Shown: one piece after another, positions 1 to 64,000 of the stretch | Layout of the letters: each line of letters starts with the position of its first letter | How positions within the stretch are numbered: position 1 is the first letter of the stretch | Assembly: GCA_964019415.1 (NCBI GenBank) | Contig: OZ025868.1 | Span: 15,498,578 to 15,562,577 of the forward strand | Length of the DNA stretch: 64,000 nucleotides | Direction of reading: 5' to 3' | From: Ianthella basta | Lineage: Eukaryota > Porifera > Demospongiae > Verongiida > Ianthellidae | Notes under the pieces: model-generated | Told to the model about the DNA's origin: nothing | What the model saw: the letters and a program-made list of their open reading frames with translations, nothing else | Database searches by the model: none | Program-made: the position numbers and the translations under genes

Positions 1-306
1 TCGAATCAGTTCTTGAAATGCCTTTGTCTCTCCCATTCCAGCAGCCCAGTGTAGTGGAGTGAACCCTCTACCATCAACTGAGTCTACATCACATCCTCTA
101 CTGATGAGGAGTCTCATTGTGGTCACATGACCACGCTTGGCTGCCCAATGCAATAAAGACTCCCCCTCGTCATCTTTAGTGTCAATTGGAACACCTCTGT
201 CTAACAGGTCTACAACAGTTTCTGTGTCACCAGTTCTTACAGCGCTAATTAATGCAACTTTGCTGACAGCCAATCGTTGAGCAGTTGCAGCAGGTGATTG
301 GTCCAT
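1..306 (-). CDS. N-terminal part of an ankyrin-repeat protein, runs off the left edge
   Basis: The 102 codons from the ATG at 304-306 to the window edge are open and begin MDQSPAATAQRLAV, like the complete genes starting at 18,344 and 41,792. After a short helical leader there are ankyrin repeats with the TPLHWAA and DxxGxSLLHWAA signatures. The start is chosen because the same ATG context (GGTCCAT read on the plus strand) is conserved in all copies. Ankyrin repeats are protein-binding scaffolds; the C-terminal module of this copy is outside the window, so it could be AlbA_2, Death domain or something else. No lesion is visible in the part seen. It diverges from the 18,344 copy at a number of residues, so it is a separate paralogue and not another copy of the recent duplication. 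Confidence 0.85.
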   Translation of the reverse strand, partial: MDQSPAATAQRLAVSKVALISAVRTGDTETVVDLLDRGVPIDTKDDEGESLLHWAAKRGHVTTMRLLISRGCDVDSVDGRGFTPLHWAAGMGETKAFQELIR

Positions 307-450
307 CTGTACAGTTTGTAAGTCTCTTTACAGAACAAGAGAAGAAAGGGAACAGGATTCTCAAGTGAGGTATATAGGATTGAAATGTTCCATGAATACA
401 ATGGGTGATATTCAGAACACATGACCATGGATGTGTGCGTTATTGTCAAC

Positions 451-1308
451 TACCATATCCGCTCTAAAACTTCGTCACCCCTAGTGCAGCGAAAATTTCA
501 TCTCTTGAGGCAATTAGAGCTGGATTGGAGAAGACCGTTGAAGGTGCCAAATATTTAGAGTTTTCAGACGAAACATTAGAGGAAAGACGAAACATAAGAG
601 AGCTCTTCAGTATGAGCGTTCCTTGCTGAAATGACCACTTTCACATTGACCGTGCGAACGTGGTCTTACTCTTAGCTACGGACTTGCCCAGTGCGCTTCC
701 TGCTTCCTGCTTCAACTGGTGAGCTAGCACTTAGACCTGGGTCAGCATCGTCAGTTGAGCAGGTTGTAGGCTGGCTACGCAGTACAATTCTCCCGAAGGG
801 CAGAGTACTACGAGGAGTAGGCGTGAAATACTCCGTGAGCGTCTTCCTCTTCGGCTTTGGCGACATTCCTCGTTGTCACAAGATGATAGTCGAAGGGTCG
901 TCTTCCCAGTCTGGGCCTGGCGTCTCAGCAACAAACTCTTCAGAACTTCCAACCGAATGAGAAGGATCTGGAGACGATTCACGATCACTGAACTTAATTG
1001 TCGCACCAAAAGGAAAATGAACAACGTACACAGCGTCGAGAAGGCTTATAGACGAAAGAAACAATGCCAGAAGGACAAAGACAACAGCGAGCGTTGTTGG
1101 CTTTGTTCCTAGGCTTTGTTCCTTGGCCGTCGCAGCCATATTGCAGGCATTTCCGACAAATATTTAGAACACTTCCTGTTCATGACGAAAATTAGAAGCC
1201 AATGGTGGAAATTAGAGAGACAGGAAATTCGTCATGATTAGAGTACACTTGAGCATATTTTCCCCCTGACGAAAATTAGAATGACGAGTTTTTAGAGTGG
1301 ATACGGTA
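451..1308. mobile_element. Small TA-flanked DNA transposon (MITE-like) with about 25-bp inverted ends
   Basis: The left end CCATATCCGCTCTAAAAC (from 453) is mirrored by the reverse complement of the right end at about 1,283-1,306, and both ends are flanked by TA (451-452 and 1307-1308). The related intergenic blocks near 18,483 and 57,640 run straight through this point and show the empty site with one TA. The interior holds short overlapping ORFs on both strands. One minus-strand ORF at 876-1,139 starts with ATG and has a hydrophobic segment near its N-terminus, but nothing recognisable as a transposase. Length about 854 bp between the TAs. Probably a non-autonomous Tc1/mariner-like or related element. 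Confidence 0.8.
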
Positions 1309-1366
1309 TTTAGGATTACTGCAATTTCAAACACCAAATAAGAATTGTGAGTAAGCCCCACTCAAT

Positions 1367-1763
1367 GTGAAATTTGCTGACACATGTTTGTCTGTACATT
1401 CCCCAATATTGCAATGTGTAAATGGCCATCGTCTGCAACACCAGACAGTACACAGGAGGTTCAGAGATGTGGTCACAGCTGGTGAAAGTGTTTGTGATCT
1501 ACGTAATAGCTTGTCTCAGTGGCTGGAGTGCTGCTGCTTAGAGGAGCATCTCACCAAAGGGAAGTACAAGTCAATAGCATGGTGTGCTGTCTGTTCACTT
1601 GGACATATAATGGTTCTTGTTACGAAAACACTTATACTATTCTTGTCTATAGTCATAAGGATACAGTTGAGGCATTCCTTCTAATTCCAGCCATGTTCTA
1701 TTTGAATGAGAATTGTCACCACCTGCTGATCATGCAAAATGACAGAACTAATAGCAGTGGTTA
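1367..1763 (+). pseudogene. Conserved exon-like ORF upstream of the ankyrin gene, degraded copy
   Basis: This is one of five copies of a sequence that lies head to head with the ankyrin genes (others near 4,425, 18,563, 42,011 and 57,735). It reads SVHSPILQCVNGHRLQHQ and then a Cys-rich stretch WLECCCLEEHL. In the 18.6-kb copy a 66-bp intron with GT...AG ends interrupts it. Here the donor GGTAAG has become GGGAAG and the acceptor ACAG has become ACGA, so this copy could no longer splice. No in-frame ATG precedes the conserved part and I do not recognise a family. It may be an exon of a short gene sharing a promoter region with the ankyrin gene, or a non-coding element that happens to be open. 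Confidence 0.35.
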
Positions 1764-4424
1764 GTACTGACTATCACACCCAGTCTTGACAACAAAATTG
1801 GAAAGTTCTACTGTGCAACATCGCCTGTTTAGGGGAAAACCTGCTGCCAAACAGCTGAAGCAGGTGTTTGGTCCACTTGTCCCATTTATAGGGAGATTCT
1901 CATGTACGGTGTGATAGACTTGTTACATGAACACACACACACACACACACACACGAACATGTGTTCATAATAAACGTATGCACAAAACAATGCATGGGTT
2001 GCCAAGAAACAGAAATGAAAAACTATATAGTGGAATGGCACAAAATTAATAGAAAAGAGGATAGTTGAGTACATACGTATGAAGCATGTCCTGGGAGACA
2101 CGAGCAGCACTGTAATAGGCACAGGATTTGTACTTAACTAAGTTCTTGTCGCATTGGTGGGTCAGCCCCTTCAATCCTGCCTCTCTTACACACTCCCACC
2201 ATGACCCTAAGTAAACCCACTTTTGCCCATTGTGTGTGAGGTTCTTCGTCACTCTGACTCTATAACTACCACAATTTCCAACATGGTCTTCCCTTTTCAG
2301 ACTACGACGTGATTATTTCCCTTTGGTAACTACAAAGATGACGTGGCATGGGCAGAGCACACTCACAGCAACTTGTGTTTGATAAAAGAGACAATTCACT
2401 CCCTAAAAGGTGCTGCTTGTCCACTGCATTGCCCCCATTTTATGTCTTATGCAAGTTGGCATGCACTGTGAGTTCAGTGATAATAATAGCCAGCCAACAT
2501 GGTATGAGGCATGGTGAAACAGGTGGATATATGACAACACTACTGGCAGGCTGGTGGGCATGACTTTCAATGTGCGTTGGATCAATTATTGATGGACATG
2601 CAGTGTGTCAGTTTACATCCCATCACAGACATCATTCCCACAACCTGGCACTAGCCCATATCCTTAACAGCCGCTGCTCGATGCTGAAGTATAGAGCACC
2701 CTCAACAGATGGCTTACAGCTCTGAAGCATTTTGTCAATTGCTGTTGTCTTCATCAGACAATTGCAACCATTCAGTCGGTGAGTGCTTTAAGCCTGAGTC
2801 ATCACTGAGCCACAAGTGATCATGTGGTGGACTGTTGGACAACACATGACAACACATGTACAATCTGGCTTGCATATTATAGTGTTAATGTATTCTAGTA
2901 CTTGTGGTACAGCATGTACCACAAAGGCAGTGCATGGTGGGGGGGGGGGGGGGGGGAGAGGGAGGCAAACTGGCTGCCACATTCAAAGACAGTGCTGTGA
3001 TCAGATTCAATCGTTGCTCATTCTACTTCATCGGATTCCTCACATGTCAACGCAACGTAGTCCAGAAGTCAAAGCTCTATTGTTCACAGTGACACACTTC
3101 TATACAAGAGCTCAAACACAAAACAAATTCAGCACTGTCTAAAATTTGTTTACATGGCAATTTCATGGTTTGACATCATTCTCAATAGTAGGGTCTGTCA
3201 TATGACTTAAGGTTCATGGGTGTATTGCTGCTAGTTAACTTTGCCGGGGGAGCCAAGTAAAGTACTACGTGCGTACGTACGTACACGGGTGCCAAGTTCT
3301 CTCTCCGCGGACGACAAGTGAGCACTCTGCGGGCGCAAAGTGAGCACTCTGAGGGTGCCAAGTGAGCATTCCGCAGGGCGTTCATGGTAACCAACGACTT
3401 GCCGCTCAGCTATACGCGGATACCAAGCGCGGCGGGCCTGTGGAAAAATTATAGTTACTTGTGACATGTACCGTAAGTCACACCCCGGATTGCCATGATA
3501 TATACTCTTCCAATTTCGATAAATTTGGTAGAAAATTGAAGGAGTTTGTGAACAACCAAACATGATCTTTCCCCTATTTCTTAGATATGGCGACGACCGT
3601 AAAACACAGAACAACTCAGATGGAACGGTTTTAACCCAAATTCAGCTGGACTGTGTTACTCTTGCTACATTTCTCCACATTCCTACCATGTTTGGTGGCT
3701 ATCATCAAAAATTGAAGGAGTAATTCCTGAACATAAAATGTGCCTTACAGATGGGATTTTCAAATTCAGCTTCAGTTGTGACAAGTCACAGCCAAGGTGG
3801 TAGCTAGCTGTCGCTGACTGAGCTGAAAACACAAAAGTAAGTGCTCGGTATCATAAAATCACTTAATCTTGCGTAGCCAGACAGCCATTTTGCTGTGACT
3901 CCGCCTCTACAAAAAACTGAATCTCAGCAAAATGGCAGACTGGTTACGTGGGACTAATTACCAGATGTGAGTGGTCACATTCACATGCAACAACTGGAAA
4001 TGAAGATTTAAAATCATCTTTTTTCTCACAGGAACACAATGTTTTTACAGAAGACTGGGAATTGCGGACAATACATCAAGTAGAATACTCTGTCCACCAT
4101 ATTATTAAATACCTGACTCCAGGGTAGACTAGTTACTCATTGTGGACAACATAGAAGAAATAGGCCTTTTGTAAATTTACATCTAGTAGCCAAGCAGCTA
4201 GCTACGTGGTGAACTAGGGTTGGTTTACAGACAACACATGTTCATGCGCTCACTCAAGACATGCTCATTCAAGTTTTACAATTCCACCATATGTATAATT
4301 ATGATACTTGGAAACCACAGGCCGTCCATATAGCTCACACTCGCACACAACACACACACACACACCGTTAACTGATGTTGGTATCGTCGATGGCACTCCA
4401 GTCAATCTGCAGTAACACGCTCTA
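1764..4424. other. Intergenic region of unit 1
   Basis: A short CA tract lies at 1,928-1,953 and a poly-G run of 18 at 2,939-2,956. From about 1,764 to 3,240 the sequence is similar to 58,110-59,395 of unit 3. From about 3,241 to 4,420 it is absent from unit 3, where sequence continues from TTAACTTTG into unrelated bases, so this 1.2-kb stretch is probably an insertion. I found no inverted ends for it and no convincing gene. Confidence 0.5.
2105..2317 (-). CDS. Unidentified conserved exon-like ORF
   Basis: On the minus strand this stretch reads open through KREDHVGNCGSYRVRVT, then a Trp-rich part ending QKWVYLGSWWEC and REAGLKGLTHQCDKN. A second copy near 58,386-58,560 keeps the same frame with only a few replacements (Trp to Arg, His to Arg, Lys to Glu). 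Conservation of the frame, the Cys and Trp content and the absence of stops in both copies suggest coding origin. I do not recognise the family. There is no ATG at its start, so if real it is an internal exon. Confidence 0.3.
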
Positions 4425-4691
4425 TGTAATAGCTTGTCTCAGTGGCTGGAGTGCTGCTGCTTAGAGGAGCATCTCACCAAAGGTAAGTACAAGTCAATAG
4501 CATGGTGTGCTGTCCGTTCACTTGGACATATAATGGTTCTTGTTACAGGAAACACTTATGCTATTCTCGTCTATAGTCATAAGAATAGAGTTGAGGCATT
4601 CCTTCTAATTCCAGTCCTGTTCTATTTGAATGAATATTGTCACCACCTGGTGATCATGCAAAATGGCAGAACTAATAGCAGTGGGTATTAG
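4425..4691 (+). pseudogene. Second, 3'-only copy of the conserved exon-like ORF in unit 1
   Basis: Starting at CTATGTAATAGCTTGTCTC the sequence repeats the second half of the 1,367-1,763 element (WLECCCLEEHL onward) and ends in NSSGY and a stop. Here the intron donor GGTAAG and an ACAG acceptor are kept, unlike the 1.4-kb copy, but the upstream half is missing. It shows that unit 1 contains an internal partial duplication in addition to transposon insertions. Confidence 0.35.
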
Positions 4692-5759
4692 CTAGATACT
4701 GGTAGAATACAGTGAGGGATCATGGCACAATGAAGAATGGACAGTGGTACTGTCCCCAAATTTAACCAACAAACACAAGTATGTGAAATCTCCTCCAGCT
4801 GGGGTGCTGAGGATACATTCTGCGGGGCATCGATCCGTGAGTCAACGCCTCGAGGAGAAACCCTGGGGTAATCCCCACTGCGCATCCCCACTTTGTCTGA
4901 TGTCATTCCCCAAATTATATTATATAGGAGACATGGTTTCACACAGCTGCAAGAGGGGACGAGCTCAGTGTGCGAAACACCTACCAAACACACTAGTACT
5001 GCCCAATGAGTGTGCCGCCAACATTCAAGCAAATCAATAGATGAATTTCATTATTTTCACAATGGGTACCTGAATCTATGAGGGAGTCCCCACATCTATC
5101 GTAGATATGAACGTCTTATTTCTACGTGGAATCAAAGACAGGTCGCTCTCCACTTCTAGGTAGATTTGGGGACGATTCATGGTACACAAATTTGGGGGTG
5201 CCCATCACAAACTCAAACATCCCTTCACAAACTATGTGAACTTGCAAAAGCAGAAGCCTAAAACAAAGTGTCCAGAGTGGGATGGTGTCTATGAGGAAGG
5301 ACATGACAGTTCAGCATGAGCAGAGTACATTGGATGCAAGGAATAGCTTCAATGCATTGTACTAGCACCCCTCGAAGAGTATGGTCTCTACCTGCCACTT
5401 CTGTGCTATCAGTAGTTTGTGTTGATACCAAGTGCTTCTGTGGACATCTGTGGACACCGTAAATGCTGCATTTCGCTACTTTGCACTACTCTCCTAGCAC
5501 TTTTCTACACTCGTCCAGAAACACCCTCCGTGAGAGTGCTGTGATTGGGTCAGAGTTTCTCTGTGCTAATAGCAGCAAAAGCCTCATTAGGTTCAGTGTT
5601 GTGCACAGTAGTACCCTGCCTTCCTCCAAAGTAGGCTAGTAGCACGTCAAAGCCCCGTCTTCCCCCAAAGAGGACTCGCCTTGTCTTACGTGACCAGAAA
5701 TACCCCACGCTACTCTAATGACATAGTGTGACGTGTGAATTAGTCCCGAGTGGTACATA
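4692..5759. other. Intergenic remnant homologous to 18,970-19,455
   Basis: The part from about 5,520 to 5,759 matches 19,245-19,456 (a conserved ending GTAGTACCCTGCCTTCCTCC and following text), after which the Helitron-like insertion at 5,760 interrupts the homology. Before that the sequence is mixed and I see no gene. Confidence 0.4.
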
Positions 5760-7084
5760 TCCTATATATAATGGAGCTAAGCCCGAGTATCCGTGTTCCG
5801 TATTCTTAGAAGCGTTTAGCGTTCTGTGATGCGAAAACGACGAGCTTTCTTATGCAGCACTTCGGCCTACCTCCATTCGATTCAGCCGTGACGTGAAAAC
5901 AGCCATGCACGACGCCTCTGCGGAGAGAATCGAGGAAATACCATTGCGGCAGCCATGTTTTCCAGATAACGACGCCATCTTTGCCGAAGGTTGCCAAGGA
6001 GCGCAAGGTGGCAGCGCAACCAAATGCAATGGCCTCTATAGGAGAAGCTCAGCACACGGACGCCAGCAACCGGCGAAGCCAACCATATACCCATGAGACA
6101 GGGACCACGCTGCCCTCAGGCATATCCCGCGAAACGTCCATGCTTCCTGATGACTTTGCGCTCTCCACCACTATGGGCGCTTTCCAGGAGTGGCTACAGT
6201 GAATGAGCCTGTCCTTACAGACTTAGAGGATCCTCTAGACAGCTGTCAGCAGCAATTGCAGCAAGATCAAGACTGCCTGTGGTTAGTTTTTCTTGCCCAG
6301 CCTCAGTAACTTTACGTGCCTGCTTATCATGTAGCTAAGGCCAGGACCAGACTCACCATTGGTATTTACTTACACAGGCCCCTGTTTTCCCATGGCGAGC
6401 TAGATATTGCACTCAGTCGCGTAGGTGCATTACAGCATCTTAAAGTTGAAGACAACAAACCAATGACCATGGCACACGTTAGCTACATACACTGACAATG
6501 TTGTATCACTATCTTGAAAATTTTATGACATTATTTATAGTCTATCTGTTTCCTCCTATTCTTGACTTGCACTCTATTATGGTCATATGATATTTGAATA
6601 CTCCAGTCATTGTCAGTCTGTGTGATGCACTGACGTTTTCACAAGCACACAATGTCAGATATAGGCAATTGATGACTACCCACGCACCTGCTGCTAACGC
6701 GTTGCCCCCCAAATAGCTATCGGCGATGTGCTGGGGTGGACATGCCGGCACCGGGTAGCTTTCATCGGAGCGCCATAGCAGGAAAGCCCTACGCGAAAAC
6801 AACGAGATTCTTATACAGCACTTTGGCCTACCTCCATTCAATTCAGCCGTGACGCAAAAACAGCCACCCATGATGCTACTAACTTTCCGGCTTCCACATA
6901 ATGTAGTAACGTGTCGATTCACTGGCACTGTCAGTCAGTGAAAATGAATATGTTGTCATACACAACCATTTCGAAAGTTTGATATGCCATGTATGAGCAG
7001 TGCTCTATTCATGCCGATTGACATGTATTGATGAGTCCTGTATTTATTATGGAATAATGTAATATTATGTATATATGCATGCTG

Positions 7085-7306
7085 GACAATGAAGTAGTCA
7101 GTAGATCAGGTCAGCAGGTTTCATTTGTATTGTTCAGAGACAATGCTATTGTTCATCCTATAATGCAGCCATGTAGTGTTATAATTAATATAATTATGTA
7201 TATTCATACGGACAATGAAGTATTCAGTAGACTAGGCCAGCAGGTTTCATTTGTATTGTTCAGAGACAATGCTATTGTTCATCCTATAATGCAGCCATGC
7301 AGTGTT
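7085..7306. repeat. Two-copy tandem repeat, period about 126 bp
   Basis: The segment GACAATGAAGTAGTCAGTAG through the GCAGCCATG(T/C)AGTGTT end occurs at 7,085-7,181 and again at 7,211-7,306 with only a few differences, separated by an AT-rich 29-bp spacer. It lies inside the outer Helitron-like element. No coding role is visible. Confidence 0.75.
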
Positions 7307-8005
7307 TTGTGATCATTTCTACTGTTACAGTATAGATGGATTGTACACACCATGTCATACATGCACATGCATATTTTCAGGTGTATGCACATCTCCTTCT
7401 ATGTGATACAGGTATACGGTCAGCTGAAGCGATAGTGTTTTTGGTCTATTGCTGAATTTGACATGGTAGACCACTTGCACAGACAGAGTAAGTGCTGATT
7501 TACACCATAGAAACTCCTGTGTATTTTGTCCTCACTTTCTTTTCCATGAATCATAATTAGCACAGCAAACGAATTTGTGGCTTCCTACAGTGCATGTGTT
7601 GGCTGTGAACAGCAACAGAACAGCTAAAAGTGACAAGGACTTGTTGCAAGATAGTATCATGACTGTTAACAGTCGGCCTACTATGACATAACGGAGTGCC
7701 TGTTGTTGTCGCTACCTATACTTTGCTCTCTGTATGAAATCCACTTTCTATATTGCATGTATGTCTATTCACCAATTGGTCATGCAATGAAGGTGAATTT
7801 GATGTCATATTCAGTCAAACTGAAAGTGTGATATGTACAGTACAAACAGTGTTGTATTCATGGCCAACAGCACAGCCAGTAGGTGCGTACATGTACGTTG
7901 CATGTTGCATCCACACATTGCCATTCATCAGCAGAAGACAACATCTCATGACTCCGACTCCAGTTTTCATGGGCATGTGATGAGGTAGTGCCCTTCATTG
8001 AGTAA

Positions 8006-9062
8006 TCCTATATATAATGGAGCTAAGCCCGAGTATCCGTGTTCCGTATTCTTAGGAGTATTTAGCGTTTTGCGACGCGAAAAGGACGAGCTTTCTTATA
8101 CAGCACTTCGGCCTACCTCCATTCGATTCAGCCGTGACGCGAAAACAGCCACCCATGATGCCTCTGCGGAGAGAATCGGGGAAATACCATTGCGGCAGCC
8201 ATGTTTTCCGGATAACGACGCCATCTTTGCCAACGGTTGCCAAGGGGCGCGATGTGGCAGTGCAACCGAACACAATGGTCTTGATAGGAGAAGCTCAGCG
8301 CACGGACGCCAGCAACCGGTGAAGCCAACCATACCCAAGAGACAGGGACCGCGCTGCCCACTGGCATATCCTGCGAAACGCCCGTGCTTCCTGATGACTT
8401 TGCGCTACCCGCCACTACGGGCGATCTCCAGGAGCGACTACAGTGGATGAGCCTGTCCTTAGATCCTCTAGACAGCTGTCAGCACCAATTGCAGCAGGAT
8501 CAAGACTGCCTGTGGTTAGCTCCTGAGCGTCTTTCTTGCCCAGCCTCAGCAACTTTACGTGCTTGCTCATCATGTAGCTAGCTAGCTAAAGCCAGGACCA
8601 GACACGCCATTGGTATTTATTACCTCTGTTTCCTCATGGCCAACTGGATATTGCACTCAGTCGTGTAGGTGCACTACAGCATCTTAAAGTTAAAGACAAC
8701 AAGCCAATGACCATGGCACACGTTAGCTACACTGACAATGTTGTATCATTATCCTGAAACTTTATGACAACATGAAATTTTACAGTCTAACTGTTTTCTC
8801 CTTTTCTTGACTTGCACTATATTATGGTCATATGATGTTTGAATACTCCAGTCATTGTCAGTCTGTGTGATGCACTGACGTTTTCACATGCACATGATGT
8901 CAGATAGGCCATTGATGACTACGGGAACCCACACAGCTGTTGCCAACGTGTTGGCCCTAGAAAAGCTATCGTCAATGTGCTGGCGTGGACATGCCGGTGC
9001 AGGGTAGCCTTCGTCGGTGCGCCATAGCAGGAAAGCCCGCCGAAGGCGGGCTATCCGGCTAG
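8006..9062 (+). mobile_element. Non-autonomous Helitron-like element, complete
   Basis: It begins TCCTATATATAATGGAGC after an A (8,005) and ends CTAG (9,059-9,062) before a T. Eight bases before CTAG stands a perfect hairpin, GCCCGCC-GAA-GGCGGGC (9,035-9,051). These are the canonical Helitron 5' and 3' ends. The first roughly 900 bp are about 90% similar to 5,760-6,690, so both descend from one family. A degraded plus-strand reading frame shared by the two copies (with PDDFA and QLQQDQDCLW in different frames) suggests capture of an exon, but I cannot name it. Length 1,057 bp. Confidence 0.75.
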
Positions 9063-9612
9063 TATATATAAAGAGGAGTTGAGCAGAACGGTTGTTCGCG
9101 AAGTCCTCCCGCGAGCAACGGCGCATGGACACCAAACTTTCCCAGATTACGGACGCCACACCCGGTCTCGATCTAAGGGGGGCGACGTGCGCGAAGAAGC
9201 CCCTGCCGAGGAGCGCACGGGGAAAACCTCCAAACGACCGTCCGGCATCTTGAATTTACGGAGAAAATATACGGTTTTCCGCGTACGCTCCTATGCTGCC
9301 AATACAAAAGAAGAACCCCAACCGTTGTTCGCGAACTCCTCACGCGAACGTCGACGAAACGTGCCTAAACGTTCCCAGCCGTGGCACGCTGTACCTCACA
9401 TCAATATAAAGTGGTAGACGTGCTAAAATAAGCTGCTGCCGAAGAGCGCGTGGTGAAAATCCAGAATGAACCGACCGTCGGCCATCTTGGTTCTGCGAAA
9501 AACGTACAGGACCCCTCTACAGGACGCACTAGCCCACACTGCAGGAAACACTCGACCACTTTACAGTTTACCCTCCTACAGGGCCTGCCGAAGACGGGGG
9601 CCCTGCAGCTAG

Positions 9613-10545
9613 TATATGATTATAATGACAAAGTAGACGTCACAACGTTGCACAATGTTGTTACTGTAACTTACACCATTTGCCTTATCATTTGAAATTG
9701 GACAAACATTCTGAAACCGACTGCAAGGATTCCCCGTAGCTACCTACCCATGAGATTCAGTACACCATTTATGATTGGAATCAAACCAATCAACCCTGAC
9801 ACTCGTGACTCCACCAACACCACTGACACACTGTCATAATTCGCCACACATAGCACTTACCAATGATCCACTGACGGAGATCACAAGCCGAGACTCCAAG
9901 ACCGCGTGTTGTGATCAGATTCGACTGTCGTTCGTTCCACCTCCACCTCAAAAGAACGTAGGCCGATGTAGTTACAAGTAGTCCTGTCGTACTCACTCAC
10001 AGACACCGAAAAAGAATCAGCTCTCGGTCCTCGCCTAGCTCGTCCTATATATTTAACCCTCGAGAATAAATCTGTTCTGCCTCGCTGCGAGCTGCGGAGT
10101 AGAGTATATATGCCCACATACAGGAAATTGTGCAATCGTTGCAAGAAGAGGTTTCAGTCACGTGCACCCCCACAAAGGGATATACATTAGCGCTACTACG
10201 TCACCTGTTTGGAGGGATTTCATTGGTGAACGTGCAACCGCTTTTCGGTTTGCATTGCAAAGATTCCACAATCTCCTGTAGACAAACTCGTTTGTCTGTG
10301 GTCCCCACCACGTGCCCCAGTTTGTCTGACGTCATGCAATCTCCAAATTAGGAGACAGATTGGTAACACAATCCTTGTATCCCGAAATAGAACAATTACA
10401 CTGTTAGTAGGAAATATGACGTCATTAATTAAATGTCATGTTGTCAAGTGCAATGCACAGCATATATACATCACACACACATTGAGGGGAGTTTGGGGTG
10501 GTTTGTAAAGTACAGAGGAGGTGGTGGTCACTGTAGTGGGGCTAG
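9613..10545. other. Conserved intergenic block of unit 1
   Basis: This block matches 19,455-20,057 plus 22,672-22,819 and also 60,057-60,879. It passes through GAACAATTACACTGTTAG at about 10,390, which is the empty site of the fold-back element found at 20,062. A motif TGTGATCAGATTCGACTGTC lies at 9,910. A TATATATTTAA stretch near 10,047 might be promoter-like, but nothing shows a transcript. No gene is supported. Confidence 0.45.
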
Positions 10546-10808
10546 CTACACCACGGAGGGCTGCACTAGTTTGCTGCTGATTTCCTGAATTATGGTCTGG
10601 TAGACATCAACATCTCCCTGCGAGTGGAGTGGCTCCAGGTTAATGTGGCCGTTGGAAGTTTGACTGAGGACAATCTTGAGCACTGTGCTGTTGTACTGTA
10701 CGAGGAACTCGCTTGGGGACACACGGTGGTGGGAGAGGCCGATGTTAGTCAGCACAGCATCCAGCTGGTGGCAAGCAGCTGACAGATACGCCTCAGTGGA
10801 GGGAGGGG
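10546..10808 (-). CDS. Final SIK-like exon, copy A (KA1-like tail)
   Basis: The exon follows a pyrimidine-rich acceptor (CTCCTCCCCAG) and codes for PPSTEAYLSAACHQLDAVL through SSKLVQPSVV and a stop. It is one of four copies (others 22,820, 46,268 and 60,880), all open over 263 bp. The pattern of a helix with LDAVLTNIG, a strand FLVQY, LKIVL, and a final helix YQTIIQEISSKLV resembles the KA1 fold at the C-terminus of AMPK-related kinases; this is inference from pattern only. Copy A differs from the others at a few residues (EPLHSQ for ELLHTQ, TIIQE for TMIRE). Confidence 0.6.
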
Positions 10809-12159
10809 CTGGGGAGGAGAGGGAGGAGGAATGAACAATCTACTCAAAAAGTATTAAGAGTCATTTTGGCAGATATGGGGCTACCACTCTAAGAACACTA
10901 CGTAGTGCTGTCTACCTAGACACGCCCCCTGACACACCCACCTGGTGCCTCCATGTTGCTCTGACCATGCATGGGATACCCCCTCTTGTGCCCCTCGCAG
11001 CTGCACCCAAAATGGGCAGGTGGGCTCCCAAGTACTGGGTCATCATCGACTGTGGTGGCGGTGCAGGTGCACCAATCGAGGGCTTTTGAGAGCTGTTTCC
11101 TGATGAGGTGGGTGACGCCCTTCCAGACATGTGGCCCTGTGTAGGGCTCCCCTGGCGCTCCGGGCTAGTGTCTCCACCACTATGCTGGCTGATGTTCAGC
11201 TGCTGCAGTTGGCGTTGGAGGTCAAGAAGAGAGGCAGGAGGGCAATGCACTGCATAGCAGGACACATGACAAATGACGTAAATGTAATTCATCCTCTCAA
11301 ACCTCATGTTGAAATTTTGTCACTACGACAAACTTGTTGAATGATGTATATAGCAATACATGAAACATGGAGTTTGGATATGTATTATGCAGTATTTAGA
11401 GATATACTTCAACTTGTGTAATTTCATTAGGCGCTATGGCAACAAATCCATAGTTTAGTGTGCTACGTACAACTGACTTGTAGTTTGAAATATTCTGAAG
11501 AATAGCCGTTTACTTCAGGGTTAGGGTTAGCCATTGAGCACATCTGAGATATACGAGACATGCACAGGAACTCAGGCATTTCCTGTTGTCAACAATAGAG
11601 CCTCTCGTTAGCCCCTTGTTAGTTGCTAACGGTACCAACACAATGGGGTGTTTGCTGCTGTGCTATATATCTTCAATCTAGTGCTACACACAAATCTTCC
11701 TTATTTGACTAGCGTCTACCGTCAGAACTTGGGGAAGACATTCATTGTTGATCACTTTCAAAAAGGCAACAATCCAGTTATGTTGTGACACTCACAGGTG
11801 CTAATCTACCTAAACACACTCAGGTGCTTCACACCCTCATCAGGGAATACATTACACTGTTGAGCCATTAAATGAATACAACTAATGCTAACACAACTCT
11901 TTTGTAGCATTCCACACAGTTTAATGCTAGCTCCTGACATTCTAATACTAGCAAATTGCTACTTTCAATGAACTCATTAAGTGACACCATCAGCAGTTCA
12001 CACCCTACAAGCATCACACACCATTACCAGGAGAGCAGACACACCTTCTGGGACTGTGACACTTGTTCCTGCAGGGACATTAGGGTGACGAGGTCAGAGA
12101 GGTGACCACTGGCAGGGGGGCTCCCCCTGTGAGCCCCTGAACTGCACCCACACCAGACA

Positions 12160-12321
12160 TTAGACTGTAGATCCACTCATCTGACTGGAGCCATCAATCA
12201 TGGCCAACTGGTTTGTGTTGGTGTGGCGCACTTGCATCATCTGCTGGTATTCATTCAGCTTCCGGGCACCATCAGAAACACGTCTGTGAGCGATACGGCT
12301 GTGGCAACCAACACTGCCACC
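12160..12321 (-). CDS. Exon with SIK regulatory site RRVSDG, copy A
   Basis: After the acceptor ACTCCCCAG the frame reads HSRIAHRRVSDGARKLNEYQ and continues QQMMQVRH. SIK proteins carry a conserved RR(A/V)SDG-type motif that PKA phosphorylates and 14-3-3 proteins bind; the match in an otherwise SIK-like exon order supports the assignment. In the 24.8-kb copy the same motif reads RCVSDG and a 1-bp deletion follows, so only copy A keeps it intact. Confidence 0.6.
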   Translation of the reverse strand, partial: GGSVGCHSRIAHRRVSDGARKLNEYQQMMQVRHTNTNQLAMIDGSSQMSGSTV

Positions 12322-12452
12322 CTGGGGAGTGAGGAGTCTCAATGCTGAGCAGATTGACTCTAAATTGGAAATGGAAGGAGACACAGCATTACCCCTGACA
12401 GATGGCTACTGTCCAGTTTCACTTGATTGTAAGTTGTGTGGTATTCAATTGG

Positions 12453-12627
12453 TACACAGTGGAACCTGTCTAAGGTGGTCGCTGTATAAGGCAGCCGCTT
12501 CACTAAACAGCCAGCCTCCTTGGACCCAAATAGCACTAATACATTGCAATCTACCTCTGTAGGCCACCTCTCTGTAAAGGCCATTAAAGCTTGCCATAAG
12601 CGGTTGTCTTAGACAGGTTCCACTGTA
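12453..12627. mobile_element. Pogo/Tigger-like MITE
   Basis: The ends CAGTGGAACCTGTCTAAG (from 12,457) and the reverse complement CAGTGGAACCTGTCTAAG (ending 12,625) form terminal inverted repeats, with TA on both sides (12,453-12,454, with an extra CA on the left, and 12,626-12,627). CAGTGGAACC-type ends and TA targets are typical of pogo-like elements. Only about 170 bp long, so non-autonomous. It lies in an intron of the SIK-like copy A. Confidence 0.75.
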
Positions 12628-13473
12628 CAATGCAATACTTCAACATTATGCAATACCTGACCAAGTGTGTACGTTCACACTGGTATCTTACAGTGCAAGC
12701 ACAAGACATGGTATCATTAAATGAAGTCACCTGATAGCCTTACACAGCTTGCATGTAATTGGATTAATACAGTTCAAACGCTAATGGAATGTACATATTA
12801 AACTAACTACGAAGATTCATTCATCAGTGGTGTGACCATCAAAAGGACCCAGTGCAAATATCTATGAGTACACACACACACCTTTGGTGGTCACAGAGAT
12901 ATATACAGAGTAACACAATTACCTATTAAGAAGAATGCGCGTGCCATGTCTTCTCCGACTCACGAGGAGGGCGGTGGTGAAGTGGCTGAGGGTGCATTGG
13001 CTCGTTTTGAACAATCACATTGGGTGTGGCCCCGAGTCTACTGGCCGACCCGGCCACATCAGCGCCTCCCTCTGCCCCGCCCACTCCCTGCTGCATGCCC
13101 TGCTCTGCCAACTGGGTGAGATGCTGCAACTGATCAGGTGTGGGGAAATCTCCACAATGGTTTGTTCGCAGCCAGCTAGCTAGGAAGTTGCCAGCACTTG
13201 GGTTGGGACCTGTGGAGATGTACGTGCATGTGTATGTATGTGCGTATGTGTATTATGTGGGGAGCAAGAGTGTAGGAGGCAAGGGATGGCAGTGATCTAA
13301 CAATGCGGGCACTGCTGGAGTGCTAGCATACAGAGCACTACAAACACATTCACAGATTGAACAAGTCACAGGTTCTGAAAATACTGTAGTACAGGTCACA
13401 AATATGCCCCTACTGCAGTATCTGACACGAGAACACACTGAACAAACTCCAACTTCCTCTTCCGCTCCCTCAC

Positions 13474-13711
13474 CAGTATTCTCTATAGGGCTTCTCCTCA
13501 ATTCCTCCCCTGGACCCATTGCCCCTCCCTCCATCAATAGTGAGCCAACCATTGCAGTGGGGTGGGCAGTACTCGGGTCAATGACAATGCGGGGCGGATG
13601 CAACATTGTCGGCAGGCTGGGTCGCCTAGCAACTAGCTTCCCCTTGGACCACTGCTCAAGTAGCATGTAGTAGATAGCAGCAAAGTCATTGTACATCTAA
13701 TCCTCAACAGC
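13474..13711 (-). pseudogene. SIK-like UBA exon with in-frame TAG, copy A
   Basis: Acceptor CACATAG, then codons for AVED, a TAG at 13,697-13,699, then MYNDFAAIYYMLLEQWSKGK and a Pro-rich tail up to the donor ACTG|GTGAGG at 13,474. SIK proteins have YNHFAAIYxLLLER at this place, the third helix of the UBA domain. The unit 3 copy reads AVEDKMY here, so the TAG replaces a Lys codon. The exon joins in phase to the one starting at 13,209. Confidence 0.7.
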
Positions 13712-13995
13712 CTATGTGAAGATCAAGAGGGAGAGAAAGTGAAGAGTAGCACAAAGGGCTATTCTAGCATACAGTCTACACTCTTACTGTCTTCATGCAC
13801 TCTCCCTCCAAACCCCTTCTTCTTTATCATTGCATGCTCTCGCTACACACTCCAGCTCACCCTCTTGACTTCATTGAATGCATCTGCATGCGTCGCTCCA
13901 TTTCTTTTTTGGCTCTCCCCCCCCCGCCCCCAGCCCCACCCTTCCTCTCAGCCATCATCCACTTGTGTGTGAGCACCACGGCCAGAGACTGACAC

Positions 13996-14298
13996 ATTGT
14001 ACAAGGTCCACAAACTTCATCTGAGCTATCTCGACTGCTGCATCATTTGATTCAAATGTTTTCAGTAGTAAAGGGGTGGGGTCCTCAGAGGGAGTGGTCA
14101 ATATGGCGGTGTCATTTGGGGATGCTACTAAAGAGTTCATTAGTGGTAGTAACCAATCTTGTCTGCTAGACTGTTCAATGGAGTGAGGTCTGAAGTGCGT
14201 ACCATATCCACACACCGGAGGTAGTGAGCATGAGACAAATGGAACCAAGAAATTTGTAAATGGCTGAGAGGACACGACACTGCAGTCAAATGTTCCAT
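13996..14298 (-). CDS. Unidentified exon
   Basis: After a good acceptor (CTATTCCAG) the frame reads (D)GTFDCSVVSSQPF and on through SLVASPNDTAILTTPSEDP to EIAQMKFVDLVQ, about 100 codons without a stop. Composition looks protein-like. It abuts the SIK-like piece LTHKW with no intron and in a different frame, so a rearrangement joined the two. I do not recognise the family. Confidence 0.35.
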
Positions 14299-14380
14299 CT
14301 GGAATAGTGAGAGGAAGAAACAAGAACAGAGTCCACACGTGTGTACAATCAATCATGTAAACCCACACCACATCAGCAGA

Positions 14381-14550
<170 letters not shown>

Positions 14551-14583
14551 TAGGCAGTGACACAACTCACTCAATTCCACTCA

Positions 14584-14903
14584 CCATCACAGCTGCACTG
14601 CTGGCTACTGTGCACTCTCCCATCACAGCTGCACTGCTGGCTACTGTGCACTCTCCCATCACAGCTACTCTGCTGGCTACTGTGCACTCTCCCATCACAG
14701 CTGCACTGCTGGCTACTGTGCACTCTCCCATCACAGCTGCACTGCTGGCTACTGTGCACTCTCCCATCACAGCTACACTGCTGGCTACTGTGCACTCTCC
14801 CATCACAGCTACACTGCTGGCTACTGGTGCACTCTCCCATCACAGCTACACTGCTGGCTACTGTGCACTCTCCCATCACAGCTGCACTGCTGTCTACTGG
14901 TGT
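14584..14903. repeat. 36-bp minisatellite, about nine units
   Basis: The unit contains CATCACAGCTGCACTGCTGG followed by CTACTGTGCACTCTCC and repeats with an A/G variant and one G insertion. It sits 50 bp downstream of the ankyrin stop codon, in what would be the 3' UTR or just beyond. Because 36 is a multiple of three, several frames are open across it, but there is no other sign of coding. Confidence 0.95.
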
Positions 14904-14954
14904 ACTGTTAGGTCACATGTGAGCAGTCACTCTCAAAGCTCCATACTGTACCTC

Positions 14955-17900
14955 TCACTTCCCATGCTTGGCATCCTTGAGTCTCTCCATCAACATATCT
15001 GCAGGCATTGGCTCACTGTTGGCTCCTTGTCGGTAGTAGGCAACAGTTTTGTCACGAGAAAGGAGAACAACTTCATTATGCGGAGTCACACAGATGTCAA
15101 AGCGCCATCGTCCAATTGGCTCTCCGGAGCTGTTCAGAAGTTGCACTGGTTGAACCCTCACAAACCGTGACTGGACAGCTGGATAGAAATCCTGCAGTAG
15201 TTGGCCAAGCCTTGTTTGCAACTTATCAATGAAAACTGCCTTGTTGAGGTCCAGTCCCTCCTCCACTGTGTTGTCGCTGTCTCTGATACCAAAATGTACA
15301 GTGCCCCTGGTGTGGTGGTTCAGCATGGCATTGATCTCCTTGCTGTGCTCTACCACTTTCTTGAGGACTTCACTTATGTCTTTACAGGGACGCATTGGTG
15401 GTGGCTTCTTGCTCTTGCCTGCTGGAACCATGAGGGTCTTGTACTCGTGGTTATCAGTTTCTGGACCAACATCAGCATCAACAATAGCTGCATTGGGATG
15501 CCACAAACCATCCTGCTCCTCCACCACACAACTGTCTACGGGCTGTCCACCAAGGAGTTTTATCACAGCCATCTTCACAGATTCATGCCCACCTTGAGTA
15601 GGATCACATACCTTTATCAGTGATGTATAAAGTACAAACAGCTCACTACGATACCTCAGAAACACATTTTGAGGTATATCCGCCCACACTCCTGGACGTC
15701 CACCTGCCCCCTCAATCAATGCAGCTATGTCATGGAGTTCAAACTGCTGAGCTAGATCAAGAGGTCTTAGACCATTTGGCAAGTATTCATTGACTGTTTC
15801 CTTCAACACAGGGTGGGACAACAGCTTAGTGATAAATAAACTGTGGTCGTTAGCACCCTTTCGGATTGAAGAGTCAGCAAAATCCATTCTGAAGCATTTC
15901 AATGACAGCAGTGATATGTGCAATGGGCTTAAGGAATCCCCATCCAATAAACAGAGCTGGTCAATGAAGGGAACACCTTCAGCACGGTGGAAATAATGCT
16001 TGGCACATCTCACTGCTGCAGGCATTAAACATTCATCAGAAGCAACTAACTCAATGAATTGGTCTTCCAGGAATACACTGTCTCCACAAATGGCACACAA
16101 ACACAGCACTTTGTATGCATCAACCAGACCCTTAGTGATCAAGGTTGCTAAAGCACCCCTCAGCCCTTCTCCACTGCTGCCAATGCCACATGCCTCACAG
16201 AACTGGCTCAGTTTGCTGGCATGACCACCAACAAAGCACTGTTCAAATGTAGACACTGAATGAGTGTCTCTGTCAGTGATAGCCCCACCTTTGGATGTTA
16301 GCAATTTGACCATGCCCACCTGTCCACCCTGCATAGCATACATGACAGGTGTCTCACCAACTGAATCACAAACAGTAATGAGATTACAGTCAGTTTGTAC
16401 CTCCGCAGATGCTACGTTAATTGTGGTCAAATCAGGTTCATAAGTGTCATCCTCCAAAAGGACTTCAACAGTCTCCATATGTCCATTAAAGGCTGCTTGA
16501 TGAAGTGGAGTCCCATATTCACCAGCAACCACTGACTTGGTCACACCAAGTCTGATCAGTTCGTGAACTGCTTCCGTTCTACCATAACCAGCAGCGAAGT
16601 GGAGGGGAGTACAGCCGTTCACTTTCACTGCATTCACATCACATCCTCTGTCTACCAATTTTCTCACCACTTCAACATTGCCACGTTGAGCTGCAAAATG
16701 TAGAATAGTGGATCCATCACTGTTCACTGCATCAATAAGACACCCTTCCTCCAACATGGCTGAAACAGTCTCCACATGTCCCTCAAGTGCCGCTTGATGA
16801 AGTGGAGTCCCAATATTACCAGCAACCACTGACTTGGTTGCTCCCAATTTGATCAGTTCATGAACTGCTTCTGTTCTACCACAAGCAGCAGCGCAGTGGA
16901 GGGGTGTACAGCTGTTTGCTGAAACTGCATTCACATCACACCCTCTGTCTACTAAAATCCTCATTACTTCAACATGACCACCTTGAGCTGCAAAATGTAG
17001 AACAGTCTCCCCATTACTGTCCACTGCATCAATAGGACACCTTTCTACCAACATAGCTTCAACAGTCTCTACATGTCCTTTAAGGGCTGCTTGATGAAGT
17101 GGAGCACCACAATTACCAGCAACCACTGACTTGGTTGCACCGAGTTTGATTAGCTCATGAACTGCTTCTGTTCTACCACGAGCACCAGCAGAATGGAGGG
17201 GAGTACAGCCGTTTGCTTTCGCTGCATTCACATCACACCCTCTGTCCACCAACACCCTCACTACTTCAACATGACCACCTTGAGCTGCAAAATGTAGAAC
17301 AGTCTCCCCATTACTGTCCACTGCATCAATAGGACACCTTTCTACCAACATAGCTTCAACAGTCTCTACATGTCCTTTGAGGGCTGCTTGATGAAGTGGA
17401 GTACCACAATTACCAGCAACCACTGACTTGGTTGCACCAAGTCTGATTAGTTCACGAACTGCTTCTGTTCTACCACGAGCAGCAGCAGAGTGAAGGGGAG
17501 TACAGCCGTTTGCTTTCACTGCATTCACATCACACCCTCTGTCTACTAAAACCCTCATTACTTCAACATGACCACCTGCAGCTGCAAAATGCAGAACAGT
17601 CCCTCCATCACTGTTCACTACATCAATAGGACACCCTTTCGCCAACATAGCTTCAACAGTCTCCACATGTCCATTAAGGGCTGCTTGATGAAGTGGAGTC
17701 CCACAATTACCAGCAACCACTGACTTGGTTGCACCAAGTCTGATTAGTTCACGAACTGCTTCTGTTCTGCCACAAGCAGCAGCAGAGTGGAGGGGAGTAC
17801 AGCCGTTTGCTTTCACTGCATTCACATCACACCCTATGCCTACCAACACCCTCACTACTTCAACATGACCACCATATGCTGCTGCATAATGTAGAACATT

Positions 17901-18344
17901 GGCTCCAACACTGTCCACTACATCAATAGGACACCCTTCCGCCAACATGGCTACAACAGTCTCCACATGTCCCTTAACGGATGCTTGATGAAGTGGAGTA
18001 CAACACTCTCCAGCAACCACTGACTTCGTTGCTCCCAATCGAATCAGTTCCCAAACTGCCTTTGTCTGTCCCATTCTAGCAGCCCAGTGCAGTGGAGTGA
18101 GCCCTCTACCATCAACTGAGTCTACATCACATCCCCTCCTGATGAGAAGTCTCATTGTGGTCACGTGACCACCCTCTGCTGCCCAATGCAATAAATACTT
18201 CCCCTCATCATCCTTAGTGTCAATTGGGACACCTCTGTCTAACAGGTCTACAACAGTTTCTGTCTCACCAGTTCTGACAGCTCTAATTAATGCATGTTTG
18301 TTGACAGCCAATTGCCGAGCAGTTGCAGCAGGTGACTGGTCCAT
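14955..18344 (-). CDS. Ankyrin-repeat protein with C-terminal Schlafen-type AlbA_2 domain
   Basis: A single uninterrupted frame of 1,129 codons. Residues 1-40 form a helical leader, about 45-690 hold roughly 20 ankyrin repeats (GCTPLHSAA, GHVEVVRVLV), about 690-800 a Cys-containing linker (FCEACGIGSSGEG, LCLCAICGDSVF), about 800-890 further ankyrin-like helices, and about 960-1,120 a domain with HEYKTLMVPAG, GTVHFGIRDS and VAYYRQGANSEPM. The last pattern matches the AlbA_2 domain of Schlafen-family proteins, which bind nucleic acid. Repeats 151-548 form a 99-residue super-repeat of three ankyrin units. Start chosen as the conserved first ATG. The pairing of ankyrins with AlbA_2 suggests a sensor or scaffold coupled to RNA/DNA binding; this role is inference. 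No signal peptide or membrane segment is seen. Confidence 0.9.
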   Translation of the reverse strand: MDQSPAATARQLAVNKHALIRAVRTGETETVVDLLDRGVPIDTKDDEGKYLLHWAAEGGHVTTMRLLIRRGCDVDSVDGRGLTPLHWAARMGQTKAVWELIRLGATKSVVAGECCTPLHQASVKGHVETVVAMLAEGCPIDVVDSVGANVLHYAAAYGGHVEVVRVLVGIGCDVNAVKANGCTPLHSAAACGRTEAVRELIRLGATKSVVAGNCGTPLHQAALNGHVETVEAMLAKGCPIDVVNSDGGTVLHFAAAGGHVEVMRVLVDRGCDVNAVKANGCTPLHSAAARGRTEAVRELIRLGATKSVVAGNCGTPLHQAALKGHVETVEAMLVERCPIDAVDSNGETVLHFAAQGGHVEVVRVLVDRGCDVNAAKANGCTPLHSAGARGRTEAVHELIKLGATKSVVAGNCGAPLHQAALKGHVETVEAMLVERCPIDAVDSNGETVLHFAAQGGHVEVMRILVDRGCDVNAVSANSCTPLHCAAACGRTEAVHELIKLGATKSVVAGNIGTPLHQAALEGHVETVSAMLEEGCLIDAVNSDGSTILHFAAQRGNVEVVRKLVDRGCDVNAVKVNGCTPLHFAAGYGRTEAVHELIRLGVTKSVVAGEYGTPLHQAAFNGHMETVEVLLEDDTYEPDLTTINVASAEVQTDCNLITVCDSVGETPVMYAMQGGQVGMVKLLTSKGGAITDRDTHSVSTFEQCFVGGHASKLSQFCEACGIGSSGEGLRGALATLITKGLVDAYKVLCLCAICGDSVFLEDQFIELVASDECLMPAAVRCAKHYFHRAEGVPFIDQLCLLDGDSLSPLHISLLSLKCFRMDFADSSIRKGANDHSLFITKLLSHPVLKETVNEYLPNGLRPLDLAQQFELHDIAALIEGAGGRPGVWADIPQNVFLRYRSELFVLYTSLIKVCDPTQGGHESVKMAVIKLLGGQPVDSCVVEEQDGLWHPNAAIVDADVGPETDNHEYKTLMVPAGKSKKPPPMRPCKDISEVLKKVVEHSKEINAMLNHHTRGTVHFGIRDSDNTVEEGLDLNKAVFIDKLQTRLGQLLQDFYPAVQSRFVRVQPVQLLNSSGEPIGRWRFDICVTPHNEVVLLSRDKTVAYYRQGANSEPMPADMLMERLKDAKHGK

Positions 18345-18562
18345 CTGTACAGTTTATAAGTCTCTTTACAGAGCAAGAGAAGTAAAGGGAAAGGATTCTC
18401 AAGTGAGGTAGGATTGAAATGTTCCATGAACACAACGGGTGATATTCAGAACACATGACCATGGATGTGTGTGATATCGCTAACTATTTAGGATTACTGC
18501 AATTTCAAACATTAAATAAGAATTATGAGTGAGCCGCACTCAAAGGTGAAATTGAGGGCCGT
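18345..18562. promoter_or_regulatory. Head-to-head interval between the ankyrin gene and the plus-strand ORF
   Basis: About 220 bp separate the ankyrin ATG from the conserved plus-strand ORF. The interval is conserved in all units (1.4 kb, 42 kb and 57.6 kb), so it probably contains the ankyrin promoter and possibly a bidirectional one. No clear TATA box is seen. The TA at about 18,483 is the empty site for the transposon found at 451-1,308. Confidence 0.4.
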
Positions 18563-18967
18563 CATCATTAATTTACTGACACATGCTTGTCTGTACATTC
18601 CCCAATATTGCAATGTGTAAATGGCCATCGTCTGCAACACCAGACAGTACACAGGAGGTTCAGAGACGTGGTCACAGCCAGTGAAAGTGTTTGTGATCTA
18701 TGTAACAGCTTGTCTCAGTGGCTGGAGTGCTGCTGCTTAGAGGAGCATCTCACCAAAGGTAAGTACAAGTCAGTAGCATGGTGTGCTGTCTGTTCACTTG
18801 GACATATAATGGTTCTTGTTACAGAAACACTTATACCATTCTCCTCTATTGTTATAAAAAATACAGTTGAGGCATTCCTTCTAATTCCAGCCCTGTTCTA
18901 TTTGAATGAGAATTGTCACCACCTGGTGATCATGCAAAATAACAGAACTAATAGCAGTGGGTATTAG
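18563..18967 (+). CDS. Conserved exon-like ORF upstream of the ankyrin gene, best-preserved copy
   Basis: The frame reads TDTCLSVHSPILQCVNGH, a Cys-rich part WLECCCLEEHLTK and then LLIPALFYLNENCHH to NSSGY and a stop. An apparent intron at 18,759-18,824 (GGTAAGT...TTACAG, 66 bp) could be spliced, and because it is a multiple of three and has no stop, the frame is also open if it is retained. No ATG starts the conserved part, so upstream exons or a non-coding role are possible. I do not recognise the family. Five copies exist in the window; this one and its duplicate at 42,011 alone keep both splice sites together with the full length. Confidence 0.4.
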
Positions 18968-20059
18968 TAGCCTCCATTTCTAGGTAGACGGTTCACGGTA
19001 CACAAATTTGATGCCCATTTTTGTGTGACAATGGGAACAGTTCTCTCCTCTATTATTGCAAGCGTTAGCCTGTTTCAGAATGGTTGTCCGGATAGCATTT
19101 AACTGTAAATTGTATAATGTCACAGTGTGACATGTTAGTGTGATTGAGTGGTGGATGTGACTAGATATGACACAGTAGACGTCACACCACTGTATGACGT
19201 TGCATAATGCCATTAAGCCATTTGCCATTACCATTCGCCATTCTGTGATTGGGTCAGAGTTTCTCTGCACTACAGCAAGAACCTAATTCGGTTCGTTGTC
19301 ACACACAGTAGTACCCTGCCTTCCTCCAAGGTAGGCTAGTAGCACGTCAAAGTCCCATCTTGCCCCAAAGTGGATCACCTCGTTTTACATGACCGGAATA
19401 CCCCATGCTACTCTAATGACATAGTGCGACGTGTGGTTTAGTCCTGAGCGACGCATATGACTAAAATGACAAGGTATACATCACAATGTTGCACAATGTT
19501 GTTACACCATTTGCCTTATCATTTGAAATTTGGACAAACATTCTGAAACCGACTGTAAGGCTTCCCCGTAGTTAGATACCTACCCATGAGATTCAGATCA
19601 TTTATGATTGGAATCAAACCGGTCACCTGTGACTCCACCAACACCACTGACACACTGTCATAATACGCCACACATAGCACTTACCAATGATCCACTAACG
19701 GAGATCACAAGCCGAGACTCCAAGACCGTGATGTGATCAGATTCGACTGTCGCTCGTTCCCCCTCCACCTCAAGAGAACGTAGGCCGATGCAGTTACAAA
19801 TAGCCCTGTCGTACTCACTCACGGACGCCGACTACGAATAAACTTGACCATCTATACGTACAGCTCTCGCGTCGGTCCTAGCTCGTCCTATCCCTTGTTA
19901 GCCCAAGTGAGAATAGATCTTTTCTGCCTCGATCGCTACTCTGTGCGTAAAAGTGACTAGGGTAATCCCCTCAGCGCGTCCCCAATTGTCTGACGTCGAT
20001 CCCAAATTAGGAGACTGATTGGCGACTCCCACAGTCCTTGTTTCCCGAAATAGAACAAA
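18968..20059. other. Intergenic block of unit 2
   Basis: This region is homologous to the split blocks 5,150-5,759 plus 9,613-10,390 in unit 1 and to 59,990-60,720 in unit 3. It lacks the Helitron-like insertion, showing the original junction near 19,456. The motif starting TGTGATCAGATTCGACTGTC lies at 19,732. No gene is supported. Confidence 0.5.
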
Positions 20060-20061
20060 TA

Positions 20062-22669
20062 CCGTATATCGCAAAATTTCCGCCACCTAAAATTTTCGCG
20101 AATCGCTGTCAAAACGGGTGTCAAAAATGTTGGGAGTAAAAATTTAGCGAACGAGACTCTATATACGTACAAGGTAGACATTAAAGCCTTTTTAGTTTAA
20201 CTATCAGGAGCAATCGCTTCTGAATTCGAAATTCAGCCAAACGAAAGAGCTACGCCACGGCTGTTTCGCACCATATAAATTGTGGCATCTCAGTTTTGGT
20301 TTGGAAACCGGGAACAGGCGGCGAGACTGAGCTCGAGGTTTAAACGGCAAAAGGGAATAAGCTTTTACTCCACGGAAACTCTACCAATGCAGGGTTAACG
20401 TCGGTACGCAGCAGAAATGACAGGTTTCCAGTGAGTCCTAGCCTTTAAAGCGTAGTTTTTACTACCACAATGGCGAAATTACAGCCGACCCTGGCATTAT
20501 TTAATCTTCTCCTAGCGCTCTTCTACCAGTTTTCACGCTATCGTGCTATACCTTGTATGAAAGCCCAAGGTGTCTATAACATGGCGGTGAAGTGCCTGTT
20601 CTACGGCGCATCGCAGATTTTAGGTTATGAGTGCTAATACATAGAGCATCATGTTGCAATATGTACAAATACGGCTAGCTGCATAACTATAGAGCTACAG
20701 TGAGTGCACAATGCCTACTGCAGTCACCATTTGTCTGTGTGATGCAATCTGCCTGTTACTCTCAACAGTGCCATGATACTGTGTGCATATGTTAAGTAAA
20801 GACAGTTTAGCTACACGTTGTTCAATGTTTGTGCCATGTACGTAGCTATAATAGCTGGCTACAAGATTGGGCTTCCATCATGCCAGTTTCATACTTATAA
20901 TTGCTAGTTAACTGTTCAAGTTCCTAAGTAATTCTTGTTTCATTGCTTGGCCATGGTCTTGTCAGAGTTCCACTTTGGTTGCTGCATGGGGCATAGTGCA
21001 TTGTACCGTTTGTCTAGTAAAAGCCAGGTGACACCACATGCATGACACCTTACTGCATTTGTGCTTTCAAAAACACTTGTTAGTCCTGCATTCTCTTGAG
21101 AGATCAATTTGTTGGGTTCTTGTTTTTGCTTTCCTCTCTCAACATATAAAATTAGAGCATTCATGTAACGCTTATGTGTAGTACTACATGTATACACGTG
21201 TGTACTTATACAGTGCATCTCATAAGGCTTGCCTTCATTACATGCACTAAACTACTGTGTGCTGCATTGGAAGATGACACCCCTCCCAAGCCCAATCACC
21301 CACTGATCACTCCTCATGTCACTAATGGTCAAGTGAATTCTTTTTTATGTTCTACTTAGGAAAGTGCATATGTAAGTGTTATTGCACACATGTCCACCAT
21401 GCACCCAACCGGTGGTACGATTCAAGGAATGCTTAGTACTAAGTTTATTGTCACAAAAAGATATCCTAAGGAGCAGTTCAGATAGGTAGTATGCACTGCA
21501 TCATGTAATTCCAAAACCATTTCAATTGCTTGTGTGGGAGCACCGACCACTACTGCTGACCTCCATAATTTTCACAGTCTGTTGTTCATGTACGGATACC
21601 TGTGGTTGCTGTTTTACTATTATTATGTGCCTGCACTCTCCCTGCACAGATTCATTTGTGCTGCAGGCCATCTTAATGCATTGGGAAGGATATCATCTTG
21701 AGATCGGAGTACTGAACTGCATTGAAATGGCACTCACCAAGTCATTATCAGCTAATAGATAATGCAAGAAGGCTAACCCTTGACATTACTCATTTCCATT
21801 ATCTTTCTGTACTTTATTTTTAAAAATGTTGTATACAGATTAAGACATGATACATATTTACACACTTAGTTGTCAAGAATAAGAAGCTCATCGAACAAAA
21901 AACATGCATATAACAAAAATCTGCCTACAAGGTACCTCATGATCAGTAATAGGTATAGGTACAAGAGCATGTGTGTATGTACGCCCAGCTGAGCAGCTGG
22001 CATTTGTTTATCTCTATGCTAAATGTATGTTGTTGAGAACCACTGCCACCAGCACTAGCTTACAATAGTTATTGGTAGTACTAGCTAGATACCGATTATA
22101 ATCATTCGCGTGGGCTAATGTCTGTGACGGCCGTGAAATACGATGCTCCATGTATTAGCACTTGTAACCTAAAATCTGCGATGCGCCGTAGAACAGGCAC
22201 TTCACCGCCATGTTATAGACACCTTGGGCTTTCATACAAGGTATAGCACGATAGCGTGAAAACTGGCAGAAGAGCGCTAGGAGAAGATTAAATAATGCCA
22301 GGGTCGGCTGTAATTTCGCCATTGTGGTAGTAAAAACTACGCTTTAAAGGCTAGGACTCACTGAAAACCTGTCATTTCTGCTGCGTACCAACGTTAACCC
22401 TGCATTGGTAGAGTTTCAATGGAGTAAAAGCTTATTCCCTTTTGCCGTTTAAACCTCGAGCTCAGTCTCGCCGCCTGTTCCCGGTTTCCAAACCAAAACT
22501 AAGATGCCACAATTTATATGGTGCGAAACAGCCGTGACGCGCTGTTTGTTGATCCGCCATCTTATTATGACATCACTCGCATACACAAGTTATTATAATA
22601 GGTATTATATGCATATACAATTCGCGATACAAACTTTCGCGAATTTCGCGAACATTTTGCGATATACGG
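20062..22669. mobile_element. Fold-back DNA transposon with about 550-600-bp inverted repeats
   Basis: The ends CCGTATATCGCAAAATTT (from 20,062) and its mirror (ending 22,669) are flanked by TA at 20,060-20,061 and 22,670-22,671. Inside, 20,240-20,650 and 22,130-22,540 are near-perfect inverted copies (for example GAGCTCGAGGTTTAAACGGC at about 20,329 and its complement at about 22,440). The unit 1 sequence at about 10,390 reads GAACAATTACACTGTTAG without the element, an exact empty site. The unique interior of about 1.5 kb has only short ORFs; none is a recognisable transposase. Non-autonomous, TA-targeting; family not determined. Confidence 0.85.
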
Positions 22670-22819
22670 TACACTGTTAGTAGGAATTATGACGTCATTA
22701 ATTAAATGTCATGGTTGTCAAGTGCAATGCACAGCATATATACATCACACACACATTGAGGGGAGTTTGGGGTGGTTTGTAAAGTACAGAGGAGGTGGTG
22801 GTCACTGTAGTGGGGCTAG

Positions 22820-23082
22820 CTACACCACGGAGGGCTGCACTAGTTTGCTGCTGATTTCCCGAATCATGGTCTGGTAGACATCAACATCTCCCTGCGTGTG
22901 GAGTAGCTCCAGGTTAATGTGGCCATTGGAAGTTTGACTGAGGACAATCTTGAGCACTGTGCTGTTGTACTGTACGAGGAACTCACTTGGGGACACACGG
23001 TGGTGGGAGAGGCCGATGTTAGTCAGCACAGCATCCAGCTGTTTGCAAGCAGCTGACAGATATGCCTCAGTGGAGGGAGGGG
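22820..23082 (-). CDS. Final SIK-like exon, copy B (KA1-like tail)
   Basis: Open over 263 bp from the acceptor CCCCAG to the stop, reading AYLSAACKQLDAVL to SSKLVQPSVV. It joins in phase with the penultimate exon (NMEAP + A). It is identical to the duplicate at 46,268 and nearly identical to the unit 3 copy. Confidence 0.6.
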
Positions 23083-23220
23083 CTGGGGAGGAGAGGGAGG
23101 AGGGGAAAGTGGGTAACCTGCTAAAAGAGTGTTGTACAGTCAAGATGATAAAGATGGGGCTATGACTCTAACTAGATACCTGTCCAGTGCTGTTGTGGCA
23201 CCTTCACATTGACATTCATG

Positions 23221-23237
23221 AACACACACACACGTGA

Positions 23238-23269
<32 letters not shown>

Positions 23270-23328
23270 GTGAGCACGCGCACACACACACACGTGAGCG
23301 CGCGCGCGCACACACACACACGTGAGCG

Positions 23329-23386
<58 letters not shown>

Positions 23387-23406
23387 AGCGCGCGCACACA
23401 CACACA
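23221..23406. repeat. CA/CG microsatellite
   Basis: (CA)n broken by GTGAGCGCGCGC blocks that themselves recur about every 40-60 bp. Purine/pyrimidine alternation with long CG runs makes this a candidate Z-DNA former. Confidence 0.9.
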
Positions 23407-24159
23407 TTCAACTCATAAGAGATGTACTACAGTCTTGTGATTAGACACTCACCCACACACACTGAGTGATGTTCACTGACACACTCAACTCTCAACACAC
23501 ACCTTGATGTACACCCTAGGACGGACATACCAGAGACATCCTCACACACACACAACCTAGACACGCCTCCTGACACACCCATGGATAACCTCACACACAC
23601 CCCGAGACGTCTTCACACACACCAGAGACACGCCCCCTGACACACCCACCTGGTGCCTCCATGTTGCTCTGACCATGCACTGGATTCCCATTAGTCACTG
23701 CATTAGACACCACCACACTACATCCGTGGTGGAGCTGTGTTTGAAGGGGAGGGGCAACGGATGTACATGCTTGCCCACTTCCCAGCGCAGCCACGTACAC
23801 CTACCACAGAAGCTCTATAAAGGTTCCATTCCAGCATATCCTGTACCTGTCTATGATTCCAGAAATGACAATCGCTAAATTAGTAGCTAACCACACTACT
23901 CCTGGTCACATGCATGCAATTAAAAATGACGTAATGACACTACTGTGCTACTGATACTGAAGGAGGGAATTGCTTGAGCACCACATCCGCCAACAGATAA
24001 GCCTCAATGGAGGGAGGGGCTGGGGAGGAGAGAGAGGAGGAGACAGTGCGTATCGTAGAGTCAAGATAATACAGATGGGGCTATGACTCTAACTAGACAC
24101 CTATCCAGTGCTGTTGTGGCACCTTCACATTGACATTCACTTTCACATTCATGAACACA

Positions 24160-24410
<251 letters not shown>

Positions 24411-24508
24411 CTAGCACAGGTCAGAGAGGTGCTGTAGCTGACATGGGGCACTCCTCCCACAATCCCTTGGACCCCACCCACACCAGACATTAGACTGTGG
24501 ACACTCAC

Positions 24509-24605
24509 TGGCTTGTATGTGATGTGTGACTGAGGCAGCCGACCATACTGTTTCTGCATCACATGAGGTTTACGAAAGTCTTCCTTGATCTGACGCATGC
24601 TCCCA
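24509..24605 (-). CDS. Unassigned exon of SIK-like copy B
   Basis: Acceptor CATTGCAG, then SMRQIKEDFRKPHVMQKQYG and RLPQSHITYKP, then donor CCA|GTGAGT. It lies between the regulatory-site exon and the Gln-rich exon, so it most likely belongs to the same gene. In copy A the corresponding place has been deleted or replaced. I do not recognise the sequence as a named domain. Confidence 0.5.
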
Positions 24606-25129
24606 CTGCAATGGAATAATTAAAGTAATTTAAACAATTCACTCCTCAGTCCACTGTGTCACCATCCACAGACAGAACACCACACACACCAAATACACCT
24701 TCAAACACAACACTGACACACCCTCAAACACACCCCATACACGCCCTCTTGACACACCCCTTGCACACTCCACTAACTGGTTGGTTGGTGAGGCTCACCT
24801 CCACCATCTGATGATATTCACTCAGTTCCACACACCATCAGACACACACCTTGGAGTGAAGTGGCTGTAGCAACCCCTTTGGAGAGGGGGGAGTCCCAAC
24901 ACTGAGTAGACTGATTCTAGATTGGAAATGGGAAGGAGACAGTGTCCCATCATAGTCAGACCTTGGAATGAAGTGGGACACACAACAATACACACACACT
25001 CAAACATACACACACACACCAAAGTAAAATATGATGATGATAGGATATATCATTAGTACAAAGTGCTGACCATCTTTTCATCACTGTGATACCTGTCATG
25101 TGCTGTTGTGGCACATTCACATTCATAAA

Positions 25130-25382
<253 letters not shown>

Positions 25383-25744
25383 CACATTCACCTCATGACC
25401 TGTTAAGAGATGTACTACAGTCTTGTGATTAGACACTCACCCACACACACTGAGTGATGTTTACTGCCACACTCTCAACAACTCTCAACACATCTTCATG
25501 TGCAACGTAGGCCTGACACCCCACAGAGACGTACAGAGACATCCTCACACACACCAGACACACGCCCCCTGACACACCCACCTGGTGCCTCCATGTTGCT
25601 CTGACCATGCACTGGGTTCCCATTAGTCACTGCATTAGACACCACCACACTACATCCGTGGTGGAGCTGTGTTTGAAGCTAAGCTGAGGGAGTCGCCATT
25701 GGGTCAGGGTCATCTAACAGATGAGTTAACAGAAATGGGTTGGG

Positions 25745-25814
25745 ACACTAGTACACTAGCACACTAGCACACAAGTACACTAGTACACTAGTACACTAGT
25801 ACACTAGTACACTA
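25745..25814. repeat. 10-bp tandem repeat ACACTAGTAC
   Basis: Seven units of ACACTAGTAC with two ACACTAGC variants. Each unit contains the palindrome ACTAGT. No function is evident. Confidence 0.9.
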
Positions 25815-26126
25815 TGTGCATACATTTATACAATACAGTCCATTTCAGGTTGCTTGCCCCACGAATGTATCATGGGATATCAAGTTGACCAATGAAACCT
25901 GATGCCTTACCTGATGATGCAATTGGTTCAATGAATTTGATTGGTCAGTTTGATTGTCCATTTTATGGTTGTGGAACAAGCAACACCCTCTCCCACACCA
26001 ACACTTCATCACCTCCCCTCACACCCTCCCCTCACCCCTTCCCCTCCCCCACCCCTCCCATTCACCCCTCTCCCTTCCCTCCCTCCACCCCTCACACCCA
26101 CCCCTCCCCTCCCACCCCTCACACAC

Positions 26127-26233
26127 CTTGTCAAATCCACTCATGATGACACTGTTCTTGGCCAGTTCACACATGTCCACACTACTCAGCTTCCACACTT
26201 GAGCTGCAATGCTGTACTCCTCCATCAGCGGCT
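26127..26233 (-). pseudogene. Isolated AMP deaminase exon
   Basis: After an AAG acceptor the frame reads (E)[16 protein letters not shown] and then [19 protein letters not shown] up to a donor AAG|GTGTGT at 26,127. This matches the highly conserved region near the C-terminus of AMP deaminase ([17 protein letters not shown] followed by DMCELARNSV). AMP deaminase converts AMP to IMP. Both splice sites are plausible and the phase (E split after its first base) is like that of a normal internal exon, but I found no neighbouring AMP deaminase exon within several kb. It is therefore best read as a displaced exon or remnant of a larger gene disrupted by the duplications. Confidence 0.75.
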
Positions 26234-26841
26234 CTTATACATAGGTAAATAGTATTAGATATTATACAGAATCATTGCTGCATGTATGAGTACATTCACA
26301 AAACGCTTGGTCATCACTGTTCCATATAAGTACCCATATACAGCACAGTATGACGTCCATCCATGGATACACACCACCTGCTTGCAGGTGAACACTAAAG
26401 TTATGCACAACTACATCAAGACACATTTTGGGTGTGGGGGGAGTAGAATCTGAAGCTGATAGTAACAGAACATACAAACACATATGCAGCTACATCAAGA
26501 GTTAGTGTTACCATGCACACATCTTGGAAGTTACAAATTAATTCACTCCTGAATGCATTGAGACAAGTCAAGCCCCACTCTAGTGTGCACACACACTAGA
26601 GCAGAGCTTGCTTTTGTTGTTGGTCTTGTGGTATTAAACCTCACATTCAAAATTTACTATGGGCTAACAATTTTCAGCTGTTTAATATTCTGACGGAATC
26701 TCACAAATAAGAGTCTGTCAGTCCCCAGTTATAGTAGGCTATCCAGCCAGATCTTTTGTGTGCCATAACATAAAGAGGCACAATCTGGTTTAGCAAAGGA
26801 TTTTAAAATTCCAAATTAGTGGGTTTGCAGCCTATTTTAAC
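26234..26841. other. Stretch with no recognised feature
   Basis: AT-rich sequence between the AMP deaminase exon and the TTAA element. No repeat family or coding frame stands out. Confidence 0.4.
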
Positions 26842-28252
26842 TTAAAGGTCCACTGTCGCAGTTTATAAAATTTCATATTGATAGTGCTTTGTGAAACAAC
26901 TTCAATGATACCTATTCAGAGTGCTCTGCCTCACGATGGGGGAGTTACGAGGGCACAAAGTTGCAAAAAGACCAATTATGCGTGGGCGTTTCCAGTTTTC
27001 CGGCCTAACAATGCTAAAACGTCGTGACATCACAGTAGGCTCTGGAATGTTTGCGCAAGTATGGAGGAGAGTATATAGGCCAGGCAACAGACTGAACAAG
27101 AAATTGTTATCTCCTGCGAGTCTTTCTCTTACGATGAAGGCGAAACTTCTTGAGACAATGAAGGAGATACCCCTGCTGATTCTGAAACAGATCTGGGCAT
27201 GTGGGTTGCGCAGCCGTACGCGTACGGCACGACATCTATTTTGCGACACGACCAATAATACGGTGACGCCCGTCCTCAGTCCTGCAAACACCGATTTGCA
27301 CCATTCTTGGACAAAACAGAGATGGTACACCAGCCTAGAGCTGATTTGTCACCTCCTACAAGGCGTAACAGCTGAAAATACGAAGTGTGCCGAAAACATA
27401 TTTTGGAGCACTCAGCACGTACTTCAGGTCACTGGCTCCCACATTGCAGGATGTAAGCATCTTTCCACTCCTACTTGCTAGGTAGTAGGGCACACGCAAA
27501 CTCTGGTCACAGCAAGAGGTTCAGAGGAAAACTCTATGTCTCTACCGAGCATGGCTGCGCAGAACACCAGGTGGTAGGGGCATCGAAATGGCCCTGGGAC
27601 ACATTTTTCATCATCGCAAAGCTACTACTCATTCTTTTGTCCTTTGCAGCGATTTGTCGTGTTCTCAATTGGCTTTCTCTGTGCTAGGAAAGATTCTCCT
27701 GTAAGTTAGAGTGTCATTTGGATTCTGACAGATGTACTAGAGTGAGCAAAGTGGTTGTTGCTAGAATATTTAGACCAAAAAACAGCGAAATGGCAGGTAG
27801 GGCATCAGTCACAATCCGAAAGGCAGTCTATCTTACAGGAGAGTCTTATCAAGCACAGAAAAATACAATGGACCCTGCTAACAGCTGCTGGCCACCGCTT
27901 CTTCAGACTATTGCTCTTTGTGAAATGAAGCAGCGACCGTTGCCTCCACCATAGATCCATGCCTCCACTGGCCCTACTACATCCTCCAGCAACGCATTTG
28001 TGATGCATCAGGGCGAGTTCATCAGCAAGAGGGACGTGAAAGCCAGTCGGCGATTCTCTTCCCACACGGTGTGTGACCCATTCAAGCATAGACACAGATG
28101 TACGGCAAGCCTACTGCAATATGGCAGATTTCTTCGGCCGATTTTCCAGAAGTGAGCCATTATCCCTCTAACGGGGATTTCGAAGCCCTTTAACAGCGAT
28201 TTTCGGTGGTTCTAAACAATCTATCACATAAAGGCAACTTGTATAACCATGA
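26842..28252. mobile_element. TTAA-flanked DNA transposon, right end cut by the assembly gap
   Basis: The left end TTAAAGGTCCACTGTC starts at 26,842. The full copy at 50,291-51,715 shows the mirrored right end; here the sequence stops at ACCATGA just before it. The interior has plus-strand ORFs (ATG at 26,936, then 27,475-27,687 and 27,718-27,954) with no recognised domain. TTAA targets are used by piggyBac and Kolobok superfamilies; I cannot choose between them. Confidence 0.65.
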
Positions 28253-28452
28253 NNNNNNNNNNNNNNNNNNNNNNNNNNNNNNNNNNNNNNNNNNNNNNNN
28301 NNNNNNNNNNNNNNNNNNNNNNNNNNNNNNNNNNNNNNNNNNNNNNNNNNNNNNNNNNNNNNNNNNNNNNNNNNNNNNNNNNNNNNNNNNNNNNNNNNNN
28401 NNNNNNNNNNNNNNNNNNNNNNNNNNNNNNNNNNNNNNNNNNNNNNNNNNNN
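28253..28452. other. Assembly gap, 200 N
   Basis: A run of exactly 200 N, a conventional placeholder size, so the true distance is unknown. The left flank is the end of duplication copy 1. Confidence 1.
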
Positions 28453-29031
28453 TGTTCAAAGCGCACCCTGAGGAGATGGTGCATGGAAATATTAGCATGA
28501 GTTGCTCTAGATCTGATCTGTGTGGTTATCCACATCTGACACTAGTAGTATAGTGCTGGGCGAGGGTATGCAAGTATAATGCACATCAGTTACTGTATCA
28601 GTTACTTAAATATGTTAAAAGTCATGCTAGCTTACAGTATAATTATAATATAATTATGCCTGTGACAGGTCCACTGTATTATTCTGGAAGTGGAAGATGT
28701 TTAAAGATCAGTGCAGCTAACTGCCAAGGCACTTTCTGGGAGGCTAGCTTTAAGGGCAGCTACACTACACACACAGCTGCAGGTGGAGGGGTGCATATGG
28801 ATTAACACTGTGTGTGCTTGAGTGCATATGCATGACAATTACTCATTGTATGTGTGGAAGGTGTGAAAGAGAGACAAGTGAATATGAATTTCATGTGATT
28901 ATGACAATTTCATGAGAATGTGTTTGTCTGCGTTTTAGGTAACTACAGTATGTTTGCTGCACACTTTGCCATAAGGTTTACTATTCACTTTATAACAATT
29001 TCATAATAATATACCTTATACATACATAGAT

Positions 29032-29051
29032 CCCGTTGCCATGGTAACGGG
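29032..29051. promoter_or_regulatory. X-box-like (RFX) palindrome
   Basis: CCCGTTGCCATGGTAACGGG is an almost perfect palindrome and contains GTTGCC-AT-GGTAAC, the consensus bound by RFX transcription factors. A weaker version, GTTGCCATGGTAAT, lies at 33,263. RFX sites control ciliary genes in animals; here no ciliary gene is adjacent, so the match may be fortuitous or part of a mobile element. Confidence 0.4.
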
Positions 29052-29680
29052 CGTCTAAATGCTGAAATTAAATCACATAGACGCACAGCAAGCATTTCGC
29101 GGACAAACATGTAGCCAATAGGACGAGCGCTTGCATCTCGCCAGACCGGCGCCAGTGCATCTAAATCCCAGAGATGCACTGTGAGCAGTGCATCTAAATG
29201 CCGAACATGCACTGTTTTGTGGCACGCGCGGCGTTCGCGCTGTACTCTAAATGCAGCTGTGATAGGCAACAGCAGCTAACGCCACAACATACGACGCACA
29301 GGTCGCCTGGCTCACTTGCTTCGTCGAGAAACAGAGAAAAGCCACAATCCGGCTACAAACCAGAGCCGAGAAAGAATCCGGTTAGCTACGAGCTGGGAAC
29401 AGGCTTTGGTTAAAGACACCGTTCTAGGAAACGCTGTGGCTGACGTGACTAACAGTGAGTTAGCTTACGCTTAGCTGACGCGCCGCATCCACTGCCGACC
29501 TGTAGGAAACGTCCGCTGCGAGATGAACAGCCCAACTTGGACCCGAATCACACGACGTTTTCTCCGCCACTGTCAGGAGTAGCTAACTACTTCCGGTAGA
29601 CGCATGATGACGCAAGGACGAGTACGTAAACTGATTCGCTGCCGGCTCCTCACCCAATCATTTGGGATCTATAACACTTA

Positions 29681-29788
29681 AATGCTGACCAATCGGTGTC
29701 TCTGATGATTTAGACCACTCGGCACTCGGGCGCTTCGCGCCCTCAAGCCTCGTGCTCTAAATCTCAAAGACACCTCTTGGTCAGCATT
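29681..29788. repeat. Imperfect hairpin element
   Basis: The left arm AATGCTGACCAATCGGTGTC is mirrored by the right arm ending GACACCTCTTGGTCAGCATT, with an inner GGGCGCTTCGCGCCC palindrome. About 108 bp in all, compatible with a small fold-back MITE. Confidence 0.65.
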
Positions 29789-30195
29789 AACTATTACATG
29801 CAAAACAAGTGGAGATTCACTATAAATTATATGGATATAATAAAGCGAATTCTGCAACATTGTCACTAACACGTCCATGTTCTGTGTCACTTGAAAATCA
29901 TATTCTGAATCAGCAGTTGCATTTCCAAAATATAGGTCTTTGGACAGCTGTTTCTTGTGTAACTTGTACAAATTTGTATTCATATCCTTTCTTCATTGAA
30001 TGCCTGGATTCCAGGCTATCTTTGCTATGTATGTAGGGTTACGTCACGGTACACTTGTGACGTCAATGTAACATCTCTATAGTGATTGAACATGTGCAGT
30101 AAAGGGTGAATAAGGTGCCGTGGAGTAGGAAAGTGCTAACCACAAGATGGAATTCTACAAGTAAGACAGATCAACATAATTATACAGACTGGACT

Positions 30196-31215
30196 ATGGA
30201 CAATCTCAGCAACTTCAGCAACTTCACATCTCCCTATCCACTGAACAATCCTGGGTTTGTGGTGTTCAATGTAGTTATGTTACTGGGAGTGCTGCTTCCT
30301 GTGATTGTTGGGAATACAGTTCTTCTGGTGGCATTGGTCGTAGACCCATTCATTGTCAACATAATCCGTCTGGTGTTGGGAAGCATCTTGGTCTCCTGCC
30401 TCCTATTTGCACTGGGGCTAGCCATGTATCACATTGCAGGGATCATTCTCTACCTTTCACCAGTGAGCAACCCACCCACAGCTCCCTGTACTATCACAGT
30501 ATTCCTAATAGGCTTCGGAGGAGGAGCTAGATTGGTGTTTATGGCCACATTTGCTGTCGTAGTCTGCCTCGTTGTCAAGTATGGTGAAACCCCCAAGAAA
30601 CACTTTGTGGTGGCTAGCTCTATAGCAGTGGTTGTTCTGTGGATACTAGCCTTCCTTGGCAATTCTCCATTGCTATTGCAGGAAATTTTCTCCACTTTTT
30701 ATGCTGGCTATTTATCTTGTGGTATTTCTGCAATGGCAACATCTGCTTATACATATATTGGGCTGTATTTAGTCTGCTTTGGTCTCGTTCCTCTTTCTGT
30801 CACAGTCACAATCCTAGTCATCACTGTTTGCTACTTAAAGCGTCTCACTGTCAAAGACGTCAACCTGGAGAAGACCACAGTTAAATTTGGTTTCTGTTTG
30901 CTCCTTGGCAATGGAATTAACTTACTTGGGCAGATTTTCCCTCCATTAATATCTACCTCTGTTACTCCACAGCTTGCACCCCCATGGCCAGATGGACCAC
31001 CTTCTCATGCAGCAGTGACCTACATACCCTACACATTACTGAACCTAGCACTCATTCCCACTCCCATTTTGGTTCTCATCTTCTTCAAACCCATTCGTGA
31101 CAGACTGTGGCAGTGGTTGTGTTGTTGTGTGCCAAAGAAAAGAAAGGCCAAGTGCATTCATATGATCAACAACTCGGAAGTCCCCAGAAGTCAGATCACT
31201 ACAGCAAAGCTCTAA
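30196..31215 (+). CDS. Seven-transmembrane receptor, paralogue 1
   Basis: 339 codons from the first in-frame ATG. The N-terminus MDNLSNFSNFTSPYP carries three N-glycosylation sites. Seven hydrophobic segments follow, starting roughly at residues 21, 54, 97, 136, 183, 228 and 273 of this start. TM1 has GNTVLLVAL like the GN of rhodopsin-type receptors, and Cys residues before TM3 and between TM4 and TM5 could form the usual disulphide. TM7 has PTPILVLIFF in place of NPxxY. The tail WLCCCVPKKRKAK has a Cys cluster suited to palmitoylation and a basic stretch. Upstream codons are in frame but lack ATG, and the alignment to paralogue 2 shows out-of-frame indels there, so MDNLS is the likely start. 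Probably a lineage-specific class of GPCR; ligand unknown. Confidence 0.85.
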   Translation: MDNLSNFSNFTSPYPLNNPGFVVFNVVMLLGVLLPVIVGNTVLLVALVVDPFIVNIIRLVLGSILVSCLLFALGLAMYHIAGIILYLSPVSNPPTAPCTITVFLIGFGGGARLVFMATFAVVVCLVVKYGETPKKHFVVASSIAVVVLWILAFLGNSPLLLQEIFSTFYAGYLSCGISAMATSAYTYIGLYLVCFGLVPLSVTVTILVITVCYLKRLTVKDVNLEKTTVKFGFCLLLGNGINLLGQIFPPLISTSVTPQLAPPWPDGPPSHAAVTYIPYTLLNLALIPTPILVLIFFKPIRDRLWQWLCCCVPKKRKAKCIHMINNSEVPRSQITTAKL

Positions 31216-31496
31216 AGGAGACAGCAAGTTTAAAATGCTATCCATTTGACTTTGCACTTACTTGTCAAGGAGAAATCATCTTAAACTTTGTAGGCTTTAA
31301 GTGTGTGAACTCAATAGTGTGACATCATTGCAACATTCAATACATTTTCTGTTTAGCTGATTTAATAATTCAAGACACAGAATTGATTGCTACTAGACTC
31401 TGATGCCGTCACTCAAGGCCGTACGCTACCTCTCATATCTCATGGGTCTTGCAAGCCCATAGGCGAGTAGCCCTACTGCACGGAGGTCGCCATGCC

Positions 31497-31693
31497 AAAT
31501 AAATTTACGGTAACTCAGGACGTTTCAGCCACGTAGGCCTTCATCAACTGATAAACTGAAGATACAGAGGAGGTGCTATGTTCTAGCCACCGGTCACACC
31601 TCTATTTAAACACAGCACCTCCTCTGTATCTTCAGTTTACCAGCTGATGAATACCTACGTGGTTGAAACGTCATGAGTTACCATGAATTTCTG
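31497..31693. repeat. Inverted repeat with about 75-bp arms
   Basis: The left arm includes GACGTTTCAGCCACGTAGGC and ACTGAAGATACAGAGGAGGT; the right arm is its imperfect complement. A loop of about 45 bp separates them. The form is that of a fold-back MITE or a long hairpin transcript. Confidence 0.75.
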
Positions 31694-31820
31694 CTATGCA
31701 AGTACTTGAATAAATACCCACTAGCCACAATACATCCCTTGTCCCTGGTAGTATGACTGTTTGGGCCCCCAGCTGGCCCTTGATGGTACAGTAGTTTCAC
31801 GGTTTCTAGTCCCGATTGAA

Positions 31821-31944
31821 ATTTGCACTCTGCACTCAATCACGTGAACAAAGTATTGGACAGTGGCTTCATGCGTCATCACATACGTGAGAATGTGGTA
31901 TGCTCCAAATACTTAATTCACATGATTGAGTGCAGAGTGCAAAT
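31821..31944. repeat. Inverted repeat with about 40-bp arms
   Basis: ATTTGCACTCTGCACTCAAT at 31,820 is mirrored by ATTGAGTGCAGAGTGCAAAT at about 31,925. The outer 22 bases match perfectly and the rest with a few changes. Confidence 0.75.
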
Positions 31945-32615
31945 GTTAAACGCAGGTTTAAAAACTGTAAAACAACTGTATCACATTGCCTCTTTGGAGC
32001 CATGCTCAGAGATTCAGACTCAGACAAGAGTGTACAGCTAGCTGTTCCACACATTAACTGTACTTAAATATCAGCATAGCCTTCTTTGACAATTGCAATG
32101 GACAAAGCCTGCAAAGGACAAGGATCCAATTAATAATCAACTGAATCAATACAAATTACAAAATAGAGAACATGCACTATAATACGATAACACTATACAT
32201 AAATCTGTCCAGGAAGTGCTGCCAAATGTGAGAAAACTGTTCTGTTAGACAATGCAAGGATAATCAATTGTGTTGCACTGAAATGTAACCCTGTAATGCA
32301 ATGATATATTGTATTTAATATAAAGCAAGACTTACATTACAGTAGTGACAGTCATTTACCTATAATTCTATCAAATTAGAATGCCATGCAATGTGCAGGA
32401 GAGTGATGAACATGGAACTGAACAAATACACTGAACAACTTACAAATACACAACACTGTACTGAGGGCATGCATGATGATCAAATAGATGTCATTATTTC
32501 CATGATTCCTCATTTCGCCATCAGTGCAATTCCACCAAATCACATAGAGGTAAGTTACTGGCCAGGCTGACGCCAGGCACAGGTGTTAGTAGGACCAGAC
32601 CAGTGCCTAATAAGC
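31945..32615. other. Stretch with no recognised feature
   Basis: AT-rich and without a convincing open frame, repeat family or RNA-like structure. Confidence 0.4.
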
Positions 32616-32916
32616 TCATGCAGCTGCAGGTCTGGAGTGGGCTTCGGCTGCAGTTTGAAGGCGTTCAGAGAGTGAATCAAGACCCATGTCCTTCAATGCT
32701 ATTGACAGTGTGAGGCAGATATTTTGTCCTCTCTGCTCTCTCCTCCACTGAACCAGCATCATCAAACAGGCCTCTTCACCACTGTGCATCTGGGCTCTGA
32801 GCTCTGGGTCATCTGTGTCGTTGAAGCCAAAGGAGGCAGCAAGGTGTTCCCACCTCTTCCCAACATTGGAGGAGATTATGTCCACTTCAGAGTCCTCCAG
32901 TGTGGGAGAGAGGAAC
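32616..32916 (-). CDS. Death-domain exon or short gene
   Basis: After a plausible acceptor (CTTCTGTCCAG at about 32,917) the frame reads FLSPTLEDSEVDIISSNVGK, then RWEHLAASFGFND, MLVQWRREQRG and a final helix ALKDMGLDSLSERL, then a stop. The order of a Trp-containing helix with LA, a W-R pair near the middle and AL...G...L near the end is the Death-domain pattern. Death domains mediate homotypic contacts in apoptosis and immune signalling. There is no ATG at its start, so it is likely the last exon of a gene whose 5' part I could not identify; the open frame could extend to about 33,035. It lies between the two receptor genes, on the opposite strand. Confidence 0.7.
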
Positions 32917-33081
32917 TGGACAGAAGAGAATTGGCACTCACTCTCCAGAACTGCAAGGGACAGGTGATGGAGGAAAGTATGATGGAGGTTAAGGCTCCAC
33001 TGTGCAACAGCTTTTACTTGTTTCTGTCATTTTTATGCAATCTCTACATCAAGTGAGGGCTTCTCAGCTGGCTCAGTCATC

Positions 33082-33166
33082 AGAAAGGGTTGGTTCTCTA
33101 ATACCAGCTTCACAACAAGGTTTTCAACCCTGTTGTGAAGCTGGTATTAGAGAACCAACCCTTTCT
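33082..33166. repeat. Near-perfect 41-bp hairpin
   Basis: Arms 33,082-33,122 and 33,126-33,166 are complementary with a single mismatch, with a three-base loop. The arm contains GGTTGGTTCTCTAATACCAG. This could be a fold-back MITE end-to-end dimer or the source of a small-RNA hairpin. Confidence 0.85.
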
Positions 33167-33533
33167 AATCTCTACATCCTTATAATTTTTGCAGAAATTT
33201 TTATTATTGCTAGTCACCTATAGCCCTGTGATCTTAGGTGATATGAGATTTCGTAACCCATGGTTGCCATGGTAATGGGGGTATATGTGCAATAATTATA
33301 CTACTCCATTTAACCTGGATCTCTAGTAATCACTTCAGATCTAGGTCTCCTCAACTAGGCATACAGGTGTTTGGAATTAATCATGTTCCATGTGGATAGG
33401 GTTAATTGTCCTACAGAATGAGAATGGTAAAGGTTCACTGCTGCAAAATTCAGTGCATAATACTACACCCAATGTGTGTTATGAATGTGCCCATAGAGTT
33501 TAATAAGGCACATTCGCCGTGTCATTGCTACAG

Positions 33534-33762
<229 letters not shown>

Positions 33763-35626
33763 TGTATATACATCTGTATCTTGTGCATTCAGAATTGCTC
33801 ACACAGGTATATCACAACACATTCACAAGCTAGACAAACACTGATAGTTTATACAAAACATCATGATTGTGCATGTGATTTCTATACATTCATAAGAGCA
33901 ACAACATTGAAGTTCCCAAAACCTAGTTATTTGCAACAAGGCTCTAATGGAGATATAGCAAAGCGCATCTCGCAGATTAATAAATTTTGAAAGTACAAAG
34001 ATTCTGATCCATTCGGCAGATCATTACAAAACTTGTTAAGCCCGCAAATGTACACATAAAGACCAATCATTCCATACTGGCATAAGTTTGAACACGTTTT
34101 AATGTGAAGTGTTCCATTAAACACTATTCTGTAACATCGATTGCTATCTTTGTTACATTCAAATTCATGCATGCCTGTGCAGTAATAGCTTTGTACAAGG
34201 TGCTAAACTGCTGCCTCTTATACAGTGTGCTGGTGACGTTGACAGTGCATAATTTTTCAAGTACTTTATGGACTCTATAGGAGACAACAAAGTGCTTCCA
34301 TCTTATTTCACACTCACAAAAACATGCGTCATTTCTCAGTTACCGTTACATTATCAAATCGTTTATGCATATGCATATGCATTGTTACACTAATATCTGT
34401 TTAAGTTCACATTACTGGTAAGTGTTCAATAAAACATTATTATGTAACATCAATCGTTGCAACATTCGAGACAATATCTGTATAAGTAGTTAGTTCAGTA
34501 CGAGGCACTGAATTGATAGCTACTGCATGTAGTGTGCTATATAGTGATAGTGCATAATTGTCTATGTGCACAATTATGTATATGCACTGCAAAATAATGA
34601 TACTCCTCCAATGAACCTGAATCCCTCGTAGCCACTTTGGTTCTCCCCTACTAGCCATTGTGGTACGTGTTTTGAGGAAATCCACGTTCCATGTGAATAG
34701 AGTTAACTGTCCTACTGTATTGTAATCACAAAATTACGATTCACTGCTGAGTTGTGTACCAAACCAGCTGAGTGTGCATTAGGATAGAGGTGCCCACTTG
34801 AGCAACATGTGCATGAAGTCCGATGACATACCTGCCCAATTGAATGGTATGCGATTGTTGCATTAATTCCATTGTGACTTGCGTATATATGTGACAGTTT
34901 CTGCTTGTTCCACCCAGTACAAGTCACTGAAGTGTTTCAATGCAGCTATACCCATAGTGCAAAGGTGATGCACTACATATTTTTCAAGTACACATGTGCA
35001 CTAATATAATAGTATTGCTCCAATAACCCAGCATCTATGACTGTATCAGATTCTTCTTAAAGGTTTCTGCTTCACTGCGATCCAACATGCAGTGTATTAC
35101 ACTGGAGAATGTGATGTGAATGATTGTGTGCTGTTGTGCAAGAGATATATATACAGTGAGGTTACACATGATCAATGGACATGCACAATTATGATGTAAT
35201 CAGCAATTTGCACCAAATTAATAAGGTATAATAATAATTGCAGTGAAGAATATGTTAAACAGATCCATTCAATTTTCTAAAAGCTCAAGTGGCTACGCAT
35301 AGAGTTGCACACATGCTTCACCAGAGCAGGAAACTCCTGTACTCAAAAATATATACACTCAAATTGCAATTTTCATGCCCCCACGTTCGCCCCAGACCAC
35401 TTAACCAACATGCTGGCTCTAAAAGACCTACAGTACGAAAACAGTCACAACGAGGACATTTCCATATGTGTCAACGTATAATATTTCACCAAAGGCCTGG
35501 GCACAAGGCTATCTTTTGCCATGCATGCATGCATGAATGTGCCATGGTACGCTTGCGACGTCAAATTGAGTGCATCATCTCTATAATATTTTAGTGACTC
35601 ATGTACAGTAATTGGAGGTGAATAAA
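33763..35626. other. Intergenic region with relics of receptor 3' flanks
   Basis: Segments at about 34,080-34,260 and 34,410-34,570 resemble the region after receptor 2 (36,820-36,980), including the TTCAATAAAACATTATTATG type polyadenylation area at 34,425. They look like 3' remains of receptor copies that have been lost. A segment near 34,680-34,760 resembles 33,385-33,440 and 37,515-37,575. No intact gene is seen. Confidence 0.45.
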
Positions 35627-35701
35627 ATGCTGTGGAGTAGGAAAGCGCTAACCACAGTTGGACTTCTACAAGTAAGGCGATCAACATATACTGACTGGAC
35701 T

Positions 35702-36721
35702 ATGGACAATCTCAGCAACTTCAGCAACTTCACATCTCCCTATCCACTGAACAATCCTGGGTTTGTGGTGTTCAATGTTATTATGTTACTGGGAGTGGTG
35801 TTTCCTGTGATTGCTGTGAACACAGTGATTCTGGTGGCCTTGGTATTAGACCCATTCGTTGTGAACGTAATCCGAATGGTGTTGGGAAGCATCTTGGTCT
35901 CCTGCTTCCTGTTTGCACTGGGGCTAGCCATGTACCACATTGCAGGGATCATCCTCTACCTTTCACCAGTAAACAACCCACCCACAGCTCCCTGTACTAT
36001 CACAGTATTCCTACTAGGCTTCGGAGGAGGAGCTAGATTAGCATTTATGGCCACATTTGCTGTTGTAGTCTACATCATTGTCAAGTATGGTGAAACCCCC
36101 AAGAAACACTTTGTGGTGGCTAGCTTTATAACAGTTGTTGTTCTGTGGATAATAGCCTTCCTTGGCAATTCTCCATTGCTATCGCAGGAAATCATCTCCA
36201 CTTGGTATGGTGGCTATATATCTTGTGGTATTTCTCCAAAGGCAACATCTACTTATATATACATTGGGCTGTATTTAGCCTGCTTTGGTCTCGTTCCTCT
36301 TTCTGTCACAGTCACAATTCTAGTCATCTCTTTTTGGTACATAAAGCGTCATACTGTCAAAGACATCAAACTGGAGAAGAGTATAGTTAAATTTGGTTTC
36401 TTTTTGCTCCTCGGCAATGGAATTAACTTACTTGGGCAGATTGCTCCTCTGATAATAACTGCCTCTGTTGATCCACAGCCTACACCCCCATGGCCAGATG
36501 GACCACCGTCTCATGCAGCGGTGACCTACATATCCTACACATTACTGAATATAGCACTCATCCCCACTCCCATTTTGGTTCTCATCTTCTTCAATCCCAT
36601 TCGTGAAAGACTGTGGCAGTGGTTGTGTTGTTGTGTGCCAAAGAAAAGAAAGGCCAAGTACATTCGTAACAACAACAACTTGGAAGTCCCCAGAATCAAG
36701 ACAGCTACCACGAGGCTCTAA
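35702..36721 (+). CDS. Seven-transmembrane receptor, paralogue 2
   Basis: It has the same length and architecture as the gene at 30,196 and is very similar along its whole length. It shares MDNLSNFSNFTSPYPLNNPG, the Cys pair, PTPILVLIFF in TM7 and the WLCCCVPKKRKAK tail. Differences fall mainly in the loops and in TM1 (AVNTVIL for VGNTVLL). An earlier in-frame ATG at 35,627 would add 25 residues, but paralogue 1 has no ATG there and the interval carries out-of-frame indels between the two. AATAAA follows at 36,832. A tandem duplication about 5.5 kb apart, both copies intact, suggests both are under selection. Confidence 0.85.
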   Translation: MDNLSNFSNFTSPYPLNNPGFVVFNVIMLLGVVFPVIAVNTVILVALVLDPFVVNVIRMVLGSILVSCFLFALGLAMYHIAGIILYLSPVNNPPTAPCTITVFLLGFGGGARLAFMATFAVVVYIIVKYGETPKKHFVVASFITVVVLWIIAFLGNSPLLSQEIISTWYGGYISCGISPKATSTYIYIGLYLACFGLVPLSVTVTILVISFWYIKRHTVKDIKLEKSIVKFGFFLLLGNGINLLGQIAPLIITASVDPQPTPPWPDGPPSHAAVTYISYTLLNIALIPTPILVLIFFNPIRERLWQWLCCCVPKKRKAKYIRNNNNLEVPRIKTATTRL

Positions 36722-36831
36722 AAGAGACAACAGTGATATCCATCTAACTTTGCACTTGTTTGCCGAGTATTACAGAGAGTGTCTCAAACATTTAGACTTA
36801 ATTGTTAAACTCACATTAATGTTACATGTTT

Positions 36832-36837
36832 AATAAA
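36832..36837 (+). terminator. Polyadenylation signal AATAAA of receptor gene 2
   Basis: AATAAA lies 111 bp after the stop codon and is followed by a GT-rich stretch (CCAATGTGGTGTTC), a usual arrangement for a cleavage site. Confidence 0.55.
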
Positions 36838-37996
<1,159 letters not shown>

Positions 37997-38031
37997 GATA
38001 GGCAGTGACACAACTCACTCAATTCCACTCA

Positions 38032-38351
38032 CCATCACAGCTGCACTGCTGGCTACTGTGCACTCTCCCATCACAGCTGCACTGCTGGCTACTGTGCACT
38101 CTCCCATCACAGCTACTCTGCTGGCTACTGTGCACTCTCCCATCACAGCTGCACTGCTGGCTACTGTGCACTCTCCCATCACAGCTGCACTGCTGGCTAC
38201 TGTGCACTCTCCCATCACAGCTACACTGCTGGCTACTGTGCACTCTCCCATCACAGCTACACTGCTGGCTACTGGTGCACTCTCCCATCACAGCTACACT
38301 GCTGGCTACTGTGCACTCTCCCATCACAGCTGCACTGCTGTCTACTGGTGT
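38032..38351. repeat. 36-bp minisatellite, second copy
   Basis: Unit number and variants equal those at 14,584-14,903. Minisatellites usually change fast, so identical arrays argue for a very recent or artefactual duplication. Confidence 0.95.
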
Positions 38352-38402
38352 ACTGTTAGGTCACATGTGAGCAGTCACTCTCAAAGCTCCATACTGTACC
38401 TC

Positions 38403-41400
38403 TCACTTCCCATGCTTGGCATCCTTGAGTCTCTCCATCAACATATCTGCAGGCATTGGCTCACTGTTGGCTCCTTGTCGGTAGTAGGCAACAGTTTTGT
38501 CACGAGAAAGGAGAACAACTTCATTATGCGGAGTCACACAGATGTCAAAGCGCCATCGTCCAATTGGCTCTCCGGAGCTGTTCAGAAGTTGCACTGGTTG
38601 AACCCTCACAAACCGTGACTGGACAGCTGGATAGAAATCCTGCAGTAGTTGGCCAAGCCTTGTTTGCAACTTATCAATGAAAACTGCCTTGTTGAGGTCC
38701 AGTCCCTCCTCCACTGTGTTGTCGCTGTCTCTGATACCAAAATGTACAGTGCCCCTGGTGTGGTGGTTCAGCATGGCATTGATCTCCTTGCTGTGCTCTA
38801 CCACTTTCTTGAGGACTTCACTTATGTCTTTACAGGGACGCATTGGTGGTGGCTTCTTGCTCTTGCCTGCTGGAACCATGAGGGTCTTGTACTCGTGGTT
38901 ATCAGTTTCTGGACCAACATCAGCATCAACAATAGCTGCATTGGGATGCCACAAACCATCCTGCTCCTCCACCACACAACTGTCTACGGGCTGTCCACCA
39001 AGGAGTTTTATCACAGCCATCTTCACAGATTCATGCCCACCTTGAGTAGGATCACATACCTTTATCAGTGATGTATAAAGTACAAACAGCTCACTACGAT
39101 ACCTCAGAAACACATTTTGAGGTATATCCGCCCACACTCCTGGACGTCCACCTGCCCCCTCAATCAATGCAGCTATGTCATGGAGTTCAAACTGCTGAGC
39201 TAGATCAAGAGGTCTTAGACCATTTGGCAAGTATTCATTGACTGTTTCCTTCAACACAGGGTGGGACAACAGCTTAGTGATAAATAAACTGTGGTCGTTA
39301 GCACCCTTTCGGATTGAAGAGTCAGCAAAATCCATTCTGAAGCATTTCAATGACAGCAGTGATATGTGCAATGGGCTTAAGGAATCCCCATCCAATAAAC
39401 AGAGCTGGTCAATGAAGGGAACACCTTCAGCACGGTGGAAATAATGCTTGGCACATCTCACTGCTGCAGGCATTAAACATTCATCAGAAGCAACTAACTC
39501 AATGAATTGGTCTTCCAGGAATACACTGTCTCCACAAATGGCACACAAACACAGCACTTTGTATGCATCAACCAGACCCTTAGTGATCAAGGTTGCTAAA
39601 GCACCCCTCAGCCCTTCTCCACTGCTGCCAATGCCACATGCCTCACAGAACTGGCTCAGTTTGCTGGCATGACCACCAACAAAGCACTGTTCAAATGTAG
39701 ACACTGAATGAGTGTCTCTGTCAGTGATAGCCCCACCTTTGGATGTTAGCAATTTGACCATGCCCACCTGTCCACCCTGCATAGCATACATGACAGGTGT
39801 CTCACCAACTGAATCACAAACAGTAATGAGATTACAGTCAGTTTGTACCTCCGCAGATGCTACGTTAATTGTGGTCAAATCAGGTTCATAAGTGTCATCC
39901 TCCAAAAGGACTTCAACAGTCTCCATATGTCCATTAAAGGCTGCTTGATGAAGTGGAGTCCCATATTCACCAGCAACCACTGACTTGGTCACACCAAGTC
40001 TGATCAGTTCGTGAACTGCTTCCGTTCTACCATAACCAGCAGCGAAGTGGAGGGGAGTACAGCCGTTCACTTTCACTGCATTCACATCACATCCTCTGTC
40101 TACCAATTTTCTCACCACTTCAACATTGCCACGTTGAGCTGCAAAATGTAGAATAGTGGATCCATCACTGTTCACTGCATCAATAAGACACCCTTCCTCC
40201 AACATGGCTGAAACAGTCTCCACATGTCCCTCAAGTGCCGCTTGATGAAGTGGAGTCCCAATATTACCAGCAACCACTGACTTGGTTGCTCCCAATTTGA
40301 TCAGTTCATGAACTGCTTCTGTTCTACCACAAGCAGCAGCGCAGTGGAGGGGTGTACAGCTGTTTGCTGAAACTGCATTCACATCACACCCTCTGTCTAC
40401 TAAAATCCTCATTACTTCAACATGACCACCTTGAGCTGCAAAATGTAGAACAGTCTCCCCATTACTGTCCACTGCATCAATAGGACACCTTTCTACCAAC
40501 ATAGCTTCAACAGTCTCTACATGTCCTTTAAGGGCTGCTTGATGAAGTGGAGCACCACAATTACCAGCAACCACTGACTTGGTTGCACCGAGTTTGATTA
40601 GCTCATGAACTGCTTCTGTTCTACCACGAGCACCAGCAGAATGGAGGGGAGTACAGCCGTTTGCTTTCGCTGCATTCACATCACACCCTCTGTCCACCAA
40701 CACCCTCACTACTTCAACATGACCACCTTGAGCTGCAAAATGTAGAACAGTCTCCCCATTACTGTCCACTGCATCAATAGGACACCTTTCTACCAACATA
40801 GCTTCAACAGTCTCTACATGTCCTTTGAGGGCTGCTTGATGAAGTGGAGTACCACAATTACCAGCAACCACTGACTTGGTTGCACCAAGTCTGATTAGTT
40901 CACGAACTGCTTCTGTTCTACCACGAGCAGCAGCAGAGTGAAGGGGAGTACAGCCGTTTGCTTTCACTGCATTCACATCACACCCTCTGTCTACTAAAAC
41001 CCTCATTACTTCAACATGACCACCTGCAGCTGCAAAATGCAGAACAGTCCCTCCATCACTGTTCACTACATCAATAGGACACCCTTTCGCCAACATAGCT
41101 TCAACAGTCTCCACATGTCCATTAAGGGCTGCTTGATGAAGTGGAGTCCCACAATTACCAGCAACCACTGACTTGGTTGCACCAAGTCTGATTAGTTCAC
41201 GAACTGCTTCTGTTCTGCCACAAGCAGCAGCAGAGTGGAGGGGAGTACAGCCGTTTGCTTTCACTGCATTCACATCACACCCTATGCCTACCAACACCCT
41301 CACTACTTCAACATGACCACCATATGCTGCTGCATAATGTAGAACATTGGCTCCAACACTGTCCACTACATCAATAGGACACCCTTCCGCCAACATGGCT

Positions 41401-41792
41401 ACAACAGTCTCCACATGTCCCTTAACGGATGCTTGATGAAGTGGAGTACAACACTCTCCAGCAACCACTGACTTCGTTGCTCCCAATCGAATCAGTTCCC
41501 AAACTGCCTTTGTCTGTCCCATTCTAGCAGCCCAGTGCAGTGGAGTGAGCCCTCTACCATCAACTGAGTCTACATCACATCCCCTCCTGATGAGAAGTCT
41601 CATTGTGGTCACGTGACCACCCTCTGCTGCCCAATGCAATAAATACTTCCCCTCATCATCCTTAGTGTCAATTGGGACACCTCTGTCTAACAGGTCTACA
41701 ACAGTTTCTGTCTCACCAGTTCTGACAGCTCTAATTAATGCATGTTTGTTGACAGCCAATTGCCGAGCAGTTGCAGCAGGTGACTGGTCCAT
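38403..41792 (-). CDS. Ankyrin-AlbA_2 protein, duplicate of 14,955-18,344
   Basis: The 1,129-residue translation is identical to that of the first copy: helical leader, about 20 ankyrin repeats, Cys-containing linker, further ankyrin-like helices and the Schlafen-type AlbA_2 domain (GTVHFGIRDS near residue 1,014). Domain notes are given with the first copy. If the duplication is real, the cell has two genes for one protein; if it is an assembly artefact there is only one. Confidence 0.88.
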   Translation of the reverse strand: MDQSPAATARQLAVNKHALIRAVRTGETETVVDLLDRGVPIDTKDDEGKYLLHWAAEGGHVTTMRLLIRRGCDVDSVDGRGLTPLHWAARMGQTKAVWELIRLGATKSVVAGECCTPLHQASVKGHVETVVAMLAEGCPIDVVDSVGANVLHYAAAYGGHVEVVRVLVGIGCDVNAVKANGCTPLHSAAACGRTEAVRELIRLGATKSVVAGNCGTPLHQAALNGHVETVEAMLAKGCPIDVVNSDGGTVLHFAAAGGHVEVMRVLVDRGCDVNAVKANGCTPLHSAAARGRTEAVRELIRLGATKSVVAGNCGTPLHQAALKGHVETVEAMLVERCPIDAVDSNGETVLHFAAQGGHVEVVRVLVDRGCDVNAAKANGCTPLHSAGARGRTEAVHELIKLGATKSVVAGNCGAPLHQAALKGHVETVEAMLVERCPIDAVDSNGETVLHFAAQGGHVEVMRILVDRGCDVNAVSANSCTPLHCAAACGRTEAVHELIKLGATKSVVAGNIGTPLHQAALEGHVETVSAMLEEGCLIDAVNSDGSTILHFAAQRGNVEVVRKLVDRGCDVNAVKVNGCTPLHFAAGYGRTEAVHELIRLGVTKSVVAGEYGTPLHQAAFNGHMETVEVLLEDDTYEPDLTTINVASAEVQTDCNLITVCDSVGETPVMYAMQGGQVGMVKLLTSKGGAITDRDTHSVSTFEQCFVGGHASKLSQFCEACGIGSSGEGLRGALATLITKGLVDAYKVLCLCAICGDSVFLEDQFIELVASDECLMPAAVRCAKHYFHRAEGVPFIDQLCLLDGDSLSPLHISLLSLKCFRMDFADSSIRKGANDHSLFITKLLSHPVLKETVNEYLPNGLRPLDLAQQFELHDIAALIEGAGGRPGVWADIPQNVFLRYRSELFVLYTSLIKVCDPTQGGHESVKMAVIKLLGGQPVDSCVVEEQDGLWHPNAAIVDADVGPETDNHEYKTLMVPAGKSKKPPPMRPCKDISEVLKKVVEHSKEINAMLNHHTRGTVHFGIRDSDNTVEEGLDLNKAVFIDKLQTRLGQLLQDFYPAVQSRFVRVQPVQLLNSSGEPIGRWRFDICVTPHNEVVLLSRDKTVAYYRQGANSEPMPADMLMERLKDAKHGK

Positions 41793-42010
41793 CTGTACAG
41801 TTTATAAGTCTCTTTACAGAGCAAGAGAAGTAAAGGGAAAGGATTCTCAAGTGAGGTAGGATTGAAATGTTCCATGAACACAACGGGTGATATTCAGAAC
41901 ACATGACCATGGATGTGTGTGATATCGCTAACTATTTAGGATTACTGCAATTTCAAACATTAAATAAGAATTATGAGTGAGCCGCACTCAAAGGTGAAAT
42001 TGAGGGCCGT

Positions 42011-42415
42011 CATCATTAATTTACTGACACATGCTTGTCTGTACATTCCCCAATATTGCAATGTGTAAATGGCCATCGTCTGCAACACCAGACAGTACAC
42101 AGGAGGTTCAGAGACGTGGTCACAGCCAGTGAAAGTGTTTGTGATCTATGTAACAGCTTGTCTCAGTGGCTGGAGTGCTGCTGCTTAGAGGAGCATCTCA
42201 CCAAAGGTAAGTACAAGTCAGTAGCATGGTGTGCTGTCTGTTCACTTGGACATATAATGGTTCTTGTTACAGAAACACTTATACCATTCTCCTCTATTGT
42301 TATAAAAAATACAGTTGAGGCATTCCTTCTAATTCCAGCCCTGTTCTATTTGAATGAGAATTGTCACCACCTGGTGATCATGCAAAATAACAGAACTAAT
42401 AGCAGTGGGTATTAG
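42011..42415 (+). CDS. Conserved exon-like ORF, duplicate of 18,563-18,967
   Basis: Same sequence as the first copy, with the apparent 66-bp intron at 42,207-42,272. It stands head to head with the ankyrin gene at about 220 bp. Function unknown. Confidence 0.38.
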
Positions 42416-43507
42416 TAGCCTCCATTTCTAGGTAGACGGTTCACGGTACACAAATTTGATGCCCATTTTTGTGTGACAATGGGAACAGTTCTCTCCTCTA
42501 TTATTGCAAGCGTTAGCCTGTTTCAGAATGGTTGTCCGGATAGCATTTAACTGTAAATTGTATAATGTCACAGTGTGACATGTTAGTGTGATTGAGTGGT
42601 GGATGTGACTAGATATGACACAGTAGACGTCACACCACTGTATGACGTTGCATAATGCCATTAAGCCATTTGCCATTACCATTCGCCATTCTGTGATTGG
42701 GTCAGAGTTTCTCTGCACTACAGCAAGAACCTAATTCGGTTCGTTGTCACACACAGTAGTACCCTGCCTTCCTCCAAGGTAGGCTAGTAGCACGTCAAAG
42801 TCCCATCTTGCCCCAAAGTGGATCACCTCGTTTTACATGACCGGAATACCCCATGCTACTCTAATGACATAGTGCGACGTGTGGTTTAGTCCTGAGCGAC
42901 GCATATGACTAAAATGACAAGGTATACATCACAATGTTGCACAATGTTGTTACACCATTTGCCTTATCATTTGAAATTTGGACAAACATTCTGAAACCGA
43001 CTGTAAGGCTTCCCCGTAGTTAGATACCTACCCATGAGATTCAGATCATTTATGATTGGAATCAAACCGGTCACCTGTGACTCCACCAACACCACTGACA
43101 CACTGTCATAATACGCCACACATAGCACTTACCAATGATCCACTAACGGAGATCACAAGCCGAGACTCCAAGACCGTGATGTGATCAGATTCGACTGTCG
43201 CTCGTTCCCCCTCCACCTCAAGAGAACGTAGGCCGATGCAGTTACAAATAGCCCTGTCGTACTCACTCACGGACGCCGACTACGAATAAACTTGACCATC
43301 TATACGTACAGCTCTCGCGTCGGTCCTAGCTCGTCCTATCCCTTGTTAGCCCAAGTGAGAATAGATCTTTTCTGCCTCGATCGCTACTCTGTGCGTAAAA
43401 GTGACTAGGGTAATCCCCTCAGCGCGTCCCCAATTGTCTGACGTCGATCCCAAATTAGGAGACTGATTGGCGACTCCCACAGTCCTTGTTTCCCGAAATA
43501 GAACAAA
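42416..43507. other. Intergenic block, duplicate of 18,968-20,059
   Basis: Same sequence as in copy 1, uninterrupted by the Helitron-like insertion found in unit 1. No gene is supported. Confidence 0.45.
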
Positions 43508-43509
43508 TA

Positions 43510-46117
43510 CCGTATATCGCAAAATTTCCGCCACCTAAAATTTTCGCGAATCGCTGTCAAAACGGGTGTCAAAAATGTTGGGAGTAAAAATTTAGCGAAC
43601 GAGACTCTATATACGTACAAGGTAGACATTAAAGCCTTTTTAGTTTAACTATCAGGAGCAATCGCTTCTGAATTCGAAATTCAGCCAAACGAAAGAGCTA
43701 CGCCACGGCTGTTTCGCACCATATAAATTGTGGCATCTCAGTTTTGGTTTGGAAACCGGGAACAGGCGGCGAGACTGAGCTCGAGGTTTAAACGGCAAAA
43801 GGGAATAAGCTTTTACTCCACGGAAACTCTACCAATGCAGGGTTAACGTCGGTACGCAGCAGAAATGACAGGTTTCCAGTGAGTCCTAGCCTTTAAAGCG
43901 TAGTTTTTACTACCACAATGGCGAAATTACAGCCGACCCTGGCATTATTTAATCTTCTCCTAGCGCTCTTCTACCAGTTTTCACGCTATCGTGCTATACC
44001 TTGTATGAAAGCCCAAGGTGTCTATAACATGGCGGTGAAGTGCCTGTTCTACGGCGCATCGCAGATTTTAGGTTATGAGTGCTAATACATAGAGCATCAT
44101 GTTGCAATATGTACAAATACGGCTAGCTGCATAACTATAGAGCTACAGTGAGTGCACAATGCCTACTGCAGTCACCATTTGTCTGTGTGATGCAATCTGC
44201 CTGTTACTCTCAACAGTGCCATGATACTGTGTGCATATGTTAAGTAAAGACAGTTTAGCTACACGTTGTTCAATGTTTGTGCCATGTACGTAGCTATAAT
44301 AGCTGGCTACAAGATTGGGCTTCCATCATGCCAGTTTCATACTTATAATTGCTAGTTAACTGTTCAAGTTCCTAAGTAATTCTTGTTTCATTGCTTGGCC
44401 ATGGTCTTGTCAGAGTTCCACTTTGGTTGCTGCATGGGGCATAGTGCATTGTACCGTTTGTCTAGTAAAAGCCAGGTGACACCACATGCATGACACCTTA
44501 CTGCATTTGTGCTTTCAAAAACACTTGTTAGTCCTGCATTCTCTTGAGAGATCAATTTGTTGGGTTCTTGTTTTTGCTTTCCTCTCTCAACATATAAAAT
44601 TAGAGCATTCATGTAACGCTTATGTGTAGTACTACATGTATACACGTGTGTACTTATACAGTGCATCTCATAAGGCTTGCCTTCATTACATGCACTAAAC
44701 TACTGTGTGCTGCATTGGAAGATGACACCCCTCCCAAGCCCAATCACCCACTGATCACTCCTCATGTCACTAATGGTCAAGTGAATTCTTTTTTATGTTC
44801 TACTTAGGAAAGTGCATATGTAAGTGTTATTGCACACATGTCCACCATGCACCCAACCGGTGGTACGATTCAAGGAATGCTTAGTACTAAGTTTATTGTC
44901 ACAAAAAGATATCCTAAGGAGCAGTTCAGATAGGTAGTATGCACTGCATCATGTAATTCCAAAACCATTTCAATTGCTTGTGTGGGAGCACCGACCACTA
45001 CTGCTGACCTCCATAATTTTCACAGTCTGTTGTTCATGTACGGATACCTGTGGTTGCTGTTTTACTATTATTATGTGCCTGCACTCTCCCTGCACAGATT
45101 CATTTGTGCTGCAGGCCATCTTAATGCATTGGGAAGGATATCATCTTGAGATCGGAGTACTGAACTGCATTGAAATGGCACTCACCAAGTCATTATCAGC
45201 TAATAGATAATGCAAGAAGGCTAACCCTTGACATTACTCATTTCCATTATCTTTCTGTACTTTATTTTTAAAAATGTTGTATACAGATTAAGACATGATA
45301 CATATTTACACACTTAGTTGTCAAGAATAAGAAGCTCATCGAACAAAAAACATGCATATAACAAAAATCTGCCTACAAGGTACCTCATGATCAGTAATAG
45401 GTATAGGTACAAGAGCATGTGTGTATGTACGCCCAGCTGAGCAGCTGGCATTTGTTTATCTCTATGCTAAATGTATGTTGTTGAGAACCACTGCCACCAG
45501 CACTAGCTTACAATAGTTATTGGTAGTACTAGCTAGATACCGATTATAATCATTCGCGTGGGCTAATGTCTGTGACGGCCGTGAAATACGATGCTCCATG
45601 TATTAGCACTTGTAACCTAAAATCTGCGATGCGCCGTAGAACAGGCACTTCACCGCCATGTTATAGACACCTTGGGCTTTCATACAAGGTATAGCACGAT
45701 AGCGTGAAAACTGGCAGAAGAGCGCTAGGAGAAGATTAAATAATGCCAGGGTCGGCTGTAATTTCGCCATTGTGGTAGTAAAAACTACGCTTTAAAGGCT
45801 AGGACTCACTGAAAACCTGTCATTTCTGCTGCGTACCAACGTTAACCCTGCATTGGTAGAGTTTCAATGGAGTAAAAGCTTATTCCCTTTTGCCGTTTAA
45901 ACCTCGAGCTCAGTCTCGCCGCCTGTTCCCGGTTTCCAAACCAAAACTAAGATGCCACAATTTATATGGTGCGAAACAGCCGTGACGCGCTGTTTGTTGA
46001 TCCGCCATCTTATTATGACATCACTCGCATACACAAGTTATTATAATAGGTATTATATGCATATACAATTCGCGATACAAACTTTCGCGAATTTCGCGAA
46101 CATTTTGCGATATACGG
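43510..46117. mobile_element. Fold-back DNA transposon, duplicate of 20,062-22,669
   Basis: It has the same ends (CCGTATATCGCAAAATTT), TA flanks, long internal inverted repeats and interior as copy 1, at the same place in the unit. It was therefore present before the block was duplicated. Confidence 0.85.
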
Positions 46118-46267
46118 TACACTGTTAGTAGGAATTATGACGTCATTAATTAAATGTCATGGTTGTCAAGTGCAATGCACAGCATATATACATCACACAC
46201 ACATTGAGGGGAGTTTGGGGTGGTTTGTAAAGTACAGAGGAGGTGGTGGTCACTGTAGTGGGGCTAG

Positions 46268-46530
46268 CTACACCACGGAGGGCTGCACTAGTTTGCTGCT
46301 GATTTCCCGAATCATGGTCTGGTAGACATCAACATCTCCCTGCGTGTGGAGTAGCTCCAGGTTAATGTGGCCATTGGAAGTTTGACTGAGGACAATCTTG
46401 AGCACTGTGCTGTTGTACTGTACGAGGAACTCACTTGGGGACACACGGTGGTGGGAGAGGCCGATGTTAGTCAGCACAGCATCCAGCTGTTTGCAAGCAG
46501 CTGACAGATATGCCTCAGTGGAGGGAGGGG
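46268..46530 (-). CDS. Final SIK-like exon, duplicate of copy B
   Basis: Open over 263 bp and identical in translation to the exon at 22,820. Confidence 0.58.
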
Positions 46531-46668
46531 CTGGGGAGGAGAGGGAGGAGGGGAAAGTGGGTAACCTGCTAAAAGAGTGTTGTACAGTCAAGATGATAAA
46601 GATGGGGCTATGACTCTAACTAGATACCTGTCCAGTGCTGTTGTGGCACCTTCACATTGACATTCATG

Positions 46669-46685
46669 AACACACACACACGTGA

Positions 46686-46717
<32 letters not shown>

Positions 46718-46776
46718 GTGAGCACGCGCACACACACACACGTGAGCGCGCGCGCGCACACACACACACGTGAGCG

Positions 46777-46836
<60 letters not shown>

Positions 46837-46857
46837 AGCGCGCGCACACACACACAT
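46669..46857. repeat. CA/CG microsatellite
   Basis: The same pattern as 23,221-23,406, 2 bp longer. Confidence 0.9.
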
Positions 46858-47609
46858 TCAACTCATAAGAGATGTACTACAGTCTTGTGATTAGACACTC
46901 ACCCACACACACTGAGTGATGTTCACTGACACACTCAACTCTCAACACACACCTTGATGTACACCCTAGGACGGACATACCAGAGACATCCTCACACACA
47001 CACAACCTAGACACGCCTCCTGACACACCCATGGATAACCTCACACACACCCCGAGACGTCTTCACACACACCAGAGACACGCCCCCTGACACACCCACC
47101 TGGTGCCTCCATGTTGCTCTGACCATGCACTGGATTCCCATTAGTCACTGCATTAGACACCACCACACTACATCCGTGGTGGAGCTGTGTTTGAAGGGGA
47201 GGGGCAACGGATGTACATGCTTGCCCACTTCCCAGCGCAGCCACGTACACCTACCACAGAAGCTCTATAAAGGTTCCATTCCAGCATATCCTGTACCTGT
47301 CTATGATTCCAGAAATGACAATCGCTAAATTAGTAGCTAACCACACTACTCCTGGTCACATGCATGCAATTAAAAATGACGTAATGACACTACTGTGCTA
47401 CTGATACTGAAGGAGGGAATTGCTTGAGCACCACATCCGCCAACAGATAAGCCTCAATGGAGGGAGGGGCTGGGGAGGAGAGAGAGGAGGAGACAGTGCG
47501 TATCGTAGAGTCAAGATAATACAGATGGGGCTATGACTCTAACTAGACACCTATCCAGTGCTGTTGTGGCACCTTCACATTGACATTCACTTTCACATTC
47601 ATGAACACA

Positions 47610-47860
<251 letters not shown>

Positions 47861-47958
47861 CTAGCACAGGTCAGAGAGGTGCTGTAGCTGACATGGGGCA
47901 CTCCTCCCACAATCCCTTGGACCCCACCCACACCAGACATTAGACTGTGGACACTCAC

Positions 47959-48055
47959 TGGCTTGTATGTGATGTGTGACTGAGGCAGCCGACCATACTG
48001 TTTCTGCATCACATGAGGTTTACGAAAGTCTTCCTTGATCTGACGCATGCTCCCA
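47959..48055 (-). CDS. Unassigned exon, duplicate of 24,509-24,605
   Basis: Same splice sites and same translation (SMRQIKEDFRKPHVMQ) as in the first block. Confidence 0.45.
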
Positions 48056-48579
48056 CTGCAATGGAATAATTAAAGTAATTTAAACAATTCACTCCTCAGT
48101 CCACTGTGTCACCATCCACAGACAGAACACCACACACACCAAATACACCTTCAAACACAACACTGACACACCCTCAAACACACCCCATACACGCCCTCTT
48201 GACACACCCCTTGCACACTCCACTAACTGGTTGGTTGGTGAGGCTCACCTCCACCATCTGATGATATTCACTCAGTTCCACACACCATCAGACACACACC
48301 TTGGAGTGAAGTGGCTGTAGCAACCCCTTTGGAGAGGGGGGAGTCCCAACACTGAGTAGACTGATTCTAGATTGGAAATGGGAAGGAGACAGTGTCCCAT
48401 CATAGTCAGACCTTGGAATGAAGTGGGACACACAACAATACACACACACTCAAACATACACACACACACCAAAGTAAAATATGATGATGATAGGATATAT
48501 CATTAGTACAAAGTGCTGACCATCTTTTCATCACTGTGATACCTGTCATGTGCTGTTGTGGCACATTCACATTCATAAA

Positions 48580-48830
<251 letters not shown>

Positions 48831-49192
48831 CACATTCACCTCATGACCTGTTAAGAGATGTACTACAGTCTTGTGATTAGACACTCACCCACACACACTG
48901 AGTGATGTTTACTGCCACACTCTCAACAACTCTCAACACATCTTCATGTGCAACGTAGGCCTGACACCCCACAGAGACGTACAGAGACATCCTCACACAC
49001 ACCAGACACACGCCCCCTGACACACCCACCTGGTGCCTCCATGTTGCTCTGACCATGCACTGGGTTCCCATTAGTCACTGCATTAGACACCACCACACTA
49101 CATCCGTGGTGGAGCTGTGTTTGAAGCTAAGCTGAGGGAGTCGCCATTGGGTCAGGGTCATCTAACAGATGAGTTAACAGAAATGGGTTGGG

Positions 49193-49262
49193 ACACTAGT
49201 ACACTAGCACACTAGCACACAAGTACACTAGTACACTAGTACACTAGTACACTAGTACACTA
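49193..49262. repeat. 10-bp tandem repeat ACACTAGTAC, second copy
   Basis: Same number and order of units as at 25,745. Confidence 0.9.
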
Positions 49263-49575
49263 TGTGCATACATTTATACAATACAGTCCATTTCAGGTTG
49301 CTTGCCCCACGAATGTATCATGGGATATCAAGTTGACCAATGAAACCTGATGCCTTACCTGATGATGCAATTGGGTTCAATGAATTTGATTGGTCAGTTT
49401 GATTGTCCATTTTATGGTTGTGGAACAAGCAACACCCTCTCCCACACCAACACTTCATCACCTCCCCTCACACCCTCCCCTCACCCCTTCCCCTCCCCCA
49501 CCCCTCCCATTCACCCCTCTCCCTTCCCTCCCTCCACCCCTCACACCCACCCCTCCCCTCCCACCCCTCACACAC

Positions 49576-49682
49576 CTTGTCAAATCCACTCATGATGACA
49601 CTGTTCTTGGCCAGTTCACACATGTCCACACTACTCAGCTTCCACACTTGAGCTGCAATGCTGTACTCCTCCATCAGCGGCT
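49576..49682 (-). pseudogene. Isolated AMP deaminase exon, duplicate of 26,127-26,233
   Basis: Same sequence ([26 protein letters not shown]) and same splice sites. Here the flanks are not interrupted by a gap, and still no other AMP deaminase exon is seen within 51,700 on the right or 46,000 on the left, which supports the view that the exon is a remnant. Confidence 0.72.
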
Positions 49683-50290
49683 CTTATACATAGGTAAATA
49701 GTATTAGATATTATACAGAATCATTGCTGCATGTATGAGTACATTCACAAAACGCTTGGTCATCACTGTTCCATATAAGTACCCATATACAGCACAGTAT
49801 GACGTCCATCCATGGATACACACCACCTGCTTGCAGGTGAACACTAAAGTTATGCACAACTACATCAAGACACATTTTGGGTGTGGGGGGAGTAGAATCT
49901 GAAGCTGATAGTAACAGAACATACAAACACATATGCAGCTACATCAAGAGTTAGTGTTACCATGCACACATCTTGGAAGTTACAAATTAATTCACTCCTG
50001 AATGCATTGAGACAAGTCAAGCCCCACTCTAGTGTGCACACACACTAGAGCAGAGCTTGCTTTTGTTGTTGGTCTTGTGGTATTAAACCTCACATTCAAA
50101 ATTTACTATGGGCTAACAATTTTCAGCTGTTTAATATTCTGACGGAATCTCACAAATAAGAGTCTGTCAGTCCCCAGTTATAGTAGGCTATCCAGCCAGA
50201 TCTTTTGTGTGCCATAACATAAAGAGGCACAATCTGGTTTAGCAAAGGATTTTAAAATTCCAAATTAGTGGGTTTGCAGCCTATTTTAAC
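49683..50290. other. Stretch with no recognised feature
   Basis: Duplicate of 26,234-26,841; AT-rich, nothing supported. Confidence 0.4.
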
Positions 50291-51715
50291 TTAAAGGTCC
50301 ACTGTCGCAGTTTATAAAATTTCATATTGATAGTGCTTTGTGAAACAACTTCAATGATACCTATTCAGAGTGCTCTGCCTCACGATGGGGGAGTTACGAG
50401 GGCACAAAGTTGCAAAAAGACCAATTATGCGTGGGCGTTTCCAGTTTTCCGGCCTAACAATGCTAAAACGTCGTGACATCACAGTAGGCTCTGGAATGTT
50501 TGCGCAAGTATGGAGGAGAGTATATAGGCCAGGCAACAGACTGAACAAGAAATTGTTATCTCCTGCGAGTCTTTCTCTTACGATGAAGGCGAAACTTCTT
50601 GAGACAATGAAGGAGATACCCCTGCTGATTCTGAAACAGATCTGGGCATGTGGGTTGCGCAGCCGTACGCGTACGGCACGACATCTATTTTGCGACACGA
50701 CCAATAATACGGTGACGCCCGTCCTCAGTCCTGCAAACACCGATTTGCACCATTCTTGGACAAAACAGAGATGGTACACCAGCCTAGAGCTGATTTGTCA
50801 CCTCCTACAAGGCGTAACAGCTGAAAATACGAAGTGTGCCGAAAACATATTTTGGAGCACTCAGCACGTACTTCAGGTCACTGGCTCCCACATTGCAGGA
50901 TGTAAGCATCTTTCCACTCCTACTTGCTAGGTAGTAGGGCACACGCAAACTCTGGTCACAGCAAGAGGTTCAGAGGAAAACTCTATGTCTCTACCGAGCA
51001 TGGCTGCGCAGAACACCAGGTGGTAGGGGCATCGAAATGGCCCTGGGACACATTTTTCATCATCGCAAAGCTACTACTCATTCTTTTGTCCTTTGCAGCG
51101 ATTTGTCGTGTTCTCAATTGGCTTTCTCTGTGCTAGGAAAGATTCTCCTGTAAGTTAGAGTGTCATTTGGATTCTGACAGATGTACTAGAGTGAGCAAAG
51201 TGGTTGTTGCTAGAATATTTAGACCAAAAAACAGCGAAATGGCAGGTAGGGCATCAGTCACAATCCGAAAGGCAGTCTATCTTACAGGAGAGTCTTATCA
51301 AGCACAGAAAAATACAATGGACCCTGCTAACAGCTGCTGGCCACCGCTTCTTCAGACTATTGCTCTTTGTGAAATGAAGCAGCGACCGTTGCCTCCACCA
51401 TAGATCCATGCCTCCACTGGCCCTACTACATCCTCCAGCAACGCATTTGTGATGCATCAGGGCGAGTTCATCAGCAAGAGGGACGTGAAAGCCAGTCGGC
51501 GATTCTCTTCCCACACGGTGTGTGACCCATTCAAGCATAGACACAGATGTACGGCAAGCCTACTGCAATATGGCAGATTTCTTCGGCCGATTTTCCAGAA
51601 GTGAGCCATTATCCCTCTAACGGGGATTTCGAAGCCCTTTAACAGCGATTTTCGGTGGTTCTAAACAATCTATCACATAAAGGCAACTTGTATAACCATG
51701 ACGGTGGACCTTTAA
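50291..51715. mobile_element. TTAA-flanked DNA transposon, complete copy
   Basis: The left end TTAAAGGTCCACTGTCGC is mirrored by the right end ...GGTGGACCTTTAA, giving inverted ends TTAAAGGTCCAC(T/C)GTC, with TTAA at 50,291-50,294 and 51,712-51,715. The 1.4-kb interior has ORFs of up to about 180 codons on the plus strand (ATG at 50,385). One reading frame near 50,560-50,780 has TPADSETDLGMWVAQPYAY with stops on either side, which might be a decayed fragment of a host or transposon protein. No transposase is recognised, so it is non-autonomous; TTAA targets point to piggyBac or Kolobok. Confidence 0.7.
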
Positions 51716-51964
51716 TTATTAACACATGCCTTAAACCATAAGCTTGGCAGTTAGCCTATGTAGCAGTGAGGATGGTTGAATGCTCAGGAACTGCTGTTTG
51801 CATGCTGTACAAAAGTGACCATTCCCTAGAGCATTCCTATGTATCACTTGCACTCTGTAGCACACTGTCCCTTCTGCCACAGTAAGTAGTTAGGTATAGG
51901 TGCTATTTAGGTGACACACACTCACAACTAGAGATCCAAATTCCACTTAACACTCCTTAGAGAA

Positions 51965-52854
51965 TACCGTATGAGCTGAAATTTTCACGGGACTAAACTT
52001 TCACAGTTTTCACGGTTCCAGAAGCCACACACGAATAGTTTAATCTGTGAAATTGTGCAAAGTGTTGTATAAGTGTATAATATGGATGCTGAAAGCCGTC
52101 AAAATGTCCCCTTTGTTCTATTATCGCTTTTGTATTCCACCAATCCACCATGGCGTAGGACGAGCAAGCAGATGCATGACATTTTTGCAGGACACAACCA
52201 ACTGTATCCCTGCCTTTCTTCACTGCAACTGCAAATTAATCCTCTCCATTGCCACTTTCGTGAGCACAGCAGAGATTCTTCCTGATTTGAGGAGCCCACA
52301 CTGCCGTATAAACATGAAAACCAGGTACACAACTGTTGACTTCAAACTTATTTCGAACCATTTTATAACTCGCAAAATTCGCACCTTGAATCATTTCCCT
52401 GAACAACGATTAGCACTAGCGGCGTGTTGATCCTTCCATAGAAACAAACTGATTTGGCTTGAATCACGAAGCTAGTGGCGGCTGATGAGTGTCAATGCCG
52501 ATAGCCCTGTAGGAAACTCGCACACTGGAAAGCTGAAACGACGACAAATGTTTGCAACGACTCTAGCGAAGGAAAAGCAGGGACGTGAATTTGCTAAGCA
52601 GAATGGTGCCATGGCTTCGCTAGGCTCTTCCTTTCTGTGCTTGTGCGATCGTCTCTCTTTAAATGGTACAGTAGTACTGTAAAGCAAGACCATTCTGTTC
52701 TCCCTTATCATTGTATTATTACAGCTATATAGCATATATATGCAATATAATATGAGTTACCCAGCATCTGCAAATAATAAAAACTGTGAATATAGTAAAA
52801 ATCTGCCATCCGCGAAAGTTTAGTGCCACAAAAATTTAAGCCCATCTGGTAGTA
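51965..52854. mobile_element. TA-flanked DNA transposon with CCGTATGAGC ends
   Basis: The left end CCGTATGAGCTGAAATTTTC (from 51,967) and the mirrored right end (ending 52,852) share ACTAAACTTTC(A/G)C further in, and both are flanked by TA. Interior of about 0.8 kb without a recognised gene. The terminal CC(A/G)TAT resembles the ends of the elements at 453 and 20,062. Confidence 0.65.
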
Positions 52855-52886
52855 TTCCATCCCAGCCTCACTGAATGAGAAGACAC

Positions 52887-53086
52887 TCAATACAGCTCAC
52901 CTTCACACAAGTGTGGACCCTTCTCTGTAGCAACTGCTCCTCCACTCACAACTGGAGCAGAAGTGGGGACACTCACAGCCTCTACAATTCTTCCACTATC
53001 AGTCAAGCCACATCTAGCTACTGTCTTAGTTGGTGGATGGTCTTGAGTGTCACTCTCTGAGGACCACTTCCTCTGCCAAGGCACAC
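52887..53086 (-). CDS. Last visible exon of the ankyrin-Death gene
   Basis: Acceptor CATCCTCCAG, then VPWQRKWSSESDTQDHPPTK and on to GPHLCEGELY and a stop at 52,887-52,889. A donor AAG|GTGAGC at 52,901 could lead to further exons, but the transposon at 51,965-52,854 begins a few dozen bases later and I see none. Confidence 0.45.
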
Positions 53087-53162
53087 CTGGAGGATGAGCA
53101 ACAATTGGAGGTGATGACATTACTTGGGCAAATAAATCACCAACTGAGCACAGTCCTTGTAC

Positions 53163-53268
53163 CTTCTTCATCTGATGTCCTCCTCCGCTTTGCCAATGAC
53201 CAACTCAGCTCTGCTGTCCTCTCAATGTGAACAAGAGACCTTGAGGAGCTGGCCAGCTGGGGAGAGAC
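53163..53268 (-). CDS. Downstream exon of the ankyrin-Death gene
   Basis: Acceptor TTATGCTCTCAG, codons VSPQLASSSRSLVHIERTAE and on to AKRRRTSDEE, donor GAAG|GTACAA. The first intron is about 194 bp with a long pyrimidine tract. The basic KRRR may be a nuclear localisation signal. The next exon (52,887-53,086, VPWQRKWSSESDTQD) joins in phase, forming a Gly across the junction. Confidence 0.5.
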
Positions 53269-53462
53269 CTGAGAGCATAAGGGAAACAAAAGAGATACAC
53301 AGGAGGGGAGGGGATCAGAGGGGAGGAGGGAGGGGGGGGGGGGAGGAAGAAAAGAGGAGGCAGCACGAACACAAACACACATGACAGGAGAGTAACACTT
53401 GCCTCCTCCAGACAGCACACCACACAGCACCCTTCACTCAACACACAGCACTGCACACTTAC

Positions 53463-53750
53463 CTGATGAGCTCCTCCCAATTCTGATACAATCTTGTCCG
53501 TTAGTTCATCAATAGTGTGTTTAGTCTCAAAGTGACCCAAGACATCCAACAGGGTCTTCCAGGTTACACTGCTACCGTGCTCCAACCAGTAGCTCAAGGT
53601 CTCCAAGAATCTGTTCCTGTCATCACCGAATTGATGTGAAAATGCATTAAGAGTCTCCTCACTATCAGTAATATCTTCCAGGAGCAACAGTCCAACCAGC
53701 TTCCAGTTTTGGGAGGAAACATGTGGAATGATTAGGCGACATAGTTTAGA
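53463..53750 (-). pseudogene. Death-domain exon of the broken ankyrin gene
   Basis: The frame from SKLCRLIIPHVSSQNWKLVG to DELTDKIVSELGGAHQ is open and ends at a strong donor (CAG|GTAAGT). The Trp-containing first helix, WLEHG in the middle and TWKTLLDVLG near the end are the Death-domain pattern. The domain differs from the one at 32,616, so the two belong to separate lineages. It is in the same frame as the ankyrin part and divided from it only by the TAA at 53,751. Confidence 0.75.
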
Positions 53751-56700
53751 TTATTTGGGCTTTTGTCTGAGGACATTCTCCTTACCCAGCTGTTCTGCAC
53801 TGAGCAGTGAAGGGCGGTCACTAAGAGGCTGATGGAGAACACTGGAAAACACCCCCTTGAGGAATTCACGACCATGTTCACCTTCCCGAGCAATAGCCAT
53901 CATGGAAACGTAATCCTCTTTCAATCGAGCCAGTGCTAAAGGCTGTTTAGCTTCAATTTCTTGTGGTATGTCTGCCCACACTCCTGGGCCTCCACCCGCC
54001 TCCTCAATCAATGCAGCTATGTCATGGAGTTCAAACTGTCGAGCTAGGTCAAGAGGACTTAGACCATTTGGGAAGTTCTCATTGACTGTTCTCTTCAACA
54101 CAGGGTGGGACAACAGTTTGGTGATAAATGAAGTGTGATCCTTGGAACCAGTTTGAATGCCAGGTACGGCAAGTCCCATTTCAAAGCATTTCAATGACAG
54201 CAGTGGCAATTGTAAAGTATGCAAGGCACTATCATCTGGTATACTGAGCTGGTTTAAGAATTATACTGAGCTGGTTTAAGAATGTAACACCTTCACCATT
54301 GCAGAATAAGTATTTGGCACATTTCACAGCTGCAGGCATGGCACAAACTTCAGAAGCAACTATTTCACTAAAATCATCTTCCAGGAATACACTGTCTCCA
54401 CAAATGGCACACAAACACAGCACTTTGTGTGCATCAACCAGACCCTTAGTGATCAAGGTTGCTAAAGCACCTTTTAGCCCTTCTCCACCGCTCCCAATGC
54501 CACATGCCTCACAGAACTGGCTCAGTTTGCTGGCATGGCCACCAACAAAGCAGCGTCCAAGTGTAGACACAGAATGACTGTCTCTGTCAGAGATAGCCGC
54601 ACCTTTAGCGAACAGAACTTTGAACAATTCCACCTGCCCACGCAATGCAGCCCACATTACAGGGGTCTGGCCAAATGAATCACAAATGCTAATGGCATTA
54701 TCTGACAGATGTCTTGTCAAAGGTGTGACATTACAATTGACCAAATCCAACAGAACTTCAACAGACTCAGAATGACCATAAAAAACTGCTTGATGCAAAG
54801 GTGTGCCCCATCTACCAGCAACCACTGACTTGGTTGCACCAAGTTTGATTAGCTCACGAACTGCTTCTGTTCTACCACAACCAGCAGCATCATGAAGGGG
54901 AGTACGGCCATCTACAGCAACTGCATTCACATCACACCCTCTGCCCACTAGCTTTCTCACTACTTCAACATGGCCACCTTTAGCTGCAAAATGAAGAACA
55001 GCATTCCCATTACCGTTCACTACATCACTAGGACACCCTTCCACCAACATGGCTTCAAAAGTCTCCACATGTCCATTAAGGGCTGCTTGATCAAGTGGAG
55101 TCCCAAAATCACCAGCAACCACTGACTTGGTTGCACCAAGTTTGATTAGCTCACAAACTTCTTCTGTTCTACCATAACTAGCAGCAACATGAAGGGGAGT
55201 ACAGCCATTTACGGCAACTGCATTCACATCACACCCTCTGCCCACTAGCTTTCTTACTACTTCAACATGGCCATGTGTAACTGCAAATTGAAGAACAGTA
55301 TTCCCACTACTGTTCACCACATCAATAGGACACCCTTCTGTCAACATGGCTTCAACAGTCTCCATATGTCCTTTAATGGTTGCTAGATGAAGTGGAGTCC
55401 CAAAATCACCAGCAACCACTGACTTGGTTGCACCAAGTTTGATTAGCTCACGAACTGCTTCTTTTCTACCACAATTAGCAGCATAGTGGAGGGGAGTACA
55501 GCCGTTTACTTCCACTGCATTCACATCACACCCTCTGTCAACCAATACCCTCATTACTTCAACATAACCACCTTGAGCTACACCATGCAGAACAGTGGCT
55601 CCAACACTGTCTAGTGCATCAATAGGACACCCTTCCGCCAACATGGCTTCAACAGTCTCCACATGTCCATTAATGGTTGCTTGATGAAGTGGAGTCCCAA
55701 AATCACCAGCAACCACTGACTTGGTTGCACCAAGTTTGATTAGCTCACGAACTGCTTCTGTTCTACCACGACCAGCAGCATCATGAAGGGGAGTACAGTC
55801 ATTTACTTCCACTGCATTCACATCACACCCTCTGCCAACTAGCTTTCTCATTACCTCAACATGACCACCTTAAGCTGCAAAATGCAGAACAGTCTCTCCA
55901 TTTCTGTTCACTACGTCAATAAGACACCCTTCCACCAACATGGCTTCAACAGTCTCCACATGTCCATTAACAGTTGCTAGATGAAGTGGAGTCCCAAAAT
56001 CACCAGCAACCAATGACTTGGTTGCACCAAGTTTGATTAGCTCACGAACTGCTTCTGTTTTACCACGACCAGCAGCATCATGGAGGGGAGTGCAGCCATT
56101 TACTTCCACTGCATTCACATCACACCCTCTGCCGACTAGCTTTCTCACTACTTCAACATGGCCATCTCCAGCTGCAGAATGCAGAACAGTGGCTCCAAAA
56201 CAGTCCGCTACATCAATAGGACACCCTTCCATCAACATGGCTTCAACAGTCTCCACATGTCCATTAACAGTTGCTAGATGAAGTGGAGTCCCAAACCTAC
56301 CAGCAACCACTGACTTGGTTGCACCAAGTTTGATTAGCTCACAAACTGCTTCTGTTCTACCACGACTAGCAGCATGGAGGGGAGTACAGCCGTTTACTTC
56401 CACTGCATTCACATCACACCCTCTGCCTACTAGCTTTCTCACTACTTCTACATGGCCACCTTTAGCTGCAAAATGCAGAACAGTCTCCCTATTACTGTTC
56501 ACTACATCAATAGGACACCCTTCCGCCAACATGGCTTCAACAGTCTCCACATGTCCATTAAGGGTTGCTTGATGAAGTGGAGTCCCACAATCACCAGCAA
56601 CCACTGACTTGGTTGTACTAAGTTTGATTAGTTCACGAACTGCTTCTGTTCTACCACGACCAGCAGCAGCATGGAGGGGAGTACAGCCGTTTACTTCCAC

Positions 56701-57734
56701 TGCATTCACATCACACCCTCTCCCTACTAGCTTTCTCACTATGAATGACAACATGGCCACCTTCAGCTGCAAAATGCAGAACAGTCTCTCTATTACTGTT
56801 CACTGCATCAATAGGACACCCTTCCGCCAACATGGCTTCAACAGTCTCCACATGTCCATTAACGGTTGCTAGATGAAGTGGAGTCCCAAACCTACCAGCA
56901 ACTACTGACTTGGATGCACCAAGTCTGATTAGTTCACGAACTGCTTCTGTTCTACCACAACCAGCAGCAGAGTGGAGGGGAGTACAGCCATTTGCTTTAA
57001 CTGCATTCTTATCACACTCTCTGTCTATCAAAACCCTCAATATTTTATTATGACCACCTTCAGCTGCAAAATGCAGAACAGTGGTTCCAACACTGTTCAC
57101 TGCATCAATAGGACACCCTTCCTCCAACATGGCCTCAACAGTCTCCACATGTTGTCCAATGGCTGCTTGATGAAGTGGAGTTCCAAATATATCAGCAACC
57201 ACTGACTTGGTTGCTCCCATTTGAATCAGTTCTCGAACTGCCTTTGTCTGTCCCATTGCAGCAGCCCAGTGCAGTGGAGTGAGCCCTCTACCATCAACTG
57301 AGTCTACATCACATCCCCTCCTGATGAGAAGCCTAATTGTGGTCACATGACCACCTTGTGCTGCCCAATGCAATAGAGACTTCCCCTCATCATCCATAGT
57401 GTCAATTGGGACAACTCTGTCTAACAGGTCTAATCTGAATCTTTGTAAAAGACCCATTTAAGAGCCACTAATAGAGCAGTTGCAGCAGGTGATTGGTCCA
57501 TCTGTACTGTCTGTAAGTCTCTTTACAGAGCAAGAGAAGTAAGGGAAAACATTCTCAAGTGAGGTAGGATTGAAATGTTCCATGAACACAACGGGTGATA
57601 TTCAGAACACATGATCATGGATGTGTGCGTTATTGTCAACTATTCTGGATTACTGCTACTTATTTTAAACATTAAGTAAGAACTGTGAGTGAGCCCCACT
57701 CAAATGTGAAATTAAGGGCTGTCATCATTAATTT

Positions 57735-58110
57735 GCTGACACATGCTTGTCTGTACATTCCCCAATATTGCAATGTATAAATGGCCATTGTATGCAACAC
57801 CAGACAGTACACAGGAGGTTCAGAGATGTGGTCACAGCTGGTGAAAGTGTTTGTGATCTACGTAATAGCTTGTCTCAGTGGCTGGAGTGCTGCTGCTTAG
57901 AGGAGCATCTCACCAAAGGTAAGTACAAGTCAATAGCATGGTGTGCTGTCTGTTCACTTGGACATATAATGGTTCTTGTTATGGAAACACTTATACTATT
58001 CTCTTCTATAGTCATAAGAATACAGTTGAGGCATTCCTTCTAATTCCAGCCTGTTCTATTTGAATGAGAATTGCCACCACCTGCTGACCATGTAAAATGA
58101 CAGAACTAAT
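57735..58110 (+). pseudogene. Conserved exon-like ORF, unit 3 copy
   Basis: It is similar to the 18,563 copy but the acceptor TTACAG has become TTATGG and a 1-bp loss near 58,050 (CCAGCCTGTTC) breaks the frame. It stands head to head with the broken ankyrin gene, so both partners of the divergent pair have decayed in this unit. Confidence 0.35.
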
Positions 58111-58385
58111 AGCAGTGGTTAGTACTGACTATCACACCCAGTCTCAGAACAAAATTGGAAAGTTCTACTGTGCAACATCACCTGTTTAGGGGAAACCTGC
58201 TGCCAAACACCGGAAGCAAGTGTTTGGTCCACTTGTCCCATTTATAGGAAGACTCTCACGTATGATGTGATAGACTTGTTACATGAACATTTGTTCATAT
58301 ACATATGCACAAAATAACGTATGGGTTGCCTATGAAACAGAAATAAAAAGCTGATTTGTACCATGTCTATGTTTGTACTTAACTA

Positions 58386-58560
58386 AGTTCTTGTCGCATT
58401 GGCGGGTCAGCCCCTTCAATCCTGCCTCTCTTACACACTCCCACCGTGACCCTAAGTAAACCCACTTTTGCCCATTGTGTGTGAGGTTCTCCGTCACTCT
58501 GACTCTATAACTACCACAATTTCGAACATGGTCTTCCCTTTTCAGACTACAACGTGATTA
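58386..58560 (-). CDS. Unidentified conserved exon-like ORF, unit 3 copy
   Basis: Counterpart of 2,105-2,317. It reads NCGSYRVRVTENLTHNGQKW and on to CVREAGLKGLTRQCDKN in the same frame, without a stop. The family is unknown. Confidence 0.3.
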
Positions 58561-60879
58561 CTTGCCTTTGGTAACTACAAAGATGACGTGGCATGGGCAG
58601 AGCACACTCACAGCAACTTGTGTTTGAGAAAGTGACAATTCACTAACTGAAAGGTGCTACTTGTCCACTGCATTACCCCCCATTTTATGTCTTATGCAAG
58701 TTGGCATGCACTGTGAGTTCAATGATAATAATAGCCGGCCAACATGGTATGAGGCATGGTGAAACAGGTGGACATATGACAACATTACTACTGGCAGGCT
58801 GGTGTGCATGACTTTCAAGGTGAGTTGGATTGATTATTGATGGACATGCAGTGTGTCAGTTCACATCCTACCACAGTCGTCCTTCTTACAACCTGGCACT
58901 AGCTCATATCCTTAACAGCTGCTGCTCGATGCTGAAGTAGAGCACCCTTAAACAGTTGGCTAACAACTCTGAAGCATTTTGTCCCCTGCTGTTGTCTTCA
59001 TCAGACATTGATTCAGTCGTTGAGTGCTTTAAGCCTGAGTCATCATCAAACCACAAGTGATCATGTGGTGGATTGTTGGACACCACATGGGGGAGGGGGG
59101 GGAGGGGGAGGCAAACTGCATGGCTGCTACATTCAAAGGCAGTGCTGTGATCAGTTTCAATCGTTGCTCGTTCTACTTCATCGGATTCCTCACATGTCAA
59201 CGCAACGTACTCCAGAGGTCATAGCCCTATTGTTCACAGTGACACACTCCTATACAAGAGCTCAAAACACATGCACAACAACTTCAGCCCAGTCTAAAAT
59301 TTGTTTACATGGCAATTTCCTGGTTTGACATCATTCTCCATAGTAGGGTCAGTCATATGACTTTAGCTTCATGGGTGTATTGCTGCTAGTTAACTTTGAG
59401 GAACTACTTCAGATCTCACACCTATTGTCAGTTTTAAAACTGAAATCAGTGGGGAATCCTTAGCATTGTGACATAATTTCCTACTCTGGTTATGGACCTA
59501 TACACCCTATACAACTGTCGTGCAATACACAGCATGTATAGGAAATGTAGGAAGGTTACGTGGAGTTGGTCATGCACAGTACAAAGGTGGGTGAGTCAGT
59601 CCATTGGCTACAGTGTCATATAGATATATGGGGACTACGTAGATTTTGGGACCCCCTCCCTAAATCTATGTAGGATAGGAGACACCCACATGAAAATGGG
59701 GAGCCCAATGTTGTTATTGGGAAGGCACACAGCTTTGAGTAATTTGAGTTAGGAAGAGTAAATTTTGTCATTGGACATGTAAGTAAATGACAATCATGTT
59801 GAGTAACTTCTTATGTGGGTGGGGACATTTCAGTACATGACAGTTCCTTTGATGGTCAGTTGGAAGCATGGAAGTTGTCATTGGATCTTAAGCACCAACA
59901 GTACTGTAGAAGCATATGAAGCATGTACAGGTGATGGCAATCATCACTCAGTGGTGAAGGTACCCATCATGCATGCAGTGCCAACTGAGAGGTAGGACTG
60001 CAGTGTATGGATGATAGTGTGACATGTTAGCGTGATTGTCCTGAGTGGCACATTTGACTATAATGACAAGGTAGACGTCCCTATTTGGACAACCATTCTG
60101 AAACTGACTTTAAGGCTTCCCCGTAGCTAGCTAGCTACCCTTGAGATTCAGTACACCATTTATGATTGAAATCAAACCGGTCACCTGTGACTCCACCAAC
60201 ACCACTGACACACTGTCATAATTCGCCACACATAGCACTTACCAATGATCCACTGACGGAGATCACAAGCCGAAACTCCAAGACCGTGGTGTGATCAGCT
60301 TCAACTGTCGCTCGTTCCACCTCCACCTCAAGAGAACGTAGGCCGATGTAGTTACAAGTAGCCCTGTCGTACTCACTCACGGACACCGACTAAGTATAAG
60401 GTTCCCCGTCTAGAGCTCTCGGTCCTCGCCTCGTCCTTGCAATGCGCGCAGTCCACGTGACCACAAAGTAACTTGCCCTGGCCGACTATCCCCAACACGA
60501 TCGAACTATTTTCGATCACGAGGTACCCGTCTCACGCCACAACTACTTCACTCGCTTTATTCTATCCCTAGTTAACCCTCCAGAATATATTCTGTCTGAT
60601 GCTTCGCGACTGCGTATGAAGAGAGGTTGTGACTAGGGTACTGCCCGTCCCCAGGTGGTCTGACGTCAACCCAAATTAGGAGACTGATCGGTGGCTCCCA
60701 GAACACTTTCCGGAAATAGAACAATTAATGGTAGGAATTATGACGTCATTAAAAATTATTAAATGTCATGGGGGTTGTCAAGTGCAATGCACAGCATATA
60801 TACATCACACACACATTGAGGGGAGTTTGGGGTGGTTTGTAAAGTACAGAGGAGGTGGTGGTCACTGTAGTGGGGCTAG
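58561..60879. other. Intergenic region of unit 3
   Basis: The first 830 bp match 2,317-3,240 of unit 1. From about 59,400 to 59,990 the sequence is specific to this unit. From about 60,000 on it matches the blocks before the last SIK-like exon in units 1 and 2. Here the site of the fold-back element is also empty (GAACAATTAATGG at about 60,719). A G-rich run lies at 59,089-59,110. No gene is supported. Confidence 0.45.
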
Positions 60880-61142
60880 CTACACCACGGAGGGCTGCAC
60901 TAGTTTGCTGCTGATTTCCCGAATCATGGTCTGGTAGACATCAACATCTCCCTGCGTGTGGAGTAGCTCCAGGTTAATGTGGCCATTGGAAGTTTGACTG
61001 AGGACAATCTTGAGCACTGTGCTGTTGTACTGTACGAGGAACTCGCTTGGGGACACACGGTGGTGGGAGAGGCCGATGTTAGTCAGCACAGCATCCAGCT
61101 GGTGGCAAGCACCTGACAGATATGCCTCAGTGGAGGGAGGGG
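60880..61142 (-). CDS. Final SIK-like exon, copy C (KA1-like tail)
   Basis: Open over 263 bp and reading AYLSGACHQLDAVL to SSKLVQPSVV. The penultimate exon joins in phase (NMEAP + A + PPSTEAY), so these two exons at least could still be spliced together. Confidence 0.6.
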
Positions 61143-61307
61143 CTGGGGAGGAGAGGAGAAGAAGAAGTGGGTAACCTGCTAAAGGAGTGCTGTAGAGTCA
61201 AGATGCTAAAGATGGGGCTATGACTCTAACTAGACACCTGTCCAGTGCTGTTGCTCACATTGTGTGGCACCTTCACATTGACATTCATATTCACTTTCAC
61301 ATTCACA

Positions 61308-61326
61308 AACACAAACACACACACAT

Positions 61327-61411
<85 letters not shown>

Positions 61412-61448
61412 CACATGCACACACACACACATACACAAACACACACAT

Positions 61449-61512
<64 letters not shown>
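61308..61512. repeat. CA microsatellite
   Basis: (CA)n with CATGCG and CATGCA interruptions in the intron after the last SIK-like exon, again preceded by the GTGGCACCTTCACATTGAC motif. Confidence 0.95.
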
Positions 61513-61514
<2 letters not shown>

Positions 61515-61773
61515 ATAAACAATCACGCGATCACATTACATGACACTCTGGACAAGCACTGAAACACTTACCAATGCTAGGTATATGACCCAGACATACC
61601 ATCTTGACACACCCCAGACACGCCCCCAAACACACCCCTTGCGCACTCCACTAACTGGTTGGTGTTGGTGAGGCTCACCTCCATCATATTACCCACACAC
61701 CCTAGACACAGCCCCACACATACCCTAGGAACACCCTCCCACACACCCTAGACACACCTTCTGACACACCCAC

Positions 61774-61957
61774 CTGGTGCCTCCATGTTGCTCTGACCAT
61801 GCACTGGGTTCCCATTAGTCACTGCATTAGACACCACCACACTACATCCGTGGTGGAGCTGTGTTTGAAGGGGAGGGGCAACCACTGCTGGGCTAGTGTC
61901 TCCACCACTACACTGGCTAATGTTGAGCTGCTGCAGTTGGTGTTGGAGGTCAAGACC
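61774..61957 (-). CDS. Penultimate SIK-like exon, copy C
   Basis: Acceptor GCCATTCCAG, then GLDLQHQLQQLNISQCSGGD and on through PLQTQLHHGCSVVVSNAV to NMEAP and a donor CAG|GTGGGT. Gln-rich, low complexity, as in the C-terminal half of SIK2/SIK3. A piece of the same exon is present at 23,650, 25,580, 47,100 and 49,030. Confidence 0.55.
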
Positions 61958-62784
61958 CTGGAATGGCCTTAGCTGGGATTGGAGGTCAGGGGCTGGACCA
62001 GCAGCATGGGGAGGGGACTGGGCATGGGAGGAATGGTATGGAGGTGGTGTGAGTACAAGGGAGTCAATGAAAGGGAACACACTGCTCCAGTACACCTCTG
62101 TCACACACCACACACACCTTCAGGGACCAAAGGGGGAGGAGTCCAACCTAGGAATGCCTATTAAAGATGTGCCACTGGGGGCAGGTCCTGGATGAGGAGG
62201 AGGGACCTCCTCATCCACTGGGAGTCAATGAACATCAAAGTCATTGTACGTACATCTTATCCTCAACAGCCTATGTGAAGATCAAGAGGGAGAGAAAGTG
62301 AGGGTAGCACAAAGGGCTATTATACAATACAGACAACAAACCCCCTACTACCATCATACACTCTCCCTCCAAACCCCTTCATTCACTTTACTACTCTCCC
62401 CTTCACACTCCAGCTCACCCTCTTGACTTCGTTCACATCTAGTCCCAACTGTTGAACAGCCACCAGCACAGGTTCACACCACTACACCATACCGCCGTCC
62501 TCGTACACCTGCATGCATCGCTCCATTTCTTTCCTTGGTTCTCCCTCCCCGCCCCCAGCCCCGCCCTTTCTCTCAGCCATCATTCACTTGTGTGTGAGCA
62601 CCTTGCTGAGAGGCTGCCTCTTGGCTGGGTTAGTCACCAGCATGCGTCGGATATACTGCTCACACTATGGAAGGATAAGAGCCCTATGTACATGAGATAA
62701 GAGCCCAGATTGTAAAATAAGAGCCTGGTACCACTATAGTGAGATAGCAGCCAATAATTATTGCAATAAGAGCCCAGGCTGTTA

Positions 62785-63048
<264 letters not shown>

Positions 63049-63194
63049 TCACAGCTCTTCCACTTCACATGCAATACAATAGCAAAGAACAATGAAGTGA
63101 ATATCAACTCGCACACTATTCCCCATGCACTCCATCTTACCTCACTTCTTTCCTGACTCCACCCCCTTCAGTGGTGGGTTAGATGTTACGTAGG

Positions 63195-63475
63195 ACAGCA
63201 GGCAGTGCCCTCAATAGAGAGGTGATTTCTGAACAGTGGAACCTGTCTATTCCAGGCAGTGCCCTCATTAGAGAGGTGATTTCTGAACATTGGAACCTGT
63301 CTATTCCAGGCAGTGCCCTCAATAGAGAGATGATTTCTGAACAGTAGAACCTGTCTATTCCAGGCAGTGCCCTCATTAGAGAGGTGATTTCTGAACAGTG
63401 GAACCTGTCTATTCCAGGCAGTGCCCTCATTAGAGAGGTCATTTCTGAACAGTAGAACCTGTCTATTCCAGGCAG
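63195..63475. repeat. 54-bp minisatellite, about five units
   Basis: The unit contains CAGTGGAACCTGTCTATTCC followed by AGGCAGTGCCCTCATTAGAG. The first 16 bases equal the terminal repeat of the pogo-like MITE at 12,457, suggesting that a transposon end was amplified. A minus-strand frame reads ALPGIDRFHCSEITSLMR repeatedly because 54 is a multiple of three; I do not regard it as a gene. Confidence 0.9.
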
Positions 63476-63975
<500 letters not shown>

Positions 63976-64000
63976 AAAAAACCAAGAGTAGACATATCAA

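Follow-up and report, generated by a model that had tools for sequence, protein, structure and literature searches.

The window, a 64,000-nucleotide stretch of Ianthella basta contig OZ025868.1, carries members of a gene family in which ankyrin repeats and a conserved post-ankyrin body are followed by an AlbA_2 or a Death domain (Table 1). Gene P0001 reads through ankyrin array, body, linker A and AlbA_2 domain in a single frame, and the tandem-repeat scan found a periodicity of 297 bp, equal to three ankyrin repeats, across 16463-18050. The Pfam profile PF04326 scored 27.9 bits on the whole protein and 31.9 bits on the tail alone (cut-off 25.3), and the remaining Pfam names beside ankyrin and AlbA_2 were low-scoring and unrelated. 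An earlier note on this DNA had described the gene as an ankyrin body joined to AlbA_2, and with the uninterrupted frame and the score above cut-off this description holds. It had also seen a further paralogue running out of the window, which indeed has the MDQSPAA start and, outside, an AlbA_2 tail. An Rfam scan of the window gave no matches at gathering, and a tRNA scan gave none.

Table 1. Features of the window, with positions counted from its first letter.
Feature	Position	Strand	Details
N-terminal part of a neighbouring member (MDQSPAA start)	1..306	-	tail outside the window is AlbA_2, C1:15496775-15497413
Ankyrin - body - linker A - AlbA_2 gene P0001	14955..18344	-	uninterrupted frame, 1129 aa
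SLFN_AlbA_2 domain, WHPNA to stop	14955..15503	-	PF04326, 31.9 bits
ETDNHEYK, an ExxxxExK motif	15438..15461	-	alignment A1; motif as in PMC12215978
Linker A (NVFLRY...LGGQPVDS)	15531..15668	-	common to Death genes L023, L024 and L028
Conserved post-ankyrin body, ends VWADIPQ	15669..16427	-	131 genome matches; 94.3% DNA identity to L011
Ankyrin array, about residues 45-639	16428..18212	-	Pfam Ank, 19 stretches
Scaffold gap, 200 N	28253..28452		sequence
C2-identical stretch (inverted), not of the family	28453..37880		against C2:10942356-10951783 where compared
Lone Death exon, not of the family	32619..33026	-	PF00531, 28.8 bits; within the C2-identical stretch
Identical second AlbA_2 gene copy	38403..41792	-	same protein; probably one locus assembled twice
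Broken ankyrin - body - linker B - Death gene, pseudogene in the assembly	53205..57501	-	frame changes and stops
Death-type stretch, 3' of the second in-frame stop	53463..53750	-	genome match C1:15552040-15552423, 1 stop, 95% to query

The window's sole Death example of the family is a pseudogene. The gene proposed earlier at 52887-57501 does share the body up to VWADIPQ and continues into a Death-type stretch, but it is not intact: it has in-frame stops at 55870 and 53751 and changes frame three times, first between 57501 and 57457, then near 56745 and finally where a 22-bp tandem duplication occupies 54240-54283. The member nearest to this copy reached 15.3 bits with Pfam Death (cut-off 22.6). 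Two small exons behind the Death stretch are plausible by eye.

Assembly of the central region

A second copy of the segment 14360-28252, which runs up to the scaffold gap, occupies 37809-51701 and differs by 8 mismatches and 8 gaps. The stretch that follows the gap ends in an (AC)n microsatellite and matches C2 in inverted orientation at 99.9-100% identity across the 7.4 of 9.4 kb compared. From the gap, the C2-identical stretch and the recurrence it follows that the two identical AlbA_2 genes are probably one gene; a real duplication was rejected on these grounds. Thus, the protein at 38403 is the same as that of P0001, as the earlier note had it, while its standing as an independent gene is probably lost. 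Both this second gene and the lone Death exon lie next to the gap, in what is probably a misassembly. The lone exon, placed at 32,616 in the earlier note, is a true Death match, and an identical 136-aa frame is present on C2. It was rejected as a part of the ankyrin family, since it lies in the C2-identical stretch and was missed by the family's own Death queries in the genome search; it is probably an unrelated locus.

Genome-wide distribution of the two tails

The ankyrin family has expanded in tandem, and its members usually end in a Death domain. In the 209-Mb genome, the conserved body occurs at at least 87 places, of which 70 have Death only, 9 AlbA_2 only, 3 both and 5 neither, so that the two alternative modules extend well beyond the single pair from which they were first proposed. 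The body query (15630-16427) gave 131 matches; 27 distant relatives were counted separately (Death only in all 27), 16 pieces were merged by hand into a neighbour, and the partial match C1:12483797 was dropped. The counts of 70 and 5 include a re-judgement of C1:16398693, one of 71 rows scored Death, because its Death score belongs to its neighbour. Of the 70 Death-only places, the great majority have the domain between 60 nt before and 700 nt after the body end. PF00531 Death was matched in 10/10 scanned members (best E 4.3e-8), and several family Death domains score below the Pfam cut-off when scanned alone.

For the AlbA_2 tail, 30 of 49 genome matches were used; the other 19 comprise essentially linker and tail start, two of them within genes already scored as both. 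PF04326 matches above cut-off number 12 in the genome. The tails are not strictly alternative, as in at least one locus (C1:11847597-11848283) a Death domain is followed in the same frame by a gamma AlbA_2 unit. Short remnants of an AlbA_2 start may be present in a few Death genes: L027 matches P0001 for 22 nt beyond WHPNA, and C1:15854590 matches tail positions 3-72.

Recurrent joints and tail exchange

In a minority of genes, the Death tail has been replaced repeatedly and in frame by a SAMD9/Schlafen-type AlbA_2 domain at two recurrent joints, both within a single uninterrupted frame. One lies right after VWADIPQ and the other at the end of a linker of about 45 residues, and all seven AlbA_2 genes that gave rows (8 tried) use one of them. 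For instance, the DNA of P0001 is 94.3% identical to that of Death gene L011 up to VWADIPQ, with no detectable similarity beyond. The switch after VWADIPQ described in the earlier note is therefore real as a choice between two tails across the genome, but it sits at this position only when the comparison is with linker-B Death genes; relative to those with linker A it comes about 46 codons later.

In a body tree of 37 of the 87 places (those contained whole in the loci retrieved, the window's two copies being represented by one), the AlbA_2 genes are scattered. A single clade was rejected (AU p 9e-5 and 5e-4), and body phylogeny thereby rejects the idea that the AlbA_2 tail arose only once (AU p 9e-5). 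The tree topology supports the view that exchange of tails occurred repeatedly.

Features of the AlbA_2 domain and the ankyrin array

Alignment A1 omitted L043 because of an in-frame stop, L047 as identical to L046, and the fragments L056 and L059-L067. All 16 of its rows match PF04326 at E up to 0.1. Of the 14 rows covering the ExxxxExK site, 13 retain the motif, and L044 has Q in place of the second glutamate. According to PMC12215978, this is the catalytic motif of active Schlafens and is essential for SLFN14 cleavage. The nearest solved relative of the domain is the SAMD9 tRNase domain (profile E 1e-4 and 6.5e-4), with SLFN11 ranking below it (E 0.016). As a single sequence, the window tail reached only E 0.12 against SAMD9, which counts against the reading favoured below. 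An AF2 model of a single AlbA_2 tail had a mean pLDDT of 36. The favoured reading is likewise weakened by the Q of L044 and by the acidic positions relevant in SAMD9 outside the motif, which in our view are not retained in all AlbA_2 subtypes. Median dN/dS was 0.36 for AlbA_2, a ratio blurred by high dS in many pairs, 0.40 for the body and 0.23 for Death.

Among 362 ankyrin repeats found, 276 fell into three classes and 86 were left out. We take positions 2, 3, 5, 13, 14 and 33 of the repeat, in a numbering likewise assumed, to form the binding face; this set was fixed after some repeats had been viewed by eye. At these positions piN/piS was 1.29, 1.10 and 0.93 in the three classes, against 0.30, 0.47 and 0.69 elsewhere, the contrast in the third class being weak (p 0.03). 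Variation thus appears to be concentrated on the presumed binding face; values near 1 also fit relaxed constraint. In designed ankyrin binders, positions on the concave surface are randomised.

Comparison with known systems

RNase L likewise combines an ankyrin array and an RNase-type output in one protein (PMC3710099, KEN row of its table), and works through the 2-5A pathway with its second messenger. Its layout is ankyrin, kinase-like and KEN (HEPN) RNase, whereas the RNase-like domain here belongs to the AlbA_2 fold family, and the family is large, with a Death alternative. The Pfam scan of P0001 gave no kinase and no KEN/HEPN match, and P0001 was rejected as an RNase L for want of both.

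SAMD9 and SAMD9L are built as SAM or Death-fold, AlbA_2 tRNase, SIR2-like, P-loop NTPase, TPR and OB. In invertebrate SAMD9 proteins, AlbA_2 is likewise associated with Death-superfamily domains (PMC5445408). In contrast, the present family has an ankyrin sensor, a C-terminal AlbA_2 and a Death domain mostly replaced instead of added. P0001 was rejected as a SAMD9 member because the downstream domains are missing: none of SIR2-like, P-loop NTPase, TPR and OB was matched in its Pfam scan.

The likeness to Schlafens (SLFN11/13/14) lies in PF04326 membership and the ExxxxExK motif. The SLFN N-terminal core has two AlbA_2-type lobes, whereas Pfam finds one AlbA_2 stretch in P0001, and an ankyrin array takes the place of the SLFN middle and C-terminal domains.

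Ankyrin-Death proteins and invertebrate NLRs resemble the family in their repeat sensor, Death-fold tail and expanded clusters, and family members do show ankyrin repeats followed by PF00531 Death. Sponges are reported to have many Death and NACHT genes (PMC12909245). The window protein gave no NACHT match in Pfam at E up to 1, in agreement with the absence noted earlier, and P0001 was rejected as an NLR; the earlier comparison with NLRs survives as one of layout (variable repeat sensor plus exchangeable effector), not of membership. AlbA_2 as an alternative tail of ankyrin-Death or NLR proteins was not found described in the literature searched. Finally, TRADD-N/Death-like proteins are Death-fold adaptors with exchangeable partner domains that include ankyrin repeats (PMC8195603, in whose main text AlbA and Schlafen have 0 occurrences). 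The order is reversed here, with ankyrin N-terminal and the effector C-terminal.

Putative function and alternative explanations

We infer an immune role for the family. With about an even chance of being right, its members may sense through their ankyrin repeats and respond through either of two interchangeable outputs, death signalling or an RNase. The proteins would be cytosolic sensors whose concave, variable ankyrin face binds a ligand, whether altered self or a protein of a microbe or virus, and ligand-driven clustering would activate the tail. Death-tailed members would then recruit Death-fold adaptors, leading to inflammatory signalling or cell death. In AlbA_2-tailed members no adaptor would be needed: the tail itself would serve as an RNase on tRNA or other structured RNA, bringing translation to a halt. 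The tandem arrangement and the common body and linker DNA would allow unequal recombination or gene conversion to pair a sensor with either output.

An unlikely alternative, with some substance to it, is that AlbA_2 tails bind nucleic acids without catalytic activity, either to localise the protein or as sensors of RNA or DNA, with the ankyrin array as the output or adaptor side. The AlbA_2 of SAMD9 was first predicted as a DNA/RNA-binding domain (PMC5445408), and a Lys/Arg-rich stretch is found at the C-terminus of most beta-type tails; however, the motif essential for SLFN14 cleavage is retained in all but one of the rows that cover it, and the variable positions of the presumed binding face suggest that recognition is the role of the ankyrin array. 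Distinctly unlikely is the view that the fusions are by-products of rampant tandem-array recombination, drifting without selected function. The many broken copies and remnants, the window's Death gene among them, would suit it, but the median dN/dS of AlbA_2 and body and the long open frames of several AlbA_2 genes (e.g., 1132, 1497, 979, 968 and 788 aa) argue against it.

It is also quite improbable that an ancestor had Death followed by AlbA_2 and that members lost one or the other, with no exchange. The locus that reads Death in frame into gamma AlbA_2 and the three places with both tails are what such an ancestor would leave, but the distant relatives have Death only, and the beta and alpha AlbA_2 tails sit directly behind the linker, occupying Death's place. 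Moreover, P0001 has its linker A in common with diverged Death genes and its body with a linker-B Death gene; therefore, loss alone is insufficient for this gene. Assembly chimerism at the body-AlbA_2 junctions, suggested by the gap and probable misjoin nearby, is scarcely credible, as the misjoin lies at 28-38 kb, outside the AlbA_2 gene, and several loci, differing in linker and diverged in AlbA_2 sequence, have such a junction.

The preferred reading of ankyrin sensors with two outputs can be taken further, to a claim that is possible, though on balance somewhat doubtful: an NTPase-free family of animal innate immune receptors, with rapidly diversifying ankyrin sensors recombined at two fixed joints with a Death adaptor or a SAMD9/Schlafen-type RNase. 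If true, one recognition specificity could be switched between signalling for cell death and shutting down translation directly. The same AlbA_2 module may also be used by a Roc-like GTPase platform of this genome. Within one genome, a putative immune sensor had its output module exchanged several times, at joints mapped within a few bases; sensor/effector modularity is therefore directly testable, with the same ankyrin array and two outputs. A SAMD9/Schlafen-type RNase-like domain also stands directly after a putative recognition array, with neither the NTPase that SAMD9 has nor the second messenger that RNase L uses.

Family members within the window

P0001, the 1129-aa protein of the window, begins with the leader MDQSPAA, followed by an extended ankyrin array (Pfam finds 19 Ank stretches), a conserved body ending in VWADIPQ and a C-terminal SLFN_AlbA_2 domain. 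This domain scores above the Pfam cut-off, bearing out the AlbA_2 tail that the earlier note had proposed for the gene at 14,955, and the further paralogue recognised there at 1-306 is likewise upheld. The predicted gene with the common body and a Death-type tail holds for its architecture but not for its integrity: the reading frame is broken by three frame changes, one of them a 22-bp tandem duplication, and by two in-frame stops.

Features of the family and of the neighbouring stretch (window coordinates)
Feature	Position	Strand	Remarks
AlbA_2 gene P0001	14955-18344	-	one frame, 1129 aa
Second AlbA_2 gene	38403-41792		protein identical to P0001
Death-tailed member	52887-57501		same body, then Death-type tail; pseudogene in this assembly
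Start of fourth member	1-306		AlbA_2 tail outside window edge
Scaffold gap	28253-28452		200 N
Lone Death exon	32619-33026		inside C2-identical stretch
Two related 369-aa frames	30106-31215 and 35612-36721	+	inside C2-identical stretch

Variation in the ankyrin array

The ankyrin repeats are grouped in threes (297 bp). At six positions, which we take to be the ones that designed ankyrin binders have randomised, the three repeat classes show a mean entropy of 1.76, 1.66 and 1.55, compared with 0.36, 0.64 and 0.73 elsewhere, and piN/piS is 1.29, 1.10 and 0.93, compared with 0.30, 0.47 and 0.69 (one-sided rank tests on piN/piS, p 0.0005, 0.006 and 0.03), class 3 giving the weakest contrast. This pattern fits a diversifying binding face, the alternative being relaxed constraint at the same positions. 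In the mechanism that we favour, to which we give roughly even chances, the ankyrin sensor would cluster on a ligand, and the output, possibly in immunity, would be Death signalling or direct RNase activity according to tail type.

Nature and maintenance of the tails

A profile built from 16 AlbA_2 rows was run against solved structures and matched the tRNase domain of rabbit SAMD9 (E 9.9e-5) and its human counterpart (6.5e-4), with SLFN11 behind at 0.016; the P0001 tail by itself reached SAMD9 at an E of only 0.12. The ExxxxExK motif, essential to SLFN14 cleavage according to PMC12215978, is kept in 13 of the 14 rows spanning it. SAMD9 chains also carry HEYK or HEFK, which by our own position count correspond to E196 and K198, residues named as important in PMC12331169. 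Beta-type tails, one of the AlbA_2 sequence types (alpha, beta, gamma), finish in a similar Lys/Arg-rich stretch (loci L041, L049-L051, L053, L054, L057, L058). That the AlbA_2 tail is a non-catalytic binder of nucleic acid appears unlikely.

The Pfam Death model matched all ten aligned members (best E 4.3e-8) and several genome copies above its cut-off, such as that at C1:11411480 (33.4 bits; C numbers denote contigs of the same genome), while some single copies fall below it. The best solved match of the Death tail is the Fas death domain (E 0.053). With a median dN/dS of 0.23 in Death (10 pairs), 0.36 in AlbA_2 (78 pairs) and 0.40 in the body (66 pairs), all three look maintained; that the fusions are drifting chimeras seems unlikely.

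Distribution of tails in the genome

Combined searches for the body, the family Death tail and the AlbA_2 tail extend the earlier note's picture of one body with alternative tails to the whole genome: at least 87 body places carry Death only (70), AlbA_2 only (9, both window copies included), both (3) or neither (5), counts that are lower bounds because scoring in the search is confined to the top candidates. On C2, C3, C7, C12 and C22, the remoter body places have Death only (27 of 27). The leader occurs in members with either tail. A second Death-type exon (14.3 bits against Pfam Death) lies downstream of many body genes; its 38 copies, at least 82% identical, fall on C1 (37, mostly in the cluster C1:11410487-12562446) and C17 (one). 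Separately from the family clusters, Death-domain frames are densely arrayed in tandem at C6:9055080-9388172.

Of 12 genomic matches to PF04326, nine lie behind the body and three on C10/C11. Alpha-type AlbA_2 exons lie on these two contigs (L075 at C10:2490000-2494750, and L043-L048). In the one C10 case examined, the domain is preceded by a 743-aa frame matching Roc GTPase at 16.8 bits, below the cut-off of 27; the same module may stand behind a second, Roc-like platform, a lead rather than a finding.

In the body tree (37 bodies: 28 Death, 6 AlbA_2, 3 both), AlbA_2 rows are dispersed, two of them on long branches that leave their exact position unsure. Strongly supported branches force at least four changes of the AlbA_2-only label, which shows no greater clustering than permuted labels do (132 of 500 shuffles were as low). 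The pattern fits repeated exchange of tails or, equivalently here, of bodies by gene conversion; a two-tailed ancestor followed by loss is improbable. A single AlbA_2 clade was also tried and rejected (AU p 9.4e-5; 5.1e-4 with mixed rows included).

Joints between body, linker and tail

Body, linker and effector share one uninterrupted frame, linkers A and B both occur with Death, and AlbA_2 is found behind both. The complete switch at VWADIPQ claimed earlier stands against Death gene L011, which is 94.3% identical in DNA to P0001 up to the penultimate base of that motif, with no detectable similarity beyond it. It does not stand against Death genes L023, L024 and L028, whose similarity to P0001 runs through body and linker A (82-84%) and ends 28-33 nt short of WHPNA, the start of the AlbA_2 domain. 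When eight AlbA_2 genes were compared with 28 Death loci, these two joints recurred in all seven genes that yielded rows, the best listed matches of each ending at one of them or at both, an exception by reach being the L027 match, which extends 22 nt past WHPNA. Assembly chimeras can hardly account for the fusions.

Up to just past ExxxxExK, the P0001 tail resembles beta-type genes (L037, L041), and its remainder is nearer the alpha type found at C1:14617440 and on C10. Several beta genes are trailed by gamma and then alpha remnants, and a deletion joining a beta to an alpha unit may have produced P0001. The two modules do not always exclude each other: at C1:11847597-11848283, a Death domain is continued by a gamma AlbA_2 unit without a change of frame. 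In the wider mosaic there (C1:11847597-11848495; L063, L065), AlbA_2 then extends across what was once a splice-donor stretch and enters a further VWADIPQ-linker B segment, an arrangement that looks like scars of recombination.

In titles and abstract beginnings of open-access literature, with few subscription papers or preprints, searched for ankyrin, Death, AlbA/Schlafen and SAMD9 combinations, no description of an ankyrin family with these alternative tails was listed, which is weak evidence of absence. The nearest published ideas are RNase L (PMC3710099) and SAMD9 proteins bearing Death-fold domains, as reported in PMC5445408.

A probable misassembly

Window positions 28253-51701 are probably misassembled. 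From the gap to 37880, the sequence is an inverted copy of C2:10942356-10951783 (99.9-100% identity in three pieces compared, 7.4 of 9.4 kb) and terminates in an (AC)n repeat, beyond which the 13.9 kb preceding the gap reappear, up to 51701, with 8 mismatches and 8 gaps. The simplest reading is that a single locus entered the assembly two times and that the microsatellite is where a chimeric contig end was attached. The AlbA_2 gene at 38,403, earlier counted separately, is therefore probably the same gene as P0001, and the lone Death exon and the 369-aa frames would belong to the C2 locus. The first of these frames is without a Pfam match; the two are 86.7% identical in DNA over 1.28 kb and, by eye, resemble multi-pass membrane proteins.
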